Assembly: GCF_963678975.1 (NCBI RefSeq)
Contig: NC_089275.1
Location: 49,525,363 to 49,589,362 of the forward strand
Source of the DNA: Dysidea avara
Taxonomy: Eukaryota; Porifera; Demospongiae; Dictyoceratida; Dysideidae
Length of the DNA stretch: 64,000 bases
Direction of reading: 5' to 3'
Shown here: piece after piece, positions 1-64,000 of the stretch
How the letters are laid out: the number at the start of each line of letters is the position of its first letter
Position numbering within the stretch: position 1 is the stretch's first letter
Position numbers and translations under genes: made by a program
Notes under the pieces: model-generated
Seen by the model: only the letters and a program-made list of their open reading frames with translations
Told to the model about the DNA's origin: nothing
Database searches by the model: none

Positions 1-2840
1 ACTCTAATAGAGCAGTCATCCTAATAGAGCAGTCACCCGAAGAGAATTCAAGAGATCAGCTAGAAACAAGTCACCCTGTAGAGAGATCAGCCACAAACAA
101 TTCACCCTGTAGAGAGATCAGCTAGAAGAAGTTACCTTGTAGGGAATTCATGCAACTATAGAAAGAGATAATTCAGCTAGAAGAAATCACCTTGTAGAAT
201 TCAGCTACAAAGAAACCACAATGTAGAGAGTTCAGCTACAAACAAATCACCCTGTAGAGAGATCAGATAGAAGAAGTTAACTTGTAGAGAGTTCAGCTAC
301 AAAGAAACCATCATTTAGAGAGTTCAGCTGCAAACAAATCACCTGTAGAGAGTTCAGCTACAAAGAAATCTCCCTGTAGAGAGATCAGCTAGGAGAAGTT
401 TCCTTGTAGAGAGTTCAGTTACAAAGAAACCACCATGTAGAGAATTCGTTTACAAACTAGTGACCCTGTAGAGACATCAGCTAGAAGAAGTTACCTTGTA
501 AAGAGTTCAGCTACAAAGAAACCATTCTGTAAAGAGCTCAGCTGCAAAAAAATCACCTGTACAGATTTCAGCTACAAACAAATCACCCTGTAGAGAGATC
601 AGCTAGAAGAAGTTACCTTGTAGAGAGTTCAGCTACAAAGAAAACATCATGTGGAGAGTTCAGCTGCAAACAAATCACCTGTAGAGAGTTCAGCTACAAA
701 CCAATCTCCCTGTAGATAGATCAGCTAGAAGAAGTTTCCTTGTAGAGAGTTCAGCCACAAACAAATCACCCTGTAGAAAGATCAGCTAGAAAAAGTCACC
801 TTGTAGAGAGTTCAGTTACAAAGAAACCACCATGTAGAAAGTTCAGCTACAAACTAGTGATCTTGTGGAGACATCAGCTAGAAGAAACTACCTTGTAGAG
901 AGCTCAGCTACAAAGAAACCATTCTGTAAAGAGCTCAGCTGCAAACAAATCACCTGTACAGAATTCAGCTACAAACAAATCACCCTGTAGAAAGATCAGC
1001 TAGAAGAAGTCACCTTGTAGAGAGTTCAGCTACAAAGAAACCACCATGTAGGGAGTTCAGCTAGAAGAAGTTACCTTGTACAGAGTTCAGTTACAAAGAA
1101 ACCATCATGAAGAGAGTTCAGCTGCAAACAAATCTCCCTGTAGAGAGTTTAATTAGAAGAAGTTACCTTGTAGAGAATTCAGCTACAAAGAAAACATTCT
1201 GTAAAGAGCTCAGCTGCAAACAAATCACCTGTACAGAATTCAGCTACAAACAAATTACTATGTAGAGAGATCAGCTAGAAGAAATTATCTTGTATATAGT
1301 TGAGCTACAAACAAATCACCCTGTAGAGAGATCAGCTAGAAGAAGTTACCTTGTAGAGAATTCAGCTACAAATTTAAAGAAACCATCATGTGGAGAATTC
1401 AGCTGCAAACAAATCACCTGTAGAGAGTTCAGCTACAAAGAAACCACCATGTAGGGAGTTCAGCTAGAAGAAGTTACCTTGTAGAGAGTTCAGCTACAAA
1501 GAAACCATCATGAAGAGAGTTCAGCTGCAAACAAATCTCCCTGTAGAGAGTTCAGTTAGAAGAAGTTACCTTGTAGAGAGTTTAGCTGCAAACAAATCAC
1601 CTGTAGAGAGTTCAGCTAGAAACAAATCACCCTGTAGAGAGATCATCTAGAAGAGGTCACCTTGTAGAGAGTTCAGCTACAAAGAAACCATCATGTAGAA
1701 AGTTCAGCTACAAAGAAATCACCCTGTAGAGAGTTCAGCTAGAAGAAGTCACTTTGTAGAGAGTTCAGCTACAAAGAAACCACCATATAGAGAGTTCAGC
1801 TGCAAACAAATCACCCTGTAGAAAAATCAGCTACAAACAAATCACCCTGTAGAAAGATCAGCTAGAAGAAGTCACCTTGTAGAGAGTTCAGCTACTAAGA
1901 AACCACTATGTAGGGAGTTCAGCTAGAAGAAGTTACCTTGTAGAGAGTTCAGCTACAAAGAAACCATCATGAAGAGAGTTCAGCTGCAAACAAATCTCCC
2001 TTTAGAGAGTTCAGTTAAAAGAAGTTACCTTGTACAGAGTTCAGCTACAAAGAAACCATCATGTGGAGAGTTCAGCTGCAAACAAATCACCTGTAGACAG
2101 TTCAGCTACTAAGAAACCACCATGTAGGGAGTTCAGCTAGAAGAAGTTACCTTGTAGAGAGTTCAGCTACAAAGAAACCATCATGAAGAGAGTTCAGCTG
2201 CAAACAAATCTCCCTGTAGAAAGTTCAGTTAGAAGAAGTTACCTTGTAGAGAGTTCAGCTACAAAGAAACCATTCTGTAAAGAGCTCAGCTGCAAACAAA
2301 TCACCTGTATAGAATTCAGCTAGAAACAAATCACCCTGTAGAGAGATCAGCTAGAAGAAATTACCTTGTAGAGCAGCTACAGTAAAAAGAAACCACCATG
2401 TAGAGAGTTCAGCTGCAAAGAAATCACCCTTTAGAAAATTCTGCCACAAACAAATTGCCCTGTAGAAAGGTCAGTTAGAAGAAGTTATCTTGTAGAGAGT
2501 TCAGCTACAAAGAAACCACCATGTAGAAAGTTCAGCTAGAAAAAATTACCTTGTAGAGAGTTCAGCTACAAAGAAACCATCATCTAGATAGTTCAGCTGC
2601 AAACAAATCACCTGTAGAGAGTTCAGCTACAAACAAATCTCCCTATAGAGAGATCAGTTAGAAGAAGTTACCTTGTAGAGAGTTCAGCTACAAAGAAACC
2701 ATTCTGTAAAGAGCTCAGAAGCAAACAAATCACCTGTACAGAATCCAGCTACAAATAAATCACCCTGTAGAGAGAACAGCTAGAAGAAGTTACCTTGAAG
2801 AGTGTTCAGTTACAAAGAAACCAACATGGACAGTTCTGTA
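1..2840. repeat. 31-bp tandem array, left arm of giant foldback element
   Basis: About 90 head-to-tail units of 30-31 bp. Each begins GTAGAGAGTTCAGCTA and then takes one of three recurring endings: acaaacaaatcaccct, agaagaagttacctt or acaaagaaaccaccat. The variants often follow one another in order, giving a higher-order period of about 92 bp. The array starts within 40 bases of a dispersed motif (ACTCTAATAGAGCAGTC at 1-17). The same array recurs in reverse complement at 5390-6360 and again at 10915-13460, so it belongs to the mobile element and is not a local satellite. No coding potential. Confidence 0.9.
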
Positions 2841-2962
2841 ATAAATATATGTATTATATAATATATAATTTGTACATTTACTGATAAAATCAGAAATATT
2901 TAAGGTACATCTGCTTCATCTTTTCTTCTTCCTGTGGTAAAGAAAAAAAGATAGGTTTAAAA

Positions 2963-3352
2963 AGTCCCAAAGCAGGCCATAGGCCGGCTTTGGGGTATAC
3001 AAATACAAAAAGAAGTGAAATCTAATCCAAAACAGCCAAGCTGTAAAAAAAGTGTGCGGCCCTCAAAAAGGCTAGGGTGAAAAAAAGATGTGAAATCCAA
3101 GGTGGCGGCCAAGAAATGGCTGTGATGGTAGGTTAATGGTAAAAATTTTAATAACAACAATTCAGGTGAATTTTGGTGCCGCTTGGTCAATTGGCACAAA
3201 ATTCACCTGAATTGTCGTTATTAAAATTTTTACCATTAACCTACCATCACAGCCATTTCTTGGCAGCCACCTTGGATTTCACATCTTTTTTCACCATAGC
3301 CTTTTTGAGGGCCGCACACTTTTTTTACATCTTGGCTGTTTTGGATTAGATA
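2963..3352. mobile_element. Foldback MITE, copy 1 (inside giant element)
   Basis: A near-perfect hairpin: the left arm at 2975-3190 is the reverse complement of 3200-3350, both containing AATCCAAGGTGGCGGCCAAG or its complement, with a loop near 3190. Other copies are at 4868-5275 and 14165-14556. The right arm ends abruptly at AGATAT (3352), short of the full left arm. Confidence 0.8.
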
Positions 3353-4268
3353 TATTATAAACCCACACATAATCCAGTGTGCAATGTGCACATCATGTGG
3401 TAAGGGTGTAATTACTTTCCTGGAATATCCATCATGCAATTACTTTCTTAAAGTAATTCATTGGAAAGTAATTATAAACCCACACACAATCCTGCATACA
3501 CAATTCTCTAAGCTGCATCTACTTATTCCCACACAAAAGCTATATATATACGATAATATTTTCCTCTTCTTTGATGATACAATCATGCATCATCTATCAG
3601 GGGTGTATTATATGTTGAAACTGTGGAACAATTAAGATTATAGTTACATAGCTACATACCATAAATTCATTTGTGAATTACTTTCGCTCCAGTCATAGTC
3701 TGCTCCCATATGCTCAGTGCAAAAATTACCATCACTTACACAGCAAGAACAGTGTCAGTTTCCAACAGTTTCTCAATTAGCCCACTTCATGTGTACAAAT
3801 GTAGTTTACAAAAATTGAGAAACCTCAAGTGTTCAAAGTTGCAAACTCTGTGTACACAACCACAAATGGTTATTGAGTTAAGTAACTTATGTACTAGTGG
3901 TTCCCAAATGTGAAAACTCTGGCAGTTAGAATGCTTCATACCACAAGTAGTTAGCAAACAGTTTCCAAATGTGGAAACCCAGTCAATTAACTTCAACCAC
4001 AAAACCCATACAAAGCCTTACAAATACACCTATTAATAGTTGTATGATGTCATAATTAACATACACCACACAACACAGTTGGCATTCTAGCAAATTAATT
4101 ATTATATCATAATCTTCTAAATATTAGACTTATGTATTTACAAACGTACACATAAGTCATGTTCAGCTCTAGTTATAGCTATACGTTATCAAAATAAATA
4201 TAACACAGGTGTCATTACTGTCACAGAACATTATGTTCCTAACATTTACCATCCGTTACCAGGTGGAA

Positions 4269-4490
4269 ACAGTGGCGGATCTAGGAATTTATAAAGGGGA
4301 TTCCAGTTTACAAGGTGGAGATATACACTGACATGAGATACGCAAAAATCTGCACTACATTGTCTGGTTTGGTAAGGTGAGACCAAAAAAAAAAAAGTCG
4401 CAGAGCCTATTGATAAAGTACATAAATAAAAAAACTCGCTACACACTGCTTTAATTGCTACTGTGACTGCTCTATTAGAGTATCTCGATC
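4269..4490. mobile_element. Fragment of a GGCGGATC-ended element
   Basis: Starts AGTGGCGGATCTAGG and contains ACTACATTGTCTGGTTTGGT, which is also found at 54959-54978 in a similar fragment. It is followed by the dispersed motif at 4465-4490. Its right end was not found. Confidence 0.5.
4465..4490 (-). repeat. Dispersed 26-bp motif (core ACTCTAATAGAGCAGTC)
   Basis: A full-length copy on the minus strand. It directly joins GAGGCGCACGCC on its right. The palindromic heart CTCTA-A-TAGAG is intact. Confidence 0.85.
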
Positions 4491-4865
4491 GAGGCGCACG
4501 CCGCAATAGGGGTTTCCATGGAAACCTTGAAACCCCCATAAATCTTCCACTGGGAAAGGATTTTTATTGGGTTTATATGAAGCTGTAGACACTTATGGGT
4601 AGTGGCTATTGTACCACCAATCTCCCACCACCTTTGATCTTCTATAGCTATCTTGCAGTGTGTTAATGAAGATGTCAATGTCTGTATATATATGCATACA
4701 ATAACAATGATAATGAACATACACAATAATGATAATTATGGTACATCAATGTCATACATGCAACTCCATTATATTATAGTAGCTTGCATAAGTACATTAA
4801 AGTTTGAAAAAGTGAGGTTAAAAGTTGCATCTCATGGCATGACAGCGGTATTCGTCTTATCAGTA

Positions 4866-5280
4866 TCTAATACAAAACAGCCAATTGCAAGCTGTAAAAA
4901 AAGAGTGTGGCCCTCAAAAAGTCTATGGTGAAAAAAGATGTGAAATCCAAGGTGGCGGCCAAGAAATGGCTGTGATGGTAGGTTAATGGTAAAAATTTTA
5001 ATAACAACAGTTCAGGTGGATTTTGTGCCAATTGACCAAGCGGCACCAAAATTCACCTGAATTGTCGTTATTATCATTTTTACCATTAACCTACTATCAT
5101 AGCCATTTCTTGGTCGCCACCTTGGATTTCACATCTTTTTTCACCATAGCCGTTTTGAGGGCCGCACTCTTTTTTTTTTACAGCTTGGCTGTTTTGGATT
5201 AGATTTCACTTCTTTTTGTATTTGTATACCCCAAAGCCGGCCTATGGCCGGCTTTGGGACTTTTTTAACCTATCTTTTTT
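4866..5280. mobile_element. Foldback MITE, copy 2 (inside giant element)
   Basis: A hairpin with arms at about 4868-5025 and 5040-5215. It is a relative of 2963-3352 but complete on the right side, ending in a smaller inverted repeat, AAAGCCGGCC-TA-GGCCGGCTTT, near 5235. Confidence 0.8.
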
Positions 5281-5389
5281 TCTTTACCACAGGAAGAAGA
5301 AAAGATGAAGCAGATGTACTTTAAATATTTCTGATTTATCAGTAAATGTACAAATTATATATATATAATACATATATTATCATAGAACT

Positions 5390-6360
5390 CTCCATGGTGG
5401 TTTCTTTGTAACTGAACACTCTACAAAGTGACTTCTTCTAGCTGCTCTCTCTACAGGGTGAATTGTTTGTAGCTGAACGATCTACAAGGTAACTTCTTCT
5501 AGCTGATCTCTCTACAGGGTGATTTATTTGTAGCTGAATTCTGTATAGGTGATTTGTTTGCAGCTGAGCTCTTTACAGAATGGTTTCTTTGTAGCTGAAC
5601 TATCTACAAGGTAACTTCTTCTAGTTGATGTCTCTACAGGGTCACTAGTTTGTAGCTGAATTCTCTATATGGTGGTTTCTTTGTAACTGAACTCTCTACA
5701 AGGTAACTTCTTCTAGCTGATCTCTCTACAGGGTGATTTGTTTGTAGCTGAATTCTGTACAGGTGATTTGTTTGCAGCTGAGCTCTTTACAGAATGGTTT
5801 CTTTCTAGCTGAACTCTCTACAAGGTAACTTCTTCTAGCTGATGTCTCTACAAGGTCAATAGTTTGTAGCTGAACTTCTTCTAGCTGATCTTTCTACAGG
5901 GTGATTTATTTGTGGCTGAACTCTCTACAAGGAAACTTCTTCTAGCTGATCTCTCTACAGGGAGATTTGTTTGTAGCTGAATTCTCTACAGGTGATTTGT
6001 TTGCAGCTGAACTCTCTACATGATGGTTTCTTTGTAGCTGAACTCTCTACAAGGTAACTTCTTCTATAGCTGACCTCTCTACAGGGCGATTTGTTTGTAG
6101 CTGAACTCTACGTGGTGGTTTCTTTGTAGCTGAACTCTCTACATGGTGGTTTCTTTATAGCTGAACTCTACAAGGTGATTTCTTCTAGCTGAACTATCTC
6201 TTTCCATAGTTGCATGAACTCCCTAAAGGTAACTTCTTCTAGCTGATCTCTCTACAGGGTGAATTGTTTGTAGCTGATCTCTCTACAGGGTGACTTGTTT
6301 GTAGCTGATCTCTATACAGGTTACTTATTTCTAGCTGATCTCTTGAATTCTCTTCAGGGT
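5390..6360. repeat. 31-bp tandem array, inverted right arm
   Basis: About 30 units of the 1-2840 array in reverse complement (AGCTGAACTCTCTAC phase). It is shorter than the left array, so copy number is unequal between the arms. Confidence 0.9.
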
Positions 6361-6386
6361 GACTGCTCTATTAGAGTATCTCGATC
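6361..6386 (-). repeat. Dispersed 26-bp motif at array/end-module joint
   Basis: A perfect copy sits exactly between the end of the inverted array and the start of the 800-bp end module. The second giant-element copy shows the same arrangement at 10874-10899. Confidence 0.9.
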
Positions 6387-7193
6387 TCGCACTTGCTACA
6401 CCAAGTTGGATTTCGTGTTATAACTCCGTGGCTTTAAGTCTGATTCTTCTACACCATTGAAGAGCCTTTCTAAGATGATTACTCCATCTATACAGCGATT
6501 TTCAAAGCATTACCCCAAGCGGTTTATCTGGTAGGCGTGGCAAGCAGTCGTTTTTTTTTATTAGCTAATCTAGATTGCGTAATTGTTACACACTGTTGTT
6601 TTTTTTTCGTTGTATCTTCCTGGTTTTTACCTCGATTTCTTTCAAACCACAAAAGGTTTGAGGTTCTATAGTTAACCTATTCACCCACCGATTTTCAGCT
6701 TCTTCCCATAAGCGGTTTACCCTGTAGGCGTGACAACATATTGGTGTTATTTTTCGTGAATAATCGCTAATAACTCTTTGCCTGTGTATCGTATTCCAGC
6801 CAACGTTGGTACAGAGATGCGCCTTTATACCCCCTCCTGTGTGCCAAATTTCAAGGAAATCGGATTAGGCGTTCGCGTTTTATAGCAGTTTTTGTAAGTG
6901 TGCGAAAAGAGGAAGGAAAAAACGAAGAAACTAAGCCAATTTTTGAAGTCGCATATCTCGGGAACGCTGGAAGCGATTTCGCTCAAATTTGGAATGTGGA
7001 GTGCTGAAGTTTTTTGTTTTTTTGCTGAAGTTGGAGGGCGTGTCCACAGCAAAAATCGTCTTGTTTCATCAAGGCAGCACAGAGCTACGGAGGTGCGAAA
7101 ATTGCGCCGGTTTTCGCCCTTCCTGTTAATATACTCATGGGTGTTGCGCGCCGGCTTCTTGGGCCGCACAACACACTACCGTATGTCTTGATA
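6387..7193. mobile_element. 800-bp end module of giant element
   Basis: This segment matches the reverse complement of 10092-10873 over its length, with moderate divergence. Shared marks are AAGCGGTTTACCCTGTAGGC, a purine-rich run and the terminal ACACACTACCGTATGTCTTG. Diverged relatives lie at 8930-9420 and 39530-39745. Open frames of about 100 codons occur on both strands but match no transposase that I recognise. Confidence 0.7.
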
Positions 7194-7721
7194 TCAAACT
7201 TACAGCTCTGGAGCTCTGCAGTAGCTATACTTGCACATTGGTGCTGCACTGCACTATACTCCTGAGGATCACATATACCATCAACAATGAATCAAGCATT
7301 TCTTCAATGGGTTATTAGGTACATCATAAAACAATTGTGTACATGATTCCTGGTATAAATGGCAAAACATTCACATAAAACTATTTACAAGGCAGCAGCT
7401 GCAGAAAACTTGAGTGTTCATGCGATATATACATTAAATTAGCACAAACCGTTGAATAGTTTATGTATTTGCATTATGAATGTTTGTATCCATGTGGATG
7501 TCTTGGAATACAAGAGTAAAGACATCTGGATTTACTTTGACCATCAACAGGGAAAGGAGCAAGAATAATGTTTATATTTGGAAGAAAGTTTTGCCAACCA
7601 ATAAAGTCACTCAGACATGGAGGAAGCAGGAATACTAAACATTAAAGTTGGTTGGCCATCATAGTAGCTACGTATCTGGAAGAGGAAGAATAGTAGTTCT
7701 ATTTAGGCCTAGAACTGCATA
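7194..7721. other. Unassigned stretch
   Basis: AT-rich sequence with no open frame, repeat or motif that I can support. Confidence 0.5.
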
Positions 7722-7899
7722 CCGTAATTCGCTTTACTTTCGCGCAAAATTTTTTCATGAAAACAATTTTTGTGCAAAAATATTTTCGTATGATTTACGT
7801 GAATGACTGCTCTATTAGAGTGGTTCGATCTTGTATGAAAAATTTCGTGCAAGAAATTTTCATACAAATTTTGCATACGAAATAAAAAGCAAATTACGG
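7722..7899. mobile_element. Small palindromic MITE with the dispersed motif in its loop
   Basis: Terminal inverted repeats of about 70 bp (CCGTAATTCGCTTTACTTTC against its complement ending GCAAATTACGG) are flanked by TA on both sides, as expected of a TA-targeting element. The dispersed motif lies at 7805-7830, exactly in the centre where a hairpin loop would be; TATCTCGATC is changed to TGGTTCGATC. Confidence 0.8.
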
Positions 7900-7983
7900 T
7901 AGATACCAGTGTGTACATTTCAGCTAGGAAGATGTATACATACTAACTTTAATGTAACCAACTAGGGCTCAGTTTTATATAGG

Positions 7984-8760
7984 TAGAGGCGTAGGAAGCA
8001 CGGGTGCAACTGGTGCTGGAGCACCCCACAAATTTGTCTGCGCGCGCCGAAAAGTAATTAAAATAGATCACGTGATTAAGCAAAAGATTCCATCACAGAT
8101 GTACAGTCTATTTCAAGTTGGTTGTCCACGCAAGCCAAATGCAAAAATATCACGTGAATAGAAATAACCAATGAAATTTCACGCCAGGCGGACGGCGCTA
8201 GTTTAAACTGAAGGCTACTGATCTCATTGGCTACTTTCAAGCACGTGACTTTTAACACTTCGTTTCTCTAGTCAACCAACCGGAAATAGACTGTACCTGG
8301 GGTTAGTATATCTATGATTCTATAACGGTCACGATTACGATTCCGATGTTGCAACTCGCCACAGCTCGCCATTGGTTAGCTGTTTAACACTAATGCGATT
8401 ATTTGTGATTCAGAAGAAGTGTAGAAAACGATGGATTCACATTCCAACACGATGTCACGTGTCTCTCACGTGCAGAGAAGGTGATGACACAGCAAACACC
8501 GCTAGTAGCAGTAATAAGAAGGCAGCTATGAACTTGTGTGTCAATACCCAAGTACGTGTGTTGGGTGTACCCCCTCTCCCTGTTTATTGATGGTAGCTGT
8601 TACAGTTACAACAGCAGAGAGATCCTTCTCTAGTGTATAAAGTGTTTAGTCTGGGAGTGCATGTTAACTGAACAACTTGTTAATGCGTCTGCTGCAGACT
8701 AGAACTGATGATTTAATTGTTAAAGCATTTACATTTAACACAAGGAAATAATGTAACTGA
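7984..8760 (+). pseudogene. Decayed hAT transposon with transposase C-terminal trace
   Basis: Around 8590-8640 one frame reads VTVTTAERSFSSV. This matches the conserved AERSFS block of the hAT dimerisation region. A second frame then reads ECMLTEQLVNASA, fitting the helix that follows, so at least one frameshift separates them. The possible left end is GAGGCGTAGGAAGC at 7985. An open frame at 8372-8590 lies inside but I cannot align it. It is an autonomous-type hAT remnant, clearly inactive. Confidence 0.55.
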
Positions 8761-8929
8761 TAGTTACTATGAATGAAGTTTTTGTATAATTCAGCCAAGG
8801 CCGTTCTTCCATTCTAGAGTATACACTCAATACAAATGCATGTAAATTGTAATACAATGTTATAGGCTTTAATCCCATATTTGCATTTGTCACACTTTGA
8901 AAAATCTGTTTGGTACTGCTACGATGGCT

Positions 8930-9420
8930 AGCCTATGTGCACATCAATTTCAAGTTATTTCCATACTAAGTAGTTTATCCTGTAGCCATGGCAGAAGTTT
9001 GACCTTTTTACACTAATTAATGTTCATAGCACCATGGATATCACATTCCTTTAAAAAATTAGTATGTGGATTTATCTTTACATCTATGCCAAATTTCAAG
9101 GTAATCAAATCACATGTTTACATTCGTAACATTTTTTTGCAGAGTTTGCAAAAAGAATAATCTAGGCAGCCCTTAAGAAGAAGAAAAAACGAAGAAGAAA
9201 AAAAAACTGCCCATATCTCATGAATGGGTGGGGAGAATATAACCAAATTCACTACCCTACCTGGTAGACAATTATAACACAAAAATGGTGTAGTTTGGAG
9301 AAGGGACCATGGAGCTATGTAAGCATAAAAATACTGCTTTCTTCCTGTCAATATATTGTGTCACACACCATCTTTCTTGGCTACACGACACACTACCTTG
9401 TGTCTCGATATATTATAGCA
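8930..9420. mobile_element. Diverged relative of the 800-bp end module
   Basis: It shares TGCCAAATTTCAAGG, a purine-rich run, CATATCTC and the terminal CACGACACACTACC with 6387-7193, in the same orientation. Divergence is high, so this is an old copy. Confidence 0.55.
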
Positions 9421-9629
9421 GTCACAGAACTTATTTTGCGCTTAAAATACATTACAAGTTTGGAGTACAAAAGTATAGCTACACAAGGCTAAATATTAAA
9501 TTCATATTTTGCAAGTGTTTTCACAGATATGAAAAACTAACTTAGCCAGCTTCCCATTGCTAGAGGCAGAAGTTTAAGTACTCAAGTTGGAAGGTGTAAC
9601 AAACAATAACTGCTTCAGTAGTATTTGAG

Positions 9630-10091
9630 GAACTGAATACGTAGGTTAAAAATGTCCAGGTCCATGCAGAGGTTTGGCTCCTGCGCATGTTCAAGGAATG
9701 TTCTGAACAATTATCAATCCCATTGTCTAGATCATTTGACAAGTCTTTCCAGTCTAGTGTTCTGCCATCTCTGTTTTGCTTTACCCCCATATATTGATAA
9801 GAAAAGAAGTCAACATCTTACTAGTAATTTTAGCTACAGACCAGTTAGTCTAACATCTACTGTAGTTGAAAGTTATGGAATTTATTATTAGGCTAATGTG
9901 CATGCTAAATTCTAACAATCTATTATTTATTATTAACACTTTACAGTGACCAGCACTGAAGGTCTACAACAACATGTGCTGCAGCCTTAGCATCTGCAAA
10001 CATACCCACCAATTCAGATTTCTAAAGGGTTATTCATGCACCACCCAGCTATTTCATGTGATGGATATTTTGACAAGTCACTTGTCCATTG
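9630..10091 (+). pseudogene. LINE (CR1/L2/Jockey-like) reverse transcriptase, 5' half
   Basis: Frames read in order CPGP, SRSFDKSFQSSVLP, KKRSQHLTSNFSYRPVSLTS and KGYSCTTQLFHVMD, the usual order of the first reverse-transcriptase blocks of non-LTR elements. Several frameshifts and stops break it. The text stops at about 10091 and resumes at 14557 with FAKAFDTVPH, so the element is split by the 4.5-kb insertion between. Plus strand, 5'-truncated. Confidence 0.7.
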
Positions 10092-10873
10092 ATCAAGACA
10101 CACGGTAGTGTGTCGTGCGGCCCAAGAAGCCGGTGCGCCACACCGTGAGTATATTTACAGGAAGAAAGTAAACGCGATTTCCACACCTTTGTAGCTCTGT
10201 GATTCCTTATCTGATTGAAACCAAAGTTGCTACAGAAGTGCCGGCTAGGTAGGGGAGTCCACATTCCAAACTTGAAGAAAATCGCTCTAGCCATTTCCAA
10301 GATACGAGCGGCCAAAGTTTGGGGTTTTTTTTTTCTTCGTTTTTTTCTTCTTTTCGCACACTTTGCAAAATCCGCCATAAAACACGAATGCGTACTCCAA
10401 TCGGGATGAAATTTGACACTTACAGGGCTCATTAAGGCGAATCTCAGTACCAAGTTTGGTAGGAATCCGATGAACATTCACGGAGTTATGACCGATTATT
10501 TGCGTATAATAAGGTCGAAGGTCTGTCACGCCCACAGGGTAAACCGCTTGAAGGAATGAGCTGAAAATTGTTATGTAGATGGAGTAACTATCGTAGGAGT
10601 GCCTTTTTGTGGTTTGAAAGGAATTCAGTTAAAGGCCATCGGGATATGACACAAAACCCAACCTATGTCACAATTACGCGATCGATTTTTATGAATAAAA
10701 AAAACTTATAATATAGTTTTCACGCCTACCAGGCAAACCGCTTAGAGCAGTGAGTTGAAAATCGGTGTGTAACTGGAATAATTATCATAGAAAGTCCTTG
10801 CAGTAGTACAGAAGAATCGGATTACAAACCACTGAGTTATGATTCCAAAGCCAACTACGTGTAGCATATGCGA

Positions 10874-10899
10874 GATCGAGATACTCTAATAGAACAGTC
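10874..10899 (+). repeat. Dispersed 26-bp motif at end-module/array joint
   Basis: Plus-strand copy with one change (AGAACAG for AGAGCAG). It is followed by a degenerate second copy, CCTAATAAAGCATTC, and then the array. Confidence 0.85.
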
Positions 10900-10914
10900 A
10901 CCCTAATAAAGCAT

Positions 10915-13460
10915 TCAGCTACGTTTATAACTTACTCCATTATAGAATTATATGACATTGCAAGTTATTCTGTAGGGAGTTCAGCTACAAACAGTTAATC
11001 TTATAGACAATTCAGCTACAAGCAAGTCACCCTGTAGAGAGTTCAGCTACAAATATGTTGCTGTAGAGATTCAGAACATTATAAGTCACACTGAAGAGAA
11101 TTCAACTATAAACAAGTCACCTTGTAGAGAGTTCAGCTACAACAAGTCACTCTGTAGAGAATTCATCTACAAACAAGTCACTGCGTAAAGGGTTCAGCTA
11201 CAAAAAAAGCTACCCAGTAGAGAGTTCATCTAGATCAGCTACAAACAAGTTACTTTATGCAATGTTCAGCTACAAGTAAGTCACTCTGTAGAGAGTTCAG
11301 CTACAACAAGTCACTCTGTAGTACAAACAAGTCACCAAGGAGAGAGTTCAGCTTTACAAACAAGATATAACTCTATAGAGAGATCAGGTAGAAACTTAAC
11401 AGCTCACACTGTAGATAGTTCAGCTAGAAACAAGTCATCCAGTAGAGAGATCAACTAGAAAGCATCACCTTGTAGAGAGTTCAGGTACAAACAAATCACC
11501 CTGCAGATAGTTCAGCTACAAACAAATCACCCTATAGAGAGATCAGCTAGAAAAAGTCACCTTATAAAGAGTTCAGCTACAAAGAAACCACCATGTAGAG
11601 AATTCAGCTATGAACAGATCATCCTGTAGAGAGTTCAACTAGAAACAAATCATCCTGTAGAGAGATCAACTAGAAGAAGTTACCTTGTAGAGAGTTCAGC
11701 TATAAAGAAACCAACATGTAGAGAGTTCAGCTGCAAACAAATCAAACTGTAGAGAGATCAGCTAGAAACAAGTCACCCTGTAGAGAAATCAACTAGAAGA
11801 AGTTACCTTGTGGAGAGTTCAGCTACAAACAAACCATCATGTAGAGAGTTCAGCTGCAAACAAATCACCCTGTAGTGAGCTCAGCTACGAAAGGATCACC
11901 CTGTAGAGAGTTCAGCTAGAAACAAGTCACCCTGTATAGAGAGATCAGCTAGAAGAAGCTACCTTGTAGAGAGTTCAGCCACAAAGAAACCACCATGTAG
12001 AGAGTTCAGCTGCAAACAAATGGAATTGTAGAGAGTTTAGCTACGAACAAATCACCCTGTAGAGAGTTCAGCTATAAACAAGTTATCCTGTAGAGAGATC
12101 AGCTAGAAGAAGTTACCTTGTAGAGTGTTCAGCTACAAACAAACCATAAGTTCAGCTGCAAACGAATCACCTTGCAGAGAGTTCAGTTACGAAAAGATCG
12201 CCCTATACAGAGTTCAGCTAGAAGAAATCACCTTGTAGAGAATTCAGCTGCAAAGAAACCACCATGTAGATAGTTCAGCTGTAAACAAATCATCCTGTAG
12301 AGAGTTCAGCTACGAACAGATCACCCGGTAGAGTTCAGCTAGAAACAATTAAGTCACCCTGCAGAGAGATCAGCTAGAAACAAGTTATCCTGTAGAGAGA
12401 CCAGCTAAAACAAGTCACTTTGTATGTAGAAAGTTCAGCTACAAAAATCACCCTGTAGAGAGGTCAGCTAGAAAAAGTCACCTTGTAGAGAGTTCAGCTA
12501 CAAAGAAACCTCCGTGTAGAGAGTTCAGCTGCAAACAAATCACTTGTAGAGAGTTCGGCCAGAAACAGGTCACCCTGTAGAGATCAGATAGAAACAAATC
12601 ACCCTGTAGAGAGATCAGCTACAAAGAAACCATCCTGTAGAGAGTTCAAGTACAAACCTATGGAGAGTTCAGCTAGAAACAATTCACCCTGTAGAGAGAT
12701 CAGTTAGAAGAAGTTACCTTGTAGAGAGTTCAGCTACAATCAGGTAGAGAGTTCAGTTGCAAACAAATCACCCTGTAGAAAGTTCAGCTTTGAACAGATC
12801 ACCCTGTATAGAGGTCAGCTAGAAGGATCACCCTGTGGAGAGTTCAGCTGCAAACAAATCACCCTGCAGATAGTTCAGCTACAAACAACTCACCCTGTAG
12901 AGAGATCAGCTACAAACAACTCACCCTGTAGAGAGATCAGCTGCAAACAGATCACCCTGTAGAGAGTTCAGCTACAAACAATTCACTCTGTAGAGAGATT
13001 AGCTAGAAGAAGTCACCTTGTAGAGAGATCAACTACAAAGAAACCATCCTGTAGAGAGTTCAGCTAAAAACAAATTGCCCTATAGAGAGATCAGCTAGAA
13101 GAAGTTACCTTGTAGAGAATTCAGCTACAAAGAAACTATCATGTAGAGAGTTCAGCTGTAAAAAAATCACCCTGTAGAAAGTTCAGCTATGAACAATTAC
13201 CCTGCAGAGAGTTCAGCTAGAAACAAGTCACCCTGTAGAGAGATCAGATAGAAGAAGTTACCTTGTAGAGAGTTCAGCTACGAAGAAACCATCATGTAGA
13301 GAGTTCAGCTGCAATCAATTCACCCTGTAGAGAGTTCAGCTACGAACAGACCACCCTGTAGAGAGATCAGGTAGAAGAAGTCACCTTGTAGAGATATCAG
13401 CTAAATACAAGTTACCCTATAGGGATCAGCTACAAACAAATCACCCTGTAGAAATATGTG
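10915..13460. repeat. 31-bp tandem array, third block
   Basis: About 80 units of the same family as 1-2840, more diverged at the left (10915-11350) and more regular to the right. Orientation is the same as 1-2840. Confidence 0.9.
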
Positions 13461-13677
13461 TTGGAAACGTAGTTTTTTTGTTGTTTTGTTGTTTTTTTCC
13501 CGGGGTAACCACCACCCCTTGCCACCACCCCTAGCACTAGATGTTGAAGTGCTAGACAAAAACAAGTCACTCTGAAAAGAGTTCAGCTACAAACAATGAG
13601 AGTTTCAGCTACAGTTCAGTTATGTATATGAAGTCACCTTATGACCTACAGTATATGATTATCATTCGTACTAGTAA

Positions 13678-13827
13678 TAGCATGGGTAGCAGTGAAATTT
13701 GGGATAAATATCACGAGTGTTGTATTGGAAATGGGGATGAATTTCACGAGGCGAAGCCGAGTGAAATTTACCATTTCCAATACAACAAGAGTGGTATTTA
13801 TCCCAAATTTCACTGCTACCCATGCTA
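13678..13827. mobile_element. Hairpin element with 55-bp arms
   Basis: The left arm TAGCATGGGTAGCAGTGAAA (from 13678) pairs with the right arm ending at 13827. The loop contains a second small palindrome, GGCGAAGCC. Related sequence recurs at 13990-14060. The open frame running through it is a by-product. Confidence 0.75.
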
Positions 13828-14164
13828 TTCCCAGTTAATACCATACTCGCTGCATATACGCATGCTGTGCATTAGCGTTGCCATGTATGCAATTTGTCAC
13901 TATGTACTAAACACGCGTCGACACTAATTGGCGCTACATTGTTAACATAAATTCTAGCCAATGAAATTGCAATTACAACTTTTTCACTGCTGTCAGTGAA
14001 ATACGGGATAAATTTCACTGCTACTATTGAGACTTTTGTATGGGCAGTGAAACAGGTATGGTATTAATTGTTAAATATACAAATATTTTTAATCAGGCAA
14101 AAAACTACACATTATTTCTTCCTTTGTTCCACAATCCCTACAGAAAAAAAAAATTAAAAGTAAG

Positions 14165-14556
14165 CACCAAAGCCAGTTAATGGCTGGCTTTGTGGCTTGC
14201 AATACAAAAAGAAGTGATATCTAAACCAAAACAGCCAAGCTGTGAAAAAAGAGTGCGGCCCCCAAAAAGGCCAGGATGAAAAAAGATGTGAAATCCAAGG
14301 TGGCGGCCAAGAAATGGCTGTGATGGTAGGTTAATGGCAAAAATTTTAATTACAACAATTCAGATGAATTTGGTGCTGAATCCTAGTGGAGGAGGCAACG
14401 CAAATCACATGAATTGTCGTAATTAAAATTTTTGCCATTAACCTACCATCACAGCCATTTCTTGGCCGCCACCTTGGATTTCACATCTTTTTTCATCCTG
14501 GCCTTTTTGGGTACTGTACTCTTTTTTTTACAGCTTGGCTGTTTTGGTTTAGATAT
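14165..14556. mobile_element. Foldback MITE, copy 3
   Basis: Arms at about 14215-14365 and 14405-14556 are reverse complements, matching 2963-3352 and 4866-5280. The right arm stops at TTAGATAT, where LINE sequence resumes. Confidence 0.8.
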
Positions 14557-15302
14557 TGTTTACATATAGATTTGCTAAAGCTTTTGATACTGTGCCACAT
14601 ACTGTAAGATTGAACATACAGGAAACCTCCTTAGATGGATTAATCAATTTGACAATTTCTATCTAATAGAAGACCAGTGCATGTTTTTAAAATTAAGAAT
14701 ATAGCTGGCAATATGTTAAGGGCGGAATTTCTCAAGGATCGATTCTAGGGTCCTTTCTTTTCCTTTTAATATGTGAATGATTTTCCAGGACCAATCTCAA
14801 GTAGCTATTTTCCAACAATACAAAGCTGCTATCTACATTGGAAGATCACGAACAGCTTCAGCTGATTAATATAGACAATCTAGTACTAAATGGTGTGATG
14901 TGTGGCAACTCAATTCAATGCAAAGTAATCCACTTTGGTTAAGCCACACATAGTTATAGAGGTTACAATCTTAATGTGTATTCGATTGATTGTCACAAGG
15001 AGTTGGAAATTTTATTTAATCCAGTTTGAAAGGTCCACCAACATGCTTTGAAGTAGCTATGAAAGTTAATAGAGTATTGGCTTGCATGAGAAGAGGATTA
15101 TTAATCCGAATGAAATTCAATGAAGCTTATATTAGAATGTGGAAATATGAGCCTAGACTGCATGTTGCGGGGGATCAAGTCACTACTGGGTCTGGGATTT
15201 TTTCTGCATTCTTCAATGTTTCAGTTACATGTTTCAGACTCCCTGTATTCACAGGCTTTAGCCTTCTCACAGGTCCCTAGTGGGATAGCATTTAATAATA
15301 AT
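14557..15302 (+). pseudogene. LINE reverse transcriptase, 3' half and tail
   Basis: Frames give FAKAFDTVPH (block with the first catalytic Asp), then SQGSILGP-like text near 14730, and KVNRVLACMRRGL with YIRM near 15060-15140, typical of the region after the catalytic domain. The element ends in an AATAATAATAATT tail at 15287-15302, the short-repeat tail type of CR1/L2-like LINEs. Its last 200 bp recur in reverse at 35270-35420, confirming the 3' end. Stops and frameshifts are frequent. Confidence 0.7.
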
Positions 15303-17690
15303 AATTTGAAGACCTACTTATGCTTATGTACATAAACTTGAGGATGTACAATAATGTGCAACAAAACTTGTACCATCTTTAAGAGACAAAATGAAATTAT
15401 ACATTTTTTCAACTGACAAAACTGAATTTACCATCCCTTTGTTATATAGGTACAGACATGGTGACTATTTCTATTCAAACTGTTTAATAGTTATTTTGAG
15501 CTAGATTATACAAACTTTTCACTCCACAACAGAGGTTGTTCATTTAGACTACTCAAACTCCCTGCCAATAATTTATGTCAAGTTAATTATTGTGGTACTA
15601 AGATGATTACAATCTGACAAGTAACATTAAATCAGATGTAATGCCCACTAACAGTTACCTTTTGGGTGTGACATAGCAGCATCAGCATGATTTAATACAT
15701 ACATCATCCAATAGTGTACTTTCAACCTTCTATTTCCACTATAGGAAAACTGGTAACAATGTTATCAACTGTCATCATTGTATGCTTAGAATCTTTTTGT
15801 GCTCCTTTTTGTGTAAGTTCCATTTCTGTAGCTGGTTGACAACCTTTCGTTCTTGTTGTTCATGTTCATGTTTGGTCCTTGGTCTGCTTTTGCTCTCTCA
15901 CTGTAACATCTACATTTCGGGTGTAACAGCTGTGATGGACCTCTTGGCAATCATTGATTCCACAATTTCTTGTCCAGTATAGCAGTGTTGTCACATGACC
16001 TCCTAGATAATTACATAATATCACTTAATTTTTCTCCGTATAATACAAGACTCTATGTTACTCAGTTTACAAGTCCAATACCTAACCTGCACATGAGTCA
16101 ATTTACCACTTGACTAGATTTCAAATGTGGTACGGAATACTCTCTGAAATTTCCTTTCCTTCCACTTTTCGTAGTCAAACTCTATAATGTGAACCATTTC
16201 TAGGCAATTCCTAAATAACCACTCTTGTAAAAATCAGCCAGGCTTTGCCTCCAGTGTTTGCCCTCCAGTACCTAACTGGTAATAAGCAGATGAACAAAAA
16301 ACAAATTTTGCTATCACTATTTCGGTAGTATTGTGGCTTTGTTAATACCTTGGTATGACCAAATTATAGGTCCCTACTTATGGCTACACTTGAGACCCCC
16401 TTTACAAACTTCTAGATCCTCCATTGCTTCATAGTATACACATGTTTACATGTCAACAAGATATACTGAGAGACTGTAGGGACAAGGTAGAGAAATACCA
16501 TATGAATTTTTACTGACAGATGAAATAATTGTTGTGTACAGACAGTATAACTGACTAGTAATTACCATATACCATGTTATGGTAGTCAAGAACTCCTAGA
16601 GTTTAAGGAAAGATGATAAGTGCAGTGCAGAGTGAGATGTTGTTTGACATGCAAAATGAACTTATTAGACACCCACCCACACAATATTTTATATGTACTA
16701 TTAGATTGTGCATGTAGAACTGTAGTAATGTAATGATCTGACTATTAGTGTGATAATTGATACTAATCACTTGCTAGACTGATGACTTATGTATCTCACA
16801 CTTAATGTACTCATCCTGTCACAGGTTGTTATAATATAGCATGGCTATCTAAATAAGCCATAGCATTGCACCTATCAACCCACTCAATAGTTATAGCTAA
16901 GAGCACAACAAATGTCAAATATAATAAGGTGACATGTTGCAGTCCTGCTTCCAAAGCATCTCCTACACACATGTAGGACATCAATACATGCCATGATTCC
17001 ATTTCTTCACTAAGATATAGATGAAATAGATTTATTTTGGTGTCATGGTAACTATATATGTAAAATCCTGCACTTGTAAAGAAATTGTCAAATTAGATAT
17101 GTTGAGAAGTCAACATATACAAACCACACACATCATTGTATTGTCATGCTCAGAATACAAGACTCATGATCATCCAATCTTTTGTACAGCACCCTATTAA
17201 AGTTTTTTCTGTTCATTTACCAGTTTTATGTTGACAGTTCTTGCTCACAACTGTAAGTTAATTAACCTATCATCCCACTTTCTCTTGTATAATCAGTATG
17301 GTGCAGTACATAATAATAATTATGTAAATTTAATGGCTGGCAGTCCTTTCTAGCTATGCACAGTAAACTGTATATATATGTGAAGTATATATCACCTTAA
17401 TTAGTATAAACTCTGTCGATCTGTGAAGCTAGTATTGTTCTGTTGTAGTATTATATGACTCACTTATAACCAGCAAATTTATTGAAGCCATTACTATTTG
17501 AAAAGTTTTCCTACTTCCTTGTTAACTAGTCACAGGTATAGCTATATCCTTATATTGCTAGCGTACACATTGATCATCATATCCTGTAGTAGTCACATTG
17601 GGAAGACTACCTTATTATCCCCAGTATGAGTTAGTATATTAGGTCATGTGATGCTATACCACAACACCCACTATACTACTGGGGGCTACA
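15303..17690. other. Unassigned intergenic stretch
   Basis: AT-rich DNA without a supported gene, tandem array or complete transposon. The few open frames are short, lack homology that I recognise and have no splice or promoter context. Confidence 0.5.
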
Positions 17691-17696
17691 TATAAA
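17691..17696 (+). promoter_or_regulatory. TATA box of the small secreted-protein gene
   Basis: TATAAA lies 49 bp upstream of the start codon at 17745. A CCAAT-like GCCAAT follows at 17715. The spacing would place the transcript start near 17720. Confidence 0.5.
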
Positions 17697-17744
17697 CAGG
17701 AGCTGTACAGCTCAGCCAATCAGTTATCACCAAACACACAAGAG

Positions 17745-18163
17745 ATGGTTAGTGTAGTAATTCTAGTTAGTGTACTACTTGGTGCTCCACTAGCAGTGGT
17801 TGATTATGGTGACTACCCACTCACCACAAAATGTCTTCCCCTCAGTAAGTCATTGTTATTCAAGATGTGATATATTAACTGGTTAATTTGTTTCAGCTGA
17901 AATAGTTCTGGACACTAATGCTCATCTAATGATGTTGTCCTCTGTCAGTAAAGGAGAATACATTTTGTCAGCTAGTAGTTATCAGCTGGCTTTATCCTTG
18001 AGTAATAACACTATTATGGCAGTACATCGTGATGGAGTTGAGGAGGTGAGGTGTTTGTGGTGTTGTTGTGAGCAGTAAATTGTCCAGGCAATACAATTGA
18101 TATTATAGCTTAAAAGATTTTACTTATGGGTATATGCATATAGATAGGCAGCTAGTAGATGAC

Positions 18164-18213
<50 letters not shown>

Positions 18214-18543
18214 ATATGAGACTAACTTAAAGTCAAAGACTCTTATAGGTTTCAGTTCTACACTGTTGTACTTAATTATCCTCCAATCATTTGTTAGCTA
18301 CTTGTGACTACACACAGTTGCAACTCTTGTTCATCTTGAGTTGTTCTCTTTTAGGAGGATTACAAGTTTACATTCAGAGGAGAAAGCATAGACAATCAAG
18401 AATATCAGTCGAGGTACTATGTGGAGTCTGATGGTAGCAGATATTACTTGATGGTTCAACCTAATGGAGTTGTTACTACTCAATCTGGTAGTGATCTAGT
18501 GACTGATGATTACTCAACCACATTCAGAACTGTTCATGGTTAA
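17745..18543 (+). CDS. Small secreted protein, three exons, function unknown
   Basis: The exons are 17745-17844, 17897-18045 and 18355-18543. They join in frame through GT-AG introns of 52 and 309 nt (phases 1 and 0) to give 145 residues ending in TAA. The protein starts MVSVVILVSVLLGAPLAVVD, a clear signal peptide with likely cleavage after LAVV or nearby. The mature part is acidic and Tyr/Ser-rich. It has one early Cys (residue 30) and a glycosylation-type NNT. It contains the strands YYVESDGSRYYLMVQPNGV, whose alternating hydrophobic pattern and Gly-turns resemble one blade of a beta-trefoil (FGF, fascin or lectin-like). That fold is a guess from pattern only. A TATA box and clean splice sites support a real gene. 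I do not recognise the family. A (GATA)n run lies in intron 2. Confidence 0.7.
18162..18213. repeat. (GATA)n microsatellite
   Basis: About 12 GATA units in intron 2 of the small secreted-protein gene. Confidence 0.95.
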
Positions 18544-20735
18544 CAACCAACAAACTACAAATTACTGCATAGTATAGCTACGTGTTATGTATCAACTGTA
18601 TATGCATTGTATCATGTACATTACAAGCAACATATTACACTATTCACGATAGATCTTCATTCTTAGTACATGGACAAAAATAATACACCTATAATTATTA
18701 TAATAGGCACTTTATAGAACAACTAGAAAAGTTAGTGTCCTGATTATCCATTCTGCAATATGTACAAAGATATTATATACATATATATACTTTGAGACCT
18801 TAACTAAGTGTCTATATTGTGTAGATGTCCTCAAGTGTCCACATTAACAGGCTAGCTACAGTATAATATATATGGATACCTTTGGACCAACCAATAGTAT
18901 CTCAGTCCTGATTATCATGGTGCTTTGATTTTCCAGGTCAGTTTATGTACTAAGGGGCCTTAACTAAGTGTATGGATTATGTAGGTGTCCTCAAATGTCC
19001 ATGCAGATTCCAGCGCAATATACAGCAATGACATAAAACAGTGAAAATATAATAATACCTGGTCTGACAAAGCAGTCCTATAGCTTTTCCTAGATATCTA
19101 ACTCATATATTTAGTCTGTAATAATAATAATTTATTGTGTTATGTAACAGGTTTAGGCTGATCAAGTTTAACGTACTATTTTATACACAAGGAAAGTTAT
19201 ATGATTTGACAAGTCATGTTGATTTAAAGGGCTATACGAGTGGTTTGTCAGACCATACAGCTACATGCTGCAGGTTGTTGTGATGTTAACTATTTTATTA
19301 TATGCTATTACAAAATTTTATTGCATACCAGTAACCACAATATTAGTATGATAAGTAAAGAATCACAATTTACAATGTGTGCTATTATCACTGACTATAC
19401 ATATCCTTGTGAGTATTAAGACTTTTGTTGTTGGAATATATCTACTGCAGGGTTTTGCCAATAGTAGTGACATGCAATATCTGCTTATTGCATGTGACAG
19501 TAACAATAATAACCCGTGGCATTCACAGGTCTTATCAAGCCATCTTGATAACCAGGAAACAAAATATATGGTCGATCCCAAATCATGACACCTCTATTAG
19601 GACTAGTAGGTACTGGAAGAGGGACAAAGTAATCATATTGCCAGAGGATAACTATGTAACCATTCCTTAAACTTCACACCATTATACATAGTGTCTCCCC
19701 TCTCTGCTTGTGAAACCTCAAACCTTCTGGAATCATATACATATAATTGAAATGCACAGGTGTAATTATATAAGTATCAGTAAAGTCATTACAAAACTCA
19801 GTGTAGCATTAGTTATTGTCTAAGGTAGCTAGTTAGTACATTATAATCACTAAAAGAAAATTTTGAATATATATTTTTGTTCATAACTTTTAAGGCATTA
19901 TTTTCAAATTCCAGTACAATCAGATACTTATATACATTGTACATAGCTAGTACACATGCAGTGTCAGCACTATGTTCTATAGTATAGTGGCTAAATAAGG
20001 AACAAGTATTATAACCTAAAAACTTGAGCTCTTTGTACATTTTATTTTAAGACTACATACATTTCTGTAGATCCTTTACAAGGTCTAACTACTGGTGTTT
20101 AATAATGAATGAAAATTTGTATGGTAGCTTAATGGCATGAAATAAGTGATATGTCATGAAACAAAAAGTATATAACTAGGCATATTTCTATGTATATGCA
20201 CATACCCAGTTTTGCACACCGATCACTTTAATGTCACAAAGATAGTCACTCCATCTCCATAGTAAGATAGTCACTCCATCTTCATAATATTATCCTAGTT
20301 CTGTTGTTATGATATTATAATTGAATGAACATAGCAGATCAAAAAAATCTGGTTTTGATTTAAATGTTTTATTGTTGATAAGTTCTGCTTCATCTTGTTA
20401 CTCCAAGTCTCCAACAAATATGATACCATACGGTCACCATGGTAGTATCGTTATGTTGTTCCTTGTAGTTGCAGCAATAAATGTAATTGTGATCAAACAT
20501 CGACTGTTAATAATTGGCTGATAACATCTTTCAATAATAAAGAGTGGGTGATGTCATTGTGTCAACCTTGCCAGCAGCTTGCAGTATCTTAATTAATTGG
20601 CTTATTATATATCAATTTACCTCTATGCAAAGCTATTACTGTAAGTGATGTCATGAACTTTTAACTGTATACAGAAGCCACACATTGTTTGGATGAAGCC
20701 AGGAATGTAGTGTACATGATACAAACATCACTAGT
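18544..20735. other. Intergenic stretch with a 100-bp direct repeat
   Basis: Two diverged copies of a segment containing CCTTAACTAAGTGT and GTGTCCTCAA lie at about 18740-18850 and 18905-19005, in the same orientation. The remainder has no supported gene. The open frames at 19363-19670 and 20321-20521 have no homology or splice support. Confidence 0.5.
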
Positions 20736-21605
20736 CAGAGGCGGATCCAGGGGGGGGGGGCTTTGGGGGCTGAAGCCCCCCCCCCCCCCTTCATATTTAG
20801 GCTTTACTTGATCAATATGCTGAGTATTATAATGAAATTTTGTCTTAGCATAATTATATGATCACTAATAATACAAATACTCATAAAACCACCTTATAAA
20901 CGTCTTTCCAAGGTATTATCAGTGGATTTATGCTAAAATTTAGGCAACAAGGACCCGAATCAGCATTGGAGGTTTACAAGATCGAGATACTCTAATAGAG
21001 CAGTCAGCTAACCACTCTAATAGAACATTCACTGGAAACATGTAGTTGGTTCTGTTATGGAATTTTTCTAAATTTGCCTGCACCTATACATACAATGAAG
21101 TGCATTGGTCTCTTTAAAGGGCTTCATTCATCTACTTGTGTAGTAAATATGTATGGCAATACTTAATTCAGGTACACAATTTCCATTGAAAATGCTCTCA
21201 GATTCAATCTTGTATTGTTCAAATTCCAAAATTTTCCACTTTCAACATTATTATTTTAACATGCACCTATTCAGTGTTGTGCAATTGTGAGAGGTGTGCA
21301 TCATGTACTTGGTTGTCTGTACCTACCCAAGCTTTTCCATGAGCAAAATGCTTCAGAGAGCCATACCTATAATCTAAAGGCAGTATATAAAATATCTACA
21401 GGCAGAAAATATTATGAATTTTATGTGGAAACGTCTCTGCAGTATTTTTAGCAACTATTTTTCAAAATTTTCCTGGGGGGGCATGCCCCCAGACCCCCCT
21501 AGTTCCAGAATGCTTTGCATGCTGGGAGTGTGCTTTGCACACCTCTACCCAAGAGATTAGACCTTGAGGTAGCCCCCCCTTTTATAAATCCTAGATCCGC
21601 CCCTG
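20736..21605. mobile_element. 870-bp GGCGGATC-ended MITE, copy A
   Basis: Imperfect terminal repeats (CAGAGGCGGATCCAGG and CTAGATCCGCCCCTG) are flanked by a 5-bp duplication, CTAGT (20731-20735 and 21606-21610). G and C runs sit just inside both ends. The dispersed motif pair lies within at 20980-21029. It matches 42292-43135 in inverted orientation. A 5-bp duplication fits some hAT subgroups; no transposase is encoded. Confidence 0.85.
20980..21029 (+). repeat. Dispersed motif pair
   Basis: A perfect motif is followed 6 bp later by a second half-copy, ACTCTAATAGAACATTCAC. The same two-part layout occurs at 42852-42904 and 53430-53490 in related transposons. Confidence 0.85.
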
Positions 21606-22565
21606 CTAGTGGTGATCTTACCTGGGATAATTGTAACGTATTACCACAAAAGACTGCATGCATACCTCACCATGAGTAGAACATGTTAGTTATCAATACA
21701 ACCTGCATGAGTTTAATGCAAAGCTGAGGCTGAGGAGTTGAAACTAAAATTAGTTTTGATGCTGCGAGAGTAGATATATCTGACGATACCACATCTGAAC
21801 ACTACATGATTTATGAAGCCCTTCCATAATAAATTGTGGGATGCCCCATACTTGTTCTTGATCGTGTCAAAGTAGTGTGCCAATTTAAATAGCTAGCTAT
21901 ATAGCAATTCACCATGAACTTCCAGAATTTATAATTAGGTGCTACTTTCTGTTGCTATAAACAGGTAGTTTCAATAAAAAGTTATGCTAGTATGAAAAAG
22001 TTATATCCATTCTATTGTTTCATAGTGGTGGAAATGCTCCACCCACTTTATTAGGAAACCTGACTATTCAAATTAAAGAGCAATTTTGCTGCTTTTTTCA
22101 CATTTTTTTATAAGTATGTCTGCTTGAATATTCTCTCTGTAATAATTTTGTAATACTATCACTGTAACTTCTTGCAAGTTTCAGAAATCATTGGATTTTA
22201 AACACAGGAAGAAGCATTTTGTAGCTAAAAATACTCAAAAAGTTACAAAACATGACTTCCGAAGCAGAAACCTTAAAATCACTCTGTAATTGGGCCACAT
22301 GAGGTGACTTCAATTACACAGTTTTGTTTAATCCATGTAGGAGTAATCACATTTTTAATTAATTGCACTTGCTAACATTTAAAGGGATTCTCACATAACC
22401 ACAAATGATACGCCCACCAAACTTTTTCAACATTTAGCCACCTAAACTTTGGATCATTGGTAGAAATTTTAGAGATGCAACTAGTTTACAATTTTATCTT
22501 AGTTATATTCCATTTCAAATTAGATGTTCATTTTGTAAGTTTATGGTGAATTGCACTATATGCAA
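21606..22565. other. Unassigned stretch
   Basis: No gene, tandem repeat or complete element seen. Confidence 0.5.
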
Positions 22566-22679
22566 TAGTTATACCACGGGGATGAGTGCTTTGCCTGATA
22601 TACACACGCGCCCGAGAGCCGCAGGCCTGAGGACAAGTGCATATATACAGGCAAAGCACAAGTGCCTGTGGTATAACTA
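22566..22679. mobile_element. Short hairpin element
   Basis: The terminal TAGTTATACCAC pairs with GTGGTATAACTA, and an inner GTGCTTTGCCTG pairs with CAGGCAAAGCAC. The loop is GC-rich (CGCGCCCGAGAGCCGC). Its design resembles the hairpin at 13678-13827. Confidence 0.7.
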
Positions 22680-22737
22680 ATATGTTCTACTTTAGCATGC
22701 AGACTTACCTAATTGGCAAAATCTTTAGTTGCTATGC

Positions 22738-23463
22738 CCTTCTCTTATATAGGGGGAACCAAGTAAGTTGTGATTGTGGGATTGAATTTTGCCAAACAAG
22801 CTGTGATTAGGCATGAGGCTATTATGCTCCAAAAATTGAGCATTATGCTTTTGAGCAGTGCTCAAATAATCACCTATTATGCTTTTGAGAATTGCCCATT
22901 ATTCCCAAAATTATGCCACCATAATTGGCTAATAATGCCAGTTTATTGCTGTATCAGGCCATTTTCATTGATGTTTAAGCTTCCAATAGTCTTGAATTCT
23001 TTAGCTGGTTGCTGTATTAGAGTATTTCGTTTCAATGTGACTGCTTTATTAGAGTAAATAATATTCAGTGATTGTTCTATTAGAGTTTCTGACTGCTCTA
23101 TTAGAGTATCTCGATCTTTTTAAACGGAATTTTGCAATCTGCAGATTTTCCTACTGTTAAAGCTTTATAATCACCTTAAAATGCTAGCATAATTCCTGAT
23201 TCCCACACGTACCTATTATGCTTGAAATTATGCCGGCATAATCGCCGCATCCCTAGCTGTGATTGTGGGACTCAATTTTAATACATCAAACAGTAGTTTG
23301 ATTTTATGTTTGCTAAAAAAGAAACTAGACAGTGTTTATTATGTTTCTTTAATTACTACATTTACAAAAGTAAAAAACAAATTGAATCCCACAATCACAG
23401 GTTTTTTTGACAAAATTCAATTCCACAATCACAGCTTGCTTGATTCCCTATATAAGAGAAGAG
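22738..23463. mobile_element. Foldback MITE carrying a nested element
   Basis: Terminal repeats of about 55 bp begin TCTCTTATATAGGG and end CCCTATATAAGAGA. The inner sequence contains three forms of GTGATTGTGGGATT. A 446-bp element is inserted at 22809-23254. Confidence 0.75.
22809..23254. mobile_element. Nested hAT-like MITE with three motif copies
   Basis: The ends AGGCATGAGGCTATTATGC and GCATAATCGCCGCATCCCT form imperfect terminal repeats and are flanked by AGCTGTGATT on each side (8-10 bp duplication). It contains TTATGCTTTTGAG repeats and, at 23031-23116, three copies of the dispersed motif core, the last one perfect. Confidence 0.75.
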
Positions 23464-23537
23464 GATAACAGCATAACATCAAAGAAATCTGATGATTTCT
23501 GGATATAGTGTGCACTCCTATTGGGTGTGCAATGTCT

Positions 23538-23662
23538 AGAGTTAACAAGATATGCAAACTGGTGACAGTGCATATATCTTGTTAAGGCAGTGTGTAATGA
23601 GATATACGCACTGCCTTAACAAGACATACGCACTGGTAGCAGTGCGTATATCTCGTTAATAT
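23538..23662. repeat. Cluster of short palindromes
   Basis: At least two hairpins with arms of about 18 bp follow one another: AACAAGATATGCAAACTG with its complement, and AACAAGACATACGCACTG with its complement. A third partial arm is GAGATATACGCACTGC. They look like a tandemly duplicated hairpin unit. Confidence 0.7.
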
Positions 23663-24028
23663 TTTGAGCCAGTGCAATATGTGATATATGTGCACTGGCT
23701 TTCCTTTGATCTGAGGTGTGAAAGTGCTACATATAGTGTATAGCCAATTTTGATACATAAGTACTTTGGCAAACAAACTCTTTTAATAGAGACTTGCTAT
23801 TGTATGGATGTAATCTATACAAGTGAAACTACTCCATGTGTGCATTTACTCACAATAGTCACATTACTAGTTAAAGTGCTGTTGCAGTTTTTCTTTGAGA
23901 ACTCTGCTCCATAGACGCAAGTATTAGCTAGTTTGTACATTGTACTTATCAAACAACATATTATGACATCACACATTTTAGTGGTGTACACATTCGGTGT
24001 TGTTTACGTTTTGTGAATCAGAACAAAC

Positions 24029-24297
24029 ATGGCTTCCATGAAGGTTTAATTTCAGCTACAACATGTAGGGGTGCAGTCAGTCTACACCATCAGTTACTGT
24101 ACATAACTCAGACATGTTGGTACATTCAATTTCAGTACAACTAAATTAAACTTTTAATGATGTATGCTACATTCTTGCAGGAAGCAGGTGTGCGAGAAAT
24201 TCCCTACAGTGAGAAGATATTGACAAGCACATGGAACATGTTTGAACTATGTTATTGTCATGCAATCAACATGTTAGTTGATGAGACTGAATTGTAG
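24029..24297 (+). CDS. Possible two-exon micro-ORF
   Basis: ATGGCTTCCATGAAG (24029-24043) in a good start context could join to 24181-24297 after a TTCTTGCAG acceptor, giving a 43-residue peptide with REIPYSEKILTSTWNMFEL. The donor (GTTTAA) is weak and no homology is recognised, so this is tentative. It converges on KAR-1 from the left. Confidence 0.2.
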
Positions 24298-24329
24298 TTG
24301 ATTTACCTTGAACAAACACAAGTAATATT

Positions 24330-24454
24330 AATATATTCTTGAGCACACACCATGATAGTAATAACCATACCATCAACCTCATTATGTTGAAAGAACCTTG
24401 TTTACCACCAGAGAATAACAAGGACAACTTGTAGTTATTGTTGCACCTGTGCAT
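24330..24454 (-). pseudogene. Exon-1 fragment of a lost KAR copy
   Basis: On the minus strand one frame reads NIMRLMVWLLLS, matching LLRLMVWLLLS in exon 1 of KAR-2 and KAR-4. At the nucleotide level 24352-24381 is identical over about 30 bases to that exon. The flanking frame diverges at once, and no other exon of a sixth copy is visible nearby. It lies downstream of KAR-1, as expected if the array once extended further left. Confidence 0.6.
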
Positions 24455-24960
24455 CCATAAATAAACATATATTTAGCTAAACTAATTAATTATCAAAATA
24501 AACAATAATTACTGTAGACTGTCCAGTAGTATTTTGAATAAATTTACTGAGGGAGAATCAGCAATTGATCAGGGTAATAAATTCCAGTCATTAATGTTAC
24601 TATAATAAATATAAATTAGATTATTGTGACGTGTATGAAATTGTGTGGTGAATCATTTCACTGTGACCTATTGCTGTAGCTGGGTAAATAATTGAATATC
24701 CATATTGTAACTACCTCTAAGAATTTGATATAGGTAGATCAAATCACCCCTTTGACAACAGTGTTGTAGAGATGATAGTTGCTATATGTCATGATATGAA
24801 AAACAGTTGATAGATGGGTCACTTCTAGTTGCTTTACACTCAAATTTTTACAGATAACAGCATTCATTCTTGATTATCCGACCTCCTTGGGATCAATACA
24901 TGTGCAGAAAATCAAAACATTCAACTAATCAAAGTACATTCATTTATTGAGCCTTATTCA

Positions 24961-25012
24961 AATACTCTAATAGAACATACATCTTAGATAAAATACTCTA
25001 ATAGAGCAGTCA
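24961..25012 (+). repeat. Dispersed motif, two partial copies
   Basis: AATACTCTAATAGAACATAC is followed by AAATACTCTAATAGAGCAGT, about 90 bp past the 3' end of KAR-1. Confidence 0.75.
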
Positions 25013-25108
25013 TTTCTATTGGTCAGCTAACCAATTGTTTGGATAATAGAGGTTCAGATGATAGAGGGAACACTGTATATAAATTTGTGTGTGATGTGCA
25101 GAGTAAGT

Positions 25109-28100
25109 TCACTGAGCAGTACTGGTGGGATTAGATTGTGCTGCAGCTGTTTCTTGGGCACGACGTTCTCTTTTGTATATTGATCTCTTCCTGATTCGTA
25201 AAAGGTGTTGACATATTCCCCATTGAATAAACCACTCAGGAAGTCTCTCCAACAAGAACATCTATAGCAAGACAATTAAAAGTCAATTATTTCTAAATAA
25301 TACCCACCTGTAGAGCATGAGAGAATGTCCCATAAGTGTAGTCCTGAATACCAATGGTTGCCATGGCATCATGTGAGTATTTAGTTGCAGATGGAGCAAA
25401 GAAGCGTGGTATTTTAATACCAGTCATCCTTGTAGCAACTGCACCAGGAACTAAATTCTATTAGAACACAAATAATATTACTTAGTAAGCAGGTGATTCT
25501 CACCTGTATAATTATCCCCTTGTTTGAATATTCATAACGAAGTGATGTTGTGAAATAGTCCAAGAAGATCTGTAATATACACCACAATGGATATTATACA
25601 GTTTGGTTACGCATGATAGTCACATAATAAATCACCTTGGAAGCAGCATACACATTTAATAAAGGATGAGGTACAGCAGCTGCTATAGATGACACGTTTA
25701 CAACTATCCCTCTTCTCCTGTAATAATATATGCATTAGCTATTAAACATAGAATTGTATCAAAATACAAGAGTTTAATAAAGAGTCAGTTATAGGATTGT
25801 TTTATCAGTTTCTGGAAATCATTTAGCAACAAAACATGTATTCTAACAAAATAGTCGAGTATAACTAATAAGTTATAAAAGTGATTAGTCTAAACAGTAG
25901 TTCATAATATAAAGTAAGGGTGCAGTGCATAGCAACATAACTATTTAATGAATTACAAAATACATAGAATTGCAGCAATTAAATTACTAGATAACAGTGT
26001 TTGTATTATTACAAACTAGAGGTGTACCGATAATCGGATCAGCTAAAATATTGGCCACCGATATGGTAATCTTTACCAATATCGGCATTGGTACAGAACA
26101 GTAGGAGGACCAATATTGCTTCCGATATCGGTCCTCCTATGATATTGAGACAGTAGCAATAGTTTGTATTATATATTGGTTTTCTACGTTATGCATGTGG
26201 CTGTTTAGTGCTAGTGGTTTATTGTTCACTGTACCGACAAGCAATATGCTACGAGAAGCCATATAAACACACGTTTCAGTGTTGCTGGAAAGCCTCATTG
26301 CAGCCTTAAAAAATGAAGCAGTTCTATAGACTAGTACCTCTATTATTAACTCTTGCTAGTACCTTTGGAATAAAAAGAAGAGTCACAGGATAACCAAGGA
26401 AACTTGCTGTACCAGCCTTCGTACAAGCCATTAAAATGCGGAATAATGCAAGAGATGCCACTACTGCAATGCAAGAACTTTTCATGGGATATAATTTTTT
26501 TGAATTTTGCAGACGCCTTATCCATGGAATTAAAGTATTCTGTAGTGCCAGTGGCTTATTGTTCACTCTACCGACAAGCAATATGCTACGAGAAGCCATA
26601 TAAACACATACAATTCTAGTGTTTCAGTGTCGCTGGAAAGTCTTATCGCAGTCTTTAAAAATGAAGCGGTTATATAGACTAGTACCTTGTAATAAAAAGA
26701 AGAGTCACAGGATAACCAAGGAAACTTGCTGTACCAGCCTTCGTACAAGCCATTAAAATGCAGAAATATCCATTTAATGTTTGTGGGTGCCTAATTGTCT
26801 GGATTGCACAATAGAAAGCCAAGCCACTACCACCACAGGCATAGAGTGAGCAATGAATATATGCACATGTTGTTGGTAATGTACACTTTTGCTTACTGTA
26901 TAGCTGGTAATTTTCGAAAGGTTTTTATTTTCGGATATTTTGAAGAGGCCCTTCTGCTCGAAAATAAATTCCCACGTCCGGTTGTTCTTCGAAAATAAAT
27001 TCCCACAAGTAAAAGCAACGATCCGACTTTTGGCGATTTGTTTGTGTATTACTCCAGTTTTAGCTCAGTATTACTGATGATAATGGGTAAACTGTATCAT
27101 TACTGTGCCAATAACCAGAAAAACAGGTGATCCAGAATGGGAATCGATGCCGTCTGCTCTAGGATCTATGGTAGATAGCTAGCTATGATCGAGCCAGTGA
27201 ATTTACTCCACTTGAGACTCCCTCAGTCTTCTCTCCAGTCTTCTCTCCAGTGCACAAGGACGGGGATTAGCTATTCCATCAGTAAATCAGTTTTTGGTAA
27301 ACATTCATGCATCTTCATATTTTGTGACACAAATTTCTGTTTATTTGAAATCCATCCGGACTTCGAAATATGCACTCTTCGAAATTAAAATCCTTCAAAA
27401 TTCAGATTTTGCGTCTTGTGCAAACATGTCTGTTTCAAAAATGACCCACTATACGGTATGACTTTTGTTTGTAAAGCAAATATCGGATCAGCTATCAGTT
27501 ATCGGCTTCTTCTGGTGACATCAACATCGGATATCGGTACATACCAAAAACCCATATCGGTACACCTCTATTACAAACTACATGACTGCTCTATTAGAGT
27601 ATCTCAATCTTAATGTGCAAAGTCTCTAAAAACAAGAGTGGAGGGACTCCAACCCCTTATCTATCCTGTTGCTATTAATATAAGAACATCTTTTCAAACA
27701 TCTGGAATGCCACCCACGTACAGAGTCAGAAAGATTTCAACAATATGCTTATCACAGTCCATGCTTCCAGGTTTAATACTGCAATTGTTATTTTAAAACT
27801 AAATGAATAAAAAATTGAAAATTTTAAAATAGGAATAGGGACCGCTGAAAAAAGCCACAAAACAAGAAGGGATCGCTGGGGCGGTAATGTAAACCACAAA
27901 TCCCTATTTTGACTCTCTGTCATAAACCTTTAGTTACATGCTCTGTCATTTTGAAACAAGTCAAAATAGGGATTTGTGGTTTACATTACCATCCCAGCCA
28001 TCCGTTGACGGCATTACTATGCAGAATGCAAAATTACACTATTCACAACACTCTTCATTATCAAGAAAAGAAATCCATAATCCATTAATGGATTAATAAA

Positions 28101-31100
28101 AAGTACACGAACTAGATGAATAAAAAATTGAAATTTTAAAATAGGAATAGGGATCGCTGGGGTGGTAATGTAAACCACAAATCCCTATTTTGACTCACTT
28201 CAAAATGACAGAGATGTAACTAAAGGTTTATGACAGAGAGTCAAAATAGGGATTTGTGGTTTACATTACCACCCCAGCAATCCCTTCTTGTTTCGTGGCT
28301 TTTTTCAGCGATCCCTATTCCTATTTTAAAATTTCAATTTTTTATTCATCTAGTTTGTGTACTTTTTATTAATCCATTAATGGATTATGGATTTCTTTTC
28401 TTGATAATGAAGAGTGTTGTGAATAGTGTAATTTTGCATTCTGCATAGTAATGCCATCAACATTTCAGAACACACATGAAACTGATCAAATTGTAATCTG
28501 CATACAGAATGAGAGTCTCCTAATATGAACTAGAATTCACATTACTGGTGCCATTAATAGCTGTCAAATTCAGTGCAAGGATTGTTGTTATACACTTGAC
28601 TGCATTATTAGAGTATTTACATGACTGCTCTATTAGAGTATTTAATCTGGATAACCTGCCCACATACAATAATCATGGAGCAAAAAAAACACCTTGCAAC
28701 AAAGTATTCAGCACAGATTAAGCTTCCTGGCCTATACTGAGTTTAATAAAGACAGATTCTATTAGCCACAAGCAGTGCACACCAAAAAAAGTAACTCTGA
28801 GTGCAATCTCGTATGGCTTCTCTTGCGTAATGGAGTTTTGGCAAGAAGAATGGCCCGGTTTGGACTGTTTCCATCCAAAAACGAAATCAAAAATAGGTCA
28901 TGGACACGAGGAAGGACTCAGTAAGCATGGCTATATAGTTTTTAGTGCAAAAAAGTGGATAACTTTTGCTAAAATAATATTACTATAATATGAAGAATAA
29001 TATGAACAAAACGGCAAATTTCAGGTTTGTCCCAAATACACATACTGTTTCCTTTTCACTTGATACTTACTAGTGGACCAATACTCATTGTAAATAACCA
29101 CCAGAGGGTCATTTTGAGTTGGAGAATACTTTCCAAGGTGGTTTTTAGGCGTGCGTTCTATTAGAGTTTTAGCAAAAAATATGGACCATCTCTATTATGA
29201 ACCCACTATCGTGGTTCATGATAAACTGCTGAAGGAGTTACATGCCCCTCAGATTATCAGTCAATACTGAGTCTATACTGATAGTCTTATTACGTTATTC
29301 CATGTCTTCCTTAACATTGACCACTTACTTGTCAACCATGTCAGGTAAAATCATCTTTGTCATCTGAAACATATCTACCCAATCAAAGCACAGATACAGA
29401 GCCACACCTACCATTACAGCAGAAGCCATATTAACATTAATCAATTGCCATAACCTATCCTCTGTAACTTGATCAAAGTAATTTGGGTACTCATAGGTCA
29501 CTCCAACATTGTTGATGAGAATTCCAATCTCCAACCCTGATAACTCTGTTCTGATTCCATCATAGATATCATCTCCTCTACTACTAAAATCCACCACTAC
29601 TATCCTCACTATAACATCATACTGGTCCACTGGTAACAACACGGATAATGGGACAATATCACTGATACACTACACTGAATAGGACACTTGAATGAAAGAA
29701 GACTCCAATGAATTGTCATTTGATTTAAGAAAGCATCTCTTTCTGTTCAACCTACCCAAAATATTATTAGAATACTTGCCTTACAGTGGGAAGAATAGCC
29801 TGCTATTATGATTTGGAACATTTTCTTCAATAAAATTAATAATGATCTCCCGCCTGCATGAAAATCCCAAAATATGTGGGCGAAAAAGTTTTCCAGTGCC
29901 AAGTTGACTAAAAGTCACGAATGCAAAAGATCCATGCCACTACCCAAACATCTATACAATACAGTTTAAAGCTGATAATCAGGTATAGTTGACAAGTTAA
30001 AGGTCACAAGTACACAAAAAAATTGGAATTTATAACTAGAGTAGGGACCATAGCACATCGATAAAAAGTACTGAAACAAGCTGGAGTAGTGCACGACATA
30101 AATCACAGTATAACAATAAGAAGTGTTATATCCCTACTGTGCTCAAGATTCCACAATACTTCTTATTGTTTTAGTATTGTGCACTACTCCAACTTGTTTC
30201 AGTACTTTTTATCGATGTGCTATGGTCCCTACTCTAGTTGAAAAATTTTGTGCACTAGTTTGTTAACTTTTAAAAAATAAATATTATGACTGGTGAACCC
30301 ACGCATACTGCATCTGAAATGGTGCCACGTGCCCCTGTTATGTCAATTACCGTCTGAAAAATGAATTATCCATTACACTTCGTTGTCTGCTATGTTCAAC
30401 CCGTTACATAGCAGTACAAATCAAGAACTGTTTGAAAAGTACCTCTGATATCAAAATAACCACTATGAAAAAATAAGGACAATTTCTGTTACGAAGGGAA
30501 GCCATCACGTGCTACCGCCAAATTGACACTTTTGCTGTCAGCAAAGATGAATGGGACACAAAGGAGGACACTGGTAAGTCTATGAAGAATGCATTGTACA
30601 TACTGCGGTATGCCAAAAGGCACCTCTCAGGCCAAAGCAATGTTGAACAGTGAAAAAAATCAAGCCTGTAACCTTAGCCGTTATCGAGTTACACTTGTTT
30701 GAAGGAGTCAGTCAGTCAGTCAGTCAGGCAGTTACTTAGTTACTTACTCAGCCATTCAGTCAGTAGAAAATTCCGCTAAATACATATTTTTTAAATTCCG
30801 CAGCAACCTTTTGAAAGCATTTCGGGTCGATCTGCAAGCTTGATTGGGCTTAGTTTTACCTAACCAATACTGCCTCGTCATCTGGGAAAATTGTGGCTGG
30901 TTTTTGGGTGATGTTATTTCGTGGGCCACACCTACTATACAGTACTATTGTACTGTATGATAAATTCATAATTCATACCTACTGCTATCAAAGTTTTCTT
31001 TCATCAGAGTCCTGTTATACATACACTACATCAGTGTGCGAAATAACATCCGGACACCGGACAATTTCCGGTCAATTACACTAGGTGTCAGGTCATCATT

Positions 31101-32228
31101 GAATTTGTCCGGAAATAATGTCCTTTCAAAGTTTATAGTGTTAGCATTGGGCTAGGAGGGAGGCCAGACATGATGGTATTGACATGTAATTAAGTTATTT
31201 GCTTTTGGTTTGTACTGACCACAAGGGTATGCCCAAGATGTACTCTGAGGTTAACAGTTTACTATGTTGTGCCAGCCTACTTGTATCATTCACCTGAACT
31301 GCTGTAGTAAAATGTATTTATAACCTGGTTACAGTTAGTAGCTTTTACTTGTGGTATCCATGATCACCTGTACAACCAGTTTTTAAGCTAGAATGAACAA
31401 GACATCAGTGCATCTATTTATATTAGGGATAGAGCCATTATATATTCTAAGCCATGGCAGCTGCCAGCATAAGCAAAGTTTGACCACATAGCTATATCAT
31501 TCCAAGGCAAGCCCTGACTGAAGTCCTTATGGTTCCTTTCCTACAAAGGCCCAATTTATTGCATAGAAGCCCTTTCATGTGGCCAGTAGCTACCTTTAAA
31601 ATGCTGTACTATCAGTATCAGTGAGTGGTTGACAAGTAATCAGCTGTACAGTACATTGGTGGCCCCAGTGTTTGATACAAACATACAAGTGGTAGAAACA
31701 TAGGAAAGGAGAAACAATAGAAGTTAAAATGTCCAGTCAAATTGCTTAATGTCCACTCAAGTTTTGCAATGCCCTGACAGTACGACAGGACATGTCTGAA
31801 AAGTTATTTCGCACACTGCTACATACTCACATATCTCCTTCTCGACGTTCCTCAACTTCTCCTCAGATCTACTCACCAACACTACATTAACTCCACAACT
31901 TGCTAACTATACACGACAGTTATTACATATTCAGTGACGTCACTACTCACCTCTAGTGCGTAACACCTGCCTATTCCATCAGAAGCGCCAGTCACAACTA
32001 ATAAGCGCGTATCATCAGCTGTAATATTACTAGCAGCCACTCACCAGCCCAGCCATAGGATTTGAGGTCGACTACACGAAATAGTCCAGCGAGGAAGAAC
32101 GCTTTAGTACCACTCCATAATGATAGTAATGACCATACCATCAACCTCAACAAGTACAACACTCCCACTAGAAACACGATGTTCCGTATCGTCGGGGACT
32201 CGTACAGCCACGCCAATAATTGTTGCAT
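25109..32228 (-). CDS. HSD17B12-like: KAR-1: very-long-chain 3-oxoacyl-CoA reductase / 17-beta-HSD12-like
   Basis: Nine exons in order of translation: 32045-32228, 31951-31997, 31831-31906, 29412-29629, 29329-29363, 25636-25717, 25504-25569, 25308-25457 and 25109-25261; 336 residues. Residues about 14-50 are hydrophobic (ER membrane anchor). TGASDGIG (64-71) binds NADPH. NNVGVTYEYP (142-151) is the family hallmark; the catalytic set is Asn143, the Ser pair 196-197, Tyr210 and Lys214 (YAASK). The enzyme class reduces 3-oxoacyl-CoA in fatty-acid elongation and can reduce keto-steroids. It is the most divergent complete copy: two extra codons in exon 4 (SSRGDD), NLVPGAVATRM where the others have SVLPFFVATKL, and a longer C terminus ending AQSNPTSTAQ without a dilysine ER signal. 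Introns 2 and 8 are short here (44 and 46 nt). Start chosen at MQQLLAW; upstream in-frame Met codons have no support. Confidence 0.9.
26017..27570. mobile_element. 1.55-kb hAT-like element in KAR-1 intron 5
   Basis: The ends TAGAGGTGTACCGATA and TATCGGTACACCTCTA are flanked by a perfect 8-bp duplication, TTACAAAC (26009-26016 and 27571-27578), the hAT hallmark. ATCGG and CCGAT subrepeats fill both subterminal regions, typical of transposase binding sites. Inside, a segment of about 220 bp is duplicated in tandem (26217-26442 and 26556-26762). No transposase frame was recognised. A dispersed motif follows at 27584. Confidence 0.9.
26217..26762. repeat. Internal direct duplication in hAT-like element
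   Basis: Two copies contain ACCGACAAGCAATATGCTAC at the start and CCTTCGTACAAGCCATTAAA at the end, differing by small indels. The shadow open frames here follow the duplication. Confidence 0.8.
27584..27609 (-). repeat. Dispersed 26-bp motif
   Basis: One mismatch (TCTCAATC for TCTCGATC). It lies 5 bp beyond the target duplication of the hAT-like element. Confidence 0.85.
27780..28465. mobile_element. Compound palindromic MITE cluster in KAR-1 intron 5
   Basis: The segment AAATAGGGATTTGTGGTTTA occurs four times in alternating orientation (about 27885, 27965, 28175 and 28240). 28013-28165 is the reverse complement of 28290-28464, giving an element with 150-bp arms ending near TTGACGGCATTACTATGCAG. 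A second, partial copy lies to its left in inverted orientation. Confidence 0.75.
28598..28648 (-). repeat. Dispersed motif, two copies
   Basis: GACTGCATTATTAGAGTATT is followed by GACTGCTCTATTAGAGTATT in KAR-1 intron 5. Both lack the GATC end. Confidence 0.75.
30008..30955. mobile_element. 950-bp palindrome-ended element, copy 1 (KAR-1 intron 3)
   Basis: A 210-bp palindrome at one end (arms containing GTACTGAAACAAGCTGGAGT) is followed by about 700 bp of body with a (GTCA)n run, ending near GGGCCACACCTACTATACAG. The same structure in inverted orientation is at 36283-37870. Confidence 0.75.
31032..31818. mobile_element. 787-bp element beside the KAR-1 exon 3 donor
   Basis: The terminal repeats CAGTGTGCGAAATAACAT and AAGTTATTTCGCACACTG are flanked by a 6-bp duplication, CTACAT (31026-31031 and 31819-31824). 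Subterminal CCGGACA / TGTCCGG subrepeats suggest transposase binding sites. Only 12 nt separate it from exon 3. A diverged relative lies at about 40990-41440. Confidence 0.85.
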
Positions 32229-33096
32229 TATCAAAGTATGATCACAAACACTGTAATACCACAATCGTTCTCAGATTGACCTTTCGTGTGCGCACGCCCA
32301 TGCGGCTAATCATCTATTGCCGATCATGAAAACGTGTATATAGTCTACATAGAAACTGGCTCAAACTGCATCCATTATATGTGTCAAGATGCGTTATAGT
32401 GGCAGTCACATATAATTGTACTGCATTAGCTGCAAAGCATCTATAGTTAAGGATGAGTAGCTATACAGCACCTGCAAAGTCAGAGGATTCAGTTTTGACC
32501 ATAGCTAGCTATTTGTTCTGTTTACTATAATAACAACATGTATAGATAATAGCTAGGGTATACTATCCGTATGTTTAAAGACATTATAACATTAATTTTT
32601 GTAAATGTTTTTTGTAAACAAACTTTACAAGCAAGCATTAAAATTTGAAATGTGGTTTAGTTGTAAACAATCATTCACTGAATCACTAGCTAGCTACAAA
32701 CATTAAAGAGGACAAATAACACACAGAGATCAAAGACACTTAAGCTTGTGTTGCTCTGAAATAATCATTCACCATGCAATGACCCCTTTCTTGTAACGTC
32801 AAATTTGAAAAATGAATTGTGGTACGCATGCAGAACCGCAGATTGGCAAATGTCACTTAACCCTGATGATCACAAACAAAGTCAACTACGCTTACTACTT
32901 GAGAAATTCCCAAATACCCATGGTGAATCATGCATGGATATGATCATTGACAAGCACCTAAACTGGACTGATCATGTTAACATAATAGCTAAGCAATTGG
33001 AGGGGGCTCCTACAATGTAACTTGTGTAAATGTCCTATAGTCTTGTCAAATGCTCCTCTAATAGATATGTAAGCTGGCCCCATACTGCAATGCATT
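32229..33096. other. KAR-1 upstream region with LINE trace
   Basis: Presumed promoter of KAR-1; no TATA box is obvious. At about 32840-33060 the plus strand reads MSLNPDD and later IIDKHLNWTDHVNIIAKQ. This matches the post-catalytic region of CR1/L2-like LINEs, which have ...DKHLNWTDH-type text here, so it is a short LINE relic. Confidence 0.45.
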
Positions 33097-33379
33097 GTCA
33101 CCATACCATCAAGTAGCATGCCTGTCATACTAATATGGTCACCATACCATCAAGTAGCATGCCTGTCATACTAATATGGTCACCATACCATCAAGTAGCA
33201 TGCCTGTCATACTAATATGGTCACCATACCATCAAGTAGCATGCCTGTCATACTAATATGGTCACCATACCATCAAGTAGCATGCCTGTCATACTAATAT
33301 GGTCACCATACCATCAAGTAGCATGCCTGTCACACTAATATGGTCACCATACCATCAAGTAGCATGCCTGTCACACTAG
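33097..33379. repeat. 41-bp minisatellite, 7 units
   Basis: Seven nearly identical units containing CACCATACCATCAAGTAGCA. Only the last two differ (CACACTA for CATACTA). High identity implies recent expansion. It lies between KAR-1 and KAR-2. Confidence 0.95.
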
Positions 33380-34006
33380 CAATCCTATCATAATTACCAG
33401 TCTAAAAAAGGGGCTGCCAGTCTACAAGTAATAGTTGTAACACTGGTAGGGGTGCATTGTACACATGATGTCTAAGGGCAAGTGAGTACATATCAGGCAA
33501 TGCACAACTCCCAATGTTGCAACTAATATGTTACACTTTAAAGTAGTTTTAGGCCTTTGAAGTAATTTTTAAAAGTCATTTTAAGTCTTTGAAATTATTT
33601 TTAAGCTTTTAAATTCACTTTTTAAGTTAAATGCCTTTGATGTGGTTGAGGGTGCCTTTAATGTGGACTGGTATTTGTCCAGGATCCTTTGAAGTGGCTG
33701 AATATATCATTATGGTTACTATATCAAAGTTTCATATTAGCTCTAACTATAATATATAATGTGAGGTTTTCAAAATGTATAAGAAACCTATATTACCAAT
33801 AGACATAAAAAGTGGCCAAATGACAATTTAATAACAGTTGCATGTGTATTTGCTCTAGTTTTATTATATGGTTATAGCTAGATACAAACAGCATAGTTTG
33901 TAACTTGTTAAATCGTATATATAAGATTACAACAGAACTTATAGTAAACTGTAGTGGCGCTCTACACGTATATGCATACATGTGTGTACTGTGTATGTAT
34001 GGAAAC

Positions 34007-34319
34007 TAGTGCTGAAATGAATAACAGTTTTTACTGTTCGAACAGTTGTGAACAAAACAGCCAAATATTTGATTATTATACTTCTATTGAATAATTACTG
34101 AAACTTTGTTAGGGAGCAAGGTAAAGCCTAAGAGCTATTTCTATCTTTTCTAAAATAGAATTTTCACATCACTTATTCACAATCTTAAGTTTCAAGGCTG
34201 GCTTTTCCATCTGAATACAGTGTACAAAGTGCCAATGATTATTCGAATAGTGTGTTAACGAATTGAATAGTGTCATGCCAACTGAATACTCAAATAACCT
34301 AATAATCATTTCAGCACTA
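34007..34319. mobile_element. 313-bp hAT-like MITE
   Basis: The ends TAGTGCTGAAATGA and TCATTTCAGCACTA are flanked by ATGGAAAC and ATAGAAAC (8-bp duplication with one change). ATTCGAATAG-type subrepeats lie inside. A relative in inverted orientation is at 38976-39305. Confidence 0.85.
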
Positions 34320-34421
34320 ATAGAAACAGCCTGTAGACCAGCACATGTGGCATACATATCATCAAGAGTAAATAATAGAGAAGCTATTATTTACTCTTGA
34401 TATCATATCATAGTATTTACT

Positions 34422-34652
34422 ATCATATGCTGTACCAATGTGATCATATCCTGTACCAATATGATCATATCCTGTACCAACATGATCATATCCTGTACCA
34501 ATATGATCATATCCTGTACCAACATGATCATATCCTGTACCAACATGATCATATCCTGTACCAATATGATCATATCCTGTACCAACATGATCATATCCTG
34601 TACCAACATGATCATATCCTGTACCAATATGATCATATCCTGTACCAATATA
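34422..34652. repeat. 21-bp minisatellite, 11 units
   Basis: The unit is ATGATCATATCCTGTACCAAC or its AAT variant. Because 21 is a multiple of three and no stop falls in several frames, it opens long frames on both strands (YDHIGTG and ISCTNMI repeats). These have no gene context and are not called as genes. Confidence 0.95.
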
Positions 34653-35005
34653 TACCATACTATATATATGTTGCATGTATTTTGCAATGGACCATGCAGA
34701 ACACAATTTTGCATGACATGAAACATTTCTGGAAAACTTTCATACTTGCAAGATTATAGCAGCTTATACAGCCCTATATGATCTCTAGATTGTATACTTA
34801 TTGTATACTCGCTGGAAAACGGTCATGGCTGCATGGAAACCCTTGGAGAGAGTTTCCACCACAGAAGTTTTGCATTATTGGCCTATAATCACTTTTGATC
34901 CTGCCTTATCACAAATCCATGAGCAAAGGTGGCAGTATAGTATAACCTCTTCATAACTCAAAGACCTAATACAACATGTACAAAATGGTACAAAGTCATC
35001 AGTCA

Positions 35006-38000
35006 CTATTGTTTATTCTGCTTCCTAGCAATCATCATCTTCCTTGCATCACTCAACATGCCAAATGTAGCCTTCAATGCCACTGATTCAGGTAGCAGCA
35101 ATGCTGGTATTGCCTGCATATAAGATCATTATATTATTTCCTCCGCTATACTAGTGATATAACATGACAAACATGGTGTAATGTGCACTTTATCAAACCA
35201 ACAAAGTGTCCTTATTATCAATTGTGGTTTCCCAGTATTTTCATCATTAAGTCTATTCTGTGAAGTGAATGCTATCCCACTAGGGACCTGAGGGAGTCAG
35301 AAACATGTAACTAAATTAAAATGTGAAGAACGCAAAAAAAAAAAATTCCAGACCCAGTGGTGACTTCCACATGCAGTCCATGCAGCTAGACATGACCCAC
35401 AGCAACTGGGATCTACCTGCATCAGGAGCAGATAATCATGAGTGTAGTCAGAAATTGAGGCAAATCTGACTGCTCTATTATAGCCAAACATTGGCCACTG
35501 CTCTATTAGAGTATCCTGATTTCAAACTCAATTTCCCAAACCAGCTGTCTCGGTTACCTCAACGGTAGCTGATAATAAAGCCAGGAAATTGAGAGTGGAT
35601 TGGCACATTACACAAAGATAAAACACACACATCATTTCGTCAGAATAAAACTACTTCACTAGCAGATACATAATAATAATAGGAGTAATAATTTTTTTGC
35701 CATAAAAGCAAACAAAACAAAAAACACTTTCAATTGTCTGTCAGTGTTATAACAAAATGGGTTCCCACTATAACTGGAGATGTATGATTGGAAGTCTTAA
35801 TGTGTGGTGGCGGCATATGCACTTAGTTGAGCAGCAAAAACATTTGGCTCCATTCTATCTTTCTTTTAATTTAGAATAATTAGATATAATTTTGTTAAGT
35901 CACTTATCACCAGGGTTATAACTCATTATACCTGTTTGTGATGTCACTAGCAACTGACACTACAAAAAGATTAGTGTACAATGCTCATAGCCTCAGTGAT
36001 ACTGGTGGCTAAAACACTAAAATTCCTCAGTGTGATGGACAGAACATCACCAATAAGTCTACCGCACTTATGTACTGTATACGTAGGTGACACTGTTAAT
36101 ACACGGTTTTCCCATACATTATAATTATACAGGTCATGAGATACATATAACAAAGAGTTCATATTAAGTTTGTAATTTTCACATGCATATATTATAATAT
36201 GTGAGACTAGATCATTTCAATCACACACCATGTCCAGTGCACCACAATTAGGACACCCATTAAACACTCTATTAGTAACCTATAGTAGGGACCACAAAGG
36301 AGTAGGTGTGGCCCACAAAATAATGTCACCCAAAAAACAGCCTCAGTTTCCCCTAACGACGATCAGGCAGTAATGGTTAGGTGAAACTAAGCCCAAACAA
36401 GCTTTCGCATCGACCCAAAATGCTTTCAACAAGTCGCTACAGAATTTTAAAAATAATTTATTTAATGGAATTTTTCTACTGACTGAGTAAGTAAGTAACT
36501 GACTGATGCCTTCAGACAAGCGTAACTCAATAATGGCTAAGGCTACGGGCTTGATTTTTTCACTGTTTGACGTCGCTTCAGCCCGACAGGTGCCTTTTGG
36601 CATACCACAGTACGTACGATGCATTCTTCATGGACTTACCAGTGTCCTCCTTTGTGTCCCATTCATCTTTGCTGACAGCGAAAAGTGTCGATTTGGCGAT
36701 AGCATGTGATGGCTTCCCCGTCATAACGGAAATTGTCCGTATTTGTCATAGTGACTATTTTGATATCAGAGGTACTTTTTGAACAGTTCTTGATTCGAAA
36801 TGCTGTGTAACGGGTTGAACATAGCTGACAACGAAGCGTAATGGATACTTCACTTTTCAGACGATAATTGGGGCATGCGGCGCCATTTCAGATGCGGCAT
36901 GCGTGGGTTCACCAGTCATAATTATTATTTACTTTTAAAAGTTAACAAACAAGTACACAGAAAAATTTGAAATTTTCAACTAGAGTAGGGACTAGTGTTG
37001 CACCGATATGCATATTTTCACTTTTACCGATACCGATGTTTCACTCATTCCTGTAGCCGATATGCCGATATTTACCGATATTCTTCTATTCTGTAGGTCA
37101 GGGGAGAAGGAGCAAAAATCATCTAAAGTTTATGTGCGTGTATAACATAATTTAATTACTTGCGTGGGCGGCCAATTCTACAATGTTTGCTACCAGTGTG
37201 CCACTAACCCCTTACATGGAAATGAAAGCCAAGTAGTTATAAAACACCTAAGTCAGCTTCTCAAACGGAGTTTTGGTGGGATTCCAGACCCTTTCCAAAT
37301 AGTGATTGGTTGATTGCGTGGGCGGCCGATAAATATACACAGCCTATTATAGCCTTGCAGCCACACTATTCACACATAAACAAGCCTAAATAGTTATAAA
37401 CAGGTACAGCAAATAAATGTTTACCACTTACCACTGCATTCACTGCTTTCTTTTAATTCTGTCACATGTTTATTACTGTCGTTAATGATTGATTGTGGGT
37501 TTAGGTTATCGGCAAATAACTTCCTCTTTGTAGCCGATACCGATACTTGCAAAATCACCTTATATCGGCTGTTACCGATTATTCAACCGATTATCGGTGC
37601 AACTCTAGTAGGGACCATAACACATCGATAAAAAGTACTGAAACAAGCTGGAGTAGTGCACGATATTGATTCACAGTAAAACAATAAGAAGTGTAATATC
37701 CCTACTGTGCTCAAGATACCATAATGGAAATGCACAGTAGGGATATAACACTTCTTATTGTTATACTGTGATTTAATGTCGTGCACTACTCCAGCTTGTT
37801 TCAGTACTTTTTATTGATGTGCTATGGTCCCTACTCTAGTTGAAAATTCCAAATTTTTCTGTGTACTTGTATTAATTCTGATAGCTACTGTATAGACTAG
37901 ATACTTCAAGGGAGAAAATTTTCACTGATTTTGAGGTACCAGCAAAAAGTTTATCCTTGAAATATTTAGACTTCCAACATTTTGGAAGTATTTGCAAATC

Positions 38001-41000
38001 AGCAAAAAAAAATAATTAGGTAACATTGCTCAACCTCTAAAATTTTGCCCCTTGAAATATTTAGACTAGGAGCCAAGGTATCTGGATAAGTACCCAGTCC
38101 TCACTGAGGAAGCAGTATCGTTCAAGAAGAGTAGTAGTGGAATGTATCAACAAAATACTCTAATTGAACAGTCATGCTTGGGGTCTGACAATTATTAACA
38201 TTTCAGTTGTAGGATCTCCTTGAATTATGGTCCAGATGTAAACTTTTCACCCCAGTAATTAAACAAGACTCATAACCACGGGAGACCAGTGTTTATATTA
38301 GACCAGCGAGCCCTGATTCACTCTCTTAGAATCACAAAACTTAATATTGCACCATCTTGTTCTCCCCAGCATATAGGCTTTTTGTTTCATCGCTGCACAG
38401 AATTGCTTGAAACAATCACTGCACCAGATGCTTATTTTAAACCTGCCACATTTGTGTTGGAACTCTGTTGTACATGTAATTACCCCTGGCAACTAAACCA
38501 AGTAATACAGTAGTTGACATCAACCCTCCACTGTGTGATAAATAGTATGTACTTACTTGTAAGGCATGAGATAAGGTACCAGATGTTCTGTTCTGCACCC
38601 CAATGGTTGCTAGGGCATCATGAACATATTTTTGAGCAGAAGGTGCTGTGAAAGATGGTTGAGTGATCCCCGTCATTTTGGTAGCAACAAAAGATGGAAG
38701 AACACTCTAGAATAATACTAAATATTAAAACACCCTATACAGCTCACATGATCCCCACCTGTACTATTATTCCTTTATCAGAGTACTCATAATGAAGAGC
38801 TGAACTGAAGTAGTCCATGAAAATCTGACCAATAAAATGTGATGATGACAAGTGTTACATCATACAACCCCTTATTACCTTGGAAGCAGAATACACATTC
38901 ATCAAAGGACTTGGGCTGAGAGCACCAGCTGATGACATGTTAACTACAATACCTTTCTTCCTACAGCATACACATTAGTGCTGAAACGATTACTCAGTTA
39001 TTTGACTATTCGGTTGGCATGACACTATTTGATTTGTTAACACACTATTCGAATAATTGTTAGCACTTTGTACACTGTATTCAGATGGAAAAGCCAGCCT
39101 TGAAACTTGAGATTGTGAGTGAAGTGATGTATCTATGCTAAAAAGTCTATTTTAGAAAAAAAATAGCTCTTAGGGTTTACCTTGCTCCCTAACAAAAGGT
39201 TTCAGTACTTATTCAACAGAGTATAAAGCTTAAAGAATAATCGAATATTCGGTTGTCTTGTTCACACCTATTCAAATAGTAAAATTGCTATTCATTTCAG
39301 CACTGATATACAAAATTGTAATATATATATATATATATATATATTGTGTGTGTGTGCGTGCGTGTGTGTGTGTATGTATGTGTGTTTGTGTGTGTGTGTG
39401 TGTGTGGGTGGGGGGCTACTACAAGCCATTTGAATGTTTGTAGCAGTGTTATTGATCAAAACAGCAACACAAAGCCAATGCTAAAATGTTGTGTATATAA
39501 ATAGTGGTAGTCAAGAAACATCTTTAACAACATGATGAGTAGCCCTGACTCAACATTTTGTCCAAATGCCCCACCTACAGGGTAAACCACTAATGGGAAT
39601 AACTTAAAAATCAGTATACATATAGGTTAACCATCATAACTCAAACCTTTTGTGGTTTAAAAGAAATCGCATTGACAGCTACAGAGTTACAAGGCTAAAA
39701 CCAAATAACCATAAATCGGTGGGTCAAAATACTCTAATAGAACAGTCACCGTGATGTAAGGGAGATGCCAACCGATTTTAGTATGCTTGATGTCATAATG
39801 ACGTTAAGGGAGGAGGGGGTTCAGCCCATGACGTTATTAATTTTTAATAGAGAAAGTGATGTGAATAAGCAGCTATGCCATTTGTAGACTGTTTTCAGGT
39901 AAAGAATATAATGTTTTGTGCTTCTATTTCCAATGCATTGTTTTCACAGTGTGATGCTAAGGGGGGGGGGGGGGGGGGGGAATGGGGGTCTAAAGTTAGT
40001 GTCATTATAAGCGTACCAAAATCAGTTTGGAGATACCCCCTAAAAAGGTGCATAAAAGTTACTGACCAGCGTTCAAACCAGGGACTTCCATGCTGAACAC
40101 CCAAATCCTTAACCACTGAGCCGCTGCTATACAGCTGTTCACCTCACTTAATGTCTACTTTATATATGAAAATTCTAGCTAAAATCTACTTGATAGTCAA
40201 GTTCATAATTTCATGGAGCAGGCCAAAGAGTGGGGGGAGGGGTGAGCAACTGTGACAATGAAATATACACAATGAAGTTTGAGGCATAGTATGGATGTTA
40301 TTCATTGGTCCTTGACCCCAGGAAAGTTTTAATACTTTATGAGAGAGTACAAAGAGATGATTTTAGCAAATATTTAAAGTTAAAAGAAATGTAAACTAGT
40401 GATTGACTGCTCTATTAGAGTACCTTCTTGTAAACATTGCCCAATGAAAGTGGCCCCCATTTCCACTGCCTGTGGCACGCAAGTTATTGAACAATAACAT
40501 GGTTGATAATTGATTGCTTATATATACTATAACTCATTAAATAACACAAAGAGCTACTAACACTCTTACTTCTCTACCATACCAGGCATCACTATCTTGG
40601 TCATCTACATTTGAAAATACATTCAATCAAATCACAGGTGTTAATCCATACCAACCATCACAGTAGATGTCATGTTGACATTGATCAGTTGCCATAGCTT
40701 CTCTTCTGGCACGTTGAGGAAGTAGTCTGGCATGTCATAAGTAACGCCAACATTATTAATTAGTATTCCAATCTCTGTTCCTGATAATTGTGAACTAATT
40801 CCATCATAGATGTCAGTTCTGCTGAAATCAGCAATCACAATCCTTACTGCTACATTGTACAGGTCCACTGTATCCATGGAGATGGGATATGACCATTAAC
40901 ACACATACATTACAGCACAGGGATTAATACAATGAAACAAGAGAGACTTCTATCCATACTATGTAGCTACTAAAATTTATAATTTTATACTCTAACGCAT

Positions 41001-44000
41001 TGACTGTCTTAACTGAGCTCTTAAGAAAGAACGGCTCCAGATAACGATCAGACATCAGACAATTTCTGGACAAATTAGCCCATGTTCTGACCATAATTGT
41101 ATTTGGCAGGACATAATGTCCTATCAAAGGAGCCCAGGGTGTGTGTATGTGGTTTACTTTACTATTAATAGCTGTCTCTTGGTTGCTAGGAGATTAAACA
41201 TTCAAGCCACCCAAGAGAATGACCAAAAACGTACCAATGCCAACCTCTCTGCTGTACAAAAACCTCACAAATCACTTTAATAGCGCCTACAGCTAGAGTG
41301 CCTTACATCAGAGAATGCCTACTACAGGCAGTGTTATAGGCCACCTGTGTCCATGCAAAGTATAAATATGTCTGGCCAAGTTTGGGTTTATCAGGACATT
41401 TTGTCCCAGCACTTAAGAATTCTTATCGGGAGCACTGATATTACATCACAAAACATGCACTTCAATTGCTTTCAGTAACGTATATACATATGCTCTTCCT
41501 AGCTTTACAGCGTACATGTGAGAAACAGTGTGTGAAGCATGTCAGCAATTAATCCATTTACCTTGACTATAGTGTGAAATTTAGGACAATATTGTTTTGT
41601 AAAGGCCATGGATGCACTAGCTACTCACGAATTGACCCCTTTGTGGTACAAGCAAAGACAAATGAGAAACAACGAAGGATAAAGGTAAGTCCACTATGAA
41701 TTGTGAAAGAGGTATATGTTGGGCCCAAGCAACGTCAAAATGTGAAAATCATAATCCATTTTAAGCACTTGTCAAGTGTAGCATCTATTAGAGTATCTCA
41801 CTTTTTTGTAGCAACTAATTTTCATCACTTTCTGTTCAATAGCTGCCTTGACTGGCTCGACAGTAGTTACAACACTGAAAAGGCATCATTCGTTGGTAAA
41901 TCAGTAGTAGATTTTCCATTAAATTACTCGCTGGAAGCAGTTAAGGTCATATTGAATGCATATATCACCTGATCGTATACAAAATAGTTGCCAATAAGCC
42001 ATGAATGTAACAATGGTTTCTAGTTGACATTTATTGGTAAGATAACACATACCTTATGAACCCTACAATAACACTACTGTACTGCACACTCACAAATTTC
42101 CTTCTTAACTGATCTCAACTTCTCGACTGACCTGGCCACCAACACAACATTAACTCCATGTTTTGCAAGCTACAAATAAACAAAATTAATACAGAATCAT
42201 AATAATGAATTTCCTTGCATAAACTCCACTCCTTCCAAGCAACTCATACCTTAAGACTCTCAACCAGTATTTTAAAACTGTTAGTCAGCCGCAGGGGCGG
42301 ATCTAGGATTTATGAAAGGGGGGGGGGCTAACTCAAGGTATTAATCTCTTGGGGTAGAAGTGTGCTAAGCACACTTCCTATGGGGGGGGGGGGGGGGAGG
42401 GGGGTCTGTAGGCATGCCCCCAGGAAATTTTTGAAAAAATAGATGCTAAAATACTGCAATTTGGAGACATTTCCACATAAATTCATAATATTTTCTGCCT
42501 GTAGATATTATATATACTGCCTTTAGATTATAGGTATGGCTCTCTGAAGCATTTTGTTAATGGAAAAGTTTGAGTTGGTACAGACAACCAAGCACATGAT
42601 GCACCCTCTCACAATTGCACAACACTGAATAGCCGGGTGCATGTTAAAATAATAATGTTGAAAGTGGAAAATTTTGAAATTTGAACAATACACAAGATTG
42701 AATCTGAGAGCATTTTCAATGGAAATTGTGTACATATTAACTACACAAGTAGATGAATGAAGCCCTTTAAACAGACCAATTCACTTCATTGTATGTATAG
42801 GTGCAGGCAGATTTGGAAAAATTCCATAACAGAACCAACTACATGTTTCCAGTGAATGTTCTATTAGAGTAGTTAGCTGATTGCTCTATTAGAGTATCTC
42901 GATCTTATACACCTCCAATGCTGATCCAGATCCTTGTTGCATAAACATTAGCATAAATCCACTGATAATACCTTGGAAAGATGTTTATAAGGGAGTATTT
43001 GTATTATTAGTGATTGTATAATGATATACAAAATTTCATTATAATACTCAGCATATTGATCAAGTAAAGCCTAAAAGTGAAGGGGAGGGGTGGGGGCTTC
43101 AGCCCCCAAAGCCCCCCCCCCCGGATCCGCCCCTGAGCCGGCTTTCAGTAAAATTTTGTGTTTTAAAATTTGTTATCTGAATGCTATAACTGCATGGCTA
43201 ATGCTATCACTGCATGGCTAATGCTATCGCTGCATGGTTAATGCTATCACTGCATGGCTAATGCTATCACTGCATGGCTAATGCTATTGCTGTATGGCTA
43301 ATGCTATCGCTGCATGGCTAATGCTATTGCTGCATGGCTAATGCTATCGCTGCATGGCTAATGCTATTACTGCATGGCTAATGCTATTGCTGCATGGCTA
43401 ATGCTATCGCTGCATGGTTAATGATATCACTGCATGGCTAATGCTATCACTGCATGGCTACTGCATGGCTAATGCTATCGCTGCATGGCTAATGCTATCG
43501 CTGCATGGCTAATGCTATCACTGCATGGCTAATGCTATTGCTGTATGGCTAATGCTATCGCTGCATGGCTAATGCTATTGCTGCATGGCTAATGCTATAG
43601 CTGCATGGCTAATGCTATTACTGCATGGCTAATGCTATTGCTGCATGGCTAATGCTATCGCTGCATGGCTAATGCTATTACTGCATGGCTAATGCTATTG
43701 CTGTATGGCTAATGCTATCACTGCATGGCTACTGCTATCACTGCATGGCTAATGCTATCGCTGCATGGCTACTGCATGGCTAATGCTATCGCTGCATGGC
43801 TAATGCTATCACTGCATAGCTAATGCTATCGCTGCATGGCTACTGCATGGCTAATGCTATCGCTGCATGGCTAATGCTATCGCTGCATGGCTAATGCTAT
43901 CACTGCACGGCTAATGCTATCACTGCATGGCTACTGCATGGCTAATGCTATCGCTACATGGCTAATGCTATCACTGCATGGCTAATGCTATCACTGCATG

Positions 44001-45917
44001 GCTACTGCATGGCTACTGCATGGCTAATGCTATTGCTGCATGGCTAATGCTATCGCTGCATGGCTAATGCTATTACTGCATGGCTAATGCTATCGCTGCA
44101 TGGCTAATGCTATTACTACATGGCTAATGCTATCACTGCATGGCTAATGCTATCGCTGCATGGCTAATGCTATCACTGCATGGCTAATGCTATCGCTGCA
44201 TGGCTAATGCTATCGCTGCATGGCTAATGCTATTGCTGCATGGCTAATGCTATCGCTGCATGGCTAATGCTATTACTGCATGGCTAATGCTATTGCTGCA
44301 TGGCTAATGCTATTGCTGCATGGCTAATGCTATCGCTGCATGGCTAATGCTATTACTGCATGGCTAATGCTATTGCTGCATGGCTAATGCTATCGCTGTA
44401 TGGCTAATGCTATCGCTGCATGGCTAATGCTATCGCTGCATGGCTAATGCTATCGCTGCATGGCTAATACTACATTTTCAGTTACTTGTATTAATATGGG
44501 TGGTAAAACAGATTTTACTAGATGGCTGGATTAAATAGTTCACAGGACTCAAAATGAATCCTTTTCAATCTATTTATAGCTACTATATGGCTAACAGTGT
44601 GTACGTGACCAAAATTTGTTAAAGTGGTCAGAAAAAACAGCAATATACAGACAGACAGGGATTAAAAGTTGAATAATAATTTATCTGGTCTGATTACCTA
44701 CTACACTATGCCTAGCATGTTAAAATACTAACATAACATTGCATAGAGTCAAAATATTTAACAGTATTCTCATTCCCAGATTCATTTCGGAGGTTCAAAT
44801 TTCAAAAAAATTCCTTGTGGTCATGCCTCTAGACCCCTTCCCCTACATTAGCATCCACAGATGTATGCCATCCTGGCTATGCTCGTCAACGTACTGTTGT
44901 GAAAATGTTGCTATAAGTAACTGCAGGACAAAATTCCGTATAGCCTAAATATTTCAAGGTTGAGCAATGTTGTTAAAAATAAAATTTTCGCGGATTTGCA
45001 ACACTCCCAAAGTATATTAGACTATATGGAGGTCTAAATATTTCAAGGGTAAAATTTTCGCTGGTAACACCCAAAACCGCGAAATCAGCAAAAATTTTCC
45101 CCCTCAAAATATTTAGGCTATACGGTTGTTATAATCTGTGGTCACTGCAGTGCATACATTTTTCCTTATTGTGAACACTGTGACTACTGTATGACAGGAA
45201 ATTTCGACAGATTAAAATTTTAATGATATTGACGAATCAGCTAACTAAATTTGTCAAACATCACCCACAAAAATAATGTGTTTCTTCCTTTTCTTCAATA
45301 TTTATTTTGCTACCCCCAGGCTGTCACAGATTACACTTGTCCCCACCTCAAAAGAAGTTTCCATTGGGGATACCATATAGCCCAAATATTTCGAAGGACA
45401 AAGTTTTCGGGGTTGAGCAATGTTACCTAATTTATTTTTGTGGTGATTTACATGATTTGCAAACAATCCCAAAATATATTAGACTAGCTATATGGAGGTA
45501 TAGCTAAATATTTCAAGGATAAAATTATCCCCAAAACCATTTCAAGGGAGAAAATTTTCACTGATTCACTGGATGCATGGGGACACCCGGGTGGGGGTGG
45601 GGCTTGACATTGATAGGTACATTAGTGCATGCAGGACTCACTTGTATAGCATATTCCTTTCCAATGCCATCAGAAGCGCCAGTCACAACTATAAGCGCGT
45701 ATCCGGCATCAGGTAGGCCTAATATTATTGGTGGCTACTCACCAGCCCAGCCATAGGATTTGAGGTCAACTACACGAAATAGTCCAGCGAGGAAGAACGC
45801 TTTAGTACCACTCCATAATGATAGTAATAACCATACCATCAACCTCAACAAGTACAACACTCCCACTAGAAACACGATGTTCCGTACTGTTGGGGACTCG
45901 TACAACAAATACTGCAT
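35006..45917 (-). CDS. HSD17B12-like: KAR-2: very-long-chain 3-oxoacyl-CoA reductase / 17-beta-HSD12-like
   Basis: Nine exons: 45743-45917, 45642-45688, 42094-42169, 40656-40867, 40570-40604, 38879-38960, 38759-38824, 38557-38706 and 35006-35113; 316 residues. All GT-AG, with phases as in the other copies. Hydrophobic N terminus (residues 12-45), TGASDGIG at 61-68, NNVGVTYDMP from 137, Ser pair 191-192, Tyr205 and Lys209 (YSASK). The N terminus is three codons shorter than in KAR-1 and KAR-3 (MQYLLYESP). The C-terminal exon is the most changed of the KAR-2/3/4 group (AIPALLLPESVALKATFGML) and ends ARKQNKQ, with Lys at -5 but Asn at -3, so the dilysine ER signal is weakened. Introns 2 and 8 are about 3.4 kb each and full of transposons. 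The frame is open throughout, so it is probably functional. Confidence 0.9.
35270..35420 (-). mobile_element. LINE 3'-end fragment
   Basis: On the minus strand it matches the last 200 bp of the LINE at 14557-15302, including GGTCCCTAGTGGGATAGCAT and CACTACTGGGTCTGG-like text. It is severely 5'-truncated and lies in KAR-2 intron 8. Confidence 0.65.
35497..35520 (-). repeat. Dispersed motif pair
   Basis: CACTGCTCTATTAGAGTATC preceded at 35467 by a decayed copy, GACTGCTCTATTATAG. KAR-2 intron 8. Confidence 0.75.
36283..37870. mobile_element. 950-bp palindrome-ended element, copy 2, carrying a hAT-like insert
   Basis: An inverted copy of 30008-30955. Body 36283-36960, then the 210-bp palindrome (about 36975-37850), which is interrupted by a nested element at 36993-37607. 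It lies in KAR-2 intron 8. The outer terminal text is ACAAGTACACAGAAAAATTT and its complement. Confidence 0.75.
36993..37607. mobile_element. 615-bp nested hAT-like element
   Basis: The ends TAGTGTTGCACCGATA and TTATCGGTGCAACTCTA are flanked by a perfect 8-bp duplication, GTAGGGAC (36985-36992 and 37608-37615), taken from the palindrome of the host element. Many CCGATA and TATCGG subrepeats. No transposase. It is related in its ends to 26017-27570. Confidence 0.9.
37905..38078. mobile_element. AATATTT-ended small MITE
   Basis: Starts near CTTCAAGGGAGAAAATTTTC and ends near GAAATATTTAGACTAGG. It shares AACATTGCTCAACCTCTAAA with relatives at 44937-45127, 45369-45560 and 47215-47340. Confidence 0.6.
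38976..39305. mobile_element. 330-bp hAT-like MITE beside the KAR-2 exon 6 acceptor
   Basis: An inverted relative of 34007-34319 (TAGTGCTGAAACGATTA to TTTCAGCACTG). It begins 15 nt from exon 6, so the branch point of this intron very probably lies inside it. Duplication at the ends is not clear. Confidence 0.75.
39320..39412. repeat. (TA)n followed by (TG)n microsatellite
   Basis: About 12 TA then about 30 TG dinucleotides with interruptions. KAR-2 intron 5. Confidence 0.95.
39530..39749. mobile_element. Fragment of the 800-bp end module with its motif
   Basis: CTACAGGGTAAACCACTAAT and AACCTTTTGTGGTTTAAAAG match the end modules at 6387 and 10092. It ends in the dispersed motif at 39729-39749 (ACTCTAATAGAACAGTCACC) with no 31-bp array after it. 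Confidence 0.65.
39960..40138 (-). mobile_element. tRNA-derived SINE copy
   Basis: On the minus strand the head reads CGGCTCAGTGGTTAAGG (A-box type) and, about 30 nt on, CTGGTTTGAACGC (B-box type), followed by a non-tRNA body that runs into a G/C-rich tract at 39961-39980. It does not fold as a full tRNA. KAR-2 intron 5, same strand as the gene. Confidence 0.6.
40404..40424 (-). repeat. Dispersed motif, partial
   Basis: GACTGCTCTATTAGAGTACC without the GATC end; KAR-2 intron 5. Confidence 0.7.
40990..41440. mobile_element. Diverged relative of the 787-bp element
   Basis: It shares GGACATAATGTCCTATCAAA-like and GACAATTTCTGG text with 31032-31818. The ends are eroded. KAR-2 intron 3. Confidence 0.4.
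42292..43135. mobile_element. 844-bp GGCGGATC-ended MITE, copy B
   Basis: The ends CAGGGGCGGATCTAGG and CCGGATCCGCCCCTG are flanked by a 5-bp duplication, AGCCG (42287-42291 and 43136-43140). It is an inverted relative of 20736-21605, and the dispersed motif pair is at 42852-42904. KAR-2 intron 2. Confidence 0.85.
42879..42904 (-). repeat. Dispersed 26-bp motif
   Basis: One change (GATTGCTC for GACTGCTC), with the half-copy TTCTATTAGAGTAGTTAG just upstream. Inside the 844-bp element. Confidence 0.85.
43181..44470. repeat. 20-bp minisatellite, about 64 units
   Basis: The unit is ATGGCTAATGCTATCGCTGC, with TCA/TTG/TTA/TCG variants alternating in blocks, and a few shortened 11-bp units (ATGGCTACTGC). 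It is the largest single-unit array in the KAR region and lies in KAR-2 intron 2. Confidence 0.95.
44937..45127. mobile_element. 190-bp MITE with CCGTATAGCC ends
   Basis: The left end CCGTATAGCCTAAATATTTC pairs with the right end AAATATTTAGGCTATACGG. Inner TTTCAAGGGTAAAATTTTCG repeats are present. Relatives lie at 37905, 45369 and 47215. KAR-2 intron 2. Confidence 0.75.
45369..45560. mobile_element. Second MITE of the CCGTATAGCC family
   Basis: Begins ACCATATAGCCCAAATATTT and carries GGTTGAGCAATGTTACC. The right end is weaker (AATATTTCAAGG). Confidence 0.55.
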
Positions 45918-46135
45918 TATATCATAGAAAAGTTGTGCAATCTCGAGTTACTGACTAGCCAGACCCTTTAAAGGCTACGCAGCTCTCTTGACTTTTGTTG
46001 GCGCTTATCGAGTATAAGCACCCCTGCGACTATAGCCAATAATTTGTGGTTCAGTCAAGCGTAGATAACATTATCTATGGTTCCAGCTTAGATAATAATC
46101 TATGGTCCCAGCGGGCGGGTCCCAGCTAACTACTT

Positions 46136-46226
46136 CCTGGCTGTTGCTGCTGCTGCTCCTGGCTCAGTGCTGCTGCTCCTGGTTGCTGCTGGCTGCTCCT
46201 GCTGTTGCTGCCGGGCTGCTACTGCT
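46136..46226. repeat. CTG/CAG-rich tract upstream of KAR-2
   Basis: An imperfect run of CTG, CTC and GCT triplets about 220-310 bp upstream of the KAR-2 start codon. The leucine-rich frame that it opens on the plus strand is low-complexity and is not called. Confidence 0.75.
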
Positions 46227-47214
46227 AGCTGCTGATAATTCAACCGTGCAACTATTTTTGTGCTCCCCTCACCTTGTGGAGGAGCCAGCTATACTTTTGA
46301 TTAAAATATTAAACTTTTATGTTTTTATGTCATGCCAAGATCAGTTTATAAAACTCATGAAAATATGCACATTTTAGCTACTAGCATTTATTAAACAAAT
46401 TCACCTGAACTGAGTCAAACTAGCCGCAAAATCTATAATTACACCCAGCACCTCTAAAATAATTATCGTTTTTTTTTTATTTAAGCTTTATGGTGTAAAA
46501 AAACACCAAAGGTCTGTTGGTAGCAACCAACAATTAATACTAACTACTTAAGTAATTACATAGTTAAGATTATAAGTGATTAAAATTGGTAGTTGGAGGT
46601 TTAGTTTGGTGACTTCTGGAGCATGGACACAAGTAATGTAGAGTGCAGTTGCATGTTGTTCTCATCAAGAAATGGTCCCACAGATATGATTTCAGTTTAG
46701 ATTTCAGCAAACAAACTCACTGACATGTTTAGGTCTAGAATTGGTATGGCATTCCACAGGGATGGTAAACGATGAAAATAAGAATGTCACGATATGTTGT
46801 TAAGATTTATTTATTTTTGATTACTAGGCAGTCAGCACAGCTGGTGTGCCCAGGAAAAAAAAAGAAAAGGGAATCACAACTAGTGCTGATTGTTTGTGAA
46901 GTGTGATATCAAGTTAGTTGTAAACTCATCATAGTTTGTCATCTCTATAATGGCAGTTCATTCCATCCTTTGATTGATCTTGAGTAAAATGATTGTTGAT
47001 AAGATGTTGTTGATGGTGTGGGCAGGATAAAAATGTAAGGGATGATATAGTGTCTTGTTTGTCTTTAATATGTTGAGGTAACAAGAGTTTGTTGCTGGAG
47101 CCTGATCTAGTATTGGTAGAGTTGAAAGTGATGTAGTTATTGATGTTGAACCGATTAGTTGGTGATTTAATAGCAAACAGTGTTGCTATTGTTTAAAGAA
47201 TTTAGAGCCTTTAA

Positions 47215-47340
47215 ACAGTTTTTAAAACTTCACAACCATCTAGTCTAATTATTTTGGATTGTTTACAAATCCACAAAAAAAATTTTAGCTACATTACTCA
47301 ACTTCTAAAATCTTGCCCCTCAAAACATTTAGGCTACACT
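47215..47340. mobile_element. MITE fragment of the CCGTATAGCC family
   Basis: Contains TACATTACTCAACTTCTAAA and ends CATTTAGGCTACA. It lies between KAR-2 and KAR-3, next to the KAR-3 stop codon. Confidence 0.5.
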
Positions 47341-47401
47341 AGCTAATCTTGTTAACAATTCATATTGCATCATAAACACACAATAATTGTCCTATAAGTC
47401 A

Positions 47402-50400
47402 CTATTGCATCTTCTGCTTCATCCTGATCACTGCCATTCTTAAATTACTCAGTACTCTGAGTGTGATCTTTGCTATTAACCAGTCTGGTAGTATGGAGAA
47501 TGGTATTACCTGTGAGATAATATGACATCACAATCACCAGAATAACTACATACACATTACAAGTAAACAGTAACTTAAATTATGCTTAGAATGCACCAGT
47601 GTACAAATTCAGGAGGAGACTAAGTCAGAATGATACATTCTTAGGAGTATAACTGAAAGCAAAAGCCACTTAACATCTGATATACTCTAATAAAACAGTC
47701 AGCACATTTACATGTTTGTATAAAAGAAATGTAAAAGTTACCATTAGCAGGGATTAAATCTCTTACCTCTCAATCTATACGTCTCACTACTCTACCACCC
47801 TATTAGCCTCAGCGCATAATTTTAACCAGCTTTGTACATACCAGTAAATTTCAACTCACCTTACTGGTAGCTCCACGCATGCTTACAAACAGTATCACAC
47901 ACATTCCAATAATAAAGTGGGTGTGGATCACAAAAATCTGGTCCACCACAAGAATGCAGATTGGCTCGTACAATAACTGTCAATTAGTTCCATGTAAGCC
48001 TGCAGATAGTAATGGGATGGGTTCATGTATATTGTAATACTACTCATAATGGGCATGGCTTCAAAAAAGAGCTTGGCTGCAGCAGGACTAGACTATGATG
48101 CATTAACATGCTTCCACACCATCTAATCAATTACACGATCCGATCCATATCAGACCCAGATAATCTATAAACTGGACAAAATGTGATCCAGTTGACTCGG
48201 ATGACCCAAACTAGTCTCAACACTATTGTTTACTACTTCATAATGTTTAACTATCATTGATGCTTGCAGGTTACATGCCTTCATCAGACTATATGTATGT
48301 CACACAGTACACTGGTACACTATAGTTATAGTACACTGGTACACTATAGTTATAGTACACTGGTACACTATAGTTATAGTACACTGGTACATTATAGTTA
48401 TAGTACACACACACACTCAGCACACATGGATACTCACTTGTAAAGCATGTGATAAAGTACCAAATGTTCTGTTCTGTATCCCGACTGTTGCCAGGGCATC
48501 ACAAACAAACTTTTTAGGAGCAGGTACTGTGAAAGAAGATTGTTGGATTCCTGACAGTTTCGTGGCAACAAAGAATGGCATGACACTCTACAGTGAAGGG
48601 TATAATTATGACATCACCCCATACAGCTCACATGATCCCACCTGTACTATTATTCCTTTATCAGAGTACTCATAACGAAGAGCTGTACTGAAGTAGTCCA
48701 TGAAAATCTGACCAATGAAATGTGATGATGACAAGTGTTACATCACACCACCCCTTGTTACCTTGGTAGCACAGTATATGTTCATTAAAGGAATAGGGCT
48801 GAGAGCAGTAGCTGATGAAACGTTAACTACAATACCCTTCTTTCTACAGTAAACAAATCATCATAATATTATACTGTGGGGACTACTACAAGTCATTTCA
48901 ATGTTAGTAGCAGTTATCTAGACCAAAACAATTAATGGTTTAACATTTAAAAGTGTTAGAAAAAGTTTTTAATGATGTTAATGAAATATGTAACATTACT
49001 AACTCCACAAAAAAAAAAAACTGTGATAAACCTGAAATATCAAAAATGAGATATGATTACTCATCAGTAGCATCATTTTAAAGATTGATCCCTATTATAC
49101 CATGTGAACTGATGTGTAAATATACTTTTCTCTCAATGACTTCTTTGTTGCCTAGAGGAAATAATCAAAGAAGTTTTAGCTAATCTCTTGGAGTTATGGT
49201 GATTGATAGCAGATTGTACAGTGACCATACTCAACTGGTAACATGGCCTTAAGGTGTTAGTACTGATGGTCATACTCAATGGTGAAGTTAGCTGGTACTT
49301 ATCTTGTGTTATTTGGAACAGAGCTACAAAATCCAGTAATAAACATCAGCACCATGTGAATGCAATTAATTTATTGTACTTGTGGAGAAGTGCCAAAGCA
49401 TTCAATAGAACAATCACTTTACCATTCATTGATGAAGTGACAAATGCAACCATTAACAGTGGCAATTCTAGTCCTGAAATATGATGGCAGAAAATAAACT
49501 TTATTGTAAGGATGTGAATTTCAAGAGGTTAACTGCAAGAGTTTTGAAATTTAAAGGCTTGAAAATGGTGCTTAAAATGCTAAAATGAACAATGCCAATT
49601 TGTACTACAACTTTTCCCCACAAAATGTATTTTTCAAATGGCCCCCTCTATTTGCCTATGACCAATAACAGTCTCACCTGTCAACCATACCAGGCATCAC
49701 TATCTTAGTCATCTGTGATTTAATAAATACATCCAATCAAATCACATATGGTGAGCCACAACCCACCATCACAGTAGATGTCATGTTGACATTGATCAAT
49801 TGCCATAGCTTCTCTTCTGGCACGTTGAGGAAGTAGTCTGGCATGTCATAAGCAACGCCAACATTATTAATGAGTATTCCAATCTCCATTCCAGATAATT
49901 GTGAACTAATTTCATCATAGATGTCAGTTTTGCTGAAGTCAGCAATCACAATCCTCACTTCCACATTGAACTGGTCTACTGTAACCATGGAAATGGATTA
50001 TGTGACCTAATTTTAGAAAACCGTTGATATCCGCACAATTTTCAAAATGTATTTTATTTGTTCTTTGTTTTCTACAGGGACAGAGGAATGGACTAGCTAA
50101 GTTTCAGCTTCCTAAGTTAAGCAGCGTTGGAAATACAGCACTAGACAGCCAGACGAGCAAATAAATTGATATGTACAGAAGCTATCGAGAAAAGAATCTA
50201 CAGGTGCTTACATAAACCATCATAACTTACTGATACAACGACGTACGGAATTGAATCTTTGTTCATTGTGTTCGCCATGCATTTGTGCATCCACCAAGGT
50301 ATAGTTTTTCCCCAGGCATGCTTCTGTGTTCGAGAAGGAAGGCAAGTTCACTGAAAAATGATCGTCGGTAAATTCTTTCATCACCACAACGTAAACAAAT

Positions 50401-53400
50401 GTTTCTAACTTTGAAATCCTTTCATGTATGGAGATGAAACAAAGATTTTTGTACTCCCTATGAACAGGCAAACACGATGATTCCCAGGATTTATCCATTG
50501 GAGGCTTAATTCGCCCACCAGTGAGGTAATGAAAACTTGCATAATTTTTTTTTCTGGAGTTTGCATTTTTTACCCATAGTTTTTAAATGCGTTTTATTAC
50601 AAAAGTACTATTGTGGGAATATCAACGGTTTTCCAAAATTTGGCCACATATAGTTTATACAACACACATAGGGATTAATACAAAAGGACTGACATCATTA
50701 CTATAATTAACAGGGTAGTGTCTTCATTACTATAGTCCATGTAATGAGCAGGGCAGTGTCGGCTTCTGACCTGCTATGGTTATTTTGGTCAACATGTAGC
50801 TTTTGTTTACCTAATATAACATTCAAGTAATTATTATACTGCTGAAATCACTATAATCTGAAAGGGTTTAATTTTCAAGAGATAGGTTTTTGGGGGAGGG
50901 GCATGCCTCTAGACCCCCTAGATTGGCATGCTTTATGTACATGCTAGTGTGCCTTACACCTATAACCCGGCTATATTATCTAGCTATAGTGTCATGTAGT
51001 TAGGCTCTGGCATCACCAAAAGTCTGGCTACACCCCTAATCTGTGATTTACGTATCTTGTACATATGGTACTGCCCAAGTGCAACGTCACACTCGCTCGC
51101 ATGCATAACCTTGCTCGAGATTTTAAAAATCGCTAATTAAGGGGCGTGGCAATTGTTTTGCTCGTGATTCTTGTGAGTGAAACAGCTGCCATGCTGTCTC
51201 ATGAGCGAAACAATTGCCACATCCCTTAATAATGATTTTCAAAAATCCCAAGCAAAGTTGTGCGTGTGAGCGAGTGTGACGTTGTGTTTTGGCAGTACCA
51301 TACAAAGTAATTTTATTTTACACCATGGTCAAGATGACTGCTGGTGTGTTTTACATGTTGTTATCATTGTAACAGGCAACATAGCAGCTGAAAAAATGAA
51401 ATGGTAGCTTATGGAATTTATTAGAGTTTCTATATCTCAGTTTATAGGGTTAAAACTCATGAACAGCTCTCACATGTTTGGAAACAATTGGTACAGTATA
51501 GTAAGAGACACAAATGTGGCTTTGTTTGATTATTCCTTTAAAAGACCAAGGTTCTTTAATCCCCAGCCCTTCCCTCCTAAATAAACACTAGACCTTTCTG
51601 ATCTCTATTATAGTACTATATACACTCACAAATTTCCTTCTCTACTGCTCTCAACTTCTCAACTGACCGGGCCACCAACACAACATTAACTCCATGTTTT
51701 GCGAGCTAAAACAAACAAATACAATACCATGTAATATCCAGTCTGCTATTTCCTTCCAAGTATTTCACACTTGCATGCCCTAGCTGCTATTTCAATGAGT
51801 AGGGCTTTCAAATGACACTGAGCATTCATCATTAATTGGTAATCAATAAAATTAGGAGGCTTGAATTTAACTGAACTCTATATCATTGCAGTAAATAACA
51901 AATCTGGTACAATTCTTTGCATTAACAGAGTTTGAGAATATTTCTTTAATGAACTACATGACTGGTCTATTGTACACTAATATCTGGCCAGTAAGGAACT
52001 AGTGGGCCACATTAACTATATTATTGTCTCATTCACCGATAGCAACGTGGGCAGGCTGAACTAGAGATTTCATATGTCCAGCTAGTTACTAACATTATAA
52101 CTATACAATGGCAATTAATGCATTAGAGAAAACAGCAACGTGGAGATACTATTAACTAATCTGGCCTAATTCCCTACTTCTCTATACATGACTAGCTATG
52201 GATAATCACATGGAATGCAATATTTAGAAACAGCCATTATCCGGCCAAGTCTGTTATTCTTTTACTAGCCACAAAGGCAGAGAAAACAGTGAGGGGCAAG
52301 TCATGTGGGGTGGCTGTAAGTTACAAAGTATTTTAAAATCATTAACTGTACTTTAGTGTGCAAAGTGTGTGAGCACACTAGCATGCAAAGCATGCCAACA
52401 CTAGAGAGGCTGGGGCATGCCCCCCAAAGGAAAATTTTAAAATTTGAATGCTTTGAGAATCAATATGAGAGTGTTTGTACACGTGTACTTGTATACTCCT
52501 ATAATAATTATCATGGTAATGAATATCATTACAGTGGTGTAAGATACTAGATACATCAGTAAATGAAGGCATTTCTGACTCATTCTCTTGATTATGTTAT
52601 AGTTATATCCCGGTACGAGGGTGATATCATCCGAGTATATGGGATATAACTATTTTATATCCCAGTGCGCGGGAGTGCGCAGAAGTTTACGGATAGTAAA
52701 TTAAGTTCCGGTTTAAGTTCCTGTCACTGTGCTCAAGATTTCGTCTGAATTGTGTGGAGATTCTACTTCGTAGCTACAAGAGAGACCTTACATACTGCCT
52801 ACAAACTGTAGCGAAGGGCGGTGTTATGAAGCAGCGGTTCCAGGTACGATTCGCCTTCGTCAGAAGTTAGTATGGTGGTGTCGCGTGGTGTGCAAGAGAA
52901 AAATAAAGACCAACAAGTGGCTACCATAGTCCGAGATAGAACGATAAAGCTAGAGGAAGTTAGTTCTTCACCATAGTGACCGTTGGGAGTGATTGCTGGA
53001 GCGAAAATCGTCACGGACTATTCTTGACATTGTTAAACTATCGTATTGGTAACTTGTAGTGTTATTGTGTAAAGGATTAACAGTTTTCTTGTAAGATTTA
53101 GCTAGTTTTAAGTGCTGTATTGGTGTGTTTTGTATCAATATTTCCTTATTTGGCTCTTTGTTCCATTGGTAAACAATGCCATTCGCGGTTATTATGATGT
53201 CACGAAAGAGACTGAGTGGCTCCACAACAGGGTGATATGTTAGTTATCACCGGGTGATAACTAATATATCGTACAGTAGCAGCGCCGCTCTGTCTAGCTG
53301 TATGGTAGTTATAACCCAGCGTGGCGCTTTGATACTCCCACGCACTGGGATGTAAGTATAAATATATGTGTTAATGGAGACAGATTGAATTAATTGCATT

Positions 53401-54626
53401 AGCGGAATCAATTTATATGATTCTGCTGAATGCTCTATTAGAGTAGTTAGGTGACTAGCAAGAGTAAATTGCTATTAGAGTATCTCGATCTTGTGCACTC
53501 CCAGTACTAATTCATGCAGTATTCCATTCTTGCATAACCTTTTAACACAAATCCCCAAGGCAAAGCCATAAGTTGACTAATGAGTATAGCAATTGCTTTA
53601 CTTTAGCAACTGGACATTGGAAAACCTCCACTTTTTAAGTGAAGGGCCCTCTGCCTCCTCCCCCCCATTTCTCCACCCCTGACTAGCCATATAAGAGTAT
53701 CTGCCCATAAACAGTCTTGCCTGCCAGGCTGTATTGTCATTTGAATGGAAAACAGACAGTGATCTGCTATTGAATCATGAATAGTATGTATTCATAATGG
53801 AATTATTATTCATAGTACTGTCAGTAATGATGAAACGACTTACGATTGGTATTCACCCAACCATATATGGCAAAAGACAAAAATGAGTGTAGTACCTAGT
53901 AAGTATACAGGTGGCATAAGAAGGGGCTAGAGTTTCCCCAACTTTAAGATGAGAGGCAACAGAGCCCCTCAAAAAATTACTTTGTGTGGTGTCACCAGAT
54001 TTAATCTCACAGTACTTATCATGGAGTTTCCAAAATTTTCAGTGCGTGGGTACCAGATTCCTCTAAAAGGAGCAAGCTTTGCACACCGCTGTAATCACTG
54101 CAAGCTTGAACATGCCTCTATGTAATGGTGTCTAAGTTTGAGCCAACAACTTTGTGACCGGCACCTTCTTACACCTCTGTACATTAGTAGTGTAGGTCCT
54201 AAGCTTGCTGACTGGAACCATGTTGCAACATCATAATATTGGCTGGGTAGTATTACATCACTGAAATTTATTTATGGTTGAGTTTGTAAGGTTTGAGGTT
54301 AATTATAACCACCTCAATTACCGGTCAGACTACCTGCCAGACTCACTTGTATAGCATATTCCTTTCCAATGCCATCAGAAGCGCCAGTCACAACTATAAT
54401 AAGCGCGTATCATCAGCTGTAATATTACTAGTGGCTACTCACCAGCCCAGCCATAGGATTTGAGGTCAACTACACGAAATAGTCCAGCGAGGAAGAACGC
54501 TTTAGTACCACTCCATAATGATAGTAATAACCATATCATGAACCTCAACAAATAGAACACTCCCACTAGAAACACGATGTTCCGTATCGTCGGGGACTCG
54601 TACAACCACACCAATAACTGCAGCAT
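47402..54626 (-). CDS. HSD17B12-like: KAR-3: very-long-chain 3-oxoacyl-CoA reductase / 17-beta-HSD12-like
   Basis: Nine exons: 54443-54626, 54347-54393, 51630-51705, 49767-49978, 49678-49712, 48762-48843, 48642-48707, 48438-48587 and 47402-47509; 319 residues. A start two codons upstream (54632) is also possible; 54626 aligns with KAR-1. Hydrophobic N terminus, TGASDGIG at 64-71, NNVGVAYDMP from 140, VSSATALSPIP, then Tyr208 and Lys212 (YCATK). It is close to KAR-2 and KAR-4 in all exons. The C terminus MKQKMQ keeps Lys at -3 and -5 (KxKxx type ER retrieval signal). Introns 1, 4, 6 and 7 are 49-54 nt. Introns 2 and 3 hold transposons. No stops or frameshifts; probably functional. Confidence 0.92.
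47683..47815 (-). mobile_element. Possible tRNA-derived SINE head with adjoining motif
   Basis: On the minus strand GGGTGGTAGAGTAGTGAGAC (A-box-like) is followed by GAGATTTAATCCCTG (B-box-like) at SINE spacing. A partial dispersed motif (ACTCTAATAAAACAGTC) adjoins at 47684-47700. KAR-3 intron 8. Confidence 0.4.
48305..48410. repeat. 24-bp minisatellite
   Basis: Four to five units of TACACTATAGTTATAGTACA type, ending in a short (AC)n run, 28 bp from exon 8 of KAR-3. Confidence 0.9.
50001..50648. mobile_element. 648-bp TA-flanked element in KAR-3 intron 3 with an open frame
   Basis: The terminal repeats TGTGACCTAATTTTAGAAAA and TTTTCCAAAATTTGGCCACA are flanked by TA on both sides; the repeat continues as CCGTTGATAT. 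Inside, a minus-strand frame of 92 codons (50220-50498) starts MDKSWESSCLPVHREYKNLC and is higher in GC than its surroundings. It matches no transposase that I know and could be a captured host exon. The element begins 22 nt upstream of exon 4. Confidence 0.75.
50880..50990. mobile_element. Fragment of the 850-bp GGCGGATC family
   Basis: GGGGCATGCCTCTAGACCCC and the following GCATGCTT-type text match the inner part of 20736-21605. KAR-3 intron 3. Confidence 0.5.
51066..51300. mobile_element. 235-bp palindromic MITE
   Basis: 93-bp arms (TGGTACTGCCCAAGTGCAAC to GGCAGTACCA) flanked by TA duplications (51064-51065 and 51301-51302). The centre is AAACAGCTGCCATGCTGTCT. The 60-codon frame inside is a by-product. 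KAR-3 intron 3. Confidence 0.85.
52595..53380. mobile_element. Nested element with ATCCCAGTGCG inverted repeats
   Basis: TTATATCCCAGTGCGCGGGA near 52655 pairs with TCCCACGCACTGGGATGTAA near 53335. The subterminal palindromes GTTATATCCC-type (52605-52650) and GTTATCACC-type (53230-53270) suggest a foldback transposon. Its 580-bp interior shows no supported frame. Confidence 0.6.
53471..53490 (-). repeat. Dispersed motif pair, decayed
   Basis: GCTATTAGAGTATCTCGATC with the partner TGCTCTATTAGAGTAGTTAG at 53431, as in the related 844-bp element. Confidence 0.75.
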
Positions 54627-54896
54627 TATCATAGATGCAGAATCGACTCAATTACAACACAGGCCGGATATTGTATTTTAATCCAAGGTTCACATTTCCG
54701 GTTATCAGGTAAAGTACCTGGATCCGCCCCCTGATCAGAACCGGGTTCTATTTATACCGCAAAAAATAAAAATCAGTTCCGCTGAAACCCCCTCTGAAAA
54801 TTACTTGTATAGGAATGCCAAACTAGTTTAACTGACTGCAGCACAAATGTACAGAATAAATGGGAGCAGCTAGGGCAGCTACAGTGTAATAGGAAA

Positions 54897-55265
54897 CAGG
54901 GGCGGATCCAGACTTATGGAAAGGGGGTGGGGTGGGGGGTCAAAATGAACTCTGAGACACTACATTGTCTGGTTTGGTAAGGTAAGACCAAAAAGTCACA
55001 CTGAGCCAGCTGAAAATAACTGCCCACCTCACGACGTATTTATCACTGATAAAGTTTATTAGAATGACTGCTCTATTAGAGTATCTCGATCTTAATAAAG
55101 AATTTTGGAGGGGGGTCAGGAGCCCCTTTTGACCTCCCCCCTTTGGGAAACTTTAAAATCAGTGTGGGAGAAAGGGTATGCCCTTTATAAAGATCGAGAT
55201 ACTCTAATAGAGCAGTCAGACATGATGTATACAGTAGTCTAACTACTCTAATAGAACGTTCATAA
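54897..55265. mobile_element. GGCGGATC-ended element with an inverted motif pair
   Basis: Starts CAGGGGCGGATCCAG and shares ACTACATTGTCTGGTTTGGT with 4269. It contains two full dispersed motifs in inverted orientation (55066-55091 and 55192-55217) around 100 bp of G/C-run-rich DNA, and a third partial copy at 55241. The right end was not found. It lies between KAR-3 and KAR-4. Confidence 0.6.
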
Positions 55266-55654
55266 CAGAATGCAATTTTAAATGGATAATATTGAATAAG
55301 TTAGCTAGCACCTATCAATATCACTTAAATTGCAGAATTTAGATATGCATTTTTAGATCACTACAATAGCTGACCAATGATATAAAAGCATGATTGACAT
55401 TTTTTACCAGGAACCAAGCAGTGCTACCCATGAAATCATAAATTTCCAACATCCTAATATTCAAAATCTGTCAGCTACACCCCAGCACCCATAACTCACT
55501 ACCAGACCCGGAAACCTCATTGGAAAAATCCTTGACATACCAAGAGATAAACTCAAATCTAAACAAGCAAAGCTGGAAACTGCACATTATGGACAAGACA
55601 GAATGCCACTCATATTAGGTTGCAAGAACACAGCACAAGCTTTATATGTCTGCA

Positions 55655-55712
55655 GTATATCAATTGTACTGTATCAATTGTAGTGTATCAATTGTACTGT
55701 ATCAATTGTACT
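55655..55712. repeat. 15-bp minisatellite
   Basis: Four units of GTATCAATTGTACTG type. Confidence 0.9.
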
Positions 55713-55841
55713 GTCAGTGTTGACATGGGCTATAGGTACCGACTCATTATGATTACTATGTTAGCATGTTGTTATATCTTAATATCACACAGATAATAAT
55801 TATTATAACATTACACACAACCTAACACTAGTCATCAGTCA

Positions 55842-58800
55842 CTATTGCTTCTTCTGCTTCCTCCTAATTGCTGCCCTCCTCACATTACTCAACAATCTGA
55901 AGGTGACCTTTGTTATCAACCAGTCTGGTAGTATGGAGAATGGTACTGCCTGTGAGGTAATATACCACTGGGTTAACAACTAACACAAGTAAACACTGCA
56001 GTATTTAGACTCCATTTAAAATCAACTTAGTACATATAGGTGATGATGAAACAGAGGGAGCTAAGCAATACTCTGAACTACACAGATGTACTACTAACGT
56101 ACTCTAACAGGATGGTCAAACACTCTAATAGAGTAGTCAACACCCACAATGTGATAAACTATCAGTTGGGACCAGACACAGTTAACACTTACTGGGATTG
56201 GTAACAGAAGCATCTACGTCATTATTTGTATACAAAATCCTCAATGTTACGTCATAGCCTTTGATGTTATCCGCGTTTGGCCTTACTGCGTTGGTACAGA
56301 TAACTCACTTTCTGTACACATTTCACTTCAACTACTTCACTACGAGGTTGTATTACACACTAATGGAGCCATTAGACTGCAATATACTGAGGTAAAACGT
56401 TTCTGCTGGTTGTGAATTTCGTTTTTGTAACCGTGTCAGTTGAAAGCGCAGGTTGGACTCGATGAAAAATGGGCTTGTATCTTTTTCACCTGTGAGTATT
56501 TAAACTAATTTATATGCTGAGTGCATGTCTCATGGCCATGACTAATAAGTAGAGCCTACTTTATCCAGTGAAACTGCTCTGCTTTGTAGTAAGATGTACC
56601 AAAAGTAAGTGAAACACAAATCCCACGTGCACCCACTTCTGTTTCCAATCCCGGTAAGCGTTACTGTATCTATGCTGGGACTGAATCATTTACCTCAACT
56701 GGTGATCTTACCATATTCCAAGCCTTCTCCACCTTAAAGACACAAAAATAAACTGCTACAGCAGCTAAGATATTTGCAACACCCAAACTGTAGACAGAGC
56801 CAGAGACAGGGAAAATGTGGAGTTAAATAAATCCTCAAGCCATTTGTGGTGCTTCTGTACTAGCATGCTACAGGCTTGGACCTTCGAAGTCATAAAATCA
56901 ACTACACCGTCATTTTATCATTGTACATAATATTCTTGGGAGGTAAAATTTAAAGTTTTTATTCATCCAGATACTGTATGTGACCCATCTCAGCAAAACA
57001 CCACTATAGCTAACTGCCTTTTGACTAAAACTACTCACCATTATAAGGCCAACATTTTGTTTCATGTCACCCACCCACATGCCACTTTACCTACCACATT
57101 GGTAATTTAGAAATAGTTTTGTGTTAAAGATCAAGATTCTTTAATAGAGCAGTCAAGATCAAGATTCTTTAATAGAGCAGTCAAGATCAAGATTCTTTAA
57201 TAGAGCAGTCAAGATCAAGATTCTTTAATAGAGCAGTCAAGATCGAGATACTCTAATAGAGCAATCAGCAACTCTAGTATAACACTCAATTATTTTACTA
57301 CAGCCATTATCTATTTACTGGGAGACATTTTACTACTCCTCTAAAAGTGTTACTTTACTACTAAATTTCTTGGAGAGTGTTTTGTTGTTGTCTGTGACAC
57401 ATATGAAAAGTCCAATACTTGAAACATCTATCCTGTTGATTGAAACAAGTTGGCTGGTGGACAGTGCATTGTCATTTTGAAGGCTCATCAAAATAATGAA
57501 ATTTTAGTTATTAATAATTGCTGCCCTCACTACCTGGTTGTTCTCAAGGTGACGGAAAACAAGAAATCTTATTATGTTAGCCTAAGCTAAAACTTTCCTT
57601 GGATACTGTAGAGACAATAAAAAGACATTTCAAACTATGCAACAGGCAGTTACATTGCTGTACACACTACATTATACAATACACTCACCTGTAGAGCATG
57701 TGATAAAGTACCAAATGTTTTACTCTGCACTCCAATGGTTGCCAGGGCATCACATACATACTTTTTAGGGTTGGGTGCGGTGAAAGAAGATCGCCGGATT
57801 CCTGACAGTTTGGTTGCAACAAAAAATGGCAGGACACTCTACAGTGAAGGAAACCATGTCACCCCATACAGCTCGCATGATCCCCCACCTGTACTATTAT
57901 TCCTTTATCAGAGTACTCATAACGAAGAGCCGAACTGAAGTAGTCCATGAAAATCTGACCAATGAAATGTGATGATGACAACTGTTACATCATACAACCC
58001 CTCGTTACCTTGGTAGCAGCGTACACACCCAACAAAGGACTTGGATTGAGAGCAGAAGCTGACGACACATTGACTATAATACCTTTCTTCCTACATCATA
58101 GATTACCATGGAAATGAAAAAGGTTTGTATATAACATTCCAAACCAAACTATTTCATCAACACAAGTTATACATTCACTGGTATGTATGTAGTCAAGGAG
58201 TAAGCCTATTGGTTGTGAACCACAGAAGAAACCAATACACTATTGGGACTAGCGCATTACACAAGTAACTACTTAACTGTGTTGTTGTGAGATAGTGCAT
58301 GCCTTATTTGGGTTCTTGATCTAACACATTGGGATGTGAGGATTGTAGCAGCAGTAGAGCCGCAATTATCTGAACAACACTAGGATGGAGGTTAAATCAT
58401 CGCAGGAAAGATGTTTCATTATATTAAGTGTATTAGGATAATTGAAGAGAACACAGATATGTTAAAGCTTGAATAGAACCATAACTGTCCCCTTCACACA
58501 CACACACACAATAGCAAAAGCAAAGCCTACGGCTGCCATATGAAACACAGCTATTGCCGTCCAGTGAACCAGCACTGGGATTCCTGTGCACCACTCAGGC
58601 ACTTGAGACAAATCCTCCAGGGGTAGAGCTAGTAAACCACAGGAGGACTGTCCATATCTCACGGAGAGAGACGTTGCAGAACCCCAAGTTCCACAATGAC
58701 CCCAGACAAGGACAGCTGGCATTTCCTTTTTCCCAGTTAACACCAGGTACCCATTGATGTTACAGCTGGGTGGGTTGCTTCTCTAGATGACACCAGGCCA

Positions 58801-58944
58801 CCAGGTCCCCAATATACAGCTGGGTACACTGGAGCAATGTGAGTAAAGTTTCTTGCTCAAGGAAACAACAACAGCACCAAATTGACATAGCCGCGCATCA
58901 AACCTGAAACCTTTGGTTAGCAGGCCAATTCTTTAGCCACTTGG

Positions 58945-59000
<56 letters not shown>

Positions 59001-60929
59001 CACACACACACACATCTTTTGAACACTATATCAGATCTCATTATACCACATCTTATATGTGACAGGCTGAGCAAAAACTGGTTGCATTCCTCAGATTCCA
59101 TTTTTTGTTATCAAACAAACTGCATATTTAATCAATCACAACTGAAACAAATTAGGGGCTTGGCTTGATCTGTTCACCATGAACTGGCTAATCATTATTA
59201 AGGTATAGTGTGTTCCCTGTACGTCTCCATCTGGTTTTTGCTCAATAGGTCACATATAGTAAGTGTTAAATACTCCCTCACCTCTCCACCATGCCTGGCA
59301 TCACCATCTTGGTCATCTAAGATTAAAATGAATACATCCAATCAAGGCACAGATGCTGAGCCACACCCACCATCACAGTTGAAGACATATTGACATTGAT
59401 TAGTTGCCACAACCTCTCCTCAGACACGCTGAGGAAGTAGTCAGGGTGTTCCAGACTGACGCCGACATTGTTGATCAGAATTCCAATCTCCGTTCCTGAC
59501 AGCTGTGAATTAATTCCATCATAGATGTCAGTTCTGCTGAAGTCGGCAATTACTATCCTCACTGCTACATTGGACTGGTCCACTGTAACCATGGAAATGG
59601 GATATGATTATCAGCATAAACACACATATACAAAGCCTTTGGCAGCCATATAAATGACTCCTGTATACTACTCAGGTACTAAGAGTCAGCACAGGCAAAT
59701 TCTCCAGTACTCCACAGGAGGTAGTACCATGTCTCACAGGTGAAGGTGACCAAAGTCTCAATCAGTCCTTCACCCACTATGGATAGTTTGCATCCCAGGT
59801 ACCCAATAAAATAGCAGACACGCACACATACACACAAACACACATAGACACCACACTCACAAATTTCCTTCTCTACTGCTCTCAATTTCTCAACTGACCT
59901 GGCCACCAACACAACATTAACTCCACGTTTTGCGAGCTAAAAAAACATTTGCAGTAAATGTAACAGAATTTAGAATGCAAGTACCACACGATATAAAATT
60001 TTGGCAGGAGAAAAGTTTGGTGAAATGATTTGAATTTGGCAAAATAGTCTTGTCCAATTTTTAGCCAACTAAATAGAGAGAATGCAGTATGACACAAACA
60101 TTCGCCAAAATATTATCTGCCAAATTCTATCTCCAGTTGAATTGCCAAATTTTTATCTCGCTATAATTTTGTATCACACAGTATGTTATTTAAGCCATAC
60201 ACATAGTTTGTACAAACTTTTCTTTCTTCAAGCTTTAAGGTATGGAAACTAATAATATTTCCAATCTGAGCCATCTCTGGAGACATTCAAGTATCACGTT
60301 GCAAACTTAGTGACCCTTAGTATCTGGAGACTGCTATGAAATGATCATGATAGCTAAATTAGACAGAGTTCAATGCTAATTATAAGACTCTTTTTCCCTT
60401 AACAGGCTTTAATTCCAAGACACTTCCTGACAAAAAGCAGTCGGGTCACGTGAGACACTGTGCATACAATTTGCTGGGGTTGGTACCATGTGCAAGAACC
60501 ATCATTAATGATGAAAATATGTGCAAGCAACAAAAAATATGTATAAGCATGTGAGTCCTCAGACAGCAGGTGGTCACAAGGAACCACTGTGCGTATGGCA
60601 AGGAAAGAAATAAGAAACGAAGTATACAAAAATAAACCACTTTACTCACTTGTATGGCATATTCCTTTCCAATGCCATCAGAAGCGCCAGTCACAACTAC
60701 ATTAATAAGCGCATCATCAGGTAATATTGGCGGCTATTATGTACTCACCAGCCCAGCCATAGGATTTGAGGTCAACTTTGAATAGTCCAGCGAGGAAGAA
60801 CGCTTTAGTACCACTCCATAATGATAGTAATAACCATACCATCAACCTCAACAAATACAACACTCCCACTAACAAGATGATGTTCCTTGTGATGGGACAT
60901 TCTGCGAAGTGTTGCCACAGCCACTCCAT
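55842..60929 (-). CDS. HSD17B12-like: KAR-4: very-long-chain 3-oxoacyl-CoA reductase / 17-beta-HSD12-like
   Basis: Nine exons: 60749-60929, 60650-60696, 59861-59936, 59371-59582, 59282-59316, 58009-58090, 57889-57954, 57689-57838 and 55842-55949; 318 residues. It starts MEWLWQHFAECPITRNIILL; in-frame Met codons further upstream lie in GC-rich leader and are less likely. The membrane segment covers residues 15-50. TGASDGIG is at 63-70, NNVGVSLEHP from 139, VSSASALNPSP, Tyr207 and Lys211 (YAATK). Joining exon 1 to 2 gives WAVVTGASDGIG, the same join as in vertebrate HSD17B12 (WAVVTGSTDGIG). The C terminus RKQKKQ has Lys at -3 and -5 (KxKxx ER retrieval). It is the most compact gene (5.1 kb). 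Exon 1 lacks one codon of the VVDLKSYG stretch (KVDLKSYG). Probably functional. Confidence 0.93.
57129..57266 (+). repeat. Tandem array of the dispersed motif, 28-bp unit
   Basis: Four identical 28-bp units (GATCAAGATTCTTTAATAGA followed by GCAGTCAA) and then one near-canonical motif at 57241-57266. The four share TTCTTTAATAGAG in place of TACTCTAATAGAG, so one mutated copy was amplified. KAR-4 intron 8. Confidence 0.95.
58490..58952 (-). mobile_element. tRNA-derived SINE, near full length
   Basis: On the minus strand the head has TAGCCAAGTGGCTAAAG (A-box type, 58933-58949) and CAGGTTTGATGCG (B-box type, about 58902). A body of about 380 bp follows, including TTGCTCCAGTGTACCCAGCT, CTGTGGTTTACTAGC and ATGGCAGCCGTAGGCTTTGC, ending at a (TG)n run (58495-58510). 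(AC)n also abuts the head. The 93-codon frame across it is a by-product. KAR-4 intron 5. Confidence 0.7.
58950..59013. repeat. (AC)n microsatellite
   Basis: About 30 AC units with one CT interruption, at the 5' side of the SINE. Confidence 0.95.
59630..59850 (-). mobile_element. SINE body fragment
   Basis: On the minus strand it shares GGGTACCTGG, CTCCTGTGG, TACCTGAGTAGTATACAGGA and ATGGCTGCCAAAGGCTTTG-like text with the body of 58490-58952, without the tRNA head. KAR-4 intron 3. Confidence 0.55.
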
Positions 60930-61262
60930 CCTTGATCCTCCCAGATTACTCACGTGTGACCTCGACCTTTTCACTTTATACGCAATTTGTAGTCTGGCGC
61001 CGCCCGCCTCAGCTCTCCCACTGTGCAAGAAACGTGTCTATGATAGACTGGTTATAGGTTTGCAAGTGTACTTATACGTCCTGCATCAATCTATAATCGA
61101 ACGGGGGGCCGTGCCAGACTACATGGACTCCTGGGTTGAAGGGGTGTGGCTACAGCAACGGTGCAGCCTACACATTGCAAGCAAACTCCTAATGAAAGTG
61201 AAAGTCTTGGTTAACGCAGAGAATACAAAGAGTTGTTGTAAATGGATCATGTGGCTACATGG

Positions 61263-61943
61263 CATAGGCGGATCTAGGAGACACTGTCAGGGGGGGCCAA
61301 GGGGGGGCAAGAAGTTTTAGTGCACAACAGTGTTTATTCTACTATGAGCTACGGGGAAATTCTAGAACACAAGTTATATTCATTTGCATAACCTTATTCA
61401 GCATATAGCTGGATGAACGATGGACATACAGTTTGTAAAACTGTAGTTGGAGAAAATTTTAAAAATCAGACCTCCCAGGTTTGAATTTCAGAGCATTTTT
61501 GATAATGCTTAGCTTAAAAAGTGTATGATTTGCAATGCGTACAAAGATTGGTTAGCCTATCTGAGATAACTTGTTTGATGGTAAAGTGTATACCTAAGGA
61601 GTAGCTAACATTGTTACGATTTGTAAAATTTGTAAATTGATGACATCAGAATTGCGACTATTCTATTAGAGTAGTGACTGCTCTATTAGAGTATCTCGAT
61701 CCTTGCACAAAATTCAAATTTATTTGCCTCACTTTCTTTACGGTGTACAGTTTAACTATAAATGTTAGGCACATTTATAAGCGTTGTCTTCTATTTGCCA
61801 ATTGGCTTTCTATACTTCTAAATGCAGTGTGAATGCATGATTCTAGTTTCTGGTATACATATGGTACTGTAGGTCCAAGGGGGGCCAGAGAAGGGCCAGG
61901 GGGGGCACAGCACCCCTTGGCCCCCCCCTCAGATCCGCCTATG
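61263..61943. mobile_element. 681-bp hAT-like MITE inserted in the LINE
   Basis: The ends CATAGGCGGATCTAGGAG and CTCAGATCCGCCTATG are flanked by a perfect 8-bp duplication, CTACATGG (61255-61262 and 61944-61951). G runs lie inside the left end and C runs inside the right. The dispersed motif is at 61676-61701 with a half-copy at 61656. It is a relative of the 850-bp family by ends and layout. Confidence 0.9.
61676..61701 (-). repeat. Dispersed 26-bp motif
   Basis: A perfect copy near the centre of the 681-bp element, with the partner TTCTATTAGAGTAGT directly upstream. Confidence 0.9.
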
Positions 61944-63135
61944 CTACATGGTTATCAGTAAAATCAGGAGTACCTCATGGGACAGTCTTGGGACCACTTT
62001 TATTTCTTGTATATATCAACGATATTGTAAAAGGTTTTATCTTCAAGTTTAAGACTGTTTGTTGATGATTGTCTATTGTATCATGTGATCTCATGTGAAG
62101 AGGACATTGCTGAACTCCAACGTGATCTTAATACCATGTTAAAATGGTCACAATTGTGGCAAATGAAATTTAATTAATGTTTCAAAATGTTTTAATGTTT
62201 TATTATTACCTTGAAGTGTTACAGGATACGGAATCCATTACTAACAGACTATTTCATCAACACCCAAAAACTACAAAGTGTCAAGAAGCATCCATATCTG
62301 GGTATAGTATTTGACCAAACAATGTCTTTCATTCCTCATATTGACAGCATCACATCCAAAGCAACTAGAACTTTGAATTTTGTTAAACGGAACTTGTGTA
62401 ATTGCTCCCAGCAAACTAAATCTAGAGCCTACACTAGCCTCATCACAGTCATCAGACCAACACTTGAATATGCTAGTTCTGTGTGGGATCCCACCATAAC
62501 AATCACATTGCCTCTATAGAAAAATTCAAAGGAGAGCTCTTAGATGGATATTTAATGACTATAATTTCAGTCACAGTGTTACCAACATGCTACAAAGTCT
62601 CAATTGGCCTACATTACAACACCGTTGTAAAAGGATGCGTCTTACCTTGCTGTACAAATCTATTAATGGCCTTTTAGCTTTAAAAATTCCCAATTATTTC
62701 ACTACGATTTCCACAAATTCAAGAATTCATCATCATCAACCCTACTATTTTACACATATCAGAACAGATGCCTACATGAACAGTTTCTTCCCCTAGAACA
62801 ATAAGAGAATGGAATGATCTCCCTCAACATGTTATTGATTTTAATTCACTAGATTTATTTCAGGAACAATTAGATATTTATCTTAATACTGCTTTATTGT
62901 AATTATTGATTTTTTTTTTGTAATTGTTTGGGAGAGACCTTGTCCCCTGGGCACAATCAGCTGGTGCTGTCTGCCCAGTATAATAATAATAATTACACAT
63001 GCTAATTATAAATCCAATGCACTGCATAATCAAGGCAATTTAGTAGAATTCTCACTTCTCTGAATGCCATGGCAACGTAGTGGACACTGCAGTATAGATA
63101 TTCTAATCAAGCATCAACACTACACATGTTAACTG

Positions 63136-63430
63136 TATAAAAGGACTCACAGAGGCTACACTGTTCAGAAAATGGTGTGTATAACATTTAATGCAGCTCA
63201 TATTTACACTATTATCTATCTCCACTTCTAGAAGAATATTTTTGGCTAAGGACTGCTCTGAATGAACTCTTGAATGTTGACACTTAATTATATATATATA
63301 TTGTAACTTTATTCCTTTTCACACCACTCTTGGGGCATAGCCCCGTGAGTGGCAGTGTGTGTCCGAGGACTCACCTCACATTATTGTTAAGTTGTTGTAA
63401 CATTTTCATCAATAAAATGCAATGAATTCA
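63136..63430 (+). other. Possible short transcription unit
   Basis: TATAAAAGG at 63136-63144 is a good TATA box. About 270 bp downstream AATAAA (63412-63417) could be a poly(A) signal. Between them is a possible intron (ATG then GTGTGT at about 63174; acceptor CCACTTCTAG near 63231), but only tiny frames result. A hairpin, CCACTC..GGGGC-ATA-GCCCC..GAGTGG, lies at 63332-63360. It could be a non-coding RNA gene or a chance arrangement. Confidence 0.3.
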
Positions 63431-63805
63431 TGGAATAACCTTTAAACATGTAATCAATTTATTCAAGTCATATAATCTACTAGTTGTCTGGGTTGAGTTT
63501 CTGGTTGTTTCACAAGTTTTCAGCCATTAAGTTAACTGTATGAATAACATTGAAATATGATCAAGGAGTCATATGCCTATACATACACACAAAATATGAC
63601 AGACCCTGCTAGGAGTTCAATAGGTGAATGCAGGAGGCATTTATAAGTTCCTGGCAATAGAAATTGTGATAAACCACAAAATAATCCAGCCCTTTCCAAA
63701 ATGTCAAGTGGTACATACGTGTATCACTGATTAATTTTGTATCTATAGCTACACCCTATATGATTATATTCTCTGGTTAAAACCTTTAATACAAAAATGA
63801 TAAAT

Positions 63806-64000
63806 TTATGTCTTCTGTCTTTTGCGTATTGATCGTTTTCTAGTGTTGTCAAGGATACGGAATGTCACTAGCTGAAAGAACCACTCTGGAAACCTCACCA
63901 TCAAAAATGTCTGCAACAAACAAATGATCACTTGTTACTATTCCAATTAACACACACCTGGATAGCATGGGCTAGTGTTCCATAGGTGATCTCCTGGATA
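63806..64000 (-). CDS. HSD17B12-like: KAR-5 (partial): 3' end of a fifth KAR gene
   Basis: The end of exon 8 (63958-64000, IQEITYGTLAHAIQ) and the complete last exon (63806-63910, 34 residues and TAA) are present; the rest is outside the window. The 47-nt intron between them is GT-AG. TYGTLAHAIQ matches TFGTLSHALQ of the other copies. The last exon (TFLMVRFPEWFFQLVTFRIL, then DNTRKRSIRKRQKT) is closest to KAR-1 (RLPEWF, IRKRSIYKR), unlike KAR-2/3/4, which have LPDWLI. An ATTAAA poly(A)-type signal lies 17 nt past the stop on the minus strand. Confidence 0.85.

Follow-up and report, generated by a model that had tools for sequence, protein, structure and literature searches.

A short directional box is spread in very large number through the genome of the sponge Dysidea avara. 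In the window (the whole stretch of 64,000 nucleotides analysed here) and in the loci sampled elsewhere, it ends sharply on its right side, clusters head to tail, lies inside elements whose ends differ and is inherited within the families sampled. We consider, with a probability of about 0.45, that it may be a cis-acting protein-binding module which active DNA transposons keep as an aid to their spread, and not a self-mobile element of 26 bp.

Structure and abundance of the box

The box comprises 18–27 letters, with a head (about GATCGAGAT) followed by one or more directional units of 18 bp (ACTCTAATAGAGCAGTCA), which are AT-rich and without CpG. In a random genome sample of 50 first units, conservation fell from 1.9 bits at position +17, which lies outside the search core, to 0.0 at +18, and the flanks varied on both sides of the module. 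The head was common in this sample without being universal, since it was present with up to two mismatches in 23 of the 50 first units and in none of the 23 later units. The heart CTCTA-A-TAGAG is near-palindromic, as had been described, though the full unit is directional, with GCAGTCA on one side only.

Unit neighbours within 80 bp were mostly 17–32 bp apart and, among 49 pairs from 86 loci, 47 were direct, two convergent and none divergent. Window loci, the random sample and loci retrieved with the exact core are pooled in this count, which covers spacings from 8 to 80 bp; closer neighbours are palindromic double hits, and the divergent pair 55066/55201 falls outside this range. Plain tandem duplication would also give a head-to-tail order.

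A search of both strands of the window with the core (ACTCTAATAGAGCAGTC), allowing up to three mismatches, gave 38 matches, 13 of them exact, against 0.16 expected from 100 shuffles. These matches form 22 clusters, 11 of them multi-unit. The motif is present at the 19 sites of the preliminary description, with one core mismatch near 10874, 35497, 39729, 42879 and 57241, while the copy at 53471 breaks off after ACTCTAATAG (53472-53492) and a fuller unit lies at 53428. Further copies were found at 18, 10900, 21014, 23007-23070, 24964, 28598, 35468 and 38157 in the first half, and at 42854, 47684, 55245, 56122, 57138-57222 and 61656 in the second. A total of 153 12-mers occurred at five or more separate places in the window; among the 60 listed, motif words reached 17 places and satellite words no more than eight, and no third kind of recurrent word was seen.

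The exact core occurs 32,528 times and the exact 26-mer 11,673 times in the 551-Mb genome, while reversed controls gave 0, which rules out a chance palindrome. An unselected 200 kb contained 73 copies versus one control, corresponding to roughly 200,000 genome-wide. The objection that copy number might not be enriched genome-wide, which the preliminary description raised against its own claim, fails on these exact counts and on the 200-kb sample.

Rfam gave no matches above the gathering score in the window, and a literature look-up of the motif letters did not find ACTCTAATAGAGCAGTC or TCTAATAGAGCAGTC; two papers, which appear to concern Drosophila, contain one of four motif 13-mers. Both the 26-mer and the satellite word are absent from the viral contigs. 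Among the viral contigs with matches to shorter patterns (1, 34 and 3), none had the extended module at up to five mismatches, nor more than one site within two mismatches of the 19-letter core. The 26-mer is absent from bacterial and archaeal contigs, and a 19-mer is present in three, which is about chance level by estimate; two of these look bacterial by eye. The match in the third (L002) falls at one end of a contig of MAG SP12ARB1, an end that is AT-rich and eukaryote-like; the MAG comes from a Lamellodysidea herbacea sponge metagenome (PMC7313196, in excerpt). This is taken as a hint that the motif may occur in sponges.

Elements that carry the box

Hosts that differ in their ends and have TA, 5-bp or 8-bp duplications, as had been claimed, were found around six of the 21 window loci examined: D and E have 5-bp duplications, F and G 8-bp duplications and H a TA. 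At 28 other loci, matching ends plus a duplication were found in six, three of them with 5 or 8 bp, and in 0/28 shuffles. At 6/21 window loci and, counting duplications of 5 or 8 bp, at 3/28 others, the motif is enclosed by a MITE whose ends are inverted and flanked by a target duplication; acceptable ends were not found at 15/21 and 22/28 loci, respectively. The same places were fetched twice as L077/L092, L083/L093, L086/L094, L049/L090 and L072/L091. Shuffles in the window end search gave a pair in 7 of 20 cases (five TA and two 5-bp, all at three mismatches). TA end pairs at three mismatches around 55201 and 57138 were dropped as being at chance level.

Elements of the hAT kind have CAGGG/TAGGG-like ends. 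Such ends, with an 8- or 5-bp target duplication, are present in hosts D, E, F, G and J, which look nonautonomous from their sequence. Those in the window, with their boxes, are:

4270..4552, minus strand: hAT-like E1, end CAGTGGCGGATCTA, 5-bp duplication GGAAA, ends differing at 3/14
4465..4490, minus strand: head and unit, exact 26-mer, inside E1
20736..21605, plus strand: hAT-like D1, CAGAGGCGGATCCA, 5-bp duplication CTAGT
20980..21030, plus strand: head and two units in D1
22808..23255, minus strand: hAT-like F, end TAGGGATGCGG..., within larger inverted arms 22730-22808 / 23393-23470
23007..23116, minus strand: head and four units in F
42292..43135, minus strand: hAT-like D2, 5-bp duplication AGCCG
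42854..42904, minus strand: head and two units in D2
53428..53492, minus strand: truncated head copy (53472-53492) and unit (53428-53444) in diverged D-like sequence
54897..55148, minus strand: E-like E2, with a clear left end and a degenerate right end that was inferred by eye
55066..55091, minus strand: head and unit, exact, in E2
61263..61943, minus strand: hAT-like G, CATAGGCGGATCTA, 8-bp duplication CTACATGG
61656..61701, minus strand: head and two units in G

Taken alone, the end match of E1 is no better than that of shuffles (3/14 differ, 5 bp), and its ends were accepted because one of them matches the ends of D and G. The duplication of F can be read as 8 bp (GCTGTGAT) or 10 bp (AGCTGTGATT) and was taken as 8 bp because locus L042, whose ends are similar, shows an unambiguous 8-bp duplication.

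Ends of the CANNGGCGGATC type (the GGCGGATC group) are common to D, E, G and J, which may be one hAT group, and in both D and G a doublet lies about 240 bp from the left end. This favours an explanation by descent only, which we consider rather unlikely and in which all hosts are related to, or mosaics of, a single old nonautonomous group of transposons that happened to contain the box as a passive passenger. However, the ends of F and H differ, H being a TA-flanked MITE, and family 1, described below, is a different sequence (its own ends are unmapped). The single ancestor considered in the preliminary description may thus hold in part, for D, E, G and J.

Element H has the TA duplication and matching inverted ends of a mariner-like MITE (1/14 differs, 0 shuffles as good):

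7722..7899, unstranded: MITE H, 178 bp, near-palindromic, TA-flanked, CCGTAATTCGCTTT ends (1/14 differs)
7805..7830, minus strand: head (GATCGAACC) and unit, centre of H

The box was at one place in 20/20 fetched H copies, a set that is biased because the query contained the box. In a length scoring that also used a query with the box, 39 other scored matches spanned 147-166 bp, while an empty copy would be near 131 (40 scored of 1,422 candidates).

Family 1 bears a satellite and is represented in the window by the following features:

1..34, plus strand: two units at the left end of copy A of family 1; the window edge cuts off the head
51..2820, plus strand: 31/61-bp satellite array adjoining the box, copy A
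3020..3351, unstranded: foldback palindrome, far end of copy A, also at 4865-5204 and 14217-14556
6361..6386, minus strand: head and unit, exact 26-mer, copy B (about 4865-6957)
10874..10916, plus strand: head and two units, copy C (about 10301-14556; satellite 10970-13452)
39731..39747, plus strand: one unit, within a strongly diverged left part of family 1 (39567-39757)

In this family the head is in register with the family's own 190-bp unit and runs into it. When the family-1 flank was used for searching, 14 of 25 matches ran into a core, and in nine of the remaining 11 the match was a first 190-bp unit, with a box about 190 bp downstream.

These observations bear on the proposal that the motif is a tiny mobile module, the unit of 18-27 bp itself inserting or being pasted. 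The sharp right edge, the flanks changing on both sides, the addition of units without a head and the presence in different hosts would agree with it. Nevertheless, no target duplication was recognised by eye at single copies, the 20/20 H copies were filled, none of the 40 scored was near the empty length (both with the bias of the query indicated above), and the register of the family-1 head speaks against pasting. As an ongoing process the mobile module is not supported, and we hold self-spreading to be very improbable. The favoured insertion target, another proposal of the preliminary description, likewise found no support in these data.

The other sites in the window are:

24964..25011, plus strand: two units, no head
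27584..27609, minus strand: head (GATTGAGAT) and unit
28598..28639, minus strand: two units, family K (second copy in L044)
35468..35512, minus strand: two units
38157..38173, plus strand: single diverged unit
40405..40421, minus strand: single exact unit
47684..47700, plus strand: one unit, perhaps paralogous to 56122, a block common to both lying at a similar distance
55192..55261, plus strand: head and two units, divergent to the 55066 copy
56101..56138, plus strand: one weak and one good unit
57127..57287, plus strand: five tandem 28-bp head-and-unit copies (57127-57267) and one degenerate unit

The array at 57127-57267 is in agreement with a minisatellite seed, that is, an unstable monomer multiplied by slippage and carried along with arrays, whose conservation would result from homogenisation. 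The number of 17-bp units among family-1 copies also varies (one at 6361, two in L068, three in L094 and four in L096), and the 31-bp satellite resembles the doublet (20/2000 shuffles as good). On the other hand, the 18-bp core alone is no more satellite-like than chance (592/2000 shuffles as good), most loci have one or two units, and the families keep different unit spacings (17, 21 and 25). We regard this origin as distinctly improbable.

Conservation of the box within families

With CpG columns removed, core identity in family 1 was 0.957 versus 0.760 for the flanks, and 0/217 flank windows reached the core (13 copies chosen by motif, L059 and L062 being left out at first). When these two flank-found copies were added, the values were 0.909 and 0.733, and 0/204 windows reached the core, even though the relative in L059 has a decayed box (7/19 mismatches) and that in L062 has part of its first unit deleted. 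The family-1 box thus outlasts its flanks between diverged copies, which argues against a passive passenger.

In H the box is inherited within the family and decays much like its flanks, as descent only would have it: in 21 copies without CpG columns, identity was 0.965 in the core versus 0.930 in the flank, and 11/70 flank windows reached the core. The excess conservation thus mostly vanishes, and single copies therefore look neutral. Selection on the box in every family was dropped as an explanation on this result.

Regarding pairs, the core was better kept than the flank between the diverged E1 and E2 (19/19 versus 116/210) and in a diverged pair of family J (17/19 versus 160/236). D1/D2 (18/19 versus 449/473) and the family K pair (19/19 versus 476/528) give no conservation signal. 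It must be noted that random unrelated pairs reach an identity of 0.61 with the aligner used for the 47684/56122 flanks, so that the diverged flanks of E1/E2 and of D1/G may lack homology. In addition, retention is biased upward because most copies were found through the motif.

The units at 47684 and 56122 lie in two gene paralogues, 161 and 159 bp from a shared block, respectively. Together with the defined directional unit and the clustered copies, this similar distance would suit host regulatory or architectural sites (promoter, enhancer, loop anchor) spread by transposons, as with HIM-17 in Caenorhabditis or CTCF in mammals. Their conservation is nevertheless weak (4/19 differ, binomial P 0.059), and their flanks align no better than random pairs (0.59 versus 0.61). 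Moreover, individual H copies have no clear constraint after CpG correction, and most copies there are therefore not host-maintained. Against loop anchors, chromatin loops are reported as absent in the sponge Ephydatia muelleri (PMC12221973, in excerpt), and a chromatin-anchor role for some sites was put aside on that report. Host sites are thus quite unlikely as a general explanation, and a small co-opted fraction is possible.

Putative role of the box

The preliminary description had also suggested a regulatory box captured by many elements, and this fits best, being partly supported. Its captured part agrees with a box that is internal to several element kinds, passes down within families and stays conserved when diverged family-1 copies are compared; the regulatory role is putative.

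For the protein-binding module we infer a protein, a benefit, a donor and a direction of transfer as follows. One lineage would have had the box first, possibly family 1, whose 190-bp unit holds a related stretch. The box would then have passed to other nonautonomous families by recombination or nesting and would now be inherited inside each of them. Its binding partner would be a sequence-specific host protein, probably dimeric or acting as clustered monomers, which once bound might raise the chance of the element being copied, for instance by keeping chromatin open where the transposase is active. If the box raises that chance, active source lineages would be held to the sequence, while inserted copies would decay neutrally.

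Ends and genes are the usual criteria for recognising a transposon family. A word that is internal, numbers about 200,000 copies and is shared among elements whose ends differ suggests that these elements all depend on one host factor. Tentatively, several DNA-transposon superfamilies and a satellite-bearing family could share one docking sequence for a single putative host protein; the box might then be a common propagation licence that has seeded some 200,000 directional sites. The box is thus a ready affinity bait for finding its putative host factor and a natural experiment on the spread of protein-binding sites by transposons, possibly in an early-branching animal with little-known DNA-binding factors.

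Comparison with known systems

The rodent SINE B2 spread CTCF sites, which are directional protein sites of about 20 bp in very high number. There, one SINE family and a known protein are involved, whereas the present box lies in several types of DNA transposon and its protein is putative. Short interrupted repeat cassettes of Arabidopsis (PMC10342631, in excerpt) are counted among the closest known systems.

The ctenophore loop-anchor motif bound by CTEP1/CTEP2 is, like the present box, lineage-specific and non-bilaterian; it is, however, rich in GC, contains two CpGs and has been mapped to loop anchors (PMC12221973, in the part available), whereas the present box has an AT-rich unit with no CpG. 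The CENP-B box and CENP-B-box-like motifs are conserved among dissimilar satellite DNAs, and their authors propose a part in rearrangement (PMC3694981, in excerpt). Compared by description, both cases are of a short motif kept across otherwise dissimilar repeats, but CENP-B-type motifs sit in satellites, while the present box, in the copies seen, is mostly dispersed and in many cases lies within or close to a DNA transposon.

The Caenorhabditis MITEs CERP2 and CELE2 carry m1/m2 motif pairs bound by HIM-17, in thousands of copies, with pairs annotated 10-30 bp apart and many in nonaccessible regions (PMC9757741, in excerpt). Both systems have directional motifs borne by MITEs and paired at short spacing. 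There, m1 and m2 differ from each other in sequence and occupy the inverted repeats of two MITEs that are related, and the binding protein is known; in contrast, the present box is one word, arranged head to tail within elements whose ends differ, it numbers about 200,000 copies and its protein is putative.

Abundance and anatomy of the box

Within the 64-kb window, the 17-letter core of the box was matched 38 times when up to 3 mismatches were allowed, against an expectation of 0.16. These fall into 22 clusters, in agreement with the preliminary description of a motif dispersed at more than 20 sites. Among the 60 of 153 words inspected it is the most widely dispersed in the window, its 12-mers lying at up to 17 separate places and satellite words at no more than 8. 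The enrichment holds genome-wide: the 550,814,596-base assembly contains the exact core at 16,216 + 16,312 sites and the exact 26-mer (head plus unit) at 5,846 + 5,827, with 0 for the reversed pattern in both counts. Exact-core density in the window, which lies on contig 4, is approximately 3.4 times the genome mean. In addition, an unselected sample of twenty 10-kb stretches, taken by coordinate from contigs 1 and 4, yielded 73 copies when 3 mismatches were tolerated (11 exact; reversed control, 1), which scales to about 200,000 copies in the genome. A search of openly accessible papers by motif letters found none describing the motif.

In bacterial and archaeal contigs, a 19-mer of the motif had three matches, about the chance number, one of which falls in the eukaryote-like terminal part of a contig of a sponge-metagenome MAG. 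This contig end (L002, ~4240-5370; Rhodobacteraceae MAG SP12ARB1) becomes abruptly AT-rich and eukaryote-like, and probably reflects either chimeric assembly or DNA of the host. What gives this match weight is its location; taken with a gene content that seems animal-like, it makes a sponge probable as the source of the window, with modest confidence.

The anatomy of the unit was read from the random sample, in which 50 copies open a cluster (first units) and 23 follow within one. First units have the form aaaaagATcgAgAT-ACTCTAATAGAGCAGTCA. In these 50 copies the information content is 1.9 bits at position +17, which lies outside the search word, and 0.0 at +18; therefore, the unit has a sharp end at ...GTCA. 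To its left, information declines gradually across the head, which was present with up to 2 mismatches in 23/50 first units versus 0/23 later units. Across 86 loci, neighbouring units up to 80 bp apart formed 47 direct, 2 convergent and 0 divergent pairs, with frequent spacings of 17, 21, 28 and 25. The spacing seems to be characteristic of the family: 17 in family 1 (the satellite-bearing family), 21 in most observed copies of the hAT-like J, and 25 in the hAT-like D and the further family K. Both convergent pairs (L042, 1455-1517; L046, 1501-1555) could, by eye, fold into a hairpin with a stem of ~20 bp.

Host elements

Inverted ends with a target duplication were sought around 21 window loci. 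Six hosts were accepted, two with TA pairs at 3 mismatches were dropped, and 13 loci gave none.

Accepted host elements in the window
4270-4552, E1 (hAT-like), 5-bp duplication, accepted on its end matching D and G
7722-7899, H (178-bp MITE), TA duplication
20736-21605, D1 (hAT-like), 5-bp duplication
22808-23255, F (hAT-like), 8-bp (or 10-bp) duplication
42292-43135, D2 (hAT-like), 5-bp duplication
61263-61943, G (hAT-like), 8-bp duplication

Shuffled sequence gave a pair in 7/20 cases, every one at 3 mismatches and two with 5-bp duplications. Taken alone, E1 is no better than these shuffles; what led to its acceptance is the agreement of its end with the ends of D and G. The six hosts substantiate the earlier claim that the motif lies inside elements with different ends and TA, 5-bp and 8-bp duplications. 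At 28 further exact-core loci, matching ends with some duplication were found in 6 (shuffles, 0/28), the duplication being 5 or 8 bp at three (L042, L077, L080). Longer stretches revealed a complete D-type element (L093) and another J element (L097).

Element F sits between larger inverted arms (22730-23470; 79 bp, 84% alike) and is apparently nested in another MITE. E1 and an inferred E2 are both apparently flanked by GGAAA (4265-4557 and 54892-55153, flanks included), a possible insertion-site preference, and differ in their outer flanks. A second block, CACTACATTGTCTGGTTTGGTAAGGTRAGACC (4353-4389 and 54958-54994), shows hardly any difference between E1 and E2, in contrast to much of the sequence on either side, so that there may be two conserved blocks in E elements.

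Inheritance and conservation within families

The H search used a box-containing query, which biases the set, and 40 of 1,422 candidates were scored. Match spans among these were 147-166 bp, the window's own copy excepted (a box-less copy is expected near 131), and the box was at the same place in 20/20 copies at ranks 21-40. Queries of flank only were run against sampled DNA of the genome. With the family-1 flank, 25 matches extended to the box-proximal end and 14 continued into a core at 0-3 mismatches, the query's own copy among them; L062 has lost part of its first unit, and the core reached there belongs to the second. The remaining 11 matches were first 190-bp units. For 9 of them a box follows ~190 bp downstream within the same element, one is cut short where its stretch stops, and the last (L060) belongs to a 10-kb stretch that contains no box. 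The diverged flank near 39731 gave 20 matches that extended this far, of which 7 had a core within 0-3 mismatches; the 13 others were mostly first 190-bp units, and in one match, L059, a decayed box follows (7/19 mismatches). A box accompanied 3/3 matches for J, 2/2 for D, 2/2 for K (plus two short second-unit matches), own copies counted, and 2/3 for H, whose third is a 43-bp match without it. The G and F flanks matched only themselves in the sampled DNA.

It must be noted that most copies compared for conservation were ascertained via the box. In 13 family-1 copies chosen by motif, core identity was 0.957 versus 0.744 in the flank. Without CpG columns the values were 0.957 and 0.760 (0/217 flank windows reached the core); without the two most diverged copies, 0.964 and 0.824 (0/223); and with the decayed L059 and partly deleted L062 added, 0.909 and 0.733 (0/204). 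The diverged pairs point in the same direction: E1/E2 (core 19/19, flank 116/210), J (18/19 and 189/233; 17/19 and 160/236) and H (18/19 and 109/156). K (19/19 and 476/528) and D (18/19 and 449/473) were uninformative. In 21 close H copies the core stood at 0.965 versus 0.889, or 0.930 without CpG columns, in which case 11/70 flank windows and 948/20,000 random column sets reached the core.

The simplest reading of these alignments would be constraint on active source lineages, with inserted copies decaying neutrally. Since the constraint reads in this way, a box useful to the transposon would fit better than one needed by the host at every site.

Family 1 as a candidate source

The interior of family 1, a long element, is ordered as a left part with 190-bp repeats, the box, a 31-bp satellite array (up to 2.8 kb, or absent) and a 340-bp foldback. 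At L051:4441 the box is, by eye, almost directly joined to foldback sequence. The first and last 190-bp units can be aligned at their ends, and the alignment continues across the head and on into the core (ATCGAGATTAGCTAATA versus ATCGAGATACTCTAATA, 14/17 identical, in L053 and L068). Against 300 shuffles, the alignment scored above all in 4/6 copies, tied in 1 and fell below the best shuffle in 1. The head and left half of the core thus look native to family 1, which for this reason we infer to be the best candidate source of the box.

The 31-bp satellite resembles a doublet of units (matched in score by 20/2000 shuffles) but not a single 18-bp unit (592/2000). As family 1 has the satellite next to the box and varies in its number of 17-bp units from one to four per copy, we suggest that the arrays may have grown beside the box, satellite-box homology being weak.

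Genes and other repeats in the window

The window looks eukaryotic, given a single open stretch of at least 150 codons (stop to stop) and a gene in four related copies whose exon blocks lie apart. These copies (25301-60896, minus strand) are short-chain-dehydrogenase-like, HSD17B12-like by eye, with exon blocks 66-93% alike and introns poorly alignable; in Pfam, 2/6 translated pieces matched short-chain dehydrogenase, both under the curated cut-off. A 20-bp satellite, AATGCTATCGCTGCATGGCT (43180-44472, ~66 copies), lies next to D2 on its outer side (end at 43135), and large nested palindromes (27796-28461; arms up to 156 bp, 99% complementary) lie between two motif sites.

Comparison with known systems

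There are known cases of short motifs that stay conserved between otherwise unlike satellites (PMC3694981). A lineage-specific anchor motif is described for ctenophores (PMC12221973). A comparable role of the box in host architecture seems improbable, and we rate it lower because that same paper reports chromatin loops to be absent in a sponge. The box would work most like the m1/m2 pairs of the C. elegans CERP2 and CELE2 MITEs, which are bound by HIM-17 and have many copies in closed chromatin (PMC9757741). Unlike those pairs, a single word is here common to elements with different ends and duplications, and its copy number is much higher.
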